From Agapetus fuscipes (Eukaryota > Arthropoda > Insecta > Trichoptera > Glossosomatidae): 64,000 nt of DNA. Under the pieces are notes generated by a model. That model saw nothing but the letters and a program-made list of their open reading frames with translations, was not told the origin of the DNA and ran no database searches. Shown here in pieces: positions 1-64,000 of this stretch; the first letter of the stretch is position 1; each line of letters begins with the position of its first letter. Where the stretch lies: the NCBI GenBank assembly GCA_951799405.1, contig OX637334.1:2542001-2606000 (forward strand), written 5' to 3'. The position numbers were made by a program, and so were the translations under genes.

Positions 1-114
1 CATGTTTATAAATAATCAGAGATTATTTTGATATATTCATGTTATGGTAGAGGAAGACCTATAAATCTGTGGATGGACCAAAGATCTGAAATAGTCATAA
101 GTCCAAAGTCATAA

Positions 115-474
115 GTCCGGTTGATACCTCAGTCAGTAGAGTGCTTGCATTCCATGCCGAGAGCTCGGGCTCAAATCCCACCGGGGATGTCAGAAATGAT
201 TTCCCGTTTCGGTGTTTGCTTCGGTTAGTCCGGTCGATAGCTCAGTTGGTAGGGTGCTTGCATTCCATGCCGTGAGCTCGGGTTCGAATCCCAGCGAGGG
301 TGTCAGAAATAATTTCGCGTTTCGGTGTTTATTTCAAAACCAAAAATAAAATACCGGCAAGGTCTTCACATTAAATAAGTACCAGCCCTCTCGGGAGCTG
401 GGAATTCCCACTTCGACTAAAGTGGTTGACGTTTAAAGGCCTGTCCCCTAACATGTAAAAATAAATAGGTTCCA
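115..474 (+). repeat. SINE1, dimeric copy with two tRNA-like heads
   Basis: Two tRNA-like heads lie head to tail: a first copy (115-227) with A-box-like and B-box-like blocks stopping after the GTCAGAAATGATTTCCCG segment, then a second (from 228) with TAGCTCAGTTGG and GGTTCGAATCC that runs on through the family body (AAAATACCGGCAAGG, CTCTCGGGAGCTGGGA, AAATAAATAGGTTC). The RNA polymerase III A and B boxes are read directly. Assignment to one family rests on the near-complete copy at 40869-41203. The 3' terminal block of the family is missing. Confidence 0.85.
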
Positions 475-954
475 CTTATAAAATAATAAGATATGCATAT
501 TTTATAGAATGAAGCAGGCCATTGGGAAGGTCTGAAGCAAACGGGTAAAGACTTGCAAAAGATAGAATCAGATTGAGGCAAATGGGGAAGTCTAGGTCTA
601 GGAGTGAATTGAAGGAGCAGAAATAGTCGTTCCAGAAACAGGAAATGCCATGTGTATATTTAGAAAATAAATCTGTTATCCTTTCGTCTGGAGAAGACTT
701 GTGTATAAATATTTTATACACCTGATGTATGTAGGTCAGTGAACTAACGCGAAGAGTATATTTTGATGTTTAGCTGTTGGTGAATCATTTTTTATACAAG
801 AGCAACACACTTATGGGTTAATGAAGCAGTTTTGAATAATTAAACAGTCTAAACATCAATACCTACGATTCATAGATAATATTTCATAGATTATCCATCG
901 AAAAATTAACGCAATGCAATTCAAACCCTGGTTTGAAAAGTCTCTTTGAATTCG
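475..954. other. AT-rich spacer, no recognised feature
   Basis: Only short frames without splice context or family resemblance are present. I see no repeat family used elsewhere in the window. Confidence 0.5.
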
Positions 955-964
955 TTTGAGTTAA

Positions 965-1025
965 CGTTCTCTTTCATCTGCCGACGTTTCGCTTTCATAA
1001 GCGGAAAGCATTATCAAGGCTTGTT
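965..1025 (-). repeat. Short stem-loop followed by GAAACGTC (retroelement-end-like)
   Basis: On the minus strand the segment reads TTGATAAT, a hairpin (GCTTTCC ... GAAAGC), then GAAACGTCGGC. This arrangement is common at the ends of Penelope-like and other insect retroelements, where it forms part of hammerhead-type motifs. Here the conserved CTGATGA box is degraded, so this is a relic at best. Confidence 0.35.
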
Positions 1026-1239
1026 GTTGATGCGATACGGTTGTGTTTGCGTCAGCTTGCTGTCGGTTACCCGGCAGGATGTAATAATCACTAAGGCCTA
1101 GTATTTTAACGTGAGCATGTGTGACTTAAACTGATAAAATAACTATACACACGATTAACATAAGTGCGTCATTTTCATGCAGTATAAAGTCGCTACATAT
1201 GCTAACTTTGAAAATACTGAGCATTTGTATTATTGATCA

Positions 1240-1430
1240 AAACTTATTTAACTGTAACGGTTGCTCTATTGTAATTTCGCTAAGGAGGCCAGAACATCTG
1301 CAAAATTACCTCCATTTCTTCATCTCCTTGCATACCTATTTTTAGTAACACATATCCATCACCTGTATTCACACATGCACTCTGTATTTCCGATTATTTG
1401 ACTTTTTCACCAATTCCGTTAAAATCGTGT
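1240..1430 (-). pseudogene. LINE reverse-transcriptase C-terminal/3' end relic
   Basis: The segment matches the pattern seen better at 51845-52170: on the minus strand a purine-rich stretch reading like the end of a non-LTR polymerase, finishing in 'gcagatgttctggcc...'. It is heavily decayed, with no intact frame. Identification rests on similarity to the other copies in this window. Confidence 0.45.
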
Positions 1431-1948
1431 TTGAATTTGCATCTACAAGTTTACTCAAGTTAAAATGTAACCATTCAACGATGCACCTTACAGTGGCGCT
1501 CGTTTCAAGGGAAAACAATCCACTCTTATTTCTCACCGGGATTAGAAAAAATCACCCGAAACGCTTCCATTCATGCGCCCTCATCACAAAACAGTACCCA
1601 CCCTTGCCTTGTTAATCCGAGGGGATTAGCAAATGAGCAACCTACCGCGAACTGGGCGGTCGGAAGAACTGAATGAATGGTGATCATCAAGCCTCAAAAT
1701 ACAGCAGCAAGAAACAAACAACTGACGATTATCGATTCTCAGAGGTGTTCACTGTGAGTGAGATGTGCTAGAGAGATAAATAAACACTTGCGGATCGCTT
1801 TGAACTTGCTAATCCTGATGGAGCATTGTTTTTGAGAAACTAGAGACTTGTAGGTTTTGTTTTGTACCTGTTGGGAAGGAAATATGTTGTAAATAAGGAT
1901 CGATTAACGCTGTCAATCAAAATTTAAGGTCTGTATTGTAAAGTATAT

Positions 1949-2127
1949 TCGACTGGTTCGTAGTCTAGTGATTCACGCTACAGATTCCTTGTCGGAAGGT
2001 TGTCAGATGCAATCCCGACGGAGCACAAAAAATAAAAAATATGATCTGCTTGATTTTTTTGTCTATATTAAAAACTGGTCATCAAAATTCTATGCAACCT
2101 TACAGAAACTGGGGTTTGCTCGTGTAA
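1949..2127 (+). repeat. SINE2, degraded copy
   Basis: It begins with a TGGTTCGTAGTCTAGTG head and keeps GGAAGGTTGT, an eroded B box, CGGAGCACAAAAAATA and the internal CTTACAG-AACTGGG block. The 3' tail is missing. Divergence from the copy at 55109 suggests an old insertion. Confidence 0.6.
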
Positions 2128-2744
2128 AACCACAAAATTGTTGTTACTGCGTACAGAGAGCGGGTACCATTTTTGTTAAAAATATATATTCTTTCTTATA
2201 ATTAACATTTGTTTTCTAAAATTTTATCAAAAGTAACTAAAGATATTGTTAAATAAGAATGTTCTACATGTATTTCCTAGGAACAATTTCTAAATTATTA
2301 GTGCAAAAATCTCATCTTTTGCTCGTTTTTATTGTCATACGATTTGAAAAAAACCTGTAAATGTTTTTGTGTCATGTTTCGGCAGCCAAAAGCGACACCT
2401 TTCTACAAATCTTAATCCTTGCTTCCGTTGGTGCCCTTCATCTTTTGGATGCTGCAAAACTACCTAGTTAATCCCTTTCCGACAGAAGAAAATAAATCTC
2501 TAGATTTATAATGGTCCTTCATTTTTCTCCAACCCTTTTGTTTCATCTAAATGTGATCATTGATTTATAACCTTACAGGCTCAAATAATGGTTGCAATTT
2601 TGTCAAAGACCACCTGAAATTTCATAGTAAAATTACTCATAATTTACTGGAATTACAAAAGTCTCTTTTGGCATGGCGCCAAAACGCAAAAAAACCGCTA
2701 CTGTTATTCAATATAGAGCTTCTTCCTACCACGCTATCACTTTG

Positions 2745-3313
2745 CCCCCCCAGTGCTTGCTTGGTTTGCCTATTATTTGATTCAAAGATGACCAATCAAT
2801 GAAATTGTCATAGAATCACATTCTACAGAATGTGAGCTAAGAAAAAAAACGTAAAACGCGATAATGTGAAAGGTGTTTTATATATATTTTTAAATCAATT
2901 TCCAGTTTTCATAAGACACATAGGCCTAGTACACATGCTAACTGTTGAGATGGGTGTGAGGAGGCAGACACTCAGATCCGCGGGCGATGGTGTGATCAAT
3001 TTGGTTCAATCGCACAGTCAAATCCGCACAAATTTCGGGGACCGTTCTTTCCGTGTTGCGGATGGAGTAGAACAGACTGCTACCCAGAGTGAAGAACTCT
3101 TAATCTGTGGGTGTATTTTGCGGAACACTCAGACACACCTTTTTAAAAAGTCTTGTCCGTGATCGGAGAGGCCCTTGAGGTGTCACACGCACAAAAACGG
3201 TGCTCTCTTATCATATGTAATTTAAATCAAATAAAACCTAATATACCTATGTATTATATATTGCTCATGTGAAATACCTCTGTTGTACATAAGACCAACA
3301 AACACTAAAGGGA
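2745..3313 (+). mobile_element. MITE-1 copy interrupted by a LINE fragment
   Basis: The ends are inverted repeats, CCCCAGTGCTTGCTTGG at the left and CAACAAACACTAAAGGG at the right. The core is TCTGAGCTAAG-like, AACGTAAAACGCGATAATGTG and AGACACATAGGCC. The element is split after about 2939 by a LINE 3' fragment and resumes at 3259 with ATTGCTCATGTGAAAT. There is no transposase, so it is non-autonomous. The superfamily is not identified because no clear target duplication is seen. Confidence 0.75.
2939..3258 (+). pseudogene. 5'-truncated LINE: RT C-terminus plus 3' UTR
   Basis: A frame contains RTNFGDRSFRVADGVE followed by TQTHLFKK. This is recognisable as the end of non-LTR reverse transcriptases, in which ...(F/Y)GxRSFxVAGPxxWNxLP... 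is followed by ...FKxxLKTHLF. The tryptophan/proline block is mutated. A 3' UTR follows, and its block at 3168-3207 (CTTGAGGTGT, CACAAAAACGGTGCTC) also forms the 3' end of SINE2. The fragment sits inside a MITE-1 copy. Confidence 0.75.
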
Positions 3314-4090
3314 CAACTGTTCCCCAAGATATTCAAAATGTTACAAATAAAAATAAGTCTAGCTTGGTTGATTTTGTAACATTTTGTTGAGGCTTCCTTT
3401 TTAAAGTGAAAGTAAGAAGTGCAAGGCCAGCGTGAAATAATGCTTTCCCGTTAGGATATTTGGGTCAAAAAAATATATTTTTAAACAAAATATTATTCAC
3501 CTACAATTTGTAATGTCCTAAATTGGACCTGCACCGACAATTACAGGTTCCAATCGACTTTTATGATTTTGTCTTTTCAAGTGTTGAGAACTTTTGTCTT
3601 ACAGAAAGCTCGAGCATCATTGTCACTTTAGTTTCAACAGCTTTACACCTATGCGAAGCTTTTATGTCAGTGAAACTTTTGTTGTCATATATTGTTTGAA
3701 ATCTAGTCGAGTGTTTTTATTGTTTTGTCACTTTATTATTTGACAAAAGCTCGCATTCCTTCTTATTGTAACTGTGCAGCTTTCAGGCTGTTCTCTACCT
3801 GCTACATGAGCTTTGAGGCTGTATATTTTTTGGTATGACAGTTTGGGTGATAGATTAGAACGGCACAGTGACAAAACTACACGTGGCATATCGACACATG
3901 ATAGAAAGACACATGACGTAACATCACTATGACAGCACATCACATAACACAATATAAATGAGAGAAAAGTGTACAGAAAATAAACCAAATGGCCCAAATA
4001 CTGAATTGGTCGTTCTCGGTGTCATCGTCTTAAGGTATGAAGAGATAAATGGAGGTAGGGCGTGTATTGAGGTTGTATCATCTGGGGGTG
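3314..4090. other. Spacer with degenerate TGTCAC/GTGACA words
   Basis: No gene is seen. The stretch 3590-3990 is rich in short words around TGTCACTTT and, in opposite orientation, GACACATGA/GACAGCACATCAC. These may be the worn arms of an old inverted-repeat element. I could not define its ends. Confidence 0.3.
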
Positions 4091-4305
4091 TCTAATCTAA
4101 TCTAGGTTGCAAATATATGTAACATTGGGGATTCACATTATTTGCATTCTCGCAAGTAGACACGTTTAAGTTCACGTTTACACATGCCACATGTGGAAAC
4201 ATGAACTCAAATGAACATACACCCTGCAACTCTTGCCGAACTACCCTAAAACAGGGTCTACATTTGGAAAGTGAAACATTTTCTACAGCATGGGGAGTCA
4301 GTGGC
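4091..4305 (-). repeat. RepA copy
   Basis: It has the inverse of the RepA tail (TCTAATCTAATCTAGGTTGC), the central near-palindrome around ACATGCCACATGTGG and the ACCCTGCAACTCTTGCCG block. The 5' end of the unit is lost. Confidence 0.8.
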
Positions 4306-4410
4306 AGTTTGTTTTTTTGTGATGTTTATTTATGTGCCGTTTAGGTATGTTATGTTTTAGGTATGTGATGTATTGTCTTGTGATGTACTGTCATTGTAAT
4401 ATTCTGTCAT

Positions 4411-4675
4411 GTCGCTCCCCCAGTTCTTGTTTACCGTATACGCCAATCTTGTCAAATATGACTTTTCCATGCATTTGTCTTAAGAATCAAATTCTACACA
4501 ATCTGAGCTAAGAAAATCCGTAAAATTCGATAATGTGAGAGTTCTTTTTTATATTTTTTAAATAAATTTCTGGTTTTTATAAGACACATTGGTCCAGTAC
4601 ACATGCAAACATTGCTCATGTAAAATTTTCTCAATGGCGTTTACGATAAACAAGAACTAAGGCAGCGATGTGTCG
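4411..4675 (+). mobile_element. MITE-1, GTTCTTGTTTACC subtype, full length
   Basis: Left end CTCCCCCAGTTCTTGTTTACC and right end ATAAACAAGAACTAAGGCAGCG form inverted repeats of about 25 bp. The core matches other MITE-1 copies (CACAATCTGAGCTAAGAAAA, AGACACATTGGTCCAGTACA). There is no coding capacity. Confidence 0.8.
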
Positions 4676-5044
4676 TTCTGCCATGTATCGTTTTGTTACT
4701 GTGTCGTTCTACCATGGAACCGAAAGTTTGGTGTTATAATACAAATTATTCACGTGTAAGTGACATAACGATGGAGCTTTGTAGCGGAGTGTGCCTTGCT
4801 GTATAATAATCGCTTTCGTTATTATTATTGCTACAAGTCACGCAACGTTAAGTTACCTGTAACGTTTTCAGTAAACTTTCAGCAAAGTTTTATATGCGCA
4901 AAAAAAGGTTTAAGGTTGTGATTATGTAAATTAAAATCTAAGATCTATCAGTACATTTTCATAAAAAATAAAGTCACTTACAGTAATTTTTTATTTAATT
5001 GAAAGTATAAATCTTGCATTTTACATAGCCACTAATTATCTACA

Positions 5045-5332
5045 CGTGAAGTGTAACTTTTTGCCGCGTTTACGAGGTAGTTGGACCTGTTTATTTTTAT
5101 AGATAGAGAAGCCGGCCTTATGCCAACCCCATCAGTTGAAGTGAGTGTTTCCTAGCTCCCGAGGGGGCTGGTAGGTACTTATTTCTTGTGAAGGCTGAGT
5201 AAATCTTGCCGGTTGGTATTTTGGATCGAAAATAAACACCGAAACTGAAAATCATTTCTGGCACCCTTGATGGTATTCGAACCCGAGCTCCCGGCATTGA
5301 ATGCAAGCACTGTACTAACTGAGCTTAAGATA
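5045..5332 (-). repeat. SINE1 copy, near full length
   Basis: The minus strand carries the tRNA-like head (AGCTCAGTTAGTACAGTG, GGTTCGAATACC), then TTCGGTGTTTATTTTCGAT, GGCTGAGTAAATC, CTCCCGAGGGGG and the 3' block AAGTTACACTT. The B box is intact apart from one change. Confidence 0.8.
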
Positions 5333-5718
5333 GGGAATATTTTTGATATTTCTTTCAGTACGTAAAATTTAACACTCGATAAAACCATGTAAGTACCTAC
5401 ACATACGGGCGTTTTAAACTTATTAATAAAATTGTTAACAAGGTTTATACATAATTCAATGTATTTTACAACTTATTATAATAAGTTCGACTTATTTTTC
5501 ATTTGCATAAAAAAGGGTAGACATTTTAAAGCTAATTAAATCAACAAAAATTGTATCATAGTAACTTATACGTTTCCATTTAAATTTAGATCTAATACAA
5601 TGTATATTTTTACAAATTCAATTGGAAAAACAAAGTTTTAATTCATTTCTATTTATTTTTTACTCAAACGTTTTTGACTAATCTAGATACTACATAATAG
5701 AGATATCCTTAAATCTAG

Positions 5719-5971
5719 ATCCTTGACTTTTAGGTTGGTATGCGGCTGACCACCCATGCTGTAAAAATGGTTCACTTTGCCAATGTCACCCCTGTTTCAG
5801 GGAAGGACGGCAAGAGTTGCAGGGCTTATGTTCATTTGAGATTGGGTTTTTTATATTGTAGGTCCACATGCGGCATGTGTGAGAGCGAAATCATACGTGT
5901 CTGCTTGTGGGAATGCATTTAATATGAATCTTAAATGATACATATCTTTGCAGCTTAGATTTAGATTTAGA
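5719..5971 (+). repeat. RepA copy, near full length
   Basis: It runs from CCTTGACTTTTAGGTTGGTATG to GCAGCTTAGATTTAGATTTAGAT. All internal blocks are present: CTGACCACCCATGCTG, TTTGCCAATGTCACCCC, GTTTCAGGGAAGGACGG, CACATGCGGCATGTGTGAG and GGGAATGCATTTAATATG. It is a good reference copy for the family. Confidence 0.85.
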
Positions 5972-6411
5972 TGGCCACTCAAAGTAACAGTCAAAATTTT
6001 ATGAATGCTTATTTTAGGTGTCGGACAGGTAGTTTCTGTCATATTTCACAGTATACAACCCACTGAAATATAAGGGTGAAATTTTATTTCATCTCTAACG
6101 CAAACTGTATGGATGTAACGCCACGCGGGCTCTTCAAAAACCTACCGCCTTCATTTAAAAAGAAACTGGGCGTATTGTTAGGAGTCAATAGAAAAACTGC
6201 CCCTTTTGTTAGGTGCATACAATAATTCGAAAATTATTACAGGCTCAAACAATACAGGACGTCTCAAAGTTGGAGCGATGCTTTGTGCAGTTCTCTATAT
6301 TGCTTATACGTCTTTATTTCTTTAGACAGGTATGATGGTGATGAATGACTTTATTGCGGACTATTTAGCTGGGACTTCAATGAGCTATTCTTACCTCCTA
6401 TACTCTAAATT

Positions 6412-6718
6412 CGTTCCTCCAGTGTTTGTTCGGCTTATCTACGATTTTATTCGATGATGATAGGAGAAAAACCCAACTGCGTGGAGTAATAGATAAGTTT
6501 AGCATTTCATTACCTTTTAAAGATATTGTCTAAAGAATCACATTCTCCACAATCTGAGCTAAGAAAAAACGTAAAACGCGATAATGTGAGAGTTGTTTTA
6601 AATATTTTTAAAATCAATTTCCAGCATTCGTAAGAGACTTTGGTCCAGTACACATACAAACATTGCTAATGTGAAATTACCTCTGATGGGCATACGACAA
6701 ACAAACACTAAGGGGACT
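6412..6718 (+). mobile_element. MITE-1 copy
   Basis: It starts at CCTCCAGTGTTTGTTCGG and ends at CAAACAAACACTAAGGGGAC. The core is conserved (CAATCTGAGCTAAGAAAAAACG, GCGATAATGTGAGAG). About 50 extra bases near the left end relative to other copies point to an insertion or divergent internal sequence. Confidence 0.75.
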
Positions 6719-7216
6719 CAATGTATTGTAAACGTAGCGTTACCAATGTTGTATATAAAACTGAGATTCTCACTAGAGGCTCTGCTTTATTTTGTGTACA
6801 TTTTTAAGGTGCTAACTTTAATATTTGCGTTATTACTAAAGGTTTGTGTGTCTTGTTTGTACAAAAAATTCAGGAAGCGGCTTGAATGAACTGTCTAACA
6901 TTTTTTTTCTAGTGCAAATATATTTTATTTATTTCTTTACAGCTTAGGTAGCTGTTGCAAAATTTATAACCTAATTTTGACAAGTTTTTTCTTGTTTTAT
7001 GGTTGGAGAAATTCAAACAGAATTTCATTAGAAAATTAGAATTTCTCTGCTTTGACGGACTCCGAAAAGAGAAACATTTGCATGCACGTAAGTCGTATAA
7101 ACAAAATGAAAAATATATTTCAATTGACAACAACCAGATGATTTAAACAGAATGGAAACTAACTAAAAAATTACAGAGACATAAATAAAGTTATGAGAAA
7201 TTTGATATAATATACA

Positions 7217-7468
7217 CTTGGTTGGTACGAGGCTGACCACCCATACTTTAAAAAATTCTTCACTTTGTCAATGTCACCCTTGTTTCAGGGAGGGTCGGCA
7301 AGAGTTACAGGGCTTATGTTCAATTGAGCATTGGTTTTTATGTTGTCCATTTTTATAAGTCCACATGTGGCATGTGCCGACGCGAACTTATGCGTATATG
7401 CTTATGAGAATGCATGTTATTTGAATCTTTAATATAATGTTTCTTTGCTACTTAGATTAAAGATTATA
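7217..7468 (+). repeat. RepA copy
   Basis: It begins at GGTTGGTACGAGGCTGACC and ends in GCTACTTAGATTAAAGATTA, with all central blocks present and moderate divergence. Confidence 0.8.
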
Positions 7469-8068
7469 AGTATATAAAGGCCACAGGGGAAGAACCAGAA
7501 ATGCTAGTTGAATAAAAATACGAGTAAATCAAAATTTGAATTTTTAAATCATGGTTGTTGCATGTCACAAAGAACCGTAAATACCGCCGTAAACTGTGTT
7601 GGCGACTGTTGTTGCATTAAACTTTTTGCAGAGCTTTAGACACACACATATGCCACTAGATTTTACTTTTTTTCTTACGAACTAGGTACTTTTTTATTTT
7701 TGCTTACATTCCTTGCTTTGCCATGTAGTCTTCATATTATGTAATGTATTTATTTTTTTGTGTCACAATAAAAGCATTGTTTTGCATTGTACAATTGCAT
7801 TTTCTATATAATATACTGCATGTAAGTGCAGTGTCATGGCAGTGCCCAACCCATGCAGTTTCCGGTGTGTGTGAGTAAACCGCATCGCATAGCACTTCAC
7901 TGACAGTCATGCATCCACAAAACACTTCAGCTTTAGGTACCTGTGTCTCTTTCTCCATTCAAAATATCCTGTTGGTTTAGAACCATGTCAGTGCAAAACT
8001 GTATCACGTAAAAAGTCTCTAAAATAACACAAGAAAGTACTAATTCTTTATCTCCCATCGTGACCAAA

Positions 8069-8290
8069 GACCGGTCCGTAGTTCAGTGGTAACACTTCGG
8101 ACTCTGAATGGAAGGTTGTGGGTTCGAATCCCGGCGGAGCACAAAAAATATACTATTTTCATTTTCAAATTTCCTCTTCGCTGGGTTAAAAAATTCATAA
8201 GCCTTTACCTATGACCGGTCACCAAAGTTCCATCCACAACTGGGTCTTGCTTGAGAATTAGCGCTTTATAGTGACGACGACCAAGCACGT
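8069..8290 (+). repeat. SINE2 copy lacking its 3' tail
   Basis: The head is ACCGGTCCGTAGTTCAGTGG, ACTCTGAATGG and GGGTTCGAATCCCGG, resembling a tRNA(Gln) with a CTG anticodon loop. It then has GGAGCACAAAAAATATAC, the second ACCGGTCACCAAAG box and CTTGCTTGAGAATT. It stops at GACCAAGCACG, exactly where a SINE1 copy begins. Confidence 0.8.
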
Positions 8291-8295
8291 AAAAA

Positions 8296-8560
8296 GGTCT
8301 ATAGCTCAATTGGTAGAATGCTTGCATTCCATGCCGAGAGCAAGGGTTTGATCTCAAGGTTTACTCAGCCTTCACAAGAAATGAGAACCAGCCCCCCCGG
8401 GAGCTGGAAAACCTCCATTTCAACTGAAAGTGGCTGATGTGAGGCCGGCCCCCTTACCCGTAAAAATAAATAGGTCCCGAATCGTCACATGCAACCCCTT
8501 CGGGGATAACGCAGGCAAGGAGTTACACTATATGTGTAGCATAGTTGCGTAGTTGCGTGG
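8296..8560 (+). repeat. SINE1 copy joined to the preceding SINE2
   Basis: It starts at AGGTCTATAGCTCAATTGG. The B box is eroded and some head sequence is lost, but the body is kept (CAGCCTTCACAAGAAATGAG, CCGGGAGCTGG, CGGCCCCCTTACC, CCTTCGGGGATAACGC) with the 3' block TATATGTGTAGC...GTTGCG. It lies within 6 bases of a SINE2 truncated at its tail. Confidence 0.8.
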
Positions 8561-8662
8561 GTTCTCTCTCACAGCAATCTCAGTTGAGCTGCATACACAC
8601 CTATAAGTTTAGGAACGTATCTACGTGGGGAATTTCTTTGGAATCGCTTCATCTGGAATATG

Positions 8663-9112
8663 GATCGGTCCGTAGTCTAGTGGTAGCGTTTCAGTCTCGT
8701 GAATGGAAGGTTGCATGTTCGAATCCCGGCGGAGCACAAAAAAATACCATTTCTTTATAAATATGGGTACTCTTTGCTTGGTTGAAAAATTAATTTCTAG
8801 CCTTAGTACAGCAACAGGTCCTTGCTTGAGAATTGGCGCTTTTTATAGCGATGACAATGTCACCCCTGTTTCAGGGAATGTCGGCAAGAGTTGCAGGGCT
8901 TATGTTCATTTGAGTTTGGATTTTATTTGTAAGTACACAATCAGCATTTGTAAGCGCGAACTACACGTGTTTGTTTGTGGGCATACATCTGAGAGCTTTG
9001 AATGAATATATCCTTGCAACTTAGATTATAGACAAAGCTCGCAGAGGCCTCTTGAGGTGTGGTTCACACAAAAACAGCGCTCACCAAATATGAAAATCAT
9101 CCTTGCATTTTC
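8663..9112 (+). repeat. SINE2 copy split by a RepA insertion
   Basis: The left part has ATCGGTCCGTAGTCTAGTGG, GTTCGAATCCCGG and CTTGAGAATTGGCGC. After the insert the element resumes with AAGCTCGCAGAGGCCTCTTGAGG and ends CAGCGCTCACCAAATA...ATCATCC. The two halves join to give an ordinary SINE2, showing that RepA arrived later. Confidence 0.8.
8856..9032 (+). repeat. RepA, 5'-truncated, nested in SINE2
   Basis: It starts inside the unit at AATGTCACCCCTGTTTCAGG and runs to CAACTTAGATTATAGA. The 5' third is absent while the 3' tail is kept. This polarity is expected if RepA copies through an RNA intermediate with 5' truncation. Confidence 0.8.
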
Positions 9113-9239
9113 ATTATTCATCATTTTAATCAAAATTCCCTTTACGTACAAGTGCATCAAAACACTTTTAAAATAATCCTCTAAAATCACAAAAACATAC
9201 ACTCAATAATGTACTAAAATTTCCAGAAATTGAAACCAC

Positions 9240-9425
9240 TAAAAGTCTTATTCATAATTCATTCATAATTCATAAGGTCTTTATTGTTTTTATCAATATG
9301 TACAAAGTATTACAATAAAAATAAATTTTAAAAATCTAATTACAATAAATACTCCCCAAAGTAAGCATAGCTTGTGTTTTGGGGAGGATTCCAACTTATC
9401 TTAACTTAAAATTAATCACTTAATA
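9240..9425 (-). repeat. LINE 3' UTR end with hairpin
   Basis: On the minus strand a hairpin CTCCCCAAA...TTTGGGGAG (9352-9388) is followed by AATAAA-type signals and a short-repeat tail related to TTATGAATTATGAA. A CCCC/GGGG hairpin followed by AATAAA resembles the 3' ends of jockey-type LINEs as I remember them. No coding sequence remains. Confidence 0.5.
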
Positions 9426-10300
9426 GATAAAAATCATAAAAAAACAATATATACACCATTTAGTCATTTCTTACTTAGCAAAAACAGGAAGACAAAAAAA
9501 TAAAATAAAATAACATAAAGAGGTAACATGTTTAAATAGAAAATACAGAAATAGGAATTATACATATATACACATATGTAGATATATGAAAAAAATAACA
9601 AAAATAATAATGATAAGAATAATATCCGAAAAACCAAATAAATATAAACACTCAACTATTTACACCTCTTTCAAATATTTGCTGATCATGTACTTAATGG
9701 CCTTAGGATCTGCGCTTCAACGCTCATAATCCTGGATCATCATAATGATTATTTCAAACAAGTGAAAGAAGACAATAAAGGTGTTTTTAATACATCGTTG
9801 CCATCTTTATTTGGTTTTCGTTAAATGAAACACCTTTATATTAAAATAAAAAAATGCCTTATTTTGTGCAAAATGCCTTATTTAGTGCAAAAAAGATTAC
9901 TTCCGGACAGCAGGATATTTGGAATGCCGTGATGTAAAATAAATGTTAGTCAGTGACTACTAGAGAGGTGTTAATTTGCTATCTCATTCACACTATTTGA
10001 CAATGACTCCGCTGATTTTTTTGCGGACTTTGGACTGTCTGTGACGTTAGACGTAGAAAAAATCACATTCTAGAAGCACGCAGGTGAATTTTACGTGTCA
10101 AAAATCAAAACTCGGACCCACATACCGATCCAATATTGACATATCCTGATACGTTATTTGTATGAGTGTGGTGTGAAACTTAACCGTTTCTTGTAATAAA
10201 AAAATGTATGGTAAATTAAACAGCGGCTCTGTTGATTGCTTTTGTTTTTGTACATTTTTTTACAAGGTTTGTAATTGAGTGTAAGCGTATAGTTTTACAT
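9426..10300. other. AT-rich spacer, no gene recognised
   Basis: It contains A-rich simple sequence at 9480-9660 and otherwise no family seen elsewhere. A frame on the minus strand at 9464-9655 is low-complexity and not credible as coding. Confidence 0.5.
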
Positions 10301-10308
10301 CTTCTTGG

Positions 10309-10728
10309 CAGGCCCGGATTAACCCCTCTAGGGGCCCTGGTGCGGGGTAAAGCTCGGGGGCCCCCTATATGCCCCCCCTCTTCATGAAAATCCCCCCCCT
10401 TCCCTGCTACTTTTCCATAACCTCAAAGATGCATATATTTTCCGAAAAAAAAGTACGTTGAAGTTTTTTCCATACAATATTTTTTAGCTTTTGAGGGGCT
10501 CCTTGGTAGCGTATGCCTCATAAGAGTTACACTCCAAAGATATTTTGTTGTAATGCTTGTAAACTAATTTCTATTAAGTCTGTCATCGGGGATCCCTTTG
10601 ATCACAAATGCCCGGAGAGACCTGGGCACTAATAAAAATATCAGAGTTTTGTTGGCCCTGTGGGGGCCCCCTGAGTGTGGGGGCCCTGGTTCGGTTGTAC
10701 CGCTCGAACCCCCCTTAATCCGGGCCTG
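10309..10728. mobile_element. hAT-type MITE with 8-bp target duplication
   Basis: The ends are perfect 14-bp inverted repeats, CAGGCCCGGATTAA and its complement. The element is flanked on both sides by CTTCTTGG (10301-10308 and 10729-10736). An 8-bp duplication and a CAGG start are hAT hallmarks. The 420-bp inside has no transposase. Part of the inside (GGGGCCCTGGT...GGGGGCCC near both ends) extends the terminal symmetry. The intact duplication implies a fairly recent insertion. Confidence 0.92.
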
Positions 10729-10949
10729 CTTCTTGGGGTACTTGTCGCGCGTTATTTGTCGCTGTAATCTCAAGTGGGTGAGACCGTTTGAACAAATATT
10801 TAATCTTCTTATCCTCTCCAAGTCTAGGGACGTCATATGTTTAGGTGATGTCATATTTTATACAGGTTAAAATTTTCATTTTCAAACCATTTTGTTTAAC
10901 TAATGAATCGACAAAAATATCACATTAATTTCTTCGGCTCATAAGTTTT

Positions 10950-11085
10950 GAAGGCTAAGGGACTCCCGCGCCACAATCCTCCAGGTCTCTCTGTCTTGTG
11001 CTGCTTCCTTCCATGGTCCCCTTACACCCAGAAACTCGGCGTCGGCTTCATCCATCGGCATCCTGGGACGTCTGAGTGGTCTAAC
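10950..11085 (-). pseudogene. LINE polymerase C-terminal fragment
   Basis: The minus strand reads as RRPRMPMDEADAEF, then GPWKEAAQDRETWR and ESL. The '(W/R)..AAQDR..WR' ending is typical of the last residues of non-LTR retrotransposon ORF2 proteins. The fragment is isolated and truncated at both ends. Confidence 0.6.
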
Positions 11086-11142
11086 ACCTGAGGGGGCACT
11101 TCAGGAACAAATAACTATTTCAATATTTCACTGTGCGTTCGC

Positions 11143-11393
11143 TTAGTGCTTGTTTGTTTTATGCCCATCAGAGGTCATTTCACATGAGCGACGCTTTTAT
11201 GTGTACAGGACCAATGTGTCTGATAAAAAAAACTGGACATTGATTTAAAAATTTAATGTTTAAAGCAACTCTCCCATTATCGTGTTTTTTTTTTCTCAGC
11301 TCGGATAGTGTGGATTGTTATTCTTAATACAATTCCATTTAAAGGTCATCTTTGAATCAAAAGGTAGTTAAGCCAAACAAGCACTGGGGGGTA
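11143..11393 (-). mobile_element. MITE-1 copy
   Basis: It is in inverse orientation to the copy at 2745, with CTTAGTGCTTGTTTG at the left and CCAAACAAGCACTGGGGGG at the right. The core blocks match (GGACCAATGTGTCTGATAAA, CTCAGCTCGGATAGTGTGG). Confidence 0.8.
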
Positions 11394-11847
11394 CTTAACG
11401 AATGGTGCTAAACCTCATAACAAGCTATAAGCTTAAAAGGGAAATTTAGTTATAATAATAATAATAGAGTATTAAATAAATTTATGATCGCTTACGTTAT
11501 CTTGAGCGTATGCAAAATTTATAATTATTTATTTATAAATAAGATAAATCAGTTGATAATCATTATTCCCATATCGGAAGTCAATGACAATTTATAAATA
11601 TACTGCAATTATGCATTGGGAAATCTTTGTTATTATTTTACTTACTATTCAGAATATCAACGTACAGGTTTTCTACAAGTTCACAGAAATTAAACATCAA
11701 CTAAGAAATTCTAGATTTCTGTTTAAATGGAACATATGTATAAGCAAGGAAATAAGAAGTTACTGGAAGGATTAATAATACTACAAAATATAAGATATGC
11801 GTTGTTATTAAGTCGACCACACATCAAGGGCCTCTTTACCACATCCC

Positions 11848-12073
11848 ATGTACAATACTTTGCTGAGTTGAAAAATCCATAAAATCTTTACCAAAGGCCA
11901 TCAAAGGTCCATCCAGCCTTACAGCAACTGGGTTTTGCTTGAGTATTGACGCTTTGTTGCGACGGCCAAGCTCGTTAACAACACCTTTTTGCGGCACTAA
12001 AAAAAGTGTCATAGCCCGCTAGAGTCTTTGAAATCTAGAGAGTCTCCCGCACAGGATTTCTTAAAAAAAAAAA
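11848..12073 (+). repeat. SINE2 body fused to the beta tail
   Basis: The SINE2 part runs from TTTGCTGAGTTGAAAAATCC through CCATCCAGCCTTACAGCAAC to GACGGCCAAGCTCG (11974). Instead of the usual CAGAGGGCTCTTGAGG tail it continues into ACAACACC...GCGGCAC, AGAGTCT and CTCCCGCACAGGATTTC, and ends in an A run. This second 3' end, called beta here, recurs at 12601, 18194, 31558 and 35046. Confidence 0.75.
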
Positions 12074-12109
12074 TGGCCAAATAATAATAATCTGTTTGGG
12101 TTAGGTATA

Positions 12110-12320
12110 TAAAGAAGCGAGTGGGAATGTTGGAAAAATAATGATATCAAGAAAAGAGGAGGAAGAAGAAGTTGAAGAGTGGAAGCGCGCCGTGGATTCC
12201 GTTCCGCAAAAGAACGCGCGGTAAAAATCCGCGCGGCCGGCGTCGCTTTTCTCCGTAACGGAAATGAATGGCTCGGTGACGTCACGTTCGCGTCAGCACG
12301 CCGCGTGTGAGTCACCGGCT
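12110..12320. promoter_or_regulatory. CpG-rich patch with CRE palindrome and TATA-like box
   Basis: In an AT-rich setting this stretch is dense in CG dinucleotides (12180-12310). It contains a perfect TGACGTCA palindrome (12277-12284) and a TATATAAAG upstream at about 12107. It could be a promoter, but no coding exon follows on either strand. It lies between inverted beta tails, so it could also be internal sequence of an element. Confidence 0.35.
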
Positions 12321-12330
12321 CGACCTACTC

Positions 12331-12411
12331 GCATCGTATCATCATCACTCGAGTGTATTATCATGATCACTAGCCTGTATTATCATGATCACTCGCCTGT
12401 ATTATCATGAT
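12331..12411 (+). repeat. 22-bp tandem repeat, about 3.7 units
   Basis: The units start at 12331 (degenerate), 12353, 12375 and 12397, with consensus CTGTATTATCATGATCACTC. Each unit contains the palindrome-rich ATCATGAT. Confidence 0.85.
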
Positions 12412-12600
12412 ATGATGCGGCGTCACCCATAGGTGTAATATTCAAATGATATTATGATAATTCACACACGCTATAACGTAACGGTTATATTGTTAAGTAA
12501 TTAATTCTAATAGATACCTATTCGTAGTATTCGTAACGTAGGTTTTCAACAGATACATTTGTATTTTTTTTTGGTGAACAAGAAAAGTTACAGTTTAAGA

Positions 12601-12705
12601 TTTTTTTTTTAAGGAATCCTGTGCGGGAGGCTCCCCAATTCTTGAAAGTCTTGGGGGTCTATGTCACCCTGGAAGGGTGCCGCAGAGGTGTTGCTTGTGT
12701 TGTTG
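12601..12705 (-). repeat. Beta tail, inverse orientation
   Basis: A T run is followed by AAGGAATCCTGTGCGGGAGGC, GTCTATGTCACC and GCCGCAGAGGTGTTG. It is the inverse of the tail at 11975-12073, giving arms of about 100 bp around 530 bp of CpG-rich DNA. Confidence 0.75.
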
Positions 12706-12833
12706 CTTCTGCTGTGAGGCATTGCAAGAAAGTGGCGATTGATATTGGTTTTGAATACAACCGGATTAAATTGGTAAGGGAACACTGATACTGGTAGATC
12801 ATTTCATAAACGGGCAATAATACTAATAAGTTG

Positions 12834-13008
12834 AGGATGATTTATTTGGTTAGCGTTGTTTTTGTGTAAATCACACCTCAAAAGCCCTCTTAGAGCTTGG
12901 TCGTTGCTATAGAAAACGCTATTTCTCGAGCAAGACTCAATTGCTGAAAGGCTGGATGGACCTTTGGTGATCAGTCTTTGGTAATGAAGGTGTATGAATT
13001 TTTAAATC
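12834..13008 (-). repeat. SINE2 3' part with the standard tail
   Basis: The minus strand has CATTACCAAAGACTGATCACC, CCATCCAGCC and CTTGCTCGAGAAATAG, then the standard tail CTTTTGAGGTGTGATTTACAC and ACGCTAACCAAATAAATCATCC. The tRNA-like head is missing (5' truncation). Confidence 0.75.
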
Positions 13009-13752
13009 TAAAAATATTTGCAGGCCTTTTCCCTCTTGGCCCGGCCGGGTGATGACACAATATTTTCTATTCCAATTCACGTGCGTATGTTCCTCATTAG
13101 ATTCGGTTATGTTGAATGAAAATTGCCTGGTTTGAACAACAAAAATATGAAATGTAAAATTCCTTCTTTCTTGGATTTAAACTTAAGTTTCTTACTCAGA
13201 ACGGGAAAACTTCACTATAAAGCCATCGACCGGATTGCACCATACACACGGTCAATAGGTAACATTTTCAAGAAATTCTGTAACATTTATAGACGTGATA
13301 TATTTTCCTTCAGGAAACAAAACACCCCATAAAAGTTTTCATTCATTTTCCTGCGTTTCTCAATCCCTAATAAGGCTTTGCAGGACGCACTTCCGGTTGA
13401 CATTTACGACGCGAGGATCATTTTTTCTATTTTGTTTTCTCACTTCCTGTGGAAAAATGTGTGCTTTTCCGTTGCGTTTACTGAGTCGAAATAATTGTTT
13501 GAAAATATCACTGAGCTCTTAAATGTCAAAGTGACATTTGAAAAGATCTTTTCTCATCTTTGATGACGTCATAAAAATATTGAATTTATGTAAAAATAAC
13601 CTACTATTTTCTTGATTAAAAAAAATGATCATTAAACGAGTAATAATGAACAATGTATACTTATGTTCATCATAATGGCAAAGTTTTCTTTTTAACAAAT
13701 TTGTAAATTGCAGTCTCCGATTGATTTTTTCAATAATAAAAAAAAAGTAAGT

Positions 13753-13890
13753 TGCATGGTTTATGTTCATATGATGTTTGGATTTAAATTTGTAAGTACA
13801 CATGCGGCATTTGTAAGCGCATTGTTTGCGGGCATTCACTCAGTGTGAATATTAAATGTTAGCATACCTTTGCAACTTAGATTATAAATT
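13753..13890 (+). repeat. RepA 3' portion
   Basis: From TTTATGTTCATATG through ACACATGCGGCATTTGTAAGCGC to GCAACTTAGATTATAAA. The 5' half is missing. Confidence 0.7.
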
Positions 13891-13894
13891 TTAA

Positions 13895-14550
13895 ACTTTA
13901 GTATCAAATGTAAGAAATATGTTGGTAATTTTTTTCATTAAAAATATCTATGGATGAAATCACTTTTTTTTATATTTATTTTTTCATGAGAAAATAAGTG
14001 TGACTTCATTATGTGTCTTGTTTTAATTTTTATTACATTTCACAAAGGTAGTATAAAAAACACTTTTTTTATGGATGAAAATAATTGAATATAATTTTTT
14101 ATTTCAATGGCTTCTAGAAAAAAACGACATCTGTTTAAAGTGCTGTAATTTTTTTTTTTGACAACTCATCCAAAGATCAAAGTTGCTCTAATAATTATTT
14201 GTCATTTGCTTCTTTTATCCCAAAATCTTTGCCGACATACGTATAAGATTTCAATTACACCGTACACCATGACAAGTCCTTTTAACTCGTTCACACCTCT
14301 GATTTCAGTACTAATAGAATTATTTTTTAATCAAAATTTCCTGAAAAAGCACTTGAGTAACAGGAAAATCTATTAAATAATATTGACAATGATTAAGCTG
14401 AAATTTAATCTCTTACTTCCTGTGTTTTAATCATCTTTCCGACCAAAAAGATAACTAGATATGTTTTATATTCACTATCTGTTAATATAATTGTTACAAA
14501 GTGAGTCAAATCTTTTTTGCAAAGATTTCAAAATTACTGTATAAGTATAC
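13895..14550. other. AT-rich spacer
   Basis: T-rich and A-rich runs with no intact frame or repeat family recognised. Confidence 0.5.
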
Positions 14551-14551
14551 T

Positions 14552-15117
14552 TATTTCCTTGACTTATAAGTTGGTATGAGACTGACCACCAATACTGTAA
14601 AAAATGGTTCACTTTGCCAATGTCACCCCTGTTTCAGGGAAGGTCGGCAAGAGTTAAAAAAAAAAAAAAAATTAGGTTGATTTATTTGGTGAGCGCTGTT
14701 TTTGTGTGTATCACACCTCAAGAGCCCTCTGCGAGCTTGGTCGTCGCTATAGAAAGCGCCAATTCTCAAGCAAGACCCAGTTGTTGTAAGGCTGGATGGA
14801 CCTTTTGATGACCGGTCTTTGGTAAAGGTTTATGAAAATTTTCAAACCAGAGAAGAGCAAATTTGAAAATATAAATGGTAGGTATATTTTTTGTGCTCCG
14901 CCGGTATTCGAACCCACAACCTTCCAGTTACGAGTCCGAAGTTTTACCACTTGGACTACGGACCGGTGCAGGGCTTATGTTCATTTGAGATTGAGTTTTT
15001 TATACTGTAGGTCCTCATGCGGCATGTGTGAGCGCGAAATTATGCGTGTCTGCTTGTGGGAATGCATTTAATATGAACCTCAAATGATACATATCTTTGC
15101 AACTTAGATTTAGATTA
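14552..15117 (+). repeat. RepA copy split by a SINE2
   Basis: The left part runs TTCCTTGACTTATAAGTTGG...GGCAAGAGTT (to 14655). The right part runs GCAGGGCTTATGTTCATTTG...GCAACTTAGATTTAGATTA (from 14968). Removing the SINE2 restores an uninterrupted RepA. Confidence 0.85.
14656..14967 (-). repeat. SINE2, full length, nested in RepA
   Basis: The minus strand begins ACCGGTCCGTAGTCCAAGTGG, has GGGTTCGAATACCGG and GGAGCACAAAAAATATACC, and continues through the standard tail CAGAGGGCTCTTGAGGTGTG and CAGCGCTCACCAAATAAATC. The terminal low-complexity run is seen as A's on the + strand at 14656-14671. No target duplication is obvious. Confidence 0.85.
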
Positions 15118-15389
15118 AGTATATGTACACATTTACTAAACAAGTACCCTGAGTATAAGACATTGCGTAAATCTCACCTCGATTGCGTGAATAAAAAATG
15201 TATAGAAGATGCGATGACACACCTAGAGAGTGATTTAGTTATTATGCATTTTTCCGATTTACGTAATCGAGCTGAGCTTACAAAATGTTTAATACTAGAG
15301 TGGCACTGAACATCAAATTAACAAACAAACATAAACTCTGCAATTACTAAATATTACCACCTTTAGCTGGATGTAATTAATTGATTGTA

Positions 15390-15635
15390 TTCCTTGACTT
15401 ATAGGTTGGTATGAGCTGACCACCCATACTGTAAAAAATGGTTCACTTTGCCAATGTCACCCCTGTGTCAGGGAAGGTCGGCCAAAGTTGTAGGACTTAT
15501 GTTCATTTGAGGTTTGGATTTTATTTGTAAGTACACATTCAGCATTTGTAAGCGCGAACTACACGTGTTTGTTTGTGGGCATACATCTGAGAGCTTTAAA
15601 TGAATATATCCTTGCAACTTAGATTATAGATTATT
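15390..15635 (+). repeat. RepA copy, full length
   Basis: From TTCCTTGACTTATAGGTTGG to GCAACTTAGATTATAGATTA. The downstream half is the variant with ACACATTCAGCATTTGTAAGCGC, shared with the copies at 8856 and 52610. This suggests a subfamily. Confidence 0.85.
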
Positions 15636-15927
15636 ATAGCTGAAAAATGGGTGTCATTAATAAAATTAATCCATTTTTCACATTCAATACGTAAACCTAT
15701 TATTTAAGGAAATTTAACGCTTTATATTTGTAGCTCTTATCGTTGCAGAAAATAGTAGTTCTTTGTATTTGAAATTTTCCTGAAAATTTTCACTTTAAAG
15801 GATTACTCATTTTTGCATTAATAAAATGTCAATTTGTTGAATATTCCAATGTTTAAGAAAATATTCCAAAATACTGTGTAACATTAAACCGGTTAGCAAC
15901 TATATGTAAGCTCGAATAGATCAAGAT

Positions 15928-16153
15928 TTATAATCTTAGATGCAAAGATATATTAACATTTAAGATTCAAGTTAAATGCATGCCCACAAGCAAATACACT
16001 TAAGTTCGCGGTAACAAGTGCCGCATGTGTTCTTACAAATTGAAATCCAAACCTCAACTCCCTTCAACGACCTTACCTGAGACAGGGTTAACATTGGTAA
16101 AATGAACCATTTTTTACAGTATGTGTGGTCAGCCAACCTATAAGTCAAGGAAT
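15928..16153 (-). repeat. RepA copy
   Basis: The inverse tail TAATCTTAGATGCAAAG is at the left and the inverse head CAACCTATAAGTCAAGGAATA at the right. The central blocks are present. Confidence 0.8.
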
Positions 16154-16159
16154 ACATAT

Positions 16160-16665
16160 AATAAATAATATTGAACTATATAAAAACAACGTAACCCGAA
16201 AAATAAATCGATTATGCAAAATAAAAAAATAAAAAAAGTTTTAAATCTGTTCTATTATATATTGCTATATATATTCTATATGTTTATTATAAATAATATA
16301 AACCTAATAGTGCTTGATATCATATTTAATTTTTATTATCCAATTTACAAATATTGTTCAAAATAGAAAAAAAATACGTGGCATATAAAATTAATAATAT
16401 ATAGGTACGTATACCTAATAGCTACACATAAGTTAATATATTTTTAGGGGAAATAAAACATTTTTTTATTTTTATTATTTAAATAGCAAAAAAATAAAAA
16501 TTGAAATGAATATCGTGTCTTTTTTATTTTTTACGAATTTACTGCACTAAAATAATAGGTCACAAACAAATTAAACCATAATTTGTTCAGTATTTTTTTT
16601 TTTAGTAGATAGTCATATTGTAATTATAAGTTTATTTCTTTAAATTCAACACCGACAAAAAAAAT
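16160..16665. other. AT-rich spacer upstream of promoter-like island
   Basis: Very AT-rich with A and T runs and no recognisable family. The composition changes sharply at about 16680. Confidence 0.5.
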
Positions 16666-16679
16666 GCTTTTATTTTGTA

Positions 16680-17134
16680 ATATTTCACGTGGTTCTTTTT
16701 CACGTGCCGTCACGCTTTTTTCATGTATCGAGAGCACGTGCTCACGTGCGTGCGTGCGCTCCGTGACACGGGGCGCCCGTTTCACGGCACGCCCCCTCCA
16801 GCCATTGGTCCATCGGGTTTCCCGAGAGTACAGTCATCGCCCCCCACCCCCCGCCTACCCGTAAGCCAAAAACTAGACGGCTTCCCCGAGCAAGACCAAC
16901 AAAACACCAGTTCACGTACGGACGCCGTCACGCGAGGAGCTCCCACAGCGCCTGAAAAAAAAACTAACTAATAAATCTGACAGTTAACAATTGAAAAAAC
17001 GATCTGACAGTTATCAGTTAATAAATCTATCCAAAAAAACAAATCAGACTGTTTAAATAAAACAAAAATAATTTTGAATTATTTTTTAATAACTCAATCG
17101 GACAGTTTAAGTGTGAATTTGAAATATTTTGAAA
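16680..17134 (+). promoter_or_regulatory. Promoter-like island with four CACGTG boxes
   Basis: Perfect CACGTG E-boxes lie at 16686, 16701, 16735 and 16743. They sit in a C/G-rich stretch (16730-16870) that also has a CCATTGG box (about 16802) and an initiator-like TACAGTC (about 16829). CACGTG is the target of bHLH factors of the Myc/Max/USF and Clock/Cycle type. The island ends about 260 bp before the start codon at 17135, leaving room for a 5' UTR. Promoter function is inferred from position and composition only. Confidence 0.55.
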
Positions 17135-17579
17135 ATGGGTTGTGATCGTATTGCTGCGAGTGCATGTTGTGACAGTTTTCAAGAGTATCGAGATCCACCA
17201 GGGATGTTGTGTCGAGAGCAGAGGACCGCTTTGACGACAGCAAGGGACCTGACTGAAAACAGGAGGGATTTGGGCCACTTGGCCATGAAACTGAAGGGAG
17301 AAGACCCTGATTCTTTGAATGAGAAATCTGTCTGCAAGTGCGGCAGGAAATCAAGGCAAACTATGAGTCTGTCGAAGAGCGCAATTTTAAATAGTAAACT
17401 CTATTCGTGCTGTGATGTCTTGGAGAGGAGAAGCGATTTATCTAGAAATGCCGAAGTTTTGCCGTCAAGTGGGGCCGACAGTCTGTTAGTTTTTAAAAGT
17501 AACGATAGTGTAGTGGTTAAGGACAATAATACTCACAGATCGAGCTCAAGTCATAGCAGTTTAAGGAGATATAGTTCAA
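17135..17579 (+). CDS. Candidate first coding exon (148 codons plus 1 base)
   Basis: The start ATG has A at -3 and G at +4, and an in-frame TGA lies just upstream (17120-17122). The frame stays open for 445 bases and ends at a strong donor, A|GTAAGT. The protein begins MGCDRIAAS, so N-terminal acylation at Gly2/Cys3 is possible. It has cysteine pairs (CC at 11-12, CKCG, SCCD), a charged helical stretch (LTENRRDLGHLAMKLK) and a serine-rich basic end (SSSSHSSLRRYSS). I do not recognise the family. The exon ends in phase 1, exactly what the next + strand exon at 34481 needs; joined, the split codon is AAG (Lys). It may therefore be the distal exon of the cytokine-like gene, giving a 427-residue product with an internal hydrophobic segment. 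Alternatively it belongs to a separate transcript, since one chance phase match in three is expected. Confidence 0.6.
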
Positions 17580-17934
17580 GTAAGTCCATCTTCACTTTTT
17601 CATTCATTCTTCTCATCCCTTCACTGATAAACTACTTATGTAATTAAAATGAATAGCAAAGATGTGTAAGTTTTGAATTTTCACAATCCATTCAGGAATA
17701 TTTATTATAAGTTCACGCTTACACATGCTGCATGTGTAAATACTTGTATACAAAACAGAACTGAACTGTAGGTAGGTGTGTACTACATGAGTATAAACTA
17801 TGCAACTATTTATTTCTTTTTCACAAAAAAAATAACTAAATCGAAATTATTTTTTTGTACAATACCAGTGGACTGCCTCATACGTACCAGCGTTATCTAT
17901 TGCATGTATTTTTTGTCTATTACCAATGGAATTT

Positions 17935-18105
17935 TTACCACCCTTTTTTCAATGAGGGGCGGCAAGAGTTGCAGGGTTCATGTGCATTTGAAGTGTTTTA
18001 TTTGTGTTTTGTTGCAGCATGTATAAACGCAAACATACACGTGTTTGCCTGTGGGAGTTCATTTTGTATGACTCTTGCATATCATGATATATCTTTGAAT
18101 ATTAA
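17935..18105 (+). repeat. RepA, degraded copy
   Basis: The GGGGCGGCAAGAGTTGCAGGG, GCAGCATGTATAAACGC and ACACGTGTTTGCCTGTGGG blocks identify it. The ends are worn. It lies about 350 bp after the donor of the first-exon candidate. Confidence 0.65.
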
Positions 18106-18193
18106 ATTTATATTGTTTCCAAAACAAATTAATAATGCCATCATGTGTGCTAGATTCTTCCATTTTCTAAAATATATTCCCTTTAAATCACAA

Positions 18194-18280
18194 CTCTGTG
18201 GCACTACAACAAGTGACATAGACCCCTAGAGTCTCTAGAATCTAAGGAGTCTCCCGCACAGGATTTCTTAAAAAAAAAAC
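18194..18280 (+). repeat. Beta tail, free-standing
   Basis: CTCTGTGGCACTACAACAAG, then ACATAGACCCCTAGAGTCTC, CTCCCGCACAGGATTTC and an A run. No SINE2 body precedes it, so it is either 5'-truncated or the end of another element. Confidence 0.7.
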
Positions 18281-18822
18281 TACCTTCATGCAGTAGGTGG
18301 GTTGTAACATTTTTTCAATATGTCAACAAATTATGTAAAGAAGTATTTGACCCACTTTCAATGGAAGCTTCGAGAAGCTTTAAAATTTATAGTTGAAGAA
18401 ATTAACTGCATATAATGGAACCTTAAATTAAATCTAGAACAGTGACTATATTGGTATCGTTAATTGTGCAATATTTCTTTTCCTTCATAAGTAAACATAC
18501 AACTTACCTGCATCGTTTCTCGAAAAAATAAAACACTAGATATTCAATACGGAAAACAAATAATAATTTACTGAATGTGAGTAATCGAGATTGACGATTG
18601 AAGTTTTAGCTTTTGAATAAGAATATGTATCGGTGGTTTTATTTACTTACCGATCTTATCAAGTCATATTTCTCTCGGTTCTTCTTTTCACGTTTTCTCT
18701 ATGTATTTATTTACACATTGTCAGTCTTTTAAGTCCAAAACATCGTTCTTTTGTACCTTTACTTTCACAACGTTTTTCTGCTTGCATTTTTTTTATTTTA
18801 CTCATTCTTACTTATTTACTTC

Positions 18823-19068
18823 TCCTTGATTTAATAGTTAGTATGGAGTTGACCATGCATACTATATTGAATGAATTCATTCAAAAAATGTTTTAGGGAA
18901 AGTCAACCAAAGTTGCGGGATTTACTTTCATTTGAGATTTGGATTGTAATTTGTAAGTGCACATGCAGCTTTTGTAAGCGTGAACCAACACGTGTCTATT
19001 TGTAGACATGCATTTAATATGAATCTTAAATGCCAACTCACCTTTGCGACATATCTTAGATTAGATTC
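18823..19068 (+). repeat. RepA copy
   Basis: Starts near CCTTGATTTAATAGTTAGTATGG and ends ATATCTTAGATTAGATT. The central palindrome and CATTTAATATGAATCTTAAATG block are kept. Confidence 0.75.
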
Positions 19069-19329
19069 ATTATTAACATTTTTTTTTTAGAATTGTCATA
19101 CGTCCTAAGTGCTTTATTTCCATCACATGTAAGAATCAAAAACTTCTTTGTTATTTTTTACAATCTCCTTGTCTTTGAAATATTAAATCCTCAATAAAGC
19201 ATTTTTAACTGAAACTGTTGCTCTGCTATCATTTTAATAGGGGTGGTAACACAATCAGCAGAATTTAAGGTATTTCGTTCCTTCATAGAATGCTTCGTTC
19301 AAGTCACTTGCATCGTATTAATCTCATAT

Positions 19330-19438
19330 ACCTGTACCTCTTGCCGCCATCTCCCGAAACGTCGTGACATTGGCAAAGTTAACGAATTTTTACATTATGA
19401 GAGTTCAACTTCTCAGTAATTTCTAAGTCAAAGGATAT
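19330..19438 (-). repeat. RepA 5' fragment
   Basis: The inverse of the RepA 5' third: CTTGCCGCCATCTCCCGAAAC, TGACATTGGCAAAGTTAACG and AAGTCAAAGGATA. Confidence 0.6.
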
Positions 19439-20239
19439 CATTAAATACATTAAAGAATCCATTTTAAAGTAGAATAAAGAAGTTAGTCTGTCAAATAGAT
19501 GACGAAATTAATTTTGTAAGAAATATCATTCTTTACAAAGATTTTATCATTGTTAAAAAAGACACTACCTACTGTCAAATACATAAAGGTATTTTATCAT
19601 TAGATAAATACCAATAAAAATAATGATTGGACGTTTTTTATTCATTTTTTACAAGTGCATTCTACCTTCACGCGCTATGTCAACATTTTTAGGTGATTAT
19701 AAAGCAATTATGTGCTGTTTTTTATCATTAAGGACCCCTTAAAAAAACCACTTTCTTCCTTTCTCGGAATTCGTCCATACACTTTTTTTATGCTGGACCA
19801 TTGTTTGCTTAAAATATCTTTAAGGGAGCAAAGATTAAACAATAAAAAATGTACCTGCCTTTTTGTATTTTTACTTAGACTTGGGTAAAACTATTCATAA
19901 CACCTTTTTAAAAAACGGAAACATAAAACAGTCTTGTCTTTAAAAACAGAATGGCATAAAATTTGTATCCATTTGCATTTATCTTAATCAAGTGTCATTA
20001 GATTATAGATTATAGAAGTGTCTATTTAGATTATTATGAGGCTGACTACTTATATTGTAAAAAAATGTAACACTTGTGGGAATGGCTATTCTTTATTCAT
20101 AGAAAAGTGGAGCTAAAGCATTTTCTTGCTCTGCTTTCAAAATTGAATTTGAAAATCTATGTATTTATGTATTTAAAAAAAATTCTGTACAGTGTGAAAG
20201 TAAATTTTAAGAGATGAAGTCATGAAAGGTGTTGTTCAT

Positions 20240-20478
20240 CTATAATATCTAAGTTGCAAAGATATATTAACATTTAAAATTCATATTAAACGCATGCTTA
20301 CAGACTTACGCCTAAAGTATACGCTTACAAATGGTGCATGTGTACTAACGAATTAAAATTCAAATCTCAAGTGAACATACTGGTGACCTTTCCTGAAACA
20401 CGAGTGACATTGGTAAAGTGAACCATTTTTTACAGCATGGGTGGTCAGACTCATACAAACCTATAAGTCAAGGAATAC
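20240..20478 (-). repeat. RepA copy
   Basis: From the inverse tail ATCTAAGTTGCAAAGATAT to the inverse head CCTATAAGTCAAGGAATAC. It abuts the start of SINE3 at 20491. Confidence 0.8.
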
Positions 20479-20490
20479 TGTGATATGGAA

Positions 20491-20759
20491 TGATCACCGT
20501 CGGGGTTATAGCCGCGTGGGCCAAGAGGGCTGATCTTTCTAGCGTGTTTCGAATGGAACAACGTTGGTTCGATCCCCGCTTGGGTCACTTGACTTTAACT
20601 TTGACCCTGGTTCAACAGATGTAATTGGGTAATTATTATTTAATAATTCATTAATAATTAACAATAATGAATTATTAAATGATGATATTAATACCTGTTT
20701 CTGGCCAGGTAGAATAGGTTGGTGAATTGCATTCCTCTTCACAAATCTATTTTTTAAAA

Positions 20760-20814
<55 letters not shown>
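20491..20814 (+). repeat. SINE3 with a 50-base A tail
   Basis: A tRNA-like head (GGTTATAGCCGCGTGGGC; B box GGTTCGATCCC) is followed by CTTTGACCCTGGTTCAACAG and an AT-palindrome-rich insert. The 3' block is GGCCAGGTAGAATAGGTTGG, with TTCACAAATCT and a run of 50 A's at 20765-20814. The word TGTGATA occurs just before the element (20479-20485) and just after the tail (20817-20823), compatible with a target duplication. A pure A run of this length points to recent retroposition. Confidence 0.8.
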
Positions 20815-20815
<1 letters not shown>

Positions 20816-20960
20816 ATGTGATAAATTGAATCTGATTGGTCTTCATATTTTAAGTACCAGTTTTAATCAAGACATTGTAATCGTATTTTGCATAGAAATC
20901 ATATAAGTTGATAGTTATGGCTGCAATATTCTGCATTATTTTTTAACTTGGTTAGTTATT

Positions 20961-21288
20961 TGTCATTGATTGTTCTGAAGGTATATAAATGGTACTTTCG
21001 ATAGAAAGAAACGTGCACTGTTGAGTAAATGATTCGTCAGTTACCTGCACACATATTTCAAGTATTTGTCACCAATTATTCTTGAAAAGGGATTCAAATT
21101 GTACTTTACATAGAGAAAAACACATATTATTGAGTAAATAATTCGCCAGGTACCTGCAGTGATGTTCTACATATTATAAGTATTTGTCACCAATTGTCAA
21201 GAAGGGATTTAAATGGTACTTTACATAGAGAAAAACACATATTATTGTGTAAATAATTCGTCAGTTACCTGCAGTGATGTTCTACATA
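20961..21288 (+). repeat. Tandem repeat, three units of about 105-118 bp
   Basis: The units start with TTTGTCA at 20961, 21065 and 21183. Each carries GGTACTTT/TTGTACTTT, ATAGAAAGAAACG or ATAGAGAAAAACACATATTA, and a TTCGTCAGTTACCTGCA-like block. Units 2 and 3 are nearly identical and unit 1 is older. Confidence 0.85.
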
Positions 21289-21299
21289 TTATAATTGTT

Positions 21300-22550
21300 T
21301 GTTTGGGTGAGTCAACCGGCTAAAACATGATGTAACCTGAGAGCAACCAACGCGCGGGTAAGACACAAACCCGCACGCATTTTCCGAGGCTACCGAATAT
21401 CTTCCATTTCACGTACAAAATATTGCGTTTCTACTGAAAGATTTTGTTTCTGTTACTGTAGGTTTAAAACCATAATGAGTGACCAATATAAGCGTATAAT
21501 TGTCCCATATTTTATATCTCTCTTTTTTTACAGAACAATGAGTAAAATGAGATAATATACAATTTCTACACCGAATTAAAATATATAAATTGCAATTAAT
21601 TGTGTACCCTCAAAAAGTGTTTATTCCCGTGGATAAATTTATTTTATGATTATCTTAAAAAAACACTTAAATCAAATTTTCAAAGAAATCATCGAGAGGT
21701 TCATTGCATACGTATTCAATATTCTACTGGAAACTTTTTGTCATTTAAAAAAAATATTTCAAGTAAAGTTTTTTTTAATTGATAAAATTAGAATGAAGAT
21801 TTAATTTTTCTTTGATAGGTACGTGTCTTTTTCATTGCTGAAAAGAAACAACTGACAATTGTCTCTTTGCACTCGTATATGCGTTTTTTTACTCCTTTAA
21901 CCTTTCCATCTTGTCTGCCGGTATTTTCCGCTGCCCAGGAGATGGCTGATCGTGCGGCCGAATAGCCGGGATTCCTGCGAGTTTTTTTGCCCCAGCTGCG
22001 TGTGTGGCGGCGGCAGAATCACCTCCAGATCCTCTTCACGTGATTTCTTCACAATATTCTCACGATTGACTCCATAAACCTCGTTAAATGGCGGATGATA
22101 TGACATGAAGGGGTTTTCTGTTAGTCGTCAGTTTTTATGAAATTGATGAGCTTTGAATTTGCTTAGTAAAGCCTTAAATGGAGCCAAAGATTTCAATTTA
22201 CTTGTGTAAAGCTGTAAGATTACGTAATACACACTTTTGTACAGAAAAATTGTTAGTAATTAATTATCAAATTTATCACAACTGTCATTGATGAAATAAA
22301 TTATCCCAAGCGATGTTTGTTGGTGGTGTATTTTGATATTATATTTAAAGATTCACTTTACTTGAAAACCTTGATGTATATTTTTTTAATATCGTTCTTC
22401 TTTCAGCGATAAAGTAGGGGCTTAAATCTTCACCACGTCTTTTATTCTAAAAGATGGTAAAATATCCCAAAACAGCCTCTAGAAACAAAATTTATTGCCA
22501 ATTGATTTCTTAGACACACTTACTATCTCATATACCAAATATCTTCCTCA
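21300..22550. other. Intronic spacer, no gene recognised
   Basis: A moderately GC-richer patch occurs at 21890-22090, with a minus-strand frame of 69 codons that has no convincing splice or family signal. The rest is AT-rich. Confidence 0.45.
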
Positions 22551-22554
22551 ACTA

Positions 22555-22795
22555 TAACTGTAACTCTGTCGGCATTTCACAAGTTGTGGCCAGAGCCTCT
22601 GCAGGGCTGCCTCCATTTCTTCCAATTCTTACAAACTTCTTTCAATTCATTCATATCCATCACCTGTTTAATTCATTTTCTTCCTTTACACTCACTTGTA
22701 TATCCCATTCTTTCACAATATGATAACAATTCAGCAATACTTTTTTTGAATATTTTTTCGTATTCCCTGTTAGCTTCACTGAATCGGCTTGAGTT
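22555..22795 (-). pseudogene. LINE polymerase 3' end relic
   Basis: The minus strand matches the LINE fragment at 51845-52170: GATATGAATGAATTGAAAG, AATGGAGGCAGCC, TGCAGAGGCTCTGGCC. Several frameshifts make the frame unreadable. Confidence 0.55.
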
Positions 22796-22829
22796 ACAAA
22801 AAGTATCGTAGGCCAGAGTCTGCTCGCAA

Positions 22830-23560
22830 TAACTCGCTACATACTTTATTATTGGCGATAAACGTTTCTAGCGTCTCTCGTCACTCGGAGTGTTGTTTTT
22901 GCGCCCCCCGCGAGCTACGCTAATGACCGCCATTACCTTTTAACTTTAATTGTAATTGTCGTGATAGTCCGTGTGTCTAGGCTGAGTGATGGATGAACAC
23001 ACAGAAGCGCACCGCGTCACTTTATAACACTAAATGGTTGTGACAGAAAAGGTGCTACGTACTGCAGATTGATTTACAATAAATATAACTTTTTTTTTAA
23101 AACATTTTTAAACTGCCATCAATTGATGAGGCATTTACTTTGTAACCCTTAATTTTTAAAGTAAATTTATGTGATTGCGGGGCGAGTAAGATTAATTAAC
23201 CTACGACCGTTTTCCTACACAATGTTCAATCATTTGGTTATTATTTTGATCTTCAAATGTGACTCAGCATAATATAGTTTAACGAATAAAAAAAATGAGG
23301 ATAAGTTTTGAGTCTTTACTCATTATTAAAACTGAAAATTGAATATTTTCTTCATCTGTAAATGATTTTTAATGCCAATGTTTTTCCTTTCAGAAAAACG
23401 TATCCATAATCAATTTGATTCCATTCTAAAGTAGCCCTTTTGTTAGATCAGAAAATATTTTGATTGTATTAGGGTGGTATATCATTTTGAGACGTATAAA
23501 AATATAGTCCCTTTGAAACGAGGAAGAGAAATTTCACAGCCGTCCATTTCGGCTTTACTT
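22830..23560. other. Intronic spacer
   Basis: A short GC-rich patch at 22870-22930, then AT-rich DNA. Nothing recognisable. Confidence 0.4.
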
Positions 23561-23566
23561 CTTAAT

Positions 23567-23884
23567 TTAAAGAGCCGCACAAGGTTCCTGTCTCGCGCAT
23601 TTCTGCCACTTTTTAAAGCAAATAATTAATTTAATTGCAATGCGTAATTCGTGAGGCTGGAATACTTCGTGTGTCGGCAGATATCCACGGTGATCGGTAA
23701 AAAGCAGCAGAGCAGGAGACGGAAAATGCCGGTGGGACACTTCGCTATGCGACAGCCGACCACCCCGCCGACTTTTCTTCACTTGTCTCGTCGTGTTCAC
23801 AAGCGGTGTGCAATTATTTTGATATCGCACTACGACTTCAAAGTTCACTTTGTTGCTGCGTCTAATCAAAGTTGCAAAATATAG
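23567..23884. other. GC-elevated segment open on both strands, unassigned
   Basis: Frames of 100 codons (minus) and 77 codons (plus) overlap in a stretch less AT-rich than its flanks. I see no family motif and no strong splice pair. It could be an exon of an unknown antisense gene, a worn element or chance. Confidence 0.25.
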
Positions 23885-23927
23885 ATAGGTAGAAGGACTG
23901 AATGTTTTAAATAGCGTATTTTATGAC

Positions 23928-24192
23928 ACATCGTCCTTCAGTGCTTCTTTTGGCTTATCTACCAATTGATTCAAATATGAGCTTTCAATAAAATTGTCTT
24001 AAGAATCTAATTTTTACACAATCTGAACCAAGAAAAAAACGTAAAACATGATAATGTGAGAGCTGCTTTAAACATTTTTAAAATATTTTTGTTAACTTTT
24101 TTATAAGACAAATCGGTTCAGTACACATACACATATTGCTCATGTGAAATTACCTCTGATGGACATTAGACAAACAAGCACTAAGGGGACGA
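23928..24192 (+). mobile_element. MITE-1 copy
   Basis: Ends CCTTCAGTGCTTCTTTTGG and AGACAAACAAGCACTAAGGGG. The core blocks are present (CACAATCTGAACCAAGAAAA, CATGATAATGTGAGAGC). Confidence 0.8.
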
Positions 24193-24959
24193 CATGTAAA
24201 TAGGCATTTAAATGTCAATTAAAAATCAATCGCAGTCATTATCAACTGAAAGTGTATTGAACTGCGCTTAAAAGTAGGTATATTTTTTTTATTATTTATT
24301 TCATCCCATGAAACTTTTCCATGTAAAAAAATAAACCTGACTTGTATCTCAGAAGGGTTAATGTTTTTCCAACCTATCAGTTGGAGAGTTACAAAACATT
24401 AATAAATTCTCGTTTACTTCAGAAGTTGTTTACCAGGTTCAAGGATTTAACTTCTATTTAATTTTGTTAAGCACTGTTTTGCAATGCACATAAACGTTAT
24501 TTTTCGTGATTTTTTTTATTAAATCTGACTGTACGTCTGCGAGCTGTACGAAGTCAAAACTCTTGCGTTTCTCTCGGGAATTTGGCAGCATGTTTCTGCC
24601 CCCGGATGGATGTCGTATCGCTTTTAATTGAGTTTTAACTTTTATTGCTGTCTTGCGACATGGCATACCTTCCGTCTCATTGCCATGACAACGGCCAAAA
24701 GGCTGCACTGTTGATAATATTATACACGTTACCAACAAAAAGCTTTATTACCGTTCGGTAGCTTTCTTCTGTTGCTATGCGCCTGCGCAGAACCGCTGCT
24801 CCAAATTGCAACGTTTTTCTTGGTGTACTTTTATGTGTACGTACAGCTTTCCAAGGCAATTTGTCTTTTCGACTCTTGGTTGACGGATGACCAGAATGAT
24901 GGCATGTTCTTTTGTGTAAACTGAAATCATAAAAAGTTGTTTTATTTTGTACATCCAAC

Positions 24960-25165
24960 TTTATGTTTACCCAAGTGAGATTGCGAAAGAATGGAACCTG
25001 CAGAGTGAAAATAAGATAAGAGTATTTATGAGGAAAGGAATGAATGTTGAAGAGGTGAAAGAGATACAAGAGCAGAAAAAAGGAGACGCATCTGTAGAGG
25101 TACCGGCCACCTTTAGTGGAACGATGACAGGATACAGTACAGATAGTAATTCATACCCACAAATC
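24960..25165 (+). pseudogene. LINE polymerase C-terminal fragment
   Basis: A plus-strand purine-rich stretch reads VEEVKEIQEQKKGDASVEV and ends GGCCACCTTTAGTGG...ACAGGATACAG. It is equivalent to the 3' end seen in inverse orientation at 51845-52170 (GGCCACCCCTAGCGGAATGG). It is sense to the host gene. Confidence 0.5.
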
Positions 25166-25459
25166 TTATAACCGGAAAGGTTTACAAGGAATTAGAACGT
25201 GCCCCTACGCGAACAGGCTAACCCTTACTGCAATTAAAATGGATAATGTAACACTCCTTACTTGTGAAAATAAATATGTGTTGATACCCTCTCAGGAAAA
25301 TTGCGTTAAAATTGAATTAAGGATATTATAGTTAAGTTGAGTTTTGCAATATTTAAAGTGACAGAGCTTCTGTTTTACGAAAGAAAGTAAGGCTTTAAAT
25401 CCGAGGGTATCAAACACGACTTTCTGTTTTTTTAGAACCATGAAAACTGTTACATCAGG

Positions 25460-26440
25460 CAAATGGAAACATTTACACAGAGCCTTTTAGATCATTTCAT
25501 GATTTTATTTATACGTTTCAATTTCATAGTATTTATTTATTTTATTTGCAATCATGAAAAGCTCCGTCTGTATCTTTTTCGCACATCTCTTTCATTCAGT
25601 TTTTTTTGTTCACATTTATTTCATCTTTCATCATTAAGTTGCAGAATCCACCAGCAGCGCGGTGGTCAAAGCATTCCTAGATCACTACAATCCACAGCGC
25701 GATTTCCACCTCTACCCACAGCGTCACAAAGCTTACTTTTCCGTGTCACAAAAAAAAAGCTTCGCTGTAGACCGACCGAGTGTTTTCTTGTCTCATTACT
25801 CCGTCACTCGATTAGCCACTTAGTGGTTTTTTTTTCTCTGCGCACTCTAATGCCCGTGCATCCTCCTCGGCTGATATGTGACAAATAACGAGTGCACATT
25901 TACTGGTTGAAGACACTTAAGTCAATAATGTATGTAGATAATTGCTTGCCTGTTCACTTGCAAAGTACTTGTCGACTTAACTACTGTAACGAGATGAATT
26001 TGTTTGTTTGGTGGAATGGAACATTAGATTTGAATTTGAATGGAAAAAGGAAAACAAAAGAATGCAGAAAGACAGAGAGAAGAAGCTTCCCTGGCGGGAG
26101 AGCCACAAGCATGTGAATTTGGTCATAATTAATATTGCTGTGGTTTATTATATATACATTGTGATTGTGGATAAAATAGATAATTATATAAATATATTGT
26201 GATTGTGGAATAATAAAGTGTGTTTAAATGTTTGATTCCTTATCTGTTTTATAAGTGATATTATTAAGTGATTTGTAGCAGAGCCACAAATGGTGTGAGA
26301 GAGTTCTCCTGAGCACGGCTTGAGTCTTGAAGCGGATTTTGAACGAACGAAAAGTTAGCAGTGAATATCCTCACATATTACAAACATCCTAATTGAATAC
26401 TATCAAAAGAAAAACCCTCACACTACTTGTCGCTGTTTTT
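25460..26440. other. Intronic spacer
   Basis: A frame of 141 codons at 25463-25888 is hydrophobic and serine-rich without family resemblance, so I do not call it coding. Nothing else is recognised. Confidence 0.4.
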
Positions 26441-26456
26441 TTTCAGTGAAGGCTTT

Positions 26457-26580
26457 CAGTACCCTTAGTACGAGTTGCAAAACTTGAGTAAAGTAAAGTT
26501 TACGGAAAGTATTAAATTAAAGAGTGATTTTCCCCAAAAACGCCGTTTTTGTTTCTTACACTTTATGATCATAGCAATGT
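26457..26580 (+). mobile_element. Half of a TA-flanked foldback MITE
   Basis: TA, CCCTTAGTACGAGTTGCAAAA, CTTGAGTAAAGTAAAGTTTACG, then GATTTTCCCCAAAAACG. This equals one arm of the foldback element at 42287-42518. The second arm is absent. Confidence 0.65.
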
Positions 26581-26750
26581 TTGTTTATAAATTAAAAAAA
26601 ATTAGCACTTCGAATATTTGACAAATAATTGTAGGAGAACTCATTGTATTCTCAACGTTTCGTTTGCGTTATAGCCGTAGTAGGTAAAAAAAAAAAAATC
26701 TTTTAGAAACGAGAAATTTGATTATAAATTTGTAGTTTATACCCATGATT

Positions 26751-26862
26751 CTTCCTTGACTAATTGATTGGAGTAACACTGACAACCTTTTCTGTGAAAT
26801 ATGGTTTACTTTGCCAATGCGATCCCTGTTTCAGGAAAAGTTGGGAAAAGTTGCAGGGTAAT
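26751..26862 (+). repeat. RepA 5' half
   Basis: TTCCTTGACTAATTGATTGG...TTTGCCAATGCGATCCCTGTTTCAGG...GTTGCAGGG. The 3' half is missing. Confidence 0.7.
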
Positions 26863-26913
26863 AATCTAGTGGAGTGGATAACATTTATGGAATATTGTAT
26901 AATTTAAGTGAAG

Positions 26914-27013
26914 TAGTGGCCCCAGTACCTGTAAAAATAAATATGTTCACTGGCCATATGCGGAGACAACGCGGCAAGAAGTTAAACTATATGTGTAGCT
27001 CAGTTGCGTTGCG
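26914..27013 (+). repeat. SINE1 3' fragment
   Basis: GTACCTGTAAAAATAAATATG, GGAGACAACGCGGCAAGAAG and TATATGTGTAGCTCAGTTGCG correspond to the last 100 bp of SINE1. Confidence 0.75.
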
Positions 27014-27248
27014 TCTATGAATATGGCCTTCAAGTTTTCCCGACTTGCTGGTATCTAGATGGCAAATTCTTTCAAAAGAAAATGATGCAAATTCTGGTTA
27101 ATCTTTGTGAATTATGATAATCCTGGTATAATGAGCACGATGATTGAAGTGTCAATTTTCTTGATTTTATGCTGAAAACAATCGGAAGCCCTCGCTCGTT
27201 TGCTGACGAGAAATTGTTGATAATGAATCGGGGGCTAATTATATATAA

Positions 27249-27852
27249 CAGGCCTAGATTAAACCCTCTTGGAGCCCTGGTACGGGGAAAAGCTCGGGGC
27301 CCTTGTATGCCCCCCCCTCTTCTCCCTTATTTTTTTCACAACGCAAAAGATGCATTTCTTTTCCGAAAAACAAAATTAGAATGTTTTCTAATCAATATAT
27401 TAATGCCTTTAAGGAGCCCCTTGGTCACGTATGCCTCAAAAGACTTGAGCTCCAAATACAATTTTGTTTTAATGCATTTAAACTTATTTCATGAAAGTGT
27501 ATATTTTGTATGGTATGTGTATTAAGTCTGTGAAATATCATGTTGATTGAATTCTATTACACTTAATATAATATTTATAAATTCTAATAGAACACTGCTT
27601 TCTTTTCACAGTTCGAAATAAAAATATAATTGTGGAGAAAACAGTGTTTTATAAGAATTTTTAAAATTCTATAAAGTGTAATAGAATTCAATCATATAAG
27701 TGTGTAATCGTTAGCCTCTTGGTCGCAAATGCCTACAAAGACCTGGGTACTAAAAAAATATACGAGTTTTTTATGTAACTACTTTTGGGGCCCCCATGGA
27801 CATGGGGCCCTAGTTCAGTCGCACGGCTCGAAACATCCTTAATCCGGGGCTG
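27249..27852. mobile_element. hAT-type MITE, second copy, carrying a nested hairpin
   Basis: Left end CAGGCCTAGATTAAACCC and right end TTAATCCGGGGCTG are diverged versions of the ends at 10309-10728. The internal blocks match (AAAGCTCGGGGCCC, CCCCCCCTCTTC, GCCTCAAAAGACTTG, AAATGCCTACAAAGACCTGGG). Flanks have only partial 8-bp similarity. It is longer than the first copy because of a nested element at about 27542-27695. Confidence 0.8.
27542..27695. mobile_element. Foldback element nested in the hAT MITE
   Basis: The 20-bp arms GATTGAATTCTATTACACTT (27545-27564) and its exact complement (27674-27693) are extended by imperfect symmetry into the middle (AACACTGCTTTCTTT against AAACAGTGTTTT). 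It is absent from the copy at 10309. Confidence 0.8.
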
Positions 27853-28169
27853 AATTATCAAAGGTCGTATAAAGTAATGGGGACGCAGCCTCTTTTCAGA
27901 TGGGCAACACTTTGCGTTCAACTTAGCAGCACTCTGGTGCGCCTAACGCCATGCAAACGAGCGGAGAAAATTGATTAAAATGTCGCAATCGTTACTTGTT
28001 TAATGACGCAAAAAAAAAATATCGAGATTTTATGGTTTGGAATCAATTAAAAGTTTATAAATATCATGCTGCTATTATATGTAAGTGCAAAGATCGTGCC
28101 AACACATGGAAGGATTTTGCGTTCAATTTTCAATAGTAATTATTATTTTAAAAAAAATCAATTCGTACA

Positions 28170-28481
28170 TTATTCTTTGACTTATAGGATGGTATGCGGC
28201 TGACCACCCATACTGCACAAAATGGTACACTTTGACAATATCACCTCATTTCAGGAAAGGTCTGCTAAGATTCCTTGACTATTAGGTAGGGTATGATGCT
28301 GACCTACATGCTGTAAAAACTCGGTTTAATTTTGCCCATGCCACTCCGATTTCAATGAATGTTCATGTGAGGTCCACATGCATCATGTGTAAGCGTGAAC
28401 TTACACGTGTCTGCCTATGGGCGTGAATTCAGTAGAATCCTTGAATGTAAATACAGTTTTGCAACTTCGATTATGGGTAGA
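28170..28481 (+). repeat. RepA pair in tandem: 5' part, then a shortened copy
   Basis: The first starts TTCTTTGACTTATAGGATGG and stops after TTTCAGGAAAGGTCTGC. A second start, TTCCTTGACTATTAGGTAGGG, follows at about 28272 and runs to CAACTTCGATTATGGGTAGATTA. Confidence 0.75.
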
Positions 28482-29109
28482 TTAGATACAAAAAAAAAAT
28501 AGATATTCCTATTGAGATAAAAAATATTAAGGTATTCATTAAAGCGAGAAAAATGTATTTAATTTGAAACATAATTTTAAATTTACGTGGTTTGGTATTA
28601 TTTTTTTCTTAGCCTTTGTCGTCTATCTTTGCCTCTACACACTGCACGCTCCTGGTTTAAAAATACATTACAAAAATGTTGCAAATTGTGTGTTATATTT
28701 TTTTATAGTAAAAAAAAGCGCATCTAATGCAGTTGACTTATGAAGGAGCTCTCTACCGCTAGTATATACAACTTTTCGTCGAGACTCCAGCATAGCGTTT
28801 TACAAAAAAAACATATTGCAACTGAAACGCTCGGTAGTTGTGCTTTATAAGTTTACATACATTTTTGGTTAGTTAGAGGTGCTTATTCACAAACGGCTCT
28901 TAAATCGAGACTTTGTTGCACATCGTAAAATCTTGAAATTAAAATTAATGTTGGACCAAAGTTGAGACTCGGCATTCAAAGTGAATAATAAAAAATAAAA
29001 TCCTGCACAGAATGAATAAAATGCATGATGATATTTCATAAAGTCGGCGGTGAAGATGAATGAACGGTTGCAAAAGGAATGGAAAAAATAAAATAATAAT
29101 GAATAGCAT

Positions 29110-29322
29110 CATTTAAAAAAAAAGATTTGTGGAAAGGATTGCAATCCACCAACCTATTTTGCCTGGCCAGTTGTCTTCATGCGAAAGCAGAAGCTTGTGT
29201 GCATGCAACGGCATCTGTTGAACCAGGATCAAAGTTATCGTCGCGGGATTCGACACAACGTTATCCGGTAAATAACCCGACTTCCGACCCGCGATCCCCG
29301 CGGCCATAACACCGATCATTGA
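29110..29322 (-). repeat. SINE3 copy
   Basis: The minus strand has GATCGGTGTTATGGCCGCGG, GTGTCGAATCCCGCG, TTTGATCCTGGTTCAACAG and GCCAGGCAAAATAGGTTGG with TTCCACAAATC and an A run. It lacks the AT-palindrome insert of the copy at 20491. Confidence 0.8.
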
Positions 29323-29351
29323 ATCTAAGAGTATTTTTAGAAATTAAGTTT

Positions 29352-29867
29352 CTCAGACTTATAGGTTGGTGTGAATCTGATCACGCATAGGTACTGTAAA
29401 AAACGATCGCCAAACTCACCCTTGTTTCAGGGAAGAGTTGCAGGGCTTATGTTCATTTGAGATTTGGTTTATTTTGTATGTACACATGCAGCATGTTTAA
29501 CCGCGATCTGACGTGTGCCTGCCTGCTTATGGGCTTGATGATGATGATGATGATGGATGATTTCTTTCCTGTGGCGCCATTTAATGGTCCAGGACCATCT
29601 CAAGGGCGCCATGGCTTCTGGAGAAAAGTAGTGTCTTCAGTTCCTTTCTGAAGGTGGTGGTAGGCTGGTTCGCGCGAACACCGATGGGCAAATTGTTCCA
29701 GGCAACCGGCCCGGCCACCGCAAAGCTTCTGTCTGCAAAATTTGATGTGTTCGCTCTATTGGGCACTATAACCTTGTTGACAGCAGTAAGGGCAGAGCGT
29801 AACTTGCTTTATATCCCAGCCTTAAATGTTAATATACATAAGTTAGCAACTTAGATTGTAGATTCAA
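29352..29867 (+). repeat. RepA copy split by a LINE 3' fragment
   Basis: The left part runs from CAGACTTATAGGTTGGTGTG to CTGCTTATGGGC. The right part is CCTTAAATGTTAATATACAT...GCAACTTAGATTGTAGATT. Confidence 0.8.
29539..29818 (-). pseudogene. 5'-truncated LINE nested in RepA
   Basis: The minus strand encodes NFADRSFAVAGPVAWNNLP, then TTFRKELKTLLF, the conserved C-terminal signature of many non-LTR reverse transcriptases. The 3' end is a short tandem (ATC)n tail (seen as GATGATGATGATGATGAT on the + strand). The frame of the last 60 codons is intact, so this is a young fragment. Confidence 0.85.
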
Positions 29868-30112
29868 TCGGAAGGTTGTGGGTTCGATCCTAAATTGAAG
29901 CATAACCAAATAATCATGTGGTATTCGATGGGTTGAAAAAATCATTTGCTTGTTAAAGACATGTCAGAAATTCATACATTCAGCGTTAGAGCAACTGGGT
30001 CTTTCTTGATTAATTGATATTTTTTACAACATCGATCGGTCTTGAAAAGGGCTCTTGAGGTGTGATATCTACAAAAGCTACGTTCATCAAATAAGACATC
30101 CTAATATTTATT
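29865..30112 (+). repeat. SINE2 copy, 5' truncated
   Basis: It starts within the head at CAATCGGAAGGTTGTGGGTTCG and keeps the internal and 3' blocks (GAGCAACTGGGTCTTTCTTGA, GGGCTCTTGAGGTGTGATATC). Confidence 0.7.
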
Positions 30113-30150
30113 AAATTACAAATACCTTAATTGCTATAATTTTTAATTGT

Positions 30151-30400
30151 GTTCCTTGACTTATAGGTTGTTATGCGGCTGACCACCCATACTGTAAAAA
30201 ATTGGTTCACTTTGCCAATGTCACGCCTGTTTCAGGGAAGGACGGCAAGAGTTGCAAGGCTTATGTTCATTTGAGATTGGGTTTTTATATTGTAGGTCAT
30301 GTGTTAGCGCGAAATTATACATATCTGCTTATGGGAATGCATTTAATATAAATCTTAAATGATATATATCTTTGCAGCTTAGATTAGATTAGATTAGATA
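30151..30400 (+). repeat. RepA copy, full length
   Basis: From TTCCTTGACTTATAGGTTGTTATG to GCAGCTTAGATTAGATTAGATTAG. The tail shows the short repeat expanding (ATTAG units). Confidence 0.85.
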
Positions 30401-30439
30401 GGAGTGTATTTTGCTGTTAATCCTAAATATAAAACTGTA

Positions 30440-31300
30440 CGTTCTGACACAAACCGTTGCGCAAACCAAAAAATATATTGAAACTGAAGAAGCGCTTGTA
30501 GTGAGCTTTTTAGTTTTCATACATCTTTTCGTAAAACGCTATGCTCGTAAATTTTAACTCTCAGGACAGAAGTTTAATAATTTGTGTCATTAAATTAACA
30601 AAATGGTGATACAGTTACCGACTTGTTAATTTTGAGTCTCTCATCGTGCAAGTGAGACCATTATGAATACTCAAATTTTATTTTACGAGCAAAGTCTTAT
30701 TAGTCTACCTCGGCGCACTCAATCTTCCGCTCCGCATAAGCCCCGAGTATAAAACTTCACTCACAAACGCAACCAAAGCGTTTTCCCAAAAAAAAATCAT
30801 AGAATATTAAACGCTCACTACAGATGCTGTTTTACTTTCCATGTATATATTTTTTCGTAGAGTTTTAACGCAAGATTTTATACTTGGAATATAGTTCACA
30901 AAATTTTGGTGCGATAATTCTTGTTAGTCCTACACCGTTTTGTAAAAAGGAGTTGCTTGTTTTTCAACGCTTTTTTTTTGTACTGCGGTTGCATCTCTGA
31001 GGTCTTCTGTTGTATATACGTTTTTTTTTTTTGGTCTTTTTTGTTTTTCTCGAGTCCGTGAAATCACGTAGGAGGTCCGTACATTTTTATAGTCCTCGTT
31101 TAGTTTGTTTTTTTTTTTCTTGTTTTTTTTAGAGGTTTTCTCTCCTCATATGCCGTCTCTGAGCCCTCACTATAAAAGTTTACGTGCAAACTCAAATAGA
31201 ATATATAAGAAAATTAAAATCTCAATTGAGGCGTTGTTTTAGTTTCTATATACATTACAAATAACGCTGGGTTTAAGTGGATATGTAAAATTTTATACTG
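30440..31300. repeat. Cluster of worn 'family X' segments in T-rich DNA
   Basis: A diverged segment resembling AACAGCGCCTCTAGTGAGCG...TTTAGTTTC...TTTTGTAAAACGCTATG recurs at about 30440-30560, 30770-30880 and 31185-31275. It also occurs at 28745-28850, 36795-36930 and 53355-53440. The T-runs at 30970-31130 reach 12-14 bases. The element class is unknown. Confidence 0.5.
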
Positions 31301-31557
31301 CAGTCTACACGATTTTTTTTTATAATATTTTAATGACAAAAGTATTATTTTAATGTGTTTTAATATTGTTTAACGTGCTCTTAAACTTTCGGCGCTTTTG
31401 TAAACTGGTTTACAGAACAATGATGCATTTTTTGAAGCGTTTCAGCTCTTTTGTTGAATATTTTTATTATTGTGTTTATTTGAATTTTATTGTTGATATT
31501 TCAAAGAGGATGAACGCAAGTAGAGATGTCATCGTAAAAAGATTTACAAATACTTGA

Positions 31558-31648
31558 TTTTTTTTTTTAAGAAATCCTGTGCGGGAGACTCCCTAGATTC
31601 TAGAGACTCTAGGGGTCTATGACACTTGTTGAAGTGCCGCAGAGGTGT
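31558..31648 (-). repeat. Beta tail, inverse orientation
   Basis: A T run, AAGAAATCCTGTGCGGGAG, CTAGAGACTCTAGGGGTCTA and GTGCCGCAGAGGTGT. It is nearly the exact inverse of 18194-18280. Confidence 0.75.
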
Positions 31649-31727
31649 ATTACACAATATTTAATGTATATATTTTTATATTTATTGATTTAAATGTGTT
31701 TGAATTAGTAGAAGGTCTCGAACGGTC

Positions 31728-31788
31728 AAGTGTGACCCCTTAAGCAATAAGTTACACTACATGTGTAGCTGTGTTGAGTTGCGTAACC
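31728..31788 (+). repeat. SINE1 3' terminal fragment
   Basis: GTGTGACCCCTTAAGCAATAAG, then ACACTACATGTGTAGCTGTG and GTTGCG. Confidence 0.6.
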
Positions 31789-32199
31789 ATGGTCTATTTA
31801 CAAGGAAAATCTCAAGAAAGTACCTTTTGATTGAAAGTAAAAATTTTATGTTTTATAGTTTTTTTCTCGGCGGGTAAACGTCACACTCTCACTTTACAAC
31901 AGTCCTTAGCAAACTAATAAAAAATATTTGTTTAGTTTTTCCCTAAAAATCCGGCCGTATTTTGTCACATTGTAAATCAGTATCTTGTTGAATTTTTGTT
32001 ACAAAATAATAAATTTCTTCATTATATTTGTATACAACCTCGTATCATTTAAATTGCTATCAAATATTTTTGTTACAGTTTTAATTATTTTCTTTTATTC
32101 AACGATATTTTCACTGTCGAAGTTTTTAAGTGTACACATCTCACATTATAAAAATGTTCATCAAATACCATAAACGTCAGATTGCCGCGCGATTAAGCC

Positions 32200-32420
32200 A
32201 CCAAAGCAGGACCGGAGCTTGTTCAACACGGGTCTAAACATGCAAGCGTTTTGTCCAGGGTTCGCTCCCGGCGGGGTGGTCGACGCGAGGGACGAGGGGA
32301 CAGAAACAAAGGCGAGGAAACGTGTCCGCGTCCATTTGTTTGTATACCGCGGATTCCAAGGGGTCTAGCGCCTCTTAAAGTGTATAAAATCACACTCGGT
32401 CCACACGCGGATGGCACGCT
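32200..32420. other. CpG-rich patch, unassigned
   Basis: GC content jumps against the surroundings (GGTTCGCTCCCGGCGGGG, CGACGCGAGGGACGAGG, ACCGCGGATTCC). It could be regulatory DNA or part of an element. I found no exon with both splice signals. Confidence 0.3.
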
Positions 32421-32424
32421 TTAG

Positions 32425-33085
32425 GATTATTATTTTTAAATAAATTTTATTTATGAATTAACCAGATTAACCGTGATGCATTGATTCAATTGAAATTTAT
32501 AGATTTACCGTATACAACTTATATATTTTTAGGATGCTCTGTTTTATTATACATTCATACTAACTACTTTTATATTATCAATGATTTAAATTAACTTATT
32601 AAATAACATACATTATTTAAGCAAAAAAGTGTATCATTGCTCACTGTAAAATAATAAGTTTCATAGTTAAAAGTATATAAGAGTTTCCCAACATACCGTT
32701 ATTTAAAAAAAATATTGTTCAATGACTTATAAACAAAACATTTTGCTGTCTTTTAAGACCTGATTTGTTCAGTTGTAAAGCCCAGTTTTTCAACGCAAGC
32801 ATATATAAGTCTGAAACTAAAACAAAAAACCACATAGACGATTGGCAAATAAGCGTCCTATGCTCGCGTCGAAAATACTGGGCCTAAGCCCCATTCAGAA
32901 GTTAAAGAAGAAAACTAAGCTAGGTAGTTAACGAGAACACTATTTCTCTGTGCATTCAATACTTCAAAGTTAAATTTGAGCCAAAATCGAAAATTGATGA
33001 ATTGTTGTTTGATATTTGGGTTTATTTCAGTGCCACTTGTTTGTGAGCCCATTTCAAAAGGCTTCATTTTTTTAATCTGGCGATT
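32425..33085. other. AT-rich spacer
   Basis: No gene or repeat family recognised. Confidence 0.45.
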
Positions 33086-33087
33086 TA

Positions 33088-33225
33088 TCTTCCGCGACCG
33101 CAAGCGGTCCTTTTTGCCGCCCGTTTTTTGTTGCCAAGAGGCTGCGCGGCCCTCCCCACCGCCTCGGGCCCTCCCCCTGAGAGCCAGCCCGCTCGCGGCG
33201 GTGGCGCCGGTTAGGACCGTAAACC
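33088..33225. other. GC-rich patch, unassigned
   Basis: CGCGACCGCAAGCGGTCC is a small hairpin, followed by a C/G-rich run (GGCCCTCCCCACCGCCTCGG; GCTCGCGGCGGTGGCGCC). It lies 1.25 kb upstream of the signal-peptide exon and may be regulatory, but no start codon leading into a phase-1 donor was found. Confidence 0.3.
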
Positions 33226-33516
33226 TAATCATACTAATTAGCGATCAATTAACGGGACCATCATTTTTCATGACGGCCAATTTGTAATGAGCCGTTTATA
33301 CCGTGGTGAGGTGTTGTTGTGATACTTTATGATTTTTATATCAAACTAGCTCATCCGAGCAATTTTCCTCTTCTTCTTTTTAGTCTCAATCAATTCTGAA
33401 ATTATGAAAGACAGTTTGTTATAACAACTATGTGACAGACACCCGCACTAGAGCGTTGATGACTTGTATTTATGTGTAATGTGTATTATGTTTTATTTGT
33501 GAACAAAAAATGACAA

Positions 33517-33804
33517 TGCTGGAGTGATGCTTTCCGGGATCTGTTGCCGTGGTCTGTGGGAGCTGGAGCTTCCGGACGTTTCGCCCATTTCTACGATTGG
33601 CTTCTTCAGCGTGAAGTATGATGATCTTGATGAGAACTGTGACTTCACAGTTCTTGTTGTTGTGAAACTTCACAGTTCTCATCAAGATCATCATCATTAT
33701 CATACTTCACGCTGAAGAAGCCCATCGTAGAAATGGGCGAAACGTCCGGAAGCTCCAGCTCCCACAGACCACGGCAACAGATCCCGGAAAGCATCACTCC
33801 AGCA
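33517..33804. repeat. Large inverted repeat with arms of about 135 bp
   Basis: The left arm (33517-33650) and right arm (33665-33804) are near-perfect complements around a loop of about 14 bases, with a 3-bp indel and a few mismatches. Each arm contains CTGAAGA, a short stem (GCCCA/TGGGC) and CGAAACGTCCGG, the arrangement seen at ends of Penelope-like elements. It lies in putative intron 1, so a sense transcript would form a long hairpin. Confidence 0.85.
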
Positions 33805-34366
33805 TCATCAGCCGGCCGTGTAAGCCTTAAACTCTTATTCAAAAAATGACAATGTTCTGTTGGTGTCTTTCTTAATAAATAAATAAATAAATTCTGTCTG
33901 GTGAAACCAAGTATGATTCTATCAGGCACGTACTTAGGGTATAGGCAAATACATCGCACGTTTAATAATAAAGAGAAATAACTCAAAAATTGAGAAAATC
34001 GAGATTTTGTAATAAAACGCAAGAACAATGTGAGAAGAATAGGTAGAATGCAACAGCCGTTCAATTTGGACGAATATGACCGAGATAAATCATCGGTCGC
34101 CTTTTTCATCCCATACAAGTTGTACTGGTTGTCTGAACTTTAAACGTGATTTCCCAACATTCTTATTTTTTGAGTTATTGCTCTTTATTATTAAACGTGC
34201 GACATGTCAGAAAAAATAATTTCTCCCATTCATTAGGTACTTTAAAATAACTCATTGAAAATTCACTGAAGTGCTAATGATGGCTCCAGACGAACTTAAA
34301 TTTTAAATTTCAAATCTGAATATAAAGCTTCATTGGTTTTTTTTTACCGTATATTGCCTACTTATT

Positions 34367-34380
34367 AGGCGCATGCGCCT
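34367..34380. promoter_or_regulatory. NRF-1-type palindrome upstream of the signal-peptide exon
   Basis: The perfect 14-bp palindrome AGGCGCATGCGCCT fits the NRF-1/Ewg consensus (YGCGCAYGCGCR). It lies about 100 bp before the splice acceptor of the exon at 34481. It may mark an alternative promoter or be chance. Confidence 0.4.
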
Positions 34381-34480
34381 GTATGGAATGCACGTTCCTG
34401 GATTCCAACATGCGTAAAACTACTAGTTTTTTTAGCGTGACCCTTTTCTAATCGTTCTTCTTCTTGTTGTTCACTTTCAG

Positions 34481-34680
34481 AGCTCGCCTCGTTTCTGGTG
34501 TGCGTGTGCGTGGTGACTCTGATGCAGTCGTCGTGTGCGCGCGCAGCCCCCGCCCACCCCAGCAGGCAAAGCCGTCAAAGTCACGGGAACATGAGAGCGG
34601 CGTCGGCGACGGAGAAACCTCCACCCAAGTGGCACAACCCCTGCGGCACCCAGCCCTCCAGCGTAGCACAAATGTCGACG
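34481..34680 (+). CDS. Cytokine-like gene, exon with signal peptide
   Basis: The acceptor is TTCACTTTCAG and the donor ACG|GTAAGT. The exon begins with two bases of a split codon (incoming phase 1) and ends in phase 0 (66 codons). It encodes a hydrophobic core LASFLVCVCVVTLM, a small-residue region ending ARA/AP that fits signal peptidase cleavage, a basic linker (HPSRQSRQSHG) and PPPKWHNPCGTQ. The following exons hold the helical bundle. No in-frame ATG lies between the upstream stop (34438) and this acceptor, so the start must be in an upstream exon (17135-17579 or an unseen short one) or at the internal ATG in LMQ. Its single cysteine after the cleavage site could pair with the one in the exon at 59713. 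Confidence 0.85.
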
Positions 34681-34717
34681 GTAAGTTGGCCATCTTTGTT
34701 ATTCACGCTTTTCGTAT

Positions 34718-35172
34718 GACCAATCCGTAGTCCAGTGGTAACACTTCGGACTCGTAAATGGAAGGTTGTGGGCTTAAATTGCAGTGGAGCATACAAAATA
34801 TTCCATATGTATTTTGAAAAATTTGACCGGTCCGTAGCTCAGTGGTAACACTGCGGACTCTGAATGGGTAGGTTGTGGGTTCGGATCCCGATGGAGCACA
34901 AAAAATATACCATTTATATTCTCAAATTTGCTATTCGCTGGGTTGAAAAATTCATAAACCTTTACCAATGACCGGTCGCCAAAGGTCCATCCAGCCTTAC
35001 AGCAACTTGGTCTTGCTTAAGTATTGGCGCTTTGTAGCGACGACCAAGCTACTACAACAAGTGTTATAGACCCCTAGAGTCTCTAGAATCTAGGGAGTCT
35101 ACCGCACAGGATTTAAAAAAAAATGCTCTTCAATGTGTTAAAAAAATCATAAATCTTTACTTTCCACTGAGG
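34718..35172 (+). repeat. SINE2 variant split by a SINE2-beta element
   Basis: The outer element starts CAATCCGTAGTCCAGTGG only 37 bp after the exon donor, has the AGTGGAGCATACAAAATAT variant and resumes at 35124 with TGCTCTTCAATGTGTT and TACTTTCCACTGAGGGTGT. The same variant stands uninterrupted at 37592. Confidence 0.75.
34827..35123 (+). repeat. SINE2 body with beta tail, nested and complete
   Basis: A full tRNA-like head (ACCGGTCCGTAGCTCAGTGG; GGGTTCGGATCCCG) and SINE2 body run to GACGACCAAGCT, then ACTACAACAAGTG, AGACCCCTAGAGTCTCTAG, TACCGCACAGGATTT and an A run. Being inserted as one unit in another SINE2, it shows that the body-plus-beta chimera is itself a mobile form. Confidence 0.85.
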
Positions 35173-35199
35173 GTGTCAGAAATGATTTCCCGTTTCCAA

Positions 35200-35465
35200 A
35201 TGATGGGTGTTATTAATTGTTGATTGGAGTATGCGAATGATAAGAGACGAGAGTCAATGGAGGAATTGAGTAATCAAAGTGTGTGAAGGATGAAAATAAT
35301 GGATGTTATTCAATGGGGTAATGCAAATGAGAAAGTGATGGATGTGATTTGACAGATTTAAGGTGTGATTGGAGGATGTAAATGATGGAGTGGTTGGAAG
35401 ACGCGTGTAATTAAAGTGATAAAAAGGTATGAATGAAGTGAGAGGAAATGAAGGATGCAAGTGAT
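35200..35465 (+). repeat. Strand-asymmetric GATG-rich degenerate minisatellite
   Basis: The + strand is almost free of C. It is built from loose copies of words such as GGATGTAAATGATGGAG and GTGATGGATGTGATT. No unit is well conserved. Confidence 0.6.
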
Positions 35466-35759
35466 AGTATTGTTACGCAACAAAAGTGCTTACGCGCACC
35501 TATACATGCACGATAGTGTGTATGTAGTCCATTATGGTTGTAGTGCGTAGAATGACGTTCTGGTGTGAGCGAGAGATCGGAGAATGATCTTGAATATGCA
35601 AGAAAGATCTCTTTGGCACCGATATAAAGGTACTGAAATGGTGCGGAAGGCAATCAGGCAATGAGAAGATGATTTGTAGAATTGTAGGACAAACATGAAA
35701 CTTGTTCTAAGCAGTGTGGTACAATTCATTCTCATTGTAATTACGTAATACTTTTCCAG

Positions 35760-35867
35760 GACTTCTTCCCTGAGATCCCCAGCACCAGCGACAGGGAACT
35801 GCTGGAGATGGTCCGACTGTCAGCCATCGGAGCACTGGCGTACGCTGAAGACTACAAGAATGATTAC
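35760..35867 (+). CDS. Cytokine-like gene, helix A exon
   Basis: Acceptor CTTTTCCAG, donor TAC|GTGAGT, phase 0 at both ends, 36 codons. It begins DFFPEIPSTSD and continues as an amphipathic helix (RELLEMVRLSAIGALAYAED) into YKNDY, which joins VKQSF in the next exon. Heptad-like leucine/alanine spacing supports the first helix of a four-helix bundle. The YVKQ sequence across the junction recalls, from memory, the end of helix A in the CNTF group; that should be tested by profile search. Confidence 0.85.
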
Positions 35868-35973
35868 GTGAGTCCAACACAATCATCTCATTTGGTAGAT
35901 TTAAGCCGTCAAAAAGGCTAAAGATGTCACAAAACTCTAATTCTCATCTCTGTATGATTTTTCATCGATGGGT

Positions 35974-36395
35974 TATTCCTTGACATATGAACCCATACCT
36001 ACTGTGAAAATATATCACTTCCCCAATGTCACCCTTGTTTCAGAGAAGGTCGGCAAGAGTTGTAGGGCTTATTGTCATCTGAGATAGGGTTTTTGAATTT
36101 TTTTTAGTGTTAATCTATTTACACAGTGAAAGTCCATTTTTAATTCTTTAAAAATTCAAATGGATAAAAACACAGTTTTAAGTTACTTTTTTTTTTTTTT
36201 TTTGTGCATGAACACTTTCGTCTCATGAGGCATTTTCAGGAGCAGAATGGTTACATTAGGGTTTATTTAGGGTTTCTTATGTTGTAGGTCCACATGCGGC
36301 ATGTGTAAGCTTGAAATTATACGTGTCTTCTTATGAGAATGCATTTAATATGAATCTTAAATGTAAGATATCTTTGCAACTTAGATTATAGATTA
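35974..36395 (+). repeat. RepA copy with an insertion or expanded middle
   Basis: The 5' part runs TTCCTTGACATATGAACCC...GTTGTAGGGCTTATTGTC. About 170 bp of unrelated DNA with a T run (36189-36204) follows. The 3' part is ACATGCGGCATGTGTAAGC...GCAACTTAGATTATAGATT. Confidence 0.7.
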
Positions 36396-37591
36396 TAGAT
36401 GAGCGTTCTGTGATACAGATACGTAAATTAAAACCCTTTGCTCCTCAGCCTCACCAAGATCCTTTTATTTGCGTTATTTCTCTAGGCGCATCACCCCATT
36501 CACATACTTTTTTCAATCAATCACCCATAACTAAATATTATATCATTCCTATTTCAATAACCCATTGAATACGAGTATACATTCATTCTTATTTGCCCAT
36601 TCTTTTGTATGTTACAATAATATCACCAGGCTGTTACTTTCGCGGTATCTCACCTCCCTCAGGAGTCGCCATCCTCTGTCCCGCTCTGTCGCCTCTCGCA
36701 TCCGGTTTTGCACGTCGCTTCCTTTCTACTAATTAATGAATATCGTCACTGGTACTGTTAGGACAAAATACTGTCTGCTCATCGAGTATCCAACCTCACA
36801 CACATACGCAACCAAAGCGTTAACCAAAAAATGTGTGCAGTTAAAAACAGCATCTCTAGTGAGCATTTTAGTTTCAAGATTTTTTTGTAAAACGATATTA
36901 TTGAGTTTAAACGTAGTGTTGTAGACTTGAGGTAGTAATACAACCAATCGAAGATATGAGAAGCGGAAATCAAGCAATGAAAGTAGTAACTTGCATATAT
37001 TTAGTGTACCTATTTGTGTACCTGTATACACCTTCTGTGAACCCGTATCCCTAGGGCAAACTGAACGAATTTTCAATAAGTTACAATTTTTATTTCTTTT
37101 ATTACTAACTATTCTGGTGTATTGATTCACCGATTTGGGAAATCGTGAATAAAACATATTATTGCGTAGAACGTCTCATAGTAAATAAGGCAGTGCTCAT
37201 GAAAAACATCTCAACTAGAGGATTTTCATACTAATTTGTGTTTTCTTTCGTATTAAATAGGAAAAAAATGTACATTTATCTGACAAACTTATGTTGTCAT
37301 TGAATAAGTCACTTATTCAGTTTTACCTTTAAGGTATCGATGTATTCTAAGCTAAAGCATGATTTTCCGTTGAATTTGGAAGTCTGGTAATATTTTCAAA
37401 AATGTGTATGGTTCTTGAAAAACTGTTGTTTATTGAATCACTTATTGTTGTTACGTTTACAACAACTCTTTACATTATCAAAATACAAGAAATCCAAGTT
37501 TAAATTGAATCGTTATTGATTTCAAAAGAAAAACTATTTTCAAAACGTGACACTGATTCTTTGACTTAGACTGCGAACAGCTGATTTAGCA

Positions 37592-37748
37592 GCGGTTCGT
37601 AGTCTAGTGGTGAACACTTCGGACTCGTAAATGGAAGGTTGTGGGTTCGAATCGCAGTGGAGCATACAAAATATACAATTTGTATTTTGAAATATGCTCT
37701 TCGCTGTGTTGAAAAATTAATAAATCTTTACTTTCCACTGAGGGTGTA
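37592..37748 (+). repeat. SINE2 variant, uninterrupted
   Basis: CGGTTCGTAGTCTAGTGG, GGGTTCGAATCGCAGTGG, AGCATACAAAATATACAATT and CTTCGCTGTGTTG. It ends TACTTTCCACTGAGGGTGT, without the second ACCGGTC box or either standard tail. Confidence 0.75.
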
Positions 37749-37767
37749 ATTAATTAATTGCTTGTAT

Positions 37768-37945
37768 TATTTGACTTAAAGGTTGGTATGAGGCTGACCA
37801 CCTATACTGTAAAAATGCTTCACTTTACCAATGCCACCCCTGTTTCAGGGAAGGTCGGTAAGAATCCCAGGGCTTACGTTCATTTGATCATGAGTTTTTT
37901 TATGTTGTAAGTCCACATGCTGCATGTGTGAGCGTGAACTTATAA
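37768..37945 (+). repeat. RepA copy, 3' truncated
   Basis: From TTTGACTTAAAGGTTGGTATG to CACATGCTGCATGTGTGAGCG, after which similarity ends. Confidence 0.75.
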
Positions 37946-38019
37946 TATATAAGTAATATATCAATATGCGTAAAAAATAGTGACATAAAAATTCAGTAAT
38001 CGTTACTCTTTAAATCTTA

Positions 38020-38830
38020 CATTTTAGTCAGCTGAACGAACTGTTTAGTATCACAAATGAATTATTCAACCAGTGTGTGAGTCTGGTGTTGACTATTTCG
38101 GTACACGGCAGTGATGGTCACAGCTGTGTGGGCACCAGCAGTGTATTTCAGCAGGGAATCCCGGACCAGCCTCATTCAGGTGATTGTTTGTCCGATCGCG
38201 CGTGCGAATAATTCGATCAGTTATTTATATATTTTTTTTGCATCTCATTGAGTGTGTGCGGTTTTGTTGGTAACGTGGAAAACCCGCGTTTTTTTAATCT
38301 GTATGCGATTACAGTTTGTGCGAATCCCTGCGATTCGATGCGATGGAAAGTCGACATGTTCATGTTGAATTTGAATAAACTGATCAATTTGTTGAATCAA
38401 CAATAACAAACTTCAGTTACCGAATATAACAACACCTTCTCTCAGGGTCAGTCTCCCCTCCACTGACCCACGCCCTGTATATCTATCACATCCGGGGATG
38501 TGTCACAGGACTCGCATGCAAAAGTTATGTGAGATACGAGTGGCAGAAGGCCCTCCCGAGAAGCTACACTTTCCCAAGTGTTTGCACAAAGCAAGGAGGC
38601 TCAAAAATCACTGAAAGGTTATAGCCGTAAGGGTTTGGGGCTCGAGGATTTTAAATTTACAAACAAAAATGCAAAGTGATTCTGAGCGTCTTAACATATG
38701 ACTTAAGGCCTAAATTCGAGATGTTACTACTGAGACTGTTCGGGAGGTGCTCTCCTGACTAAGTGGCCAACCACCATAGAGGTGGGAAAACCGAATATAA
38801 CAGTCTATCAATTAAATATTTTTATGCTTC
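38020..38830. other. Compositionally complex unassigned segment
   Basis: Two less AT-rich patches (38090-38220 and 38440-38790) contain GCACCAGCAGTG, CCCTCCCGAGAAGC and GGTGCTCTCCTGAC. The second resembles worn coding or element DNA, but I could not place it in a family. Confidence 0.3.
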
Positions 38831-39059
38831 AATTCTAAGATTGGTTCACTGAAATATTCATCTATCGTCGTCTTCATTCTTCCCTCTCCAAAACTTTTGA
38901 GTTCCTCGTAAGACGAACAACAATTTTTGTAAATATATCCTGTTGGAACTCAAAACGTTGTTATAATGTTAAAATAGCGACAACGTTTACTTATCCTTCA
39001 CGAGAGATGATAATCTTCCCGCACTGCTTACTTTGCAAGCCGGCAAGCGAAAATATTTT

Positions 39060-39325
39060 TTCTTGACCATTCGGCCGCATCAGAGGCGAAGATCCAAGCC
39101 CTCCATCTACTTCCCTGCTCCTGGCGTGGCTTCGTGGAGGTCTTTTAGGCTAGGAGGGTGTATTTTGATGGAGCACTCCTCCACTATGTGCCGGACAGTC
39201 TGGTTCTCCGCCCCACAGCCATATCCTGGAGATGAAGCTAATCCCCATCTTTGGAGAAAGGAGTTCCACTTTATGTGAAGTATTTGGCCTTGACCTGGCT
39301 CCTTTATCTGTGAAAATAAACACGT
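39060..39325 (-). pseudogene. LINE polymerase C-terminus with Cys/His motif
   Basis: The minus strand reads HIKWNSFLQRWGLASS, then CGAENQTVRHIVEECS and IHPPSLKDLHEAT. The C-G-x3-Q-T-x2-H-x4-C pattern is a conserved C-terminal motif of several non-LTR ORF2 proteins. The frame covering the motif is intact. Confidence 0.8.
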
Positions 39326-39392
39326 TACACTCACAAAATGAAACCCTACGGGGACAATACAGCAAGAAGTTGCAGAATATGTTCAGCTTAAT
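39298..39392 (+). repeat. SINE1 3' fragment
   Basis: CTTTATCTGTGAAAATAAAC, CCCTACGGGGACAATAC and CAGCAAGAAGTTGCAGAATA match the last third of SINE1 with divergence. Confidence 0.55.
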
Positions 39393-39417
39393 CGGATATG
39401 CATTATTCTTGATGACT

Positions 39418-39680
39418 GTTCCTTGACTTATAGGTTGGTGTGCGGCTGACCACCCATGCTGTAAAAATGGTTCACTTTACCAATGTCACCCCTGTTTCAG
39501 GGAAGGACGGCTAGAGTTGCAGGGTGTATGTCCATTTGAGATTTGGTTTTTATGTTGTAGGTTCACATGAGGCATGTGCAAGCGCGAATTTGTACGTGTC
39601 TGGTTGTGAAAATGCATATAATGTGAATCTCCAATGTAACATATCTTTGCAACTTAGATTAGATTTTAGATTAGATTAAA
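39418..39680 (+). repeat. RepA copy, full length
   Basis: From TTCCTTGACTTATAGGTTGG to GCAACTTAGATTAGATTTTAG. All blocks are present. Confidence 0.85.
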
Positions 39681-40155
39681 CTTGATAAATTCAAGTAACG
39701 AAAAATACGCATTGGAAAATGAGGCAAAAAAATCGGATAGCTTTTCTCACACCTGCATATTAAAAAACAATCCGCCAGCAAATCAAACTCGGTTGTTTGA
39801 ATGCTTTTCATTGTCAAGGTCTTTATACAATCAATTTATTATTCATATAATATGATATAATAAATGCTCTGAGCTATTGACACCTGCAAGTACTGCACAC
39901 TAGTACAATAATTATTATTTTAAAATAAACATCTTAGTTTTAACAATGAGCTGAGAGTGTATTTTTAGACTGAGCCGTGATTCAAAAGCACTTGAGCTAT
40001 TTATTTTTGATTCCTATTTCAAGATCACTTCAAAATTTTCCTGAATTGTAGATGCAAACAGAGTCAATTAAAAATGAAGCATCACCGAGGTATTCGGAAG
40101 TCTATATTCATTAATATTCAGTGAGCAGGATTAGCTGACTTAATTTAATGTATCT

Positions 40156-40415
40156 GTCCGGTCGACAGCTCAGTTGGTAAATCACTTACGGTCAAAGCCA
40201 GAGGGCTGGGATTCGATGCCCACTACGGAGAATGATTTTATTTTACACCCAAAATCATCTTATGGGTTAACTTCTCTTAGATTGTACAGAAACTTCACTT
40301 CAAGGGAAGTGGTGTACATAATGCTGGACCTCTAAGCTGTGTAAAAAAAAATGTGACTCTTTTGAGGAGTATGTGATAAGAAGTTTCACAACATGTGGAG
40401 CTGAGTTGCGTTTTT
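40156..40415 (+). repeat. Divergent SINE1-related element
   Basis: The head GTCCGGTCGACAGCTCAGTTGG and B-box-like GGGATTCGATGCCC are followed by a body unlike SINE1 (TTTTACACCCAAAATCATC). It keeps the TTCACTTCAAGGGAAGTGG hairpin and the 3' end TGTGGAGCTGAGTTGCG. It may be a separate subfamily sharing both ends. Confidence 0.7.
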
Positions 40416-40607
40416 CGGCAGTGTTGCAATTCTTTGTAAAAAATACTTTCCCTATTCTACAAGCAATTTACGACAATGAAAATATTTGTGTTTTTTTGTT
40501 GTTTTTAAATGTCAATCAATAGATCATTGATAAACGCGTTACCTTGTTAAACGAAGAATCTGGGTTTGACGATATTTTAGGTTATATTTCATTACGTGTT
40601 GGTATTT

Positions 40608-40858
40608 TGATAGGTTGGTATGCGGCTGACCACCCATACTGTAAAAAATGGTTCACTTTGCCAATGTCACCCCTGCTTCAGGGAAGGTCGGCAAGAGTTG
40701 CAGGGCTTATGTTCATTTGAGATTGGGGTTTTTTATATTGTAGGTCCACATGCAGCATGTGTAAGCGCGAAATTATGCATGTCTGCTTGTGGGAATGCAT
40801 TTAATATGAATCTCAAATGATACATATCTTTGCAGCTTAGATTTAGATTTAGATTTTT
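40608..40858 (+). repeat. RepA copy, near full length
   Basis: From TAGGTTGGTATGCGGCTGACC to GCAGCTTAGATTTAGATTTAG, very close to the copies at 5719 and 43717, implying recent activity. Confidence 0.85.
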
Positions 40859-40868
40859 AGACGTGTTC

Positions 40869-41203
40869 GTCCGGTCGATAGCTCAGGTGGTAGAGTGCTT
40901 GCATTCCATGCCGAAAGCTCGGGTTCGAGTCCCACCGAGGGTGTCAGAAATGATTTCCCGTTTCGGTGTTTATTTCAAACCCCAAAATAAAATACCGGCA
41001 AGGCTTACTCAGCCTTCACAAGAAATGAGTACCAGCACTCTCGGGAGCTGGGAAACCTCCACTTCAACTGAAGTGGTTGGCGTAAGGCCGGCCCCCTTAC
41101 CTGTAAAAACAAATAGGTTCAACTCGCCACATGCGACCCCTTCGGGGATAACGCGGCAAGAAGTTACACTAAATGTGTAGCTGAGTTGCGTTTTTTTTTG
41201 CGT
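40869..41203 (+). repeat. SINE1, reference full-length copy
   Basis: The head is GTCCGGTCGATAGCTCAGG, GTGCTTGCATTCC and GGGTTCGAGTCCC. The body is TCAGAAATGATTTCCCGTTTC, AAAATACCGGCAAGGC, CTCTCGGGAGCTGGGAAACC and CCTTCGGGGATAACGCGGC. The 3' end is AAATGTGTAGCTGAGTTGCG followed by T's. Confidence 0.9.
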
Positions 41204-41347
41204 GTCATTAATAAAAATCTCATTATTTTGAACAGAAAATCAAGTTGTCAACAAGAATTTAAAAAATATATATCTTCAAGCCCAAAATGCTCTTCTCTTG
41301 ATGGTTAGATTGGTTAATAATTTGGTATCACATTTTTTATGGACATT

Positions 41348-41559
41348 TCACGGAATGAGCTCTTGATCAAGCTCTTGTTCCCTTGGTGAGCTGGAATACA
41401 GAAGCCATGTCACGCGGTGGACTGGCAGAGGTTCAGTTAGCATTGTAGGAACGATCACTTCCTCTCCGCCTAATAACGAAGGCTGGGCACGCGCTGGCCG
41501 GTCGTCTGCGTCTGGCAAAAGTTCCTCAAACAACTGAACTAGAAATGCCAACGTGAAAT
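41348..41559 (-). CDS. Orphan terminal exon candidate on the minus strand
   Basis: On the minus strand a good acceptor (TTTCCTGTTTACAG) opens a 70-codon frame ending in TGA. The protein reads FTLAFLVQLFEELLPDADD, then GGEEVIVPTMLTEPLPVHRV and ends EQELDQELIP. Base composition is clearly less AT-rich than the flanks. I do not recognise it with confidence. The layout (short helix, basic stretch, LPxH) could fit the region before the zinc-binding tail of piggyBac-type transposases, but that is a guess. It lies inside the large intron of the cytokine-like gene, antisense to it, between inverted SINE1 copies. No partner exon was identified. Confidence 0.4.
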
Positions 41560-41608
41560 CTGTAAACAGGAAATTTTTTAATGTTTTGTAGCGGGTAAAA
41601 AAATGATA

Positions 41609-41927
41609 CTGAGCTACAAATATAGTGTAACTTCTTGCCGCGCTATCTCCGAAGGGTTTCGCTTGTGGCGGGAGGAACCTATTTATTTTTACAGGTAAGG
41701 GGGCCGGTCTAACGTCAAACACTTCAGTTGAAGATGACCTATTCCAGCTCGCGAGGAGGCTGGTACTCATTCCTTGTGGACGCTGAGTTAACCTCGCCGG
41801 TGTTTTATTTTTTTGGTGTTTGAAATGAACACCGAAACGGGAAATCATTTCTGACACCCTCGGTGGGATTCGAACACCCGAGCTCACGGCATGGTATGTA
41901 AGCACTCTACCAACTGAGCTATCGACT
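41609..41927 (-). repeat. SINE1 copy, full length, inverted relative to 40869
   Basis: The minus strand runs from GATAGCTCAGTTGGTAGAGTG through GGGTGTTCGAATCCCACCG and AAAACACCGGCGAGG to the 3' end GTTACACTATATTTGTAGC. With 40869-41203 it makes an inverted pair of about 300-bp arms spaced by 405 bp. Confidence 0.85.
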
Positions 41928-42286
41928 TGACTTTTAAATGTAAAAATTTAAAAAAGGTGAAAAGTGCATGTATGAAGGTGTGTGATGAAGGTTGATTGAT
42001 AAAAGTTTGAGTATTTTTGTAACTTCCGATACATCGCCAGTCTGTAAGGCATTAACTACGCCAAGTAGTATAAAACGTTACATTAAAATTCAAGCACAGC
42101 GCTATCACAATAATGTATGGAACCTAAAACTCTCACTAGGAGGGAGACTTTATTTTCTATACGTATTTATCGCGACCTTAAGTTTGAGTTAAAACTTTGC
42201 GTTTTTATACACTTTATTGAGTATTATTATTCGATTGACAATATTACTTACATATAATTTTATGAACTCGCTACTGGGAGGCGATA

Positions 42287-42518
42287 CCTTAGTACGAGTT
42301 GCAAAACTTGAGTAAAGTTAAGTTTACGGAAAGTATTAAAGAGTGATTTTCCCCAGAATCACCCGTTTTTGTTTCTTACACTTTATGGTCTTAGCAAAAG
42401 AGTTACAGTGATGAAGAAAATCAAGTTCAAACAAACAAAAACGGCAGATTTTGGGAAAAACCACTCTTTAATACTTTCCGTAAACTTTACTTTACTCAAG
42501 TTTTGCAACTCGTATTCA
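42287..42518. mobile_element. TA-flanked foldback MITE, complete
   Basis: The left arm CCTTAGTACGAGTTGCAAAA...GTTTACGGAAAGTATTAAAGAG is the complement of the right arm ending CTCGTATTCAGGG over about 90 bp. TA lies at each outer edge, as for Tc1/mariner-type insertions. There is no coding capacity. Confidence 0.8.
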
Positions 42519-42711
42519 GGGTAGGTACTTCTGATGACTTTAACGTATTTAACATACGTTACGTCCTCGTTTACTTTTTTCGTCAAATAAATTAAAAGAA
42601 AATTAACGTGTTGTTTATGGGACATTAAATTACAAAATCGCCCACCAAATTTAAATTACGATCCAACTCTGTTACTACATAAATGGTGATTTTTTTTTGT
42701 CTTTATGTATG

Positions 42712-42785
42712 AAGTTAAGAAGAGGCAAATCTGCAGAAGTTCAAGCCACTCCTAGCGGGATGGCGACAGAGTGCAGTTAAATATA
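42712..42785 (+). pseudogene. LINE 3' end fragment
   Basis: AGAGGCAAATCTGCAGAAG, GCCACTCCTAGCGGGATGG and ACAGAGTGCAG match the LINE end at 51845 in opposite orientation. Confidence 0.5.
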
Positions 42786-43202
42786 AGAAGTTTCTTCTCG
42801 ATCATTTCTGTATTGAAGACAAGACATTCAATTGAATCTTCCCGAAGTGACCACTCAGCTATATTGTTCTGGTTCTTCCTCATTGCATTAGGATATCTGT
42901 GGACTAGAAATTATTTTAACGGTCCTTAGTAAGATAGAGAACTAAGAACTACACAATAATTGTATTTCCGTGTGGTCAGCCTCATACGTCAAATAATGAT
43001 CTAAAAATATATTATTGGTCTCCTCAATCAACCGCTGCCAGCGCTGTCTTTCCATGTTTTTTTTTTTATCAAAACCTAATTAATTAGGAGTATCATTTTG
43101 ACAGCTAATAGGTGTCAAATTGCTTAAAAAAATTAATGAATGAATCGTTGTCAACAATGAACGGACACAATAGTTAATGAGCGCTATTGTTTTCATCGCC
43201 TA

Positions 43203-43400
43203 TGAATGAAGCGGCTTCTGGCGACGGCATTAGAATACTGGAGATCCGCCGCGCCAGATAGTGGTGGCCATCCTCTCGCCAGGCCTGCGAGGAAGTGCAC
43301 ACGTGTCGGCCCGCGGCCATTGTCCGCCCTTATCCGAGTCATGCCATCAATAAAACCATCCGCCCAAGACGTGGGCTGGTTTCTCCTCATACCTTCTTGT
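43203..43400. other. GC-rich segment, unassigned
   Basis: A 200-bp block much richer in G+C than its surroundings (CCGCCGCGCCAGATAG, GTGTCGGCCCGCGGCC), open on both strands (65 and 77 codons). I see no family motif. Possibly regulatory or an element remnant. Confidence 0.3.
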
Positions 43401-43499
43401 AGACTTCACTTGACAGAAATAGGTTCTTGTTACTTGTGAGAGGTGGCAAAACCGCAACTAAACTAAAGGAAGGTAAAATGTATAAATATTACATTTGTT

Positions 43500-43645
43500 T
43501 GCGAATGAATGGGATATCCAGAGTCGTGTAATAAAAGGAGAGCTTGTATGAAAAAGGTTATGGCTCTGGATGAAATGAAAGAAGTATGCAAGGATCGAAA
43601 GAAATGGCGGTTCATCTGTAATGCCGACAAATATGTTTTGTAGTT
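43500..43645 (+). pseudogene. LINE polymerase C-terminal relic
   Basis: GAATGGGATATCCAGAGTCG then ATGAAAGAAGTATGCAAGG and AAGAAATGGCGGTTCATCTG correspond to the 'KEVCKDRKEWRxLC' end of the LINE better seen at 51845. Frameshifted. Confidence 0.55.
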
Positions 43646-43716
43646 TTTTTAATTTTTTACTGTTTAATTGTTTAGAGTTTATTTGTTTTATATATTTGAA
43701 TGTATTAATTGCTTAT

Positions 43717-43970
43717 ATTCCTTGACTGATAGGTTGGTATGCGGCTGACCACCCATACTATAAAAAAAGGTTCACTTTGCCAATGTCACCCCTGTTTCAG
43801 GGAAGGACGGCAAGAGTTGCAGGGCTTATGTTCATTTGAGATTGGGTTTTTATATTGTAGGTCCACATGCGGCATGTGTTAGCGCGAAATTATACATGTC
43901 TGCTTGTGGGAATGCATTTAATATGAATCTCAAATGATACATATCTTCGCAGCTTAGATTTAGATTTAGA
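43717..43970 (+). repeat. RepA copy, full length
   Basis: From TTCCTTGACTGATAGGTTGG to GCAGCTTAGATTTAGATTTAG. Confidence 0.85.
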
Positions 43971-43974
43971 TATT

Positions 43975-44800
43975 AAATTTTGCGAAAAAAAATGCCTTGA
44001 AAAAATTGAAACTCTAATGATTCTAATGAAAAACTGTTTTATTTTCACACTGGTATTAATGTTGTTAATTTATACATAAACAACTTGACACTGGCACCCC
44101 TGGTGTACGCGGGAATCCACCACTAAGACGAAGAAGAATTAACAATTAAAACGTTTTAAAAAACAATGTTTCATTTAAAAAAATATATACTTCTATAAAG
44201 TTTGGTAGAAATCAATTAGTATGAATTTTCAATACACGAACGATACAAAATAATTATGATTAATAAGGTATCGAAAAAAGCTATGTACATAAAGTATTAA
44301 AAATGTATACACAAATAAATCCAAATACAACATTGTAAATTTTATTTTAGCGTGCAAATTTAAATCATCATTGAAATCAGGGTCTTAACTTTTTGTAAAT
44401 AAGTTTACACACTTCGCCACTGTGATTACTGCAAAATTTGAATTGATTATTTTTATACGCTTTAAGGTCTTTGATATTATTTATATATAAGTATTTATTT
44501 ATGCACATACTATGAGATTTGCAATGAGGCTGACAACCCATATCGTTAAATCCCATAAATATTAATACATACTCTTACATTTATGTAGTAGAAACTAAAT
44601 GTACCTATGTATGTATGAAAGAGGTATGACGAAAAAATTTACGGGTTGATTTTTCATTCACACTTTGGTTTCCTAAAGATTTTTAGGTAGTGTTTTTTTT
44701 TCTTTACTTCAGGAACATATGCAAGCGTGAACTTGCATGAACATTATTATCCACATAAACTATCTACATATAAATGCAACTCGCCACTAAGCATCATATA
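43975..44800. other. AT-rich intronic spacer
   Basis: No gene recognised. A worn RepA-like word (ATATGCAAGCGTGAACTTGC) occurs at about 44718. Confidence 0.45.
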
Positions 44801-44809
44801 TAATACAAC

Positions 44810-45063
44810 TCGTTCATGCATTTTCCCCGAAGCATTTGCAGGTTGCCAGCGGAACCTATTCATTTTCACAGGTTAACCTTACGCCTACCACTTAAATTGA
44901 AATGGGGGTTTCACTGCTCACGGGGGCACAGGTTTTCATTTGTTTTGAAGGCAGAGTAGCCCTTGATGTGTCTATGATTTTTCGGTTTGAAATACACATC
45001 AAAACGGGAAATTATTTCCGATAGCTTTTCTGGGGGATTAAACCCTTGGTCTTCTACCAACCG
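44810..45063 (-). repeat. SINE1, old copy
   Basis: The minus strand retains AAAACGGGAAATTATTTCCG inverted, GGTTTGAAATACACATC, CTCACGGGGGCAC and GGAACCTATTCATTTTCACAG. The B box is lost. Confidence 0.55.
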
Positions 45064-45069
45064 GATATT

Positions 45070-46085
45070 GATGTTTTTTTTAAATCAAAAGATATTCCCC
45101 TCAATATTTATCTATGAACTTTGTATCCTACATGCATTTACTTTAAAATCAATACCCGAGAACATCTGAGAGGTCAATTTTAATGTTTTTGTTTTCATTA
45201 AGTATCAATTTATTTACAAAACACACGATTAATCATCATAAAAAATATTGTTCTGTTTACCTACACTATGTATTATTTTAATATAAATACATATAATAGA
45301 TATATGTTTCTTGTTAACCCTCTATGTTTATCAACAAGATCCCGGAACGCGCTGTTCGTAAAAATAATTTTCATCGTGGAAAAATATGTGTATTTAAATG
45401 ATAAAGCATCAAGAAATTTCAAACAAATGTTTCGTCACGTTTTCAAGGATCTTTTTGACCTCATATCAATCCGGTTAATGGAGGGTTACGCTCTTCTATT
45501 AATTATTATTTTATGTATCGATGATATAATTTTTAAGGCGAGTCGATCGAGCGAGATAACGACACTGATGTAAAGCAGCGTCCCTTTCACTCTCTCACAA
45601 GTCGCCGGACCGTCTGGGAAGTCTGAAATCTCGAGTATCTCGTTGTTAAATCTTTTACGACGTAACGAAGTCATTGAGTGCTTAAAATCCTGTGTAAAAT
45701 TGGGAAAGCGCCTCTTTATATCGTAGAAGAAAAATTGAGGAACTCGATGACTTTGTAACATCGTTAAAGTTTATGTTAGAGGTACTGAATTCAAATGTAA
45801 TTATTTGTTTGAGTTTGAGAATGTTTGGTTTGTTATTTATCTCTTTGAGGATCCTGTTACCCTGATACTTTGTAAATATTTAATATAATTTAATACCAAA
45901 TACATGTTTGAGCTGATACTGTGCGATGTAAAAGAAATACGACCAAACGCGCAGAAAGTTTTTGAGGTGTGTTATTTACTAAAAAAACACTCACAAAAGA
46001 AACCTTCCAATTTTATTATTAATATTATTATTATATTATATCCCTGATTAACTCCACCCAACACTGACTGTCCAACGCCTTCCTC
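45070..46085. other. Intronic spacer
   Basis: A frame of 101 codons (+, 45268-45573) and one of 91 codons (-, 45486-45761) overlap. Neither has a family motif or convincing splice pair. I see nothing else. Confidence 0.4.
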
Positions 46086-46094
46086 CTTCAGTCT

Positions 46095-46455
46095 CTTGTT
46101 TCTACCGTATGGTAGTCCGCTTTTTTTTATCTGGGTCTTTCCACTGTCCATCACAAATATCTTTCCCTCAGCTCCGATGGTCTATTTTCTGGATGTGACT
46201 CAGCCAATACATTCTGAGGAGGTTCATTTAAATGGCCACATAAACGTCTTGGTACAGGACGTAAAGTTCAGAGTTGTAGCATACTTACTTACTCTTCTTT
46301 ATGTACCCTGTCATGTTGGTCATCCCCTCGGTGAGCATGTCCCTGTCTTGCACCGTTAGAAATAACTCCTCCACAATTCGAATGCCGGCCTACTCCATTA
46401 TATTTTCCAGCCAGGACATCTGTCTCGTACCGGGCCCTCATTGTCCCTCAATTTT
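46095..46455 (-). pseudogene. LINE polymerase C-terminal relic
   Basis: The minus strand contains NLLRMYWLSHIQKIDHRS, matching the common '(L/M)RWLGHVxRMxxxR' region near the C-terminus of RTE/CR1-type reverse transcriptases. Stops and shifts surround it. Confidence 0.5.
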
Positions 46456-47486
46456 TCCATCAAAATATGCTTAACAAGGTGGTATTTTTCCCCACTTTAC
46501 TTACTATACAGAAAAACTTTTTTTTCTCATGGCTTCAGGTGTTCGTAAATTCAACAGGTGTTTAAATCCGACAATGTCAGCGTTTGCAATTTTTTTATTT
46601 GCTTATTTTGATTTGCAAAATTTATTCGCACACTTGAAAAATGCGCTGAGGTAATTTCACATTGTAATGCAGACCCCCCGCGATACGTTGGCATAAAACA
46701 AAACGCCAATTTGACAATAATAAAAGTGGCATATCTTTGAGGACAATGCTCAGCCACACATGGCGAATTTATTCAATTAAATATTTAAAACAACAATACC
46801 CATACGAGTGCAAAAATAAATAATTTCAAACAGAATTGCATTAATTAAAAATGAATTGTATCGTATGGAAAATGATCAAACAAATATCTCATTTTTGTAA
46901 AAAGGCTGTACTGTTACATGTGATGAAATGTCAATTTATTGACCTTGTCAATGTCAACTTATGAACCTTTTATATGTGTCTAAGATATGAATAACTGGTT
47001 GTGATTAAAGATGCAATTGTGCAGAAAAACGGGTGTCTTGATGGTTTGTCAGAGTCGTATCCGACGTCATCAAAAGACGTGTCTTTTCTACGTTAAAGAG
47101 GGACAAGCTGAGTTCGTACGAATTGGACAAAACTTTGAAAATCCGTTCTCCTTTACCCCATGAAATCCGTTTTTAGTTCTACTTGTACAAAATGTTTTGA
47201 GTATTTTTATCATTACTGTTTATATTCGCTTATAATAATAAAAAGTAAACATCTGTAAAGTTTGAGTCAATAAACTTGTGATAATATGCTTTGAATGCCA
47301 AGAGCACGATAATGCTGTTTGACAGATGAATAGCGAGAAATCAAAGCAGTGTTGATGTAGATAATAATAATTGCGAGACTGTTTGTTCAACACACGCCAG
47401 ACTGACTGGCCCCACAAGTGACGGACAGATCGCTCAAACACAGCCTCTTAAATGAGACAAACGTCCTCTTCTTCTACCTTAAATAT

Positions 47487-47530
47487 GCCTCCGAGACCTG
47501 GCCACTGACCAAGCATGACCAAAGCTGTTC
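47487..47530 (+). pseudogene. LINE polymerase fragment (YxSETWxLTK motif)
   Basis: The + strand reads YASETWPLTKHD, resembling the Y-G-S/A-E-T-W-x-L-T-K block of non-LTR polymerases. It is a short fragment. Confidence 0.55.
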
Positions 47531-47739
47531 TCTCTCTATAACATTGTTCCTTTAACCATTCCGCTAGGGGGGGACCAAAGCGCTATTCTGCTAAATTCCT
47601 TACGACCTTAAGGCGACGATATAGCGATTTGTTTCGTTATAAGGTGTACTGTGATTTTTTGTTTATGGAGTCCTTTCGCAAGTGCTGGCAAGCTCCGACT
47701 TAGATTGATATCCAAATTGTAAGCAATCTAGCAGATAGC

Positions 47740-48000
47740 GCTTCAGAGCAACTGGCGTCATTTTTTCATCTACTTGCATACTTTTTTTAATTCATTTCCT
47801 TCTATTACAATCGCTTTGAATTTCCCGTTCTTTCACAATTTCATCAATCTGTGCCAGAATGTATGTTCTCTGTCTTAATTTTCATGTTTTTCCTTTTTCA
47901 TTTCCTCTGTATCTTCACTTTGTGAGTCTTTTATCATTCATGCTTTCTACATGCCCAAAACATCTCATCACATTTTTTGTACTTTTACATTTACATCCTC
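47740..48000 (-). pseudogene. LINE polymerase relic
   Basis: Same 3' region as at 51845-52170, with pyrimidine-rich + strand words CATTTTTTCATCTACTTGC, TTTCACAATTTCATCAATC and ACATGCCCAAAACATCTCATC. Confidence 0.55.
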
Positions 48001-48004
48001 TTTC

Positions 48005-48880
48005 AACTGTCATTTGTCTCTCTCAACACCTTTAAAATGATAATTCCTCGTTTGCATCCCTGTCTTTCAACAACCTTCTTTCGAAGGCTTTTGGGCTCGA
48101 AATGTATACATCTGCGCTTAAACCAAGAAAAACTATTCGTAGAATATATTGTTGATTTGTTTATTAATCAAAATGTTTTTACACTTAAAAAAGTTTTACA
48201 TCCTTTTTAATTATTTTTTTTAATCTCAAAAACATAGATAATTTCATGCTGATTTTCTGAATTTCTTACTCACTCTTTTTATTAGAACTCTGCACATTTA
48301 ATTGCACAGTTTATCACAATATTATAAATCAAAACTAGAGGAAAAACAAGTGTGTGTGCATGTAGGTACTTATTAATTTAACAAGAAACTTACAGACATG
48401 TCGGCACCACAACATAATGTAAACAACATATTAAAATAATTATATTCAACGAACCAGCCTACTCACATTTTTTTTATTAGTGAGAAATGTTTGCCCCTGA
48501 TAATTTAATTGGCTTCTCAGTATCACAATCTCAGTGTATAAAATTAAACAATTTTTAAGCCAGACTGCTTGGCACCAAAGGATAAATTATTATTAATTAA
48601 TAAATATTTATTACATACTTTAAGATAAACAAGGCACCTGAGCAAACGGAATTCCTTCGTTAGAATCTCGTCCTGGGAAAGTATCATTGTAAACAAGATG
48701 GAGATTATATTGTATTGTAATTAAATATTTGCAACAGTGTAAGAAGATCTCAGTTTCATTCAAGAATAACACAGATAAGAAGAAATATGATACTCCTCTT
48801 CTTCTTTTGTAAACAAAGTTTTGTTGAATTTCTCATCGTTGCCTTTTTATTTTTATTTTTTGATTTCTCTTCACCGTCTA
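48005..48880. other. AT-rich intronic spacer
   Basis: No gene or repeat family recognised. Confidence 0.45.
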
Positions 48881-48884
48881 CTTG

Positions 48885-49150
48885 GAACGATTTGTTGTCA
48901 AGTGGTTAACGCTTCACATTCGTAAACGGAAGGTAGTGAGCTAACTCCAAGCGGAGCGTAAAACAATATCAGTTTTTTGCTGAGTTGAAAAAATCTTCTG
49001 CCTTACAAAAGACCGCTTACGAAAAGTCCATCCAATCTTATAACAGCGACTGGGTTTTCCTTGAGATTTGGCGCTTTCTTTACCGACTAACAAGCTTGCA
49101 TAGGGTTCTTGAGGTGCGATTCACACAAAAGCAGCGCTCACCAAATGCAT
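48885..49150 (+). repeat. SINE2 copy, old but full length
   Basis: The head is GATTTGTTGTCAAGTGG, with a lost B box (GAGCTAACTCCAAGCGGAGC). The body and standard tail are present (GGGTTCTTGAGGTGCGATTC, AAAGCAGCGCTCACCAAATG). Confidence 0.7.
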
Positions 49151-49154
49151 ATAT

Positions 49155-50430
49155 TTTTTAAAAGTTATTTAATATATTTTGTCAGGAATTTTTTCATAAA
49201 TTTTCTAAGAAAATAAGGATCAATTATTAAAGCAAAGATTTGACACATCATACGTATTCATTTCCTTCTTACATTTCATATTTATTTGCGGTCACATTGT
49301 AACGTTTATGTAGGTAGTTAAGTTTTATAATATGTAAGTATCAGATACAAAATAATACCTACATACATCGTGAGTCACTCGCCGCACGGGAGGAATTTAG
49401 TATTTTATGGACTCACTCGGCATTACGTGATTCAATTTTTACTGTTTTATCACTGTTTTTTAATGTGCGGACGCGTCTGTTTAAAATAATAAAAAAAAAC
49501 GTCCTTAAGTATAGAAAATAAAATAATATGAAAACATATTTGTAAGTACCTACTCTATTTTAGAAAACAAAGTCTTTAGTTGTATTTGTGAAAAAAATAT
49601 TATTTGGAAAAGCTAGGCAGGTACCTATATATTCGTTTTCTTCTTTGTATATATTTTTTGTCCATCAGTTTTTTTTCTATAATGGCATATTATTTATAAT
49701 ATAAAATTGTATAATTTTCGTTCCTTGACTTACGGGAAAAACTCTTTCACCATACTTTTAAAAGTGTCTAAATTGTATTGAAATTTTTCAAATTTTTACT
49801 CGAATGACTTAGGTCTTAGACAGTCCGAGTTTAAGGATGCTGTGACAAGACATTGCTTTTTTAATCGGTTATATATTTGCTTTTTTAAATTATTCTTTTT
49901 GTACTGAATTTATCAAAGATCAGATCATCACTTGGGCTGCCAACAAAGAAGTATTAAAAAGTAAAAATCAACAAGTATTTCACAAAAATTTTTTTTATCG
50001 GTAAGCAATTTAAGAGAAAATTGATAATATTTTTTTATATCTTAAAAAATATTTGGATTAATATTATGTTCACATATCAATCGAAGTAAACATATACCAG
50101 TATTTTTATCATAATAATTGATATCAAATAATTTGTAAATCAAACTACATAATATATCAAATGAATGTTTTGACAGATTGATAGTAAAATTGTTTAAATA
50201 AATGCACGGATTCAACGTACTTCATACTTATTTATTTAAAACATTTTCCTTATTTATATTTTTGACATCAATTGTTATGAAAACAAACTGCAGTTATTTT
50301 AATTTGTTGTTTATTTTGTTCACCTTTATACTTATGTAGGTACTTCAATGTTTTTTTGCCAATCTATTTAACTGCTTTTTAAACTATATCTAAATCATTA
50401 ATTTATTTCAAAGTCAAAGTTTTTATTTTT
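49155..50430. other. AT-rich intronic spacer
   Basis: Very AT-rich; one worn RepA start word (TTCCTTGACTTACGGG) occurs at 49721. Nothing else recognised. Confidence 0.45.
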
Positions 50431-50439
50431 GTACCATAT

Positions 50440-50625
50440 TCTCACTCTGCAGGTTCCATTCTATCGCCATCTCACCAATTTGGTCTATCCATTCCTTCTT
50501 TGGTCTTCCCCTTCCACGCTTTCCTCTGACTATTCCTCTGTACACTTTCTTCGCAAGTCGTTCATCATCCATTCTTTCAAGATGTCCGAACCATCTTATC
50601 GTATTTTTGTACTTTCATTATCATA
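50440..50625 (-). pseudogene. LINE polymerase C-terminal relic
   Basis: The minus strand reads close to DDERLAKKVYRGIVRGKRG, then RPKKEWIDQIG and NLQSE. This matches the 'RLxKxVYxGxVxGKRxRGRPKKxWxDQI' region of RTE-type LINEs. Near-intact frame. Confidence 0.7.
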
Positions 50626-50640
50626 TTCTTTTATATATTA

Positions 50641-50916
50641 ATTCCTTGACTTATAGGTTATAACTATTAGGTTGATATGAGGCTAACCACCCATACTGTA
50701 AAAAATGGTTCACTTTGCCAATGTCACCCCTGTTTCAGGGAAGGTCGGCAAGAGTTGCATGGCTTATGTTCATTTTAGATTGGGTTTTTATATTGTAGGT
50801 CCACATGCGGCATGTGTGTGCGCGAAATTATGCGTGTCTGCTTGTGGGAATGCATTTATTATGAATCTCAAATGATACATATCTTTGCAACTTAGATTTA
50901 GATTAGATTTAGATAG
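50641..50916 (+). repeat. RepA, first of a tandem pair
   Basis: From TTCCTTGACTTATAGGTTAT to GCAACTTAGATTTAGATTAG. The head has a small duplication (TAACTATTAGGTTG). Confidence 0.85.
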
Positions 50917-51160
50917 GTTGGTATGAGGCTGTCCAACCATATTGTAAAAAATGTTTACTTTCCTAATGTCACCCCTGTTACAGGGAAGGTCGGACAAAGT
51001 TGCAGGGTGTATGTTTATTTGAGTTTTGAATTTTAATTGGTAAGTTCACATGCAAGCATTTGTAAACGCGCACTTACACGTGTCTGTTTGTGGGCATACA
51101 CTTCATATGGATCTTAAATGTAAACATATGTATATTTGCAACTTATATTGTAGATTGCAG
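50917..51160 (+). repeat. RepA, second of a tandem pair
   Basis: It starts directly after the tail of the first with TAGGTTGGTATGAGGCTG and ends GCAACTTATATTGTAGATTGC. It belongs to the ACATGCAAGCATTTGTAAACGC variant, so the two are not a simple recent duplication. Confidence 0.85.
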
Positions 51161-51444
51161 ATACTACACTCGTGCATCACCCAATCAGACGAGTAATTTT
51201 TTGTAGGGTGGGTACAATTTTACTAGATGTTATGATGCGAGGAATTCGCGTCGATTTTTTAATCGACTCGCCAAAAGTTTGCGTGCCATGAATGCGTATC
51301 GGAATTTCGGACTAGTTCATATTATTTGTTTCATGGAAAGTGAAAACTTTCGTAGCGTAGAGAGAAAAATATCGATTCGACTTTAGTCACCGTTTTCTGT
51401 TTACATGATGTCATAGGAATGGAGTCATGCTTGTACTATAGAAG

Positions 51445-51483
51445 CCAATCAGAGAAAAAAATCAAATAAACTGCTCTGATTGG
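51445..51483. promoter_or_regulatory. Inverted CCAAT palindrome
   Basis: CCAATCAGAG (51445-51454) and its exact complement CTCTGATTGG (51474-51483) face each other across 19 bases. Another CCAATCAGA occurs at about 51179. They could be NF-Y-type sites or the centre of a foldback. No promoter function is shown. Confidence 0.35.
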
Positions 51484-51844
51484 TTCATTTAATTACGTTG
51501 ATATACCTAAAACTATTATCTAAGTTAATTTTTTTTAAATAACATTTAAGATTCATGTTTGATGCACACCCACATACTGATAAATATTCCCAAACCTTCG
51601 TCTTATCTGCCAGTGTGTAGATATGTGTCAAAAGGACTTAATAGATTTTCATTCAAATCTATTTATTCATTAACAGTTAGAAGAAGCTCTTATTGTGAAG
51701 TTAGAAGCAACGGTACGACAAATATAACGGCAAACAATTGTTATTCAAAGCTCGAATAAACATGGAATCTGGAAGTCTTTCTTCTTTTCTGAAATTTTCC
51801 TTAGAACAGGGTGACATTGATAAAAATTAAACAATTTTTTAAAC

Positions 51845-52170
51845 TCTGTAACTCTGTCACCATTCCGCTAGGGGTGGCCAGAGCCTCTGCAGAGTTGCCT
51901 CCATTCCTTCCTATCCTTACATACCTCTTTCAATTCATTCATATCCTCCATCTTTTTCATGCACTTTCTTCTTTTACGCTCGCTTGTTACTTACTTTCTT
52001 TCACAATCTCCTCAATCTGATCACTCCATACTTTTCTCGGACGTCCCTTACCTATTTTTCCATTCACCCTACCTCTGTATATATAGGTACTTTGTCAGTC
52101 TATCATCATTCATTCTTTCCACATGCCCAAACCATCTCATCAAATTATTTTGTATGTACCTCAATTTTTT
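51845..52170 (-). pseudogene. LINE polymerase C-terminal relic, best copy of this family
   Basis: The minus strand reads RWFGHVERMNDDRLTK, then GRPRKVWSDQIEEIVKES, KKMEDMNELKEVCKDRKEWR and QLCRGSGHP. The GHVERM, GRPRK-W and KDRKEWR motifs are standard C-terminal blocks of RTE/CR1-like reverse transcriptases. One frameshift. Confidence 0.8.
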
Positions 52171-52609
52171 TCAAATTTCATAAACAATTATAAATTTACA
52201 AACCAATAAATTATCAAAGTAATTTAATATTCGAGATTAAGAAAATAAAGGCTTTTTGACAGAACAATTCACTTTTGATACAACAAATGTACAATCCAGT
52301 TTCAGCAACAAGTCAAATGTTTATTTTTTCCTGAGATGGTTTTCTCTACGTCCACACCCTTTGAAAAGGCAATATTGCACACTGGGGGAGTAGGTAGTAC
52401 TAGGGCTGAATATCGATTTTTGTTTTTGGCGAACTTGAAGAGAGGTCAAGGGTCCCAATGAAGCTCGATAAAGGTCATAGAATAATATGATGTTTATGTT
52501 TCCATTCACAATAAAAAAAAAAGAGTTTTTAATCTAATAAAATAATTTTATCTAATCCTTAATTAATTTAGTCTACAAAAAATATATATATCCAATCGTC
52601 TGTAAATAT

Positions 52610-52797
52610 CTGTAAAAAATGGTTCACTTTGCCAATGTCACTCCTGTGTCAGGGAAGATCGGCAAAAGTTGTAGGGCTTATGTTCATTTGAGGTTTGGGT
52701 TTTATTTGTAAGTACACATTCAGCATTTGTAAGCGCGAACTACATGAACAGGAACTTAAATGTTAATATATCTCTGCAACTTAGATTATAGATTATT
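52610..52797 (+). repeat. RepA, 5' truncated
   Basis: From CTGTAAAAAATGGTTCACTT to GCAACTTAGATTATAGATTA. Same ACACATTCAGCATTTGTAAGC subfamily as 15390. Confidence 0.8.
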
Positions 52798-52996
52798 ATT
52801 GTCTCCTTGAAGGCATGCGTTTAATAATATTATTATTATTTTATTTTTTATTTTTATTGTTATTTAAACAACACCTTTTTAAACTTTAAACCACTGTTTA
52901 TTTTCACAACTGTTTATTAATTTTTAATGTTTATATGTATTTGCAACTTAGATTATAGATTACTCTAATTGCGTAAGTTTATCTAATTGCTTAATG

Positions 52997-53206
52997 TAGA
53001 AATTGGTTCATATAACCAAATTGCCCCCTGTTTCAGGGATGTAATACTTCAAGAGTTGCAGGGTGTATGTTTTCTTTTGATTTGTTTTTTTTCTGTAAAT
53101 ACACATGCGGCATGTGTAAGCGCGAATTCATACTTATTCTGCTTGTAGGTATGCATTTAATATTACGAATTCTAAATGATAATATAACTTTGCAACTTAG
53201 ATTACA
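52997..53206 (+). repeat. RepA, 5' truncated
   Basis: From GTAGAAATTGGTTCATATAACC to TTTGCAACTTAGATTA, with the central palindrome ACATGCGGCATGTGTAAGCGC. Confidence 0.75.
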
Positions 53207-53635
53207 TATGATATATATTATTCATTACTCGTTACATCATACTGTAATTTACATGTGTGCAATACCTGTCATACAAAATTGTATCATCGATGAGTCAAAA
53301 TGCCATCGATATTTAGTATTGTACTCAAGTAAAAAACATAAATGAATTTAAACTAAAACAGCGCCTCTAGTGAGCGATTGAATTTCCATAATTATTTTGT
53401 AAAACGCTATGTCTCAGTTTCAACGTAAAGTTCTGTACACACAGCGAGTGTTTGCTATCACGTGATGTCGTGTGGCAGGTGAACTTTCTATTGGTTAGGT
53501 CAGTTGTGTTTAGTGCATGCACGCTCTGTATGGCGGTCATGACCTCAAGCCAGCGACCTTGCTCGTTACAAAACAATAATAATATTATTATTATGTGGGT
53601 GAAGTTTTTATATCGGAAATGATAGTTTACCAATA

Positions 53636-53830
53636 GGCTGGCGTGAGGTTGATCACCAATTCTTTAAAAAAAAATACGTTCACTTTTCATTATATCATTG
53701 TATTTTTTATGTATATACATTTGATTTTCGGGCTTATTTTTAAGTACACGTACAGCATGTGTAATCGCAAACTTGCAGAAGTTTGCTTGTGGAGGTGTAA
53801 GACGCTTAATCTCAAATTGTAGTATGTTGA
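53636..53830 (+). repeat. RepA, degraded
   Basis: GGCTGGCGTGAGGTTGATCACC, CACGTACAGCATGTGTAATCG and GTTTGCTTGTGG show the order of RepA blocks. The ends are lost. Confidence 0.55.
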
Positions 53831-54294
53831 ATATATTAACAAGTAGGGTTGACATTGGTAAAAGTGAACTGATGGGATATTTGCATGAGTGTTAGAGTGA
53901 ATCACTATTTTTCCATGTGTTGATCAAAACGCTAATCAATTCACACAGCTTTTAATTTCTGTCAACAATGTTTAATTTTTCTAGTTATGAATGTTCATTT
54001 CGCTGAAATTTTTAAGTTGAAAATTAAATCGTTACAATGATGATTCACATGTATTCTATGTTTAATTTATAATTTACAAAAAATAAAGCTAAACATCAAA
54101 TGAACCAAAACCTTGCCATTCTGAGATTTTCCCTGAAACAGGGGTGAAATTCGCAAAAGTAACCAATTTTCACAGTTTAAATTGTCAGTTTTATACCACC
54201 TAAAACTTAAATACAAAACGTTTTTTTGTTAGGAATACCAGAAGTGCTTTGACAATCTTATTTTCTTGATTTAGATTACAAAACTACTTTATAT

Positions 54295-54480
54295 CATCTC
54301 ATCGATCCTGAGATGAGGACGTCCAGCCATCTTTCCACCTTTTAGGAGGTCTTCCAGCTGGGCGTTGACCTATAATTGGCATCTCATTAGCAACGATGTG
54401 TGCGAGTCTTTCATGACTCATTCTGGAAATATGATCTCTCCAAAATCACTTCTTGGATCTGCTCCATCAAACTATGTCCT
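54295..54480 (-). pseudogene. LINE polymerase C-terminal fragment
   Basis: The minus strand reads DHISRMSHERLAHIVANEM, then RPAGRPPKRWKDG. This is the GRPxxRWxDG region of a LINE polymerase, from a different lineage than the fragment at 51845. Confidence 0.7.
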
Positions 54481-54510
54481 CTATTTTACAGTATCAAGAT
54501 AGCTTTCGTC

Positions 54511-54990
54511 CCCTTAGTGCTTGTTTTTCTATGTCCATCAGAGCTTATAATGAGTAATGTGACATATCGCTCCCCCAGTTCTTGTTTACCGTATCTACGC
54601 CAATCTTGTCAAATATGACTTTTTCATGCAGTTGTCTTATGAATAAAATTCTACACAATCTGAGCTAAGAAAATCCGTAAAACTTGATAAAGTGACAGTT
54701 CTTTTAAATATTTTTAAAATAAATTTCTTGTTTTCATAAGACACATTGGTCCAGTACACATGCAAACATTGCTCATGTAAAATTTTCTCAATGACGTATA
54801 CGATAAACAAGAACTATGGCAGCGATATGTGTACTGGACCAATGTGTCTCATGAAAACTGGAAATTGATTTTAAAAATATCTAAAACAACTAACATTATC
54901 GTGTTTTACGTTTTTTTCTTAGCTCAGATTGTGTAGAATGTGATTCTTAAGACAATTTCATTGAAAGGTCATCATTGAATCAAATAGTAA
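54511..54990 (-). mobile_element. MITE-1 interrupted by another MITE-1
   Basis: The outer element begins CCCCTTAGTGCTTGTTTTTC, stops at about 54560 and resumes at about 54832 with ATGTGTACTGGACCAATGTG. It continues through TTAGCTCAGATTGTGTAGAATG to about 54990, where the right end is worn. Confidence 0.75.
54562..54832 (+). mobile_element. MITE-1, GTTCTTGTTTACC subtype, nested
   Basis: Ends ACATATCGCTCCCCCAGTTC and GAACTATGGCAGCGATATGT are inverted repeats of about 32 bp. The core is that of the copy at 4411. It is inserted in a copy of its own family. Confidence 0.8.
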
Positions 54991-55045
54991 AAGTAAAACG
55001 CTTTGATAATATTCAGTTAATTTTATAATGTGTAAACACATACTT

Positions 55046-55102
55046 CGTGGCGCGGACAGTACTTGGATGGGTGACCGCTCAGGTACACCGCGTGTCGTTG
55101 GC
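55046..55102 (+). pseudogene. 5S rRNA 3'-half fragment
   Basis: GGCGCGGACAGTACTTGGATG, then GGTGACCGCTC and CACCGCGTGTCGTTGGC match the second half of 5S rRNA (box C region and 3' end). The first half is absent, so this is not a functional gene. It ends 7 bases before a SINE2 head. Confidence 0.85.
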
Positions 55103-55108
55103 ATCTTG

Positions 55109-55419
55109 GACCGGTCCGTAGTCCGTAGTGGCAACACTTCGGACTCGTAAATGGAAGGTTGTGGATTCGGATCCCGGCGGAGCACAAAAAATATACCATT
55201 TATATTTCGAAAGTGCTCTTCGCTGAGTTGAAAAATTCATAAACCTTTACCAAAGACCGGTCACTGAAAGGTCCATCCAACCTTACAACAACTGGGTCTT
55301 GCTTGAGAATTGGCGCTTTCTACAGCGACGACCAAGCTCGCAGAGGGCTCTTGAGGTGTGATACACACAAAAACAGCGCTCACCAAATAAATCATCCTAA
55401 TATTATTATTATTATTATT
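55109..55419 (+). repeat. SINE2, full-length reference copy
   Basis: Head ACCGGTCCGTAGTCCGTAGTGG (with a small internal duplication) and GGATTCGGATCCCGG; body GGAGCACAAAAAATATACC, AAAGACCGGTCACTGAAAGG and TTGAGAATTGGCGCTTTC. The standard tail is CAGAGGGCTCTTGAGGTGTG, CAGCGCTCACCAAATAAATC and (ATT)n. Confidence 0.9.
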
Positions 55420-55856
55420 CGTGTAGTCCATCTGCTTTATTTGTACAGTACATGTGATTGTTCCTTGCATTTATCAGCCTACCAATTTACTGAATTAACC
55501 GATGAGTAATAACAAGAGCCTTTTCCTCGTATATTATACTCGATGGCTTCATTTTCAATAGACTGACTAACGCGCGAAGCTTTCTCTTGGAAATGAAGGC
55601 AGCATTTTAAGGTTAGGCAATTTCTGGAAAACGCTTTTCTTTGAATTTCGCGAGCAAATCTAAAGAATGAGACAACCCTTAAGGAAAAATAGACTAATTA
55701 ATTTATAGTCCTATGAAATTTCTTAATCATCTTATATCTTAGTTGCAAAATTTTAAGTAGGTATATAACTTTTTAATGACAATTTAGAATTAACTCCTAA
55801 ATGAGTTTGTATAACCAGTTAACTTTTCACTAGTAAAGCGATCAGCCCTACACAAT

Positions 55857-55879
55857 CTATCTATAATCTAAGTCGCAAA

Positions 55880-55923
<44 letters not shown>

Positions 55924-56131
55924 CATGCATTCCGATAAGCATACACGTATAATTTCGCGCTTACACATGCCGCATGTGGACCTACGATACAAAAACCCAA
56001 ATCTCAAATAAACATAAAACCTGCTACTCTTGCCGACATTCCCTGAAACAAGGGTGGCATTGTCCAAGTGAATTCATTTTTTACAGTACCTATAGGGTGT
56101 TAACCTCATACCAACCTATAAGTCAAAGAAT
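55857..56131 (-). repeat. RepA copy with expanded (TA)n
   Basis: The inverse RepA from ATAATCTAAGTCGCAAAG to ACCAACCTATAAGTCAAAGAA contains 20 TA units at 55881-55920, where other copies have only ATATAT. Confidence 0.85.
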
Positions 56132-56195
56132 CATTTATTTGAGCATTTCTTAATACATTGATATTAGGGTATGGTCTGCTTACATTTGCAAATTT

Positions 56196-56360
56196 TCGAC
56201 GCTGATGATCCTGGCCGTAGAGATGAGTAAAACGTTGTACAATCTTTATTAATTTTTAACATTAATAAATTCATTCTGTGAAGGAATATTCTTGCTTAGA
56301 TATTTCATTTTTCGACGCTGATGATCCTGGCCGTAGAGATGAGTGAAACGTTTTACAATC
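56196..56360 (+). repeat. Direct repeat of about 50 bp before a splice acceptor
   Basis: TTTTCGACGCTGATGATCC and GGCCGTAGAGATGAGT(A/G)AAAC occur at about 56193 and again at about 56309, 116 bp apart. The second copy ends about 30 bp before the acceptor at 56390. Both carry CTGATGA followed 20 bases later by (G/T)AAACGTT. Confidence 0.8.
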
Positions 56361-56390
56361 GTTGCTAATTTGCACATTTTCTTGTTCCAG

Positions 56391-56519
56391 GTTAAGCAAT
56401 CCTTCAGCGTGGATTTCGCAGAGCACCACGGAGACTGGTCCTACATGACCTCTAGCTGGCTGCCGACTATTCCAAAAGGCCTTGGGAAGAGGCTGGCTCA
56501 AGAGCATCTCGATACAGAG
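56391..56519 (+). CDS. Cytokine-like gene, end of helix A and A-B loop exon
   Basis: Acceptor TTTTCTTGTTCCAG, donor GAG|GTAAGG, phase 0 at both ends, 43 codons. It starts VKQSFSVDFAEHH, then GDWSYMTSSWLPTIPKGLG, a loop with two tryptophans and two prolines, and ends KRLAQEHLDTE, which leads into helix B. In class-I cytokines a long crossing loop follows helix A; the length here (about 30 residues) suits that. Confidence 0.88.
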
Positions 56520-56566
56520 GTAAGGAACTGTGTTTCTTTGATTTACCATCATTTCAACCCTCTCAT

Positions 56567-57247
56567 TTCGCTGCCTTAGTTCTTGTTTGCCGTATAGACC
56601 ATTCAGCTAATTTTACATGAGCAATGTTTGCATGTGTACTGGACCAATGTGTCTGATGAAAACAGGAAATTGATTTAAAAAATATTTGACACAACTCTCA
56701 CATTATCGAGTTTTAATTGTTTCTTAGCTCAGATTGTGTAGAATTTGATTCTTAAGACAACTGCATTAAGGCCCGGTATTTTGAAGTATCGTAAAGTTAA
56801 CTAAAATGCAATTTTAGTTAAATCATCAAAATATTTCACTCACCAAATTTCGGCAGTAAATATTTAGTAACTTTAACTTTCGATTTTCAAGATGGCGGCG
56901 CTTCACTGACCGCAGCTGTTATTTTTTAATGTAAGGATACATCAAAATTGTTACAAACTGAACATTTTTTGTCTCGTTTTCTAGCTTAATGAAGGTAAGG
57001 GATATGATTTTTATGAATAGTTGTTTGTTTTAAAGCTTTTGAATGGCATTTCAATTATTTCCAAGATTTGGGGGCGTGGCTTCATACTTCGGCAATGCTC
57101 GGTTTTAGTTAACTCGAGATTGAGTATTTTGAATAAAAGTTCAAGTAATAGTTAACTAAAATATTACTACAGTTCAATATACCGGGCCTAAAAAGTCACG
57201 TTCGAAAGAATTGGTCTACACGGCAAACAAGAACTGGGGGAGCGAGT
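56567..57247 (-). mobile_element. MITE-1 interrupted by a Harbinger-type MITE
   Basis: Left end GCTGCCTTAGTTCTTGTTTG, right end ACGGCAAACAAGAACTGGGGGAGCG. The core is in the first part (56620-56766); after the insert it resumes AAAAGTCACGTTCGAAAG. Confidence 0.8.
56770..57188. mobile_element. Harbinger-type MITE with TAA duplication
   Basis: The ends GGCCCGGTATTTTGAA and TTCAATATACCGGGCC are 16-bp inverted repeats with one mismatch, flanked by TAA on each side (56767-56769 and 57189-57191). A 3-bp TAA/TTA duplication and a GGCC start fit PIF/Harbinger. Removing it restores MITE-1 with a single TAA. The inside contains AAGATGGCGGCGC. Confidence 0.85.
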
Positions 57248-57425
57248 TGTCTACCACTGCATATCTACCTTGAAGATACGCAAACGAAACTAAACTACAC
57301 ATATAGTGTAGCTTAGTATAATGTTGGCGGCTAGGGTTTTTTAAATAAGAATTTGTTTTTTTTTTTAGTTTTTGATGTCCATACATAATATAATTTGTTG
57401 ATTTTAAAAATGTAATTTGCTGTTA

Positions 57426-57652
57426 TGTTCCTTGACTTATAGGCTGGTATGCGGCTGACCACCCATGCTGTAGAAAATGGTTCACTTTGCCAATGTCACC
57501 CCTGTTTCAGGGAAGTTCAGCAGGAGTTTCAGGGCTTATGTTCATTTGAGATTCGGGTTTTTATACTGTAGGTTCACATGCGGCATATGTGAGCGCGAAA
57601 TTATGCGTGTCTGCTTGTGATATTTTTGCAACTAAGATTTAGATTTAGATGC
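57426..57652 (+). repeat. RepA copy with a small 3' deletion
   Basis: From TTCCTTGACTTATAGGCTGG to GCAACTAAGATTTAGATTTAG. The GGGAATGCATTTAATATG block is deleted. Confidence 0.8.
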
Positions 57653-57659
57653 CTTTTAT

Positions 57660-58365
57660 ACTTGAAACAATGTCATCCTACAACCAAATTACATTCAAAA
57701 TGATTCCTAGTTTAATTTTTAACGTGCGGTGGAATTCGAGTGGTCCTTTGCCTTTGGGCATTTTTTGACCGAAATCCACCACGCGACCATGAAATGGGAC
57801 TCGAACCATGGATCTCTTGTTGCCTCAGGTCAAGCGGATAGCGTGTTGGTCCATCAAAAACCATGTCAAACATACATCATACCATATTTTAGTTATGTAA
57901 AACCAAAAGCGTCAATCTAAGATATTTTTCTGTAAATTAAATATATAAATGGAAACACACTGAATCATTTTCTAATAATTTCCATGTATTTTTTTTTAAA
58001 TATTCGAAAAAAATCCTCTATTGCCGTATTTGTTTCCATACGCTTCATTTCTGACTCTATATATTATATTATGATGCTGTGTCAATTTTCATTCCAACGA
58101 AAATTAGACAGACCTGAGGGCAAAAAATATGAATTTATAATGTTTTATATTTTATTTTAAATATTTAATAGGTTAATGCAGTATTGGATATGCATTTTTG
58201 CTTCGCCAAAATTATCCTCAATTTTAGTTTCTAGGCTTGCGTGCAAATTTCCGACATGTCCGTTTAAAAATCTTAGATAATTCACACGATGATATTAATA
58301 TGAGAAGATAGCGTTGATTTCGTCTTGATTTCAGGCATTTGAACTGCTTGTATTCGACTCGTCTA
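57660..58365. other. Intronic spacer
   Basis: The stretch 57730-57870 (CGACCATGAAATGGGACTCG; GGTCAAGCGGATAGCGTG) looks like a worn tRNA-like or SINE segment. I could not place it in SINE1-3. The rest is AT-rich. Confidence 0.35.
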
Positions 58366-58371
58366 TAATAA

Positions 58372-58556
58372 TGTAATCTATAATCTTACTCAAGAAGACA
58401 CGCGTAAGTTCGTGCTTACAAACACTGCGTGTGTAATACTACATAAAACCCAAATCTTAGATGAACATACACCCTGCAACTTTTTCGGACGTTTCCGGAC
58501 ACAAGTGTGACATTGGCAAAATCAACTGTTTTTTACAGTAATTACTCAAGGAATAA
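58372..58556 (-). repeat. RepA, degraded
   Basis: CACGCGTAAGTTCGTGCTTAC, CACCCTGCAACTTTTTCGG and TGTGACATTGGCAAAATC are the inverse blocks of RepA. Confidence 0.65.
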
Positions 58557-58559
58557 AGA

Positions 58560-59285
58560 AATTCGTACGGAACCAAAAACAGGAATCTAGAATTCTAATT
58601 GGAAAACGAGAAAATGTCATTTTCTTTGTTGTCATTTATTTATTTCAATTTATGTTTATAACTGTATTTCACGTTATTAGATTATAATTCAGAAAATTTA
58701 TATCAGATCGAAAAGCTTCTTGATATTTTTATATTAGAAATTCGTTTTCAAGAAAATCAACGACTCTTTGTTATTCTAACATCGTTGATATAAAAAAAAA
58801 CCTGTTTTTTTTTCTCGACCATTAATTTGGTTAAAAGTTGTCTGAGACCATGCCGCGATAAAATCCTGACATCCCATCTAGTTATTTACACATTATATAC
58901 ATCGTATGTATATTCGGTGCATCAAGATGTCATTTGTGAAATGAGCTACTAATTGCATAGATCACGCGATCCACACAACATATTTGTATGAATTATTAAC
59001 TTAATGGGGAGGAAATGTTGTACGTTAAATAAACCACACTCTATAATTTTATGATTTCTATGTACGCAATCTCTCCTAATTAGATTTTACTCGATCTATT
59101 TTTGTAGAGATTATTTCTATTAGCGTTTCCGTTCTTGATAATCATGAGTATATTTTATGTGATCGCATAAGTGGCATATGAAGTTAACATGAATTTCTCA
59201 GTTAAATGCACATTTTTCCCTATTTTCTATTAGAGAATACAACAAAAATATATAAAAATCCTGTAGTTTAGAAGTTTTTCATGAG
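58560..59285. other. AT-rich intronic spacer
   Basis: Nothing recognised. Confidence 0.45.
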
Positions 59286-59288
59286 TTC

Positions 59289-59546
59289 TTCCCCTTAGTG
59301 TTTGTTTATCTTACGTTCATCACAGGTAATTTCACATGAGCAATGTTTGTATGTATGCTGAACTAATGTGTCTTATGAATGCTCGACATTGATTTCAAAA
59401 ATATTAAAAAAAAACTCTCAAATTATCATGTGTTACGTTTTCTTCTTAGCTCAGATTGTATAGAGTGTGATTCTTAAGACAATTTCATTGAAAGGCTATC
59501 TTTGACTGAAATGGTAGATAAGCAAAACAAGCACTGAGGGGAGGAT
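59289..59546 (-). mobile_element. MITE-1 copy, full length
   Basis: Ends CCCCTTAGTGTTTGTTTATC and AAACAAGCACTGAGGGGA. Core AACTAATGTGTCTTATGAATG and TTAGCTCAGATTGTATAG. It lies 170 bp upstream of an exon acceptor. Confidence 0.8.
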
Positions 59547-59712
59547 ACACTGATATCTCACCAATACCAACACCTATGCTAGCCTGCAAGAATTGTTATA
59601 AACCTCCAAATTATATGAAATCTATAGTCTCCCGCAAAGGATTTCCAAAACAAAATAGCACCCTCAAAATGATATTTTTATTTACGTGTTTTTCTTTTTG
59701 TTTTGCCCGCAG

Positions 59713-59874
59713 ACGGACTTGAACTCTGCCCTCGCGCGCCTATACCGGGACCTGCAGTACTATGCCGTGGGATTGGAGCAGGTCACTATCGACCAGGAAA
59801 GGGAAAAATTGGGATTCGCAGAGATGTTCCGGACGGTGGAGAGCAGACTGCGCGGCCTGCTCTGCGAAATACAG
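59713..59874 (+). CDS. Cytokine-like gene, helix B and helix C exon
   Basis: Acceptor TTTTGCCCGCAG, donor CAG|GTAATT, phase 0 at both ends, 54 codons. It begins TDLNSALARLYRDLQYYAVG, helix B running to QVTIDQE, then a short turn (EKLG) and helix C (FAEMFRTVESRLRGLLCEIQ). The single cysteine in LLCEIQ is one of two expected after signal cleavage. Close packing of B and C with a short turn is the pattern of helical cytokines. GC content is much higher than in the introns, and the codons keep to one strong frame. Confidence 0.9.
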
Positions 59875-59936
59875 GTAATTCATTCTTTCCCCGTCAGTCT
59901 TTATCAGGCCTCCCTCTTATTCAGCCACTTCCTCAC

Positions 59937-60070
59937 TGCAGTCCCCTGAACATCATCGAGTCATTTCCAGTCCTCTCCATTCCTCGATTGGAAATCTTGG
60001 AGGATCTTACTTCGGTCATCTTGATGACATGACCTGCCCAACGCCATTTCAGTCTGGTTATGCGGCCTAT
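59937..60070 (-). pseudogene. LINE polymerase C-terminal relic
   Basis: The minus strand reads RLKWRWAGHVIKMTEVRSSK, fitting the W-x-GHV-x-(R/K)M block of non-LTR polymerases. It lies 60 bp downstream of an exon donor. Confidence 0.6.
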
Positions 60071-60109
60071 TATGATCAATACAAGATTATGATTCTAGCG
60101 TATATCTAA

Positions 60110-60342
60110 TCTAAGTTGCAAAGATATGTAACATTGTGGATTCACATTACATGCATTCTCACAAGCAGGCACGTATGAGTCCGCGCTTACACATGCCGCA
60201 TAACCTTCAACATAAGCACCCAAATGTCATATTAACATACGCCCTGCAACCCTTCTCCGAAACAGTAGTGATTTTGGCAAAGTGAACCATTTTTGTGCAG
60301 AATGGGTCTTCAGTCTCATACCAATCAATAAGTCAAGGAATA
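60110..60342 (-). repeat. RepA copy
   Basis: Inverse tail AATCTAAGTTGCAAAGATATG at the left, inverse head ACCAATCAATAAGTCAAGGAA at the right. Confidence 0.8.
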
Positions 60343-60574
60343 TCAAATCAAAATACTATTTAAAACTGACTAAAAAGTAGACGAGACACGACCGGCTTGT
60401 GATGGTGGATGTCTACTAATATAATTTGTTATACATGCCGAAGACCTTGTTAAATAGATTGTGTCGTTTGTCCGCAGATTTTTTTTTGCACGAAACGCAC
60501 GCTTATTTTAAGGAAACTTCCTGTTCCTCTTGTTGAACCTTATCCTAATCTTGTTTCTCTATTTTTTTCCTCAG

Positions 60575-60814
60575 ACTGTCATGCTGGACCGCAACGCCAC
60601 GTTCTTCGACAACGTGCAACCGGAAGTGATGCCCGACGATGACCGGAAAGCGGCCGACAGAACCCAGCTGAACCTGCGTCAGTGGGTCATCTTCAGGGAC
60701 TACATGAACGCTCTGGAGTTCACCATCGAGCTGATGGACCACTACATGAAGAATCTGTCTTCGGAGGCGTTGAACATGCAATCTGACAACACTATTCCAT
60801 CATCAGAGTCATAA
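60575..60814 (+). CDS. Cytokine-like gene, C-D loop and helix D, with stop
   Basis: The acceptor is ATTTTTTTCCTCAG. There are 79 codons plus TAA. It reads TVMLDRNATFFDNVQPEVMP, an acidic/basic loop (DDDRKAADR), then a long helix D (LRQWVIFRDYMNALEFTIEL, MDHYMKNLS) and a short polar tail. N-glycosylation sequons are NAT and NLS. In receptor-binding cytokines of the IL-6 group a long C-D loop precedes helix D, as here. Counting from the ATG at 17135 the whole product would be 427 residues. Counting from the predicted signal cleavage site the mature part is about 257. Confidence 0.9.
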   Translation, partial: TVMLDRNATFFDNVQPEVMPDDDRKAADRTQLNLRQWVIFRDYMNALEFTIELMDHYMKNLSSEALNMQSDNTIPSSES

Positions 60815-61350
60815 AAAAACGAAGTTACATAAAGTTCTGCATCATGAGTATAACACATTATATTGCAATCGTGGTGTTTTCTATAACGATGACTAAGCTC
60901 GCAGAAGGTTTTGTCATGAGTTTTTGATACAAAAACAGTGCTAATCTAGATAAATCACCACTTACAGGTACCTACAACTGAATGAGGACTGATTCACTGA
61001 TTTGAGAAACCGTGGATTAAACCTTGTATGAAGGGAAAACTCTCAGACTGAGTGAACTAATTGTAAGGCAGTGCACATGAAAAATTAAATTTCTAAAATA
61101 CGGGATTTTCACACTTTTTTAATGTTATAAAACTGTTAAAAAGTGCGTTTATCGAAGAAACCTTTGCTTGCTTAATGTGCCACTTTGTAAACTCCATTCA
61201 ATTAATGAATGGAAGAGACTACAGCACTCGTAGTGGTTGATTTAGTTTTTTTATGTTTTTTTTGTCGTTTAATTTACGCTATCGATGGGAGCATTTAAAA
61301 TGTTTTGTACTCGGAATACTAAAGTCAATGATTTGTGTTCAATAAAGCAA
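60815..61350 (+). other. Probable 3' UTR with polyadenylation signal
   Basis: It follows the stop directly. A SINE2 tail fragment lies inside (60872-60960: CTATAACGATGACTAAGCTC, CAAAAACAGTGCTAATC). The first good AATAAA is at 61341-61346. Later AATAAA-like words exist, so the exact end is uncertain. Confidence 0.5.
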
Positions 61351-61880
61351 CAGCAGTACATTTATATCAAAGCAAAATATGGATATTGATTGTACAGAAA
61401 GAAAGACGTAAGAAGTTTTTTCTATGGAAAAATATTATATCACTTGAAAGGGTAGAAGACAGAAAATATATCTTGATGATTGATGAAAGCATTTAAATTC
61501 ATTTTGCATTTGAAACTTTTTCACATTTTGATTTGTGATGTATTGATAAAGTAATCAGCAAATTTTGCAAGAATGTTTTCATGAAATTATGGTACACACA
61601 AACTTAATTAAGTACCTACGCAAAAACTAAAATGTTTTTCATTCATAAAAAAAAAATATTTGCGATTTAAATTGTACAAATTTGGATTAAATTTATTATT
61701 TTCTTGTTGAAAATCTCTCCGAACTGCATATATGTATGTATGTTTCTGTTGATCAAGTTTATTGAATTTTGATACAAAACTTTAAACTATTCTACAATTG
61801 AAATTTCGAAACAAATACATACAAAGTGATTCATCGTGGCGTAAATTTAATAATAAATAATGAGGTCGGCACATTTTTCA

Positions 61881-62053
61881 ATTTGAAACTTTTCTCTCGG
61901 CGAGCAAACGTCATTCTTGTATGAGTCGTGAATTGGCAAAGACATATTGTGTCGTCACCCAGCTGGGCTACAAATATTTTGTGATTGGTTGCTAAGTACG
62001 ACAGTCTCACACAAGTCTGACGTTTTCTCACCGAGAAGAAAAGTTCCAAATTA
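61881..62053. mobile_element. Foldback element downstream of the gene
   Basis: The left arm AACTTTTCTCTCGGCGAGC with AAACGTCATTCTTGTATGAG (61885-61932) is the imperfect complement of the right arm TCTCACACAAGTCTGACG and TTTTCTCACCGAGAAGAAAAG (62003-62048). A related arm (TTTTTCTCGGCGGGTAAACG) is at about 31860. Confidence 0.7.
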
Positions 62054-62059
62054 ATAAAA

Positions 62060-63420
62060 TATTTCCATGAACTCATTTTGAAAAAGAGTTTATTGATTGA
62101 TATTCCAAATAGAAGGAGCCAGAATGATTCTTCATGAAAAAATAAATTCAGAGTGTAGATTTATAAAAAGAGTGTATGAAGATGGTTAAGATATTTGTTG
62201 TACAATGAATAAATGATGTTGGCTTTGTACTTATGAAGAAACGAGCTTTTTGTAGCGAATCTTTTTTAGAGAGAAGCTTTTTGATGACTTTCGGCACCTA
62301 GATGATGTTTTGAAATGAATTGTGTCACTTAGATTGTTGTTAAATTGAATTTTTATAAATGTTAAAACTCGTGGTTAAAAAAAGTATTAACGTATACGTA
62401 GACTGTCTAAGCCATTTGATTGCCATCTTGATTAATTAAAGTTAATGAAATGTTTATACGAGTTAATCAAAACAAGATCAGATTAATTAATCATATTAAC
62501 GATTGATTAATCACTAATAATATCAATTTTATAAAGTAAATTAATTATTTTTAGTCATTATAATTCCTAATCTATACAATGAAACTTGGCCATGAATTTC
62601 CAATTTGTATTTAATTAATTTTAATTTATTATTTATTTATAATTATAAAATTGGGAATTTAACATTAATACAAGCTACTTAATAACCGTAAAAAAATATT
62701 TTTACTTCAGTTTCTACTACTTTTCTGTTTGAAAGACATTTTTTTTTGTAAATCATTTCTACCTAAAGCTGTAAATATTTTTTACAAAACAAAAAAAAAT
62801 GTTTTTCATAGTTTAATTTTTCATCCAGTTTTCTACATTTTACTTATTTTCTTAACTCTAAAAAATGAAAAAAGGTTATGCATTGATTTAGTTTCTTTTT
62901 TCTATCCTTTACATTATCTTTAAAAAAAATTTTTGGTCTACGCAAAACCTACTGCTTAAAAAAATATTTTCGCTACATCCTTTATCTGTGATATTGTAAA
63001 TCATGATTTAATTTATATTGTTTTTAAAATGTTTCGACGAACTATGTTTCTATAATAAATTAATCTATTCTTTAATTATTTTTACTTCCATTATATAAAC
63101 CTAGTGATGTTCCTAACATTTATATTTTGTAATTTTTATATTTTTTAATAATGACAAAAACTTTTTAGAAAAAGAAACAAAAATGTATGAAAAGTTTAGT
63201 TAAATTTTACGAATGTCCTTTTCACATGAGAATGTAGGTGCATATAGATGAAATTGTATTTAAGTATTTATGTCTAGCTATTGAAATGTGAATATAAATT
63301 ATTTTAATTGTAACAATGTTTTAAATGTAAATGATATACTATTGGAATAAGATGTGAAATTAAACCAAAGACATATTATTCCATATAAAACATGAATTTC
63401 ATTTTTTTACACCCTTCTTA
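62060..63420. other. AT-rich 3' flank
   Basis: No gene, repeat family or GC-rich patch recognised. Confidence 0.5.
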
Positions 63421-63427
63421 ACATCCC

Positions 63428-63683
63428 TAATCTAAATTTAAATCTAAGCTGCAAAGATATGTATCATTTGAGATTCATATTAAATGCATTCCCACAAGCA
63501 GACATGCATTATTTCGCTCTTACACATGCCGCATGTGGACCTACAATATAAAAAATCCAATCTCAAATGAATATAAGCCATGCAACTCTTGCCGACCTTG
63601 CCTGAAGCAGGGGTGACATTGGCAAAGTGAACCATTTTTTGCAGTATGGGTGGTCAGCCGCATACCAACCTATAAGTCAAGGA
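63428..63683 (-). repeat. RepA, first of an inverse-oriented tandem pair
   Basis: From ATCTAAATTTAAATCTAAGC to AACCTATAAGTCAAGGAA. Full length. Confidence 0.85.
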
Positions 63684-63697
63684 ACCTATATCAAGAA

Positions 63698-63936
63698 ATC
63701 TAATCTAATCTAATCTTAGATGCAAAGATATGTAACATTGGGGATTCACACTATATGCATTCTCACAAGCAGACTCGTACAAGTTCGCGCTTGCGCATGC
63801 CGTATGTGAACCTACAATATAGAAACCAAGTCTCAAATGGACATACACCCCGCAACTCCTGCCGACATTGGCAAAGTGAACCATTTTCTACAGCATGTGT
63901 GGTCAGCTGCATACCAACCTATAAGTCAAGGAATAT
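63698..63936 (-). repeat. RepA, second of an inverse-oriented tandem pair
   Basis: From AATCTAATCTAATCTTAGATG to AACCTATAAGTCAAGGAATA, missing the CTTCCCTGAAACAGGGG block. It follows 14 bases after the first copy. Confidence 0.85.
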
Positions 63937-64000
63937 ATAAACAACAAATAGCACAATAAATCATTGGGTAATAAGATAAATGCTAAAGAGGAACGAGGTA

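Follow-up and report, generated by a model that had tools for sequence, protein, structure and literature searches.

A candidate long-chain class-I cytokine gene from an unnamed arthropod family

The window, which is the whole stretch of 64,000 nucleotides analysed here, contains an apparently complete gene on its + strand spanning 17135-60814 (Table 1). In the joined model, the gene has six exons encoding 427 residues, with introns of phase 1, 0, 0, 0 and 0. Exons 2 to 6 had been described in the initial annotation; they join in a single frame, as stated there, have AG/GT borders and end in TAA. The phases claimed there, an incoming phase 1 at the exon with the signal segment and phase 0 at all later junctions, are borne out by the joined model. 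These five exons are coding, but the set was incomplete, because an upstream exon had been overlooked and the coding sequence starts 17.3 kb upstream of the exon that had been taken as the first. This 445-base exon was also missed in a scan for short first exons because the scan was confined to less than 150 bases. With a donor score above 5, that scan counted three candidates in 34 kb, including one that would yield an ordinary N-terminal signal peptide, MSRLYRE-LASFLVCVCVV (Table 1, weak alternative). A GC-rich candidate exon, 33031-33209, was rejected: its length of 179 bases is not divisible by three, so that including it would disrupt the reading frame from exon 1 to exon 2.

Table 1. Features of the candidate cytokine gene, in positions of the window.
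Feature	Position	Strand	Content and basis
Exon 1	17135..17579	+	ATG start; 148 codons and one further base; the leader carries GMLCREQRT; phase-1 donor CAA/GTAAGT; based on open reading frame, donor and shared motif
Exon 2	34481..34680	+	Hydrophobic segment, putative secretion signal (residues ~150-167), start of mature part, WHNPCG motif
Exon 3	35760..35867	+	Most of helix A, model residues 46-81
Exon 4	56391..56519	+	Last part of helix A, followed by the long A-B loop (model residues 82-124); conserved WLP and PK
Exon 5	59713..59874	+	Helices B and C, joined by a short turn (model residues 125-178); conserved AVGLEQ and LCE
Exon 6	60575..60814	+	Last part of helix C, then the C-D loop, helix D and the stop codon (model residues 179-257); RDYMNALE region
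AATAAA, possible polyadenylation signal	61341..61346	+	Motif only; two ATTAAA are nearer, at 61016 and 61084
Candidate alternative first exon	33287..33305	+	ATG, 19 coding bases, phase 1; weak

Exons 2 to 6 have a third-position GC of 0.63-0.77, compared with a GC of 0.35-0.42 in the 200-base flanks. When their joined coding sequence was shuffled 20,000 times at first order, with its own composition kept, the frame stayed open once. When both strands were scanned mechanically for exons, the four top-scoring candidates were four of exons 2 to 6, and exon 3 was absent from the candidate list. Exons 2 to 6 were matched in tblastn by 80, 68, 78, 88 and 87 of 88 relatives, with best E-values of 1e-3, 8e-4, 8e-9, 8e-13 and 3e-12, respectively, in a search that allowed E up to 10 and counted weak matches. 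In alignments with proteins from other species, the joined product shows 26-42% identity. That these five exons are chance open frames might be argued from the fact that they were first read from raw sequence alone and that exon 3 is short and missing from the scan list; since relatives match every exon and align with the product, this reading is already contradicted and retains practically no probability. In exon 1, the pattern G-[ML]-L-x-R-[DE]-Q-R-T is shared with 8 of the 88 relatives (25 in a looser form), and the leader of 31 contains RDQRT. Across all six reading frames the pattern is found a single time in the window, and none of 60 order-2 shuffles contains it.

Protein searches placed the window protein in an unnamed family with members in eight insect orders as well as in an ostracod and a mite. 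The full-length protein retrieved nothing at E <= 1, and the family was retrieved by a search limited to residues 128-256. Members include Tribolium LOC103312158, Nasonia LOC100678690 and Apis cerana LOC107992404. Three sets of sequences were used together with the window protein: alignment A2 held six of the eight proteins from the residue 128-256 search, alignment A3 held 66 of the 88 relatives, and the tree held 41 of the 88. The W-x-N-P-C-G region is conserved in alignments A1 and A3. None of the 88 rows is named as dipteran or lepidopteran, many rows carrying no name, and no relatives were found in viral or prokaryote contigs. The family was not found described in open-licence PMC papers. 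The gene in the window looks like a copy of an unannotated, unnamed arthropod cytokine family.

The mature part has two N-glycosylation sequons (NAT and NLS) and two cysteines, as originally claimed. The signal-peptide-like segment also described there is present as a hydrophobic stretch with a mean hydropathy of 1.95 over 17 residues, followed by ARA/AP, but in the six-exon model it lies internally rather than at the N-terminus. This segment would direct the chain to the ER, and signal peptidase would cut near ARA/AP. The conserved cysteines, at mature positions 33 and 175, would form a disulphide that links helix C with the W-x-N-P-C-G arm. An acidic glycoprotein would then be released. The pI of the window protein is 4.6, and it is below 7 in all 80 relatives measured, which are those of the 88 carrying a W-x-[NKD]-P-C motif.

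The initial annotation had named a fold other than an up-up-down-down bundle as grounds for refuting its proposal, and the prediction gave, with confidence, a class-I long-chain cytokine fold. The predicted structure is a four-helix up-up-down-down bundle with two long crossover loops, its topology being taken from structural matches. In the structural comparison, CNTF and IL-11 tied for the best VIA row. The growth hormone/prolactin group scored below both and gave no Pfam match. A fold predicted from the single sequence had a pLDDT of 49.4 and was too weak for use. The best Foldseek E-value was 2.1e-3, with none below 0.001. Four-helix bundles are common, and the same proteins show stray sub-threshold Pfam matches to other helical families. 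With the modest Foldseek value, these points would suit a helical bundle of unrelated function, such as a lipid carrier or an intracellular helical protein that is cytokine-like in arrangement only, a reading we consider very improbable. We consider a secreted protein with a class-I cytokine fold highly probable.

The predicted fold is shared with the vertebrate IL-6/gp130 cytokines (CNTF, IL-11, CLCF1, IL-6, LIF and G-CSF), and the resemblance to CNTF/CLCF1 suggested earlier stands at the level of the fold but not in sequence, where the profile-profile comparison was not significant. Comparison of the family with four IL-6-family proteins by hhalign was no better than with shuffles (the score of 16.6 was exceeded by at least 8 of 200 shuffles, and the reversed sequence scored 16.3). 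Common descent with IL-6-family sequences therefore gains no significant support from profile comparison, and for this reason the sub-threshold matches of the window protein to Pfam IL11 (E 0.03-0.008, 14.4-16.2 bits vs 25.8) were treated as uninformative. Against the PDB, phmmer gave only a stray match to RBBP4, the A2 profile found nothing, and the A3 profile gave a stray match to an interleukin-3 receptor subunit (E 1.3). No match below E 0.001 was found in the viral library; its top three rows were HHV-8 ORF K2, the viral IL-6, and a pair of IL-10 homologues from viruses.

Genes for class-I cytokines of the growth hormone/IL-6 type have a phase-1 intron within the signal peptide and phase-0 introns after it, and in the IL-6 gene phases of 1, 0, 0 and 0 occur at similar places to those seen here. 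The gene in the window follows this pattern: its phase-1 intron falls within or ahead of the signal segment, and every later intron is of phase 0. Introns fall, as in IL-6 cytokine genes, towards the end of helix A, immediately ahead of helix B and towards the end of helix C; the gene differs from the IL-6/gp130 cytokines in one extra intron before helix A and in the long leader exon. A published description gives the IL-6 gene five exons and four introns.

Unpaired proteins are basic and matrix-binding. The view that the protein does not look like Unpaired fits its acidic charge and the lack of a match to Pfam Unpaired for both the window protein and the family consensus, but it needs to be qualified, as several relatives match the profile below threshold. 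Among the 55 of the 88 relatives that were scanned singly against Pfam, five, including that of Rhodnius, match Unpaired (PF15972) below the cut-off with a common end register. Three of these matches begin just before W-x-N-P-C, the longest reaching just past helix C, and two short ones differ in start register. Six of 67 family rows match Unpaired at E <= 0.1 and 61 do not; the register was checked in five of the six, the sixth row not being traced. Compared through the Pfam profile and general properties, the family resembles Drosophila Upd1-3 in being arthropod and in these sub-threshold matches, but it scores below the cut-off, is acidic and has motifs of its own (W-x-N-P-C-G, AVGLEQ and RDYMNALE) in addition to the long leader. 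As a narrower version of the reading favoured below, whether the family is a direct orthologue of dipteran Unpaired, with fast evolution in flies defeating sequence searches, seems to us evenly balanced. The shared end register, the three starts before W-x-N-P-C and the lack of a named dipteran row agree with orthology, and the Tribolium paper itself proposed high sequence variation; yet even the best match (23.5 bits) is under the gathering score of 27, and the charge and the silence of the window protein and consensus speak against it.

The sub-threshold Unpaired matches in relatives point to the Domeless pathway. We consider it likely that the gene encodes a secreted long-chain class-I four-helix cytokine whose most likely role is that of a ligand of a Domeless-type receptor activating JAK/STAT; Domeless itself, as the receptor, is favoured somewhat less firmly, by analogy. 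The cytokine would most likely bridge Domeless-type (gp130-like) receptors, which would then activate JAK (Hopscotch) and STAT, as with Unpaired in flies. Domeless may have other ligands besides this family, and a shrimp C-type lectin is reported to bind and activate it. A class-I cytokine could instead act through CRLF3, another class-I cytokine receptor of insects, or through a further receptor. The ligands of CRLF3 were said in 2021 not to be identified, the fold does not tell which receptor is bound, and the shrimp lectin and the missing dipteran and lepidopteran names would also fit. However, a transcriptome set of 128 insect species is reported to contain CRLF3 in just 5 of them, against eight insect orders for the family, and with the Unpaired matches favouring the Domeless pathway we regard this alternative as unlikely.

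Papers since 2006 on bees, beetles, locusts, bugs and mites have described a JAK/STAT pathway that lacks its ligand, and the bee paper anticipated 'a currently unrecognized ligand'. A survey of 2026 still reports no IL-6 from invertebrates and names Upd1-3 and a C-type lectin as arthropod ligands. For the many arthropods reported to lack a JAK/STAT ligand, the family offers a good candidate, and its members in Tribolium, Nasonia and Apis cerana are named, testable ligand candidates in laboratory insects. The family also bears on the origin of helical cytokines. We tentatively propose, at rather less than even chance, that it is a general arthropod class-I cytokine predating the chelicerate/mandibulate split, that fly Unpaired is a derived branch of it, and that its intron places and phases resemble those of IL-6-type genes because both go back to a single cytokine gene present in the last common ancestor of protostomes and deuterostomes.

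The family described here, predicted from modelled structure to be secreted class-I cytokines, is found where the ligand of the JAK/STAT pathway has been declared missing, and is a strong candidate for that ligand. The five exons of the initial annotation (exons 2-6 in the table) have AG/GT borders throughout, join in one frame to a TAA, and show the phases it had assigned, incoming 1 and later 0. Third-position GC in these exons is 0.63-0.77 versus 0.35-0.42 GC in the flanks, and the open frame was kept in 1 of 20,000 shuffles of the joined coding sequence (own composition preserved). Ranks 1-4 of a mechanical exon scan of the window are four of the five exons; the remaining one is absent from its list. 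All five were matched by tblastn of the 88 relatives, the family proteins from our searches (E up to 10 accepted).

The five-exon gene was incomplete, an upstream exon having been overlooked. Its region was examined because of a weak tblastn match to relatives at 17198-17245 (E 0.28, 16 residues). A six-frame scan of the window finds the pattern G-[ML]-L-x-R-[DE]-Q-R-T a single time, whereas 60 order-2 shuffles never yield it. It is present in 8/88 relatives, and a looser pattern in 25/88. An RDQRT-type motif is present in 31 of the 88, all with a long N-terminus, and in 31/32 relatives with >70 residues ahead of W-x-[NKD]-P-C. The joined six-exon model encodes 427 residues with intron phases 1,0,0,0,0. 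In this model the signal-peptide-like segment of the initial annotation stands as a hydrophobic stretch but not as an N-terminus, lying internally at about residues 150-167. It is likewise internal in the long models of relatives; some others, for example Rhodnius P0078, have a signal-peptide-like segment at the very start. A GMLDRDQRT-type leader ahead of the secretion segment is seen in relatives with long N-termini, for example P0005, P0006, P0007, P0065 and P0070, and in window exon 1. This long leader is odd for a secreted cytokine and may indicate that one form stays at the membrane or that the start is regulated.

Exons of the gene model and repeats around them
Feature	Position	Strand	Remarks
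Exon 1	17135-17579	+	ATG at 17135; open frame with GMLCREQRT; phase-1 donor CAA/GTAAGT at 17579/17580
Alternative first exon (candidate)	33287-33305	+	19 bases; could give direct signal-peptide start; weak
Exon 2	34481-34680	+	80/88 relatives, best E 1e-3
Exon 3	35760-35867	+	68/88, 8e-4
Exon 4	56391-56519	+	78/88, 8e-9
Exon 5	59713-59874	+	88/88, 8e-13
Exon 6	60575-60814	+	87/88, 3e-12
Inverted repeat	33511-33633 / 33688-33810		123-nt arms, 95% complementary, 54 nt apart
Short interspersed repeat	34717-34920; also 8090, 37613, 55133		tRNA-like GTAGCTCAGTGGTAACACT and GGTTCGAATCC-like box
Dispersed repeats D1, D2	5758-63869	both	11 and 12 copies

A whole-length search with the window protein found no relatives. 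Relatives in other arthropods, where the initial annotation had proposed to look for orthologues, came from a search with words limited to residues 128-256 (8 proteins, E <= 1e-15, 40-46% identity) and a profile search (86 proteins), together the 88. By their species names, the named insects are Hymenoptera, Coleoptera, Hemiptera, Orthoptera, Blattodea, Phasmatodea, Ephemeroptera and Trichoptera; the other named sources are an ostracod, Cyprideis, and a mite, Brevipalpus (E 1e-20). No dipteran or lepidopteran is among the named rows, many rows being nameless. Nearly all names are "uncharacterized", "hypothetical" or "unnamed"; P0059 (Fopius arisanus), a clear member, carries the apparently wrong UniRef name HutI_0. 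Among the stretches that are conserved are W-x-N-P-C-G, WLP, AVGLEQ, LCE and the part around RDYMNALE. In the alignment of 66 relatives and the window protein, one mature cysteine is conserved in 65/65 rows with a letter there and the other in 67/67. All 80 measured relatives have a pI <7. In a tree of 42 rows a caddisfly is nearest to the window protein, on a long branch and with support values of 80/88, below the tool's mark.

The view that the protein does not look like basic Unpaired holds in that its mature part has an acidic pI of 4.6 and that neither the window protein nor the family consensus matches PF15972, the Pfam Unpaired profile, but some relatives match below the cut-off. At E <= 0.1, 6/67 rows match. 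Among 55 relatives scanned singly, five matches were traced (P0001, 4.7e-5; P0041, 1.8e-3; P0045, 0.014; P0078, 0.024; P0047, 0.098), none reaching the 27-bit cut-off. They share an end register; three begin just ahead of the W-x-N-P-C motif, and two short ones differ in start register. Other stray Pfam families match 1-4 of 67 rows with weak E-values. Because stray families occur too and family members are not independent, this sequence resemblance to Unpaired is a lead, not membership.

Pfam IL11 matches the window protein at E 0.008-0.03, below the family cut-off. With hhalign, the alignment scored 16.6 against IL-11, CLCF1, CNTF and CT-1; this was exceeded in 8 or more of 200 shuffles of the columns, and the reversed set reached 16.3. 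Therefore the likeness to IL-6-type cytokines is one of fold, not sequence, and the suggested CNTF/CLCF1 resemblance survives only as such. Three phase-0 introns fall near helix boundaries: 5 residues short of the end of predicted helix A, 2 residues ahead of helix B and 5 residues short of the end of helix C. Introns of the human IL-6 gene occupy almost the same positions and share these phases. For IL-6, PMC4073161 gives the numbers, five exons and four introns, but not the places.

The ligand unpaired is reported as the sole pathway member wholly absent from honey bee, where a "currently unrecognized ligand" is expected (PMC1847501). It is also reported as not identified in Tribolium (PMC2375007), in Locusta, with Apis, Anopheles, Tribolium and Bombyx listed likewise (PMC4624584), in soft scales (PMC11084805), or in Varroa, which shares this with other mites and ticks (PMC12027997); the same is reported of Upd-3 in hemipterans (PMC5778769). 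One paper reports a putative unpaired in the stink bug Halyomorpha, but it treats "upd, unpaired" as uroporphyrinogen decarboxylase, so this looks like a symbol mix-up (PMC7071726). A 2026 survey gives Upd1-3 and a C-type lectin as the arthropod ligands (PMC13203501); the shrimp lectin is reported as a ligand of another kind for Domeless, the pathway receptor (PMC5645147). The family's receptor might instead be CRLF3, another insect class-I cytokine receptor, but it is reported in only 5/128 insect species (PMC6797617). We infer transcripts, secretion, a disulphide, a receptor and signalling.

The near-perfect inverted repeat upstream of exon 2 is a foldback element. The short tRNA-like repeat, probably a tRNA-derived SINE, has two tandem copies within the intron after exon 2; ARAGORN called no tRNA gene in the window. 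D1 and D2 overlap each other and occur throughout the window.
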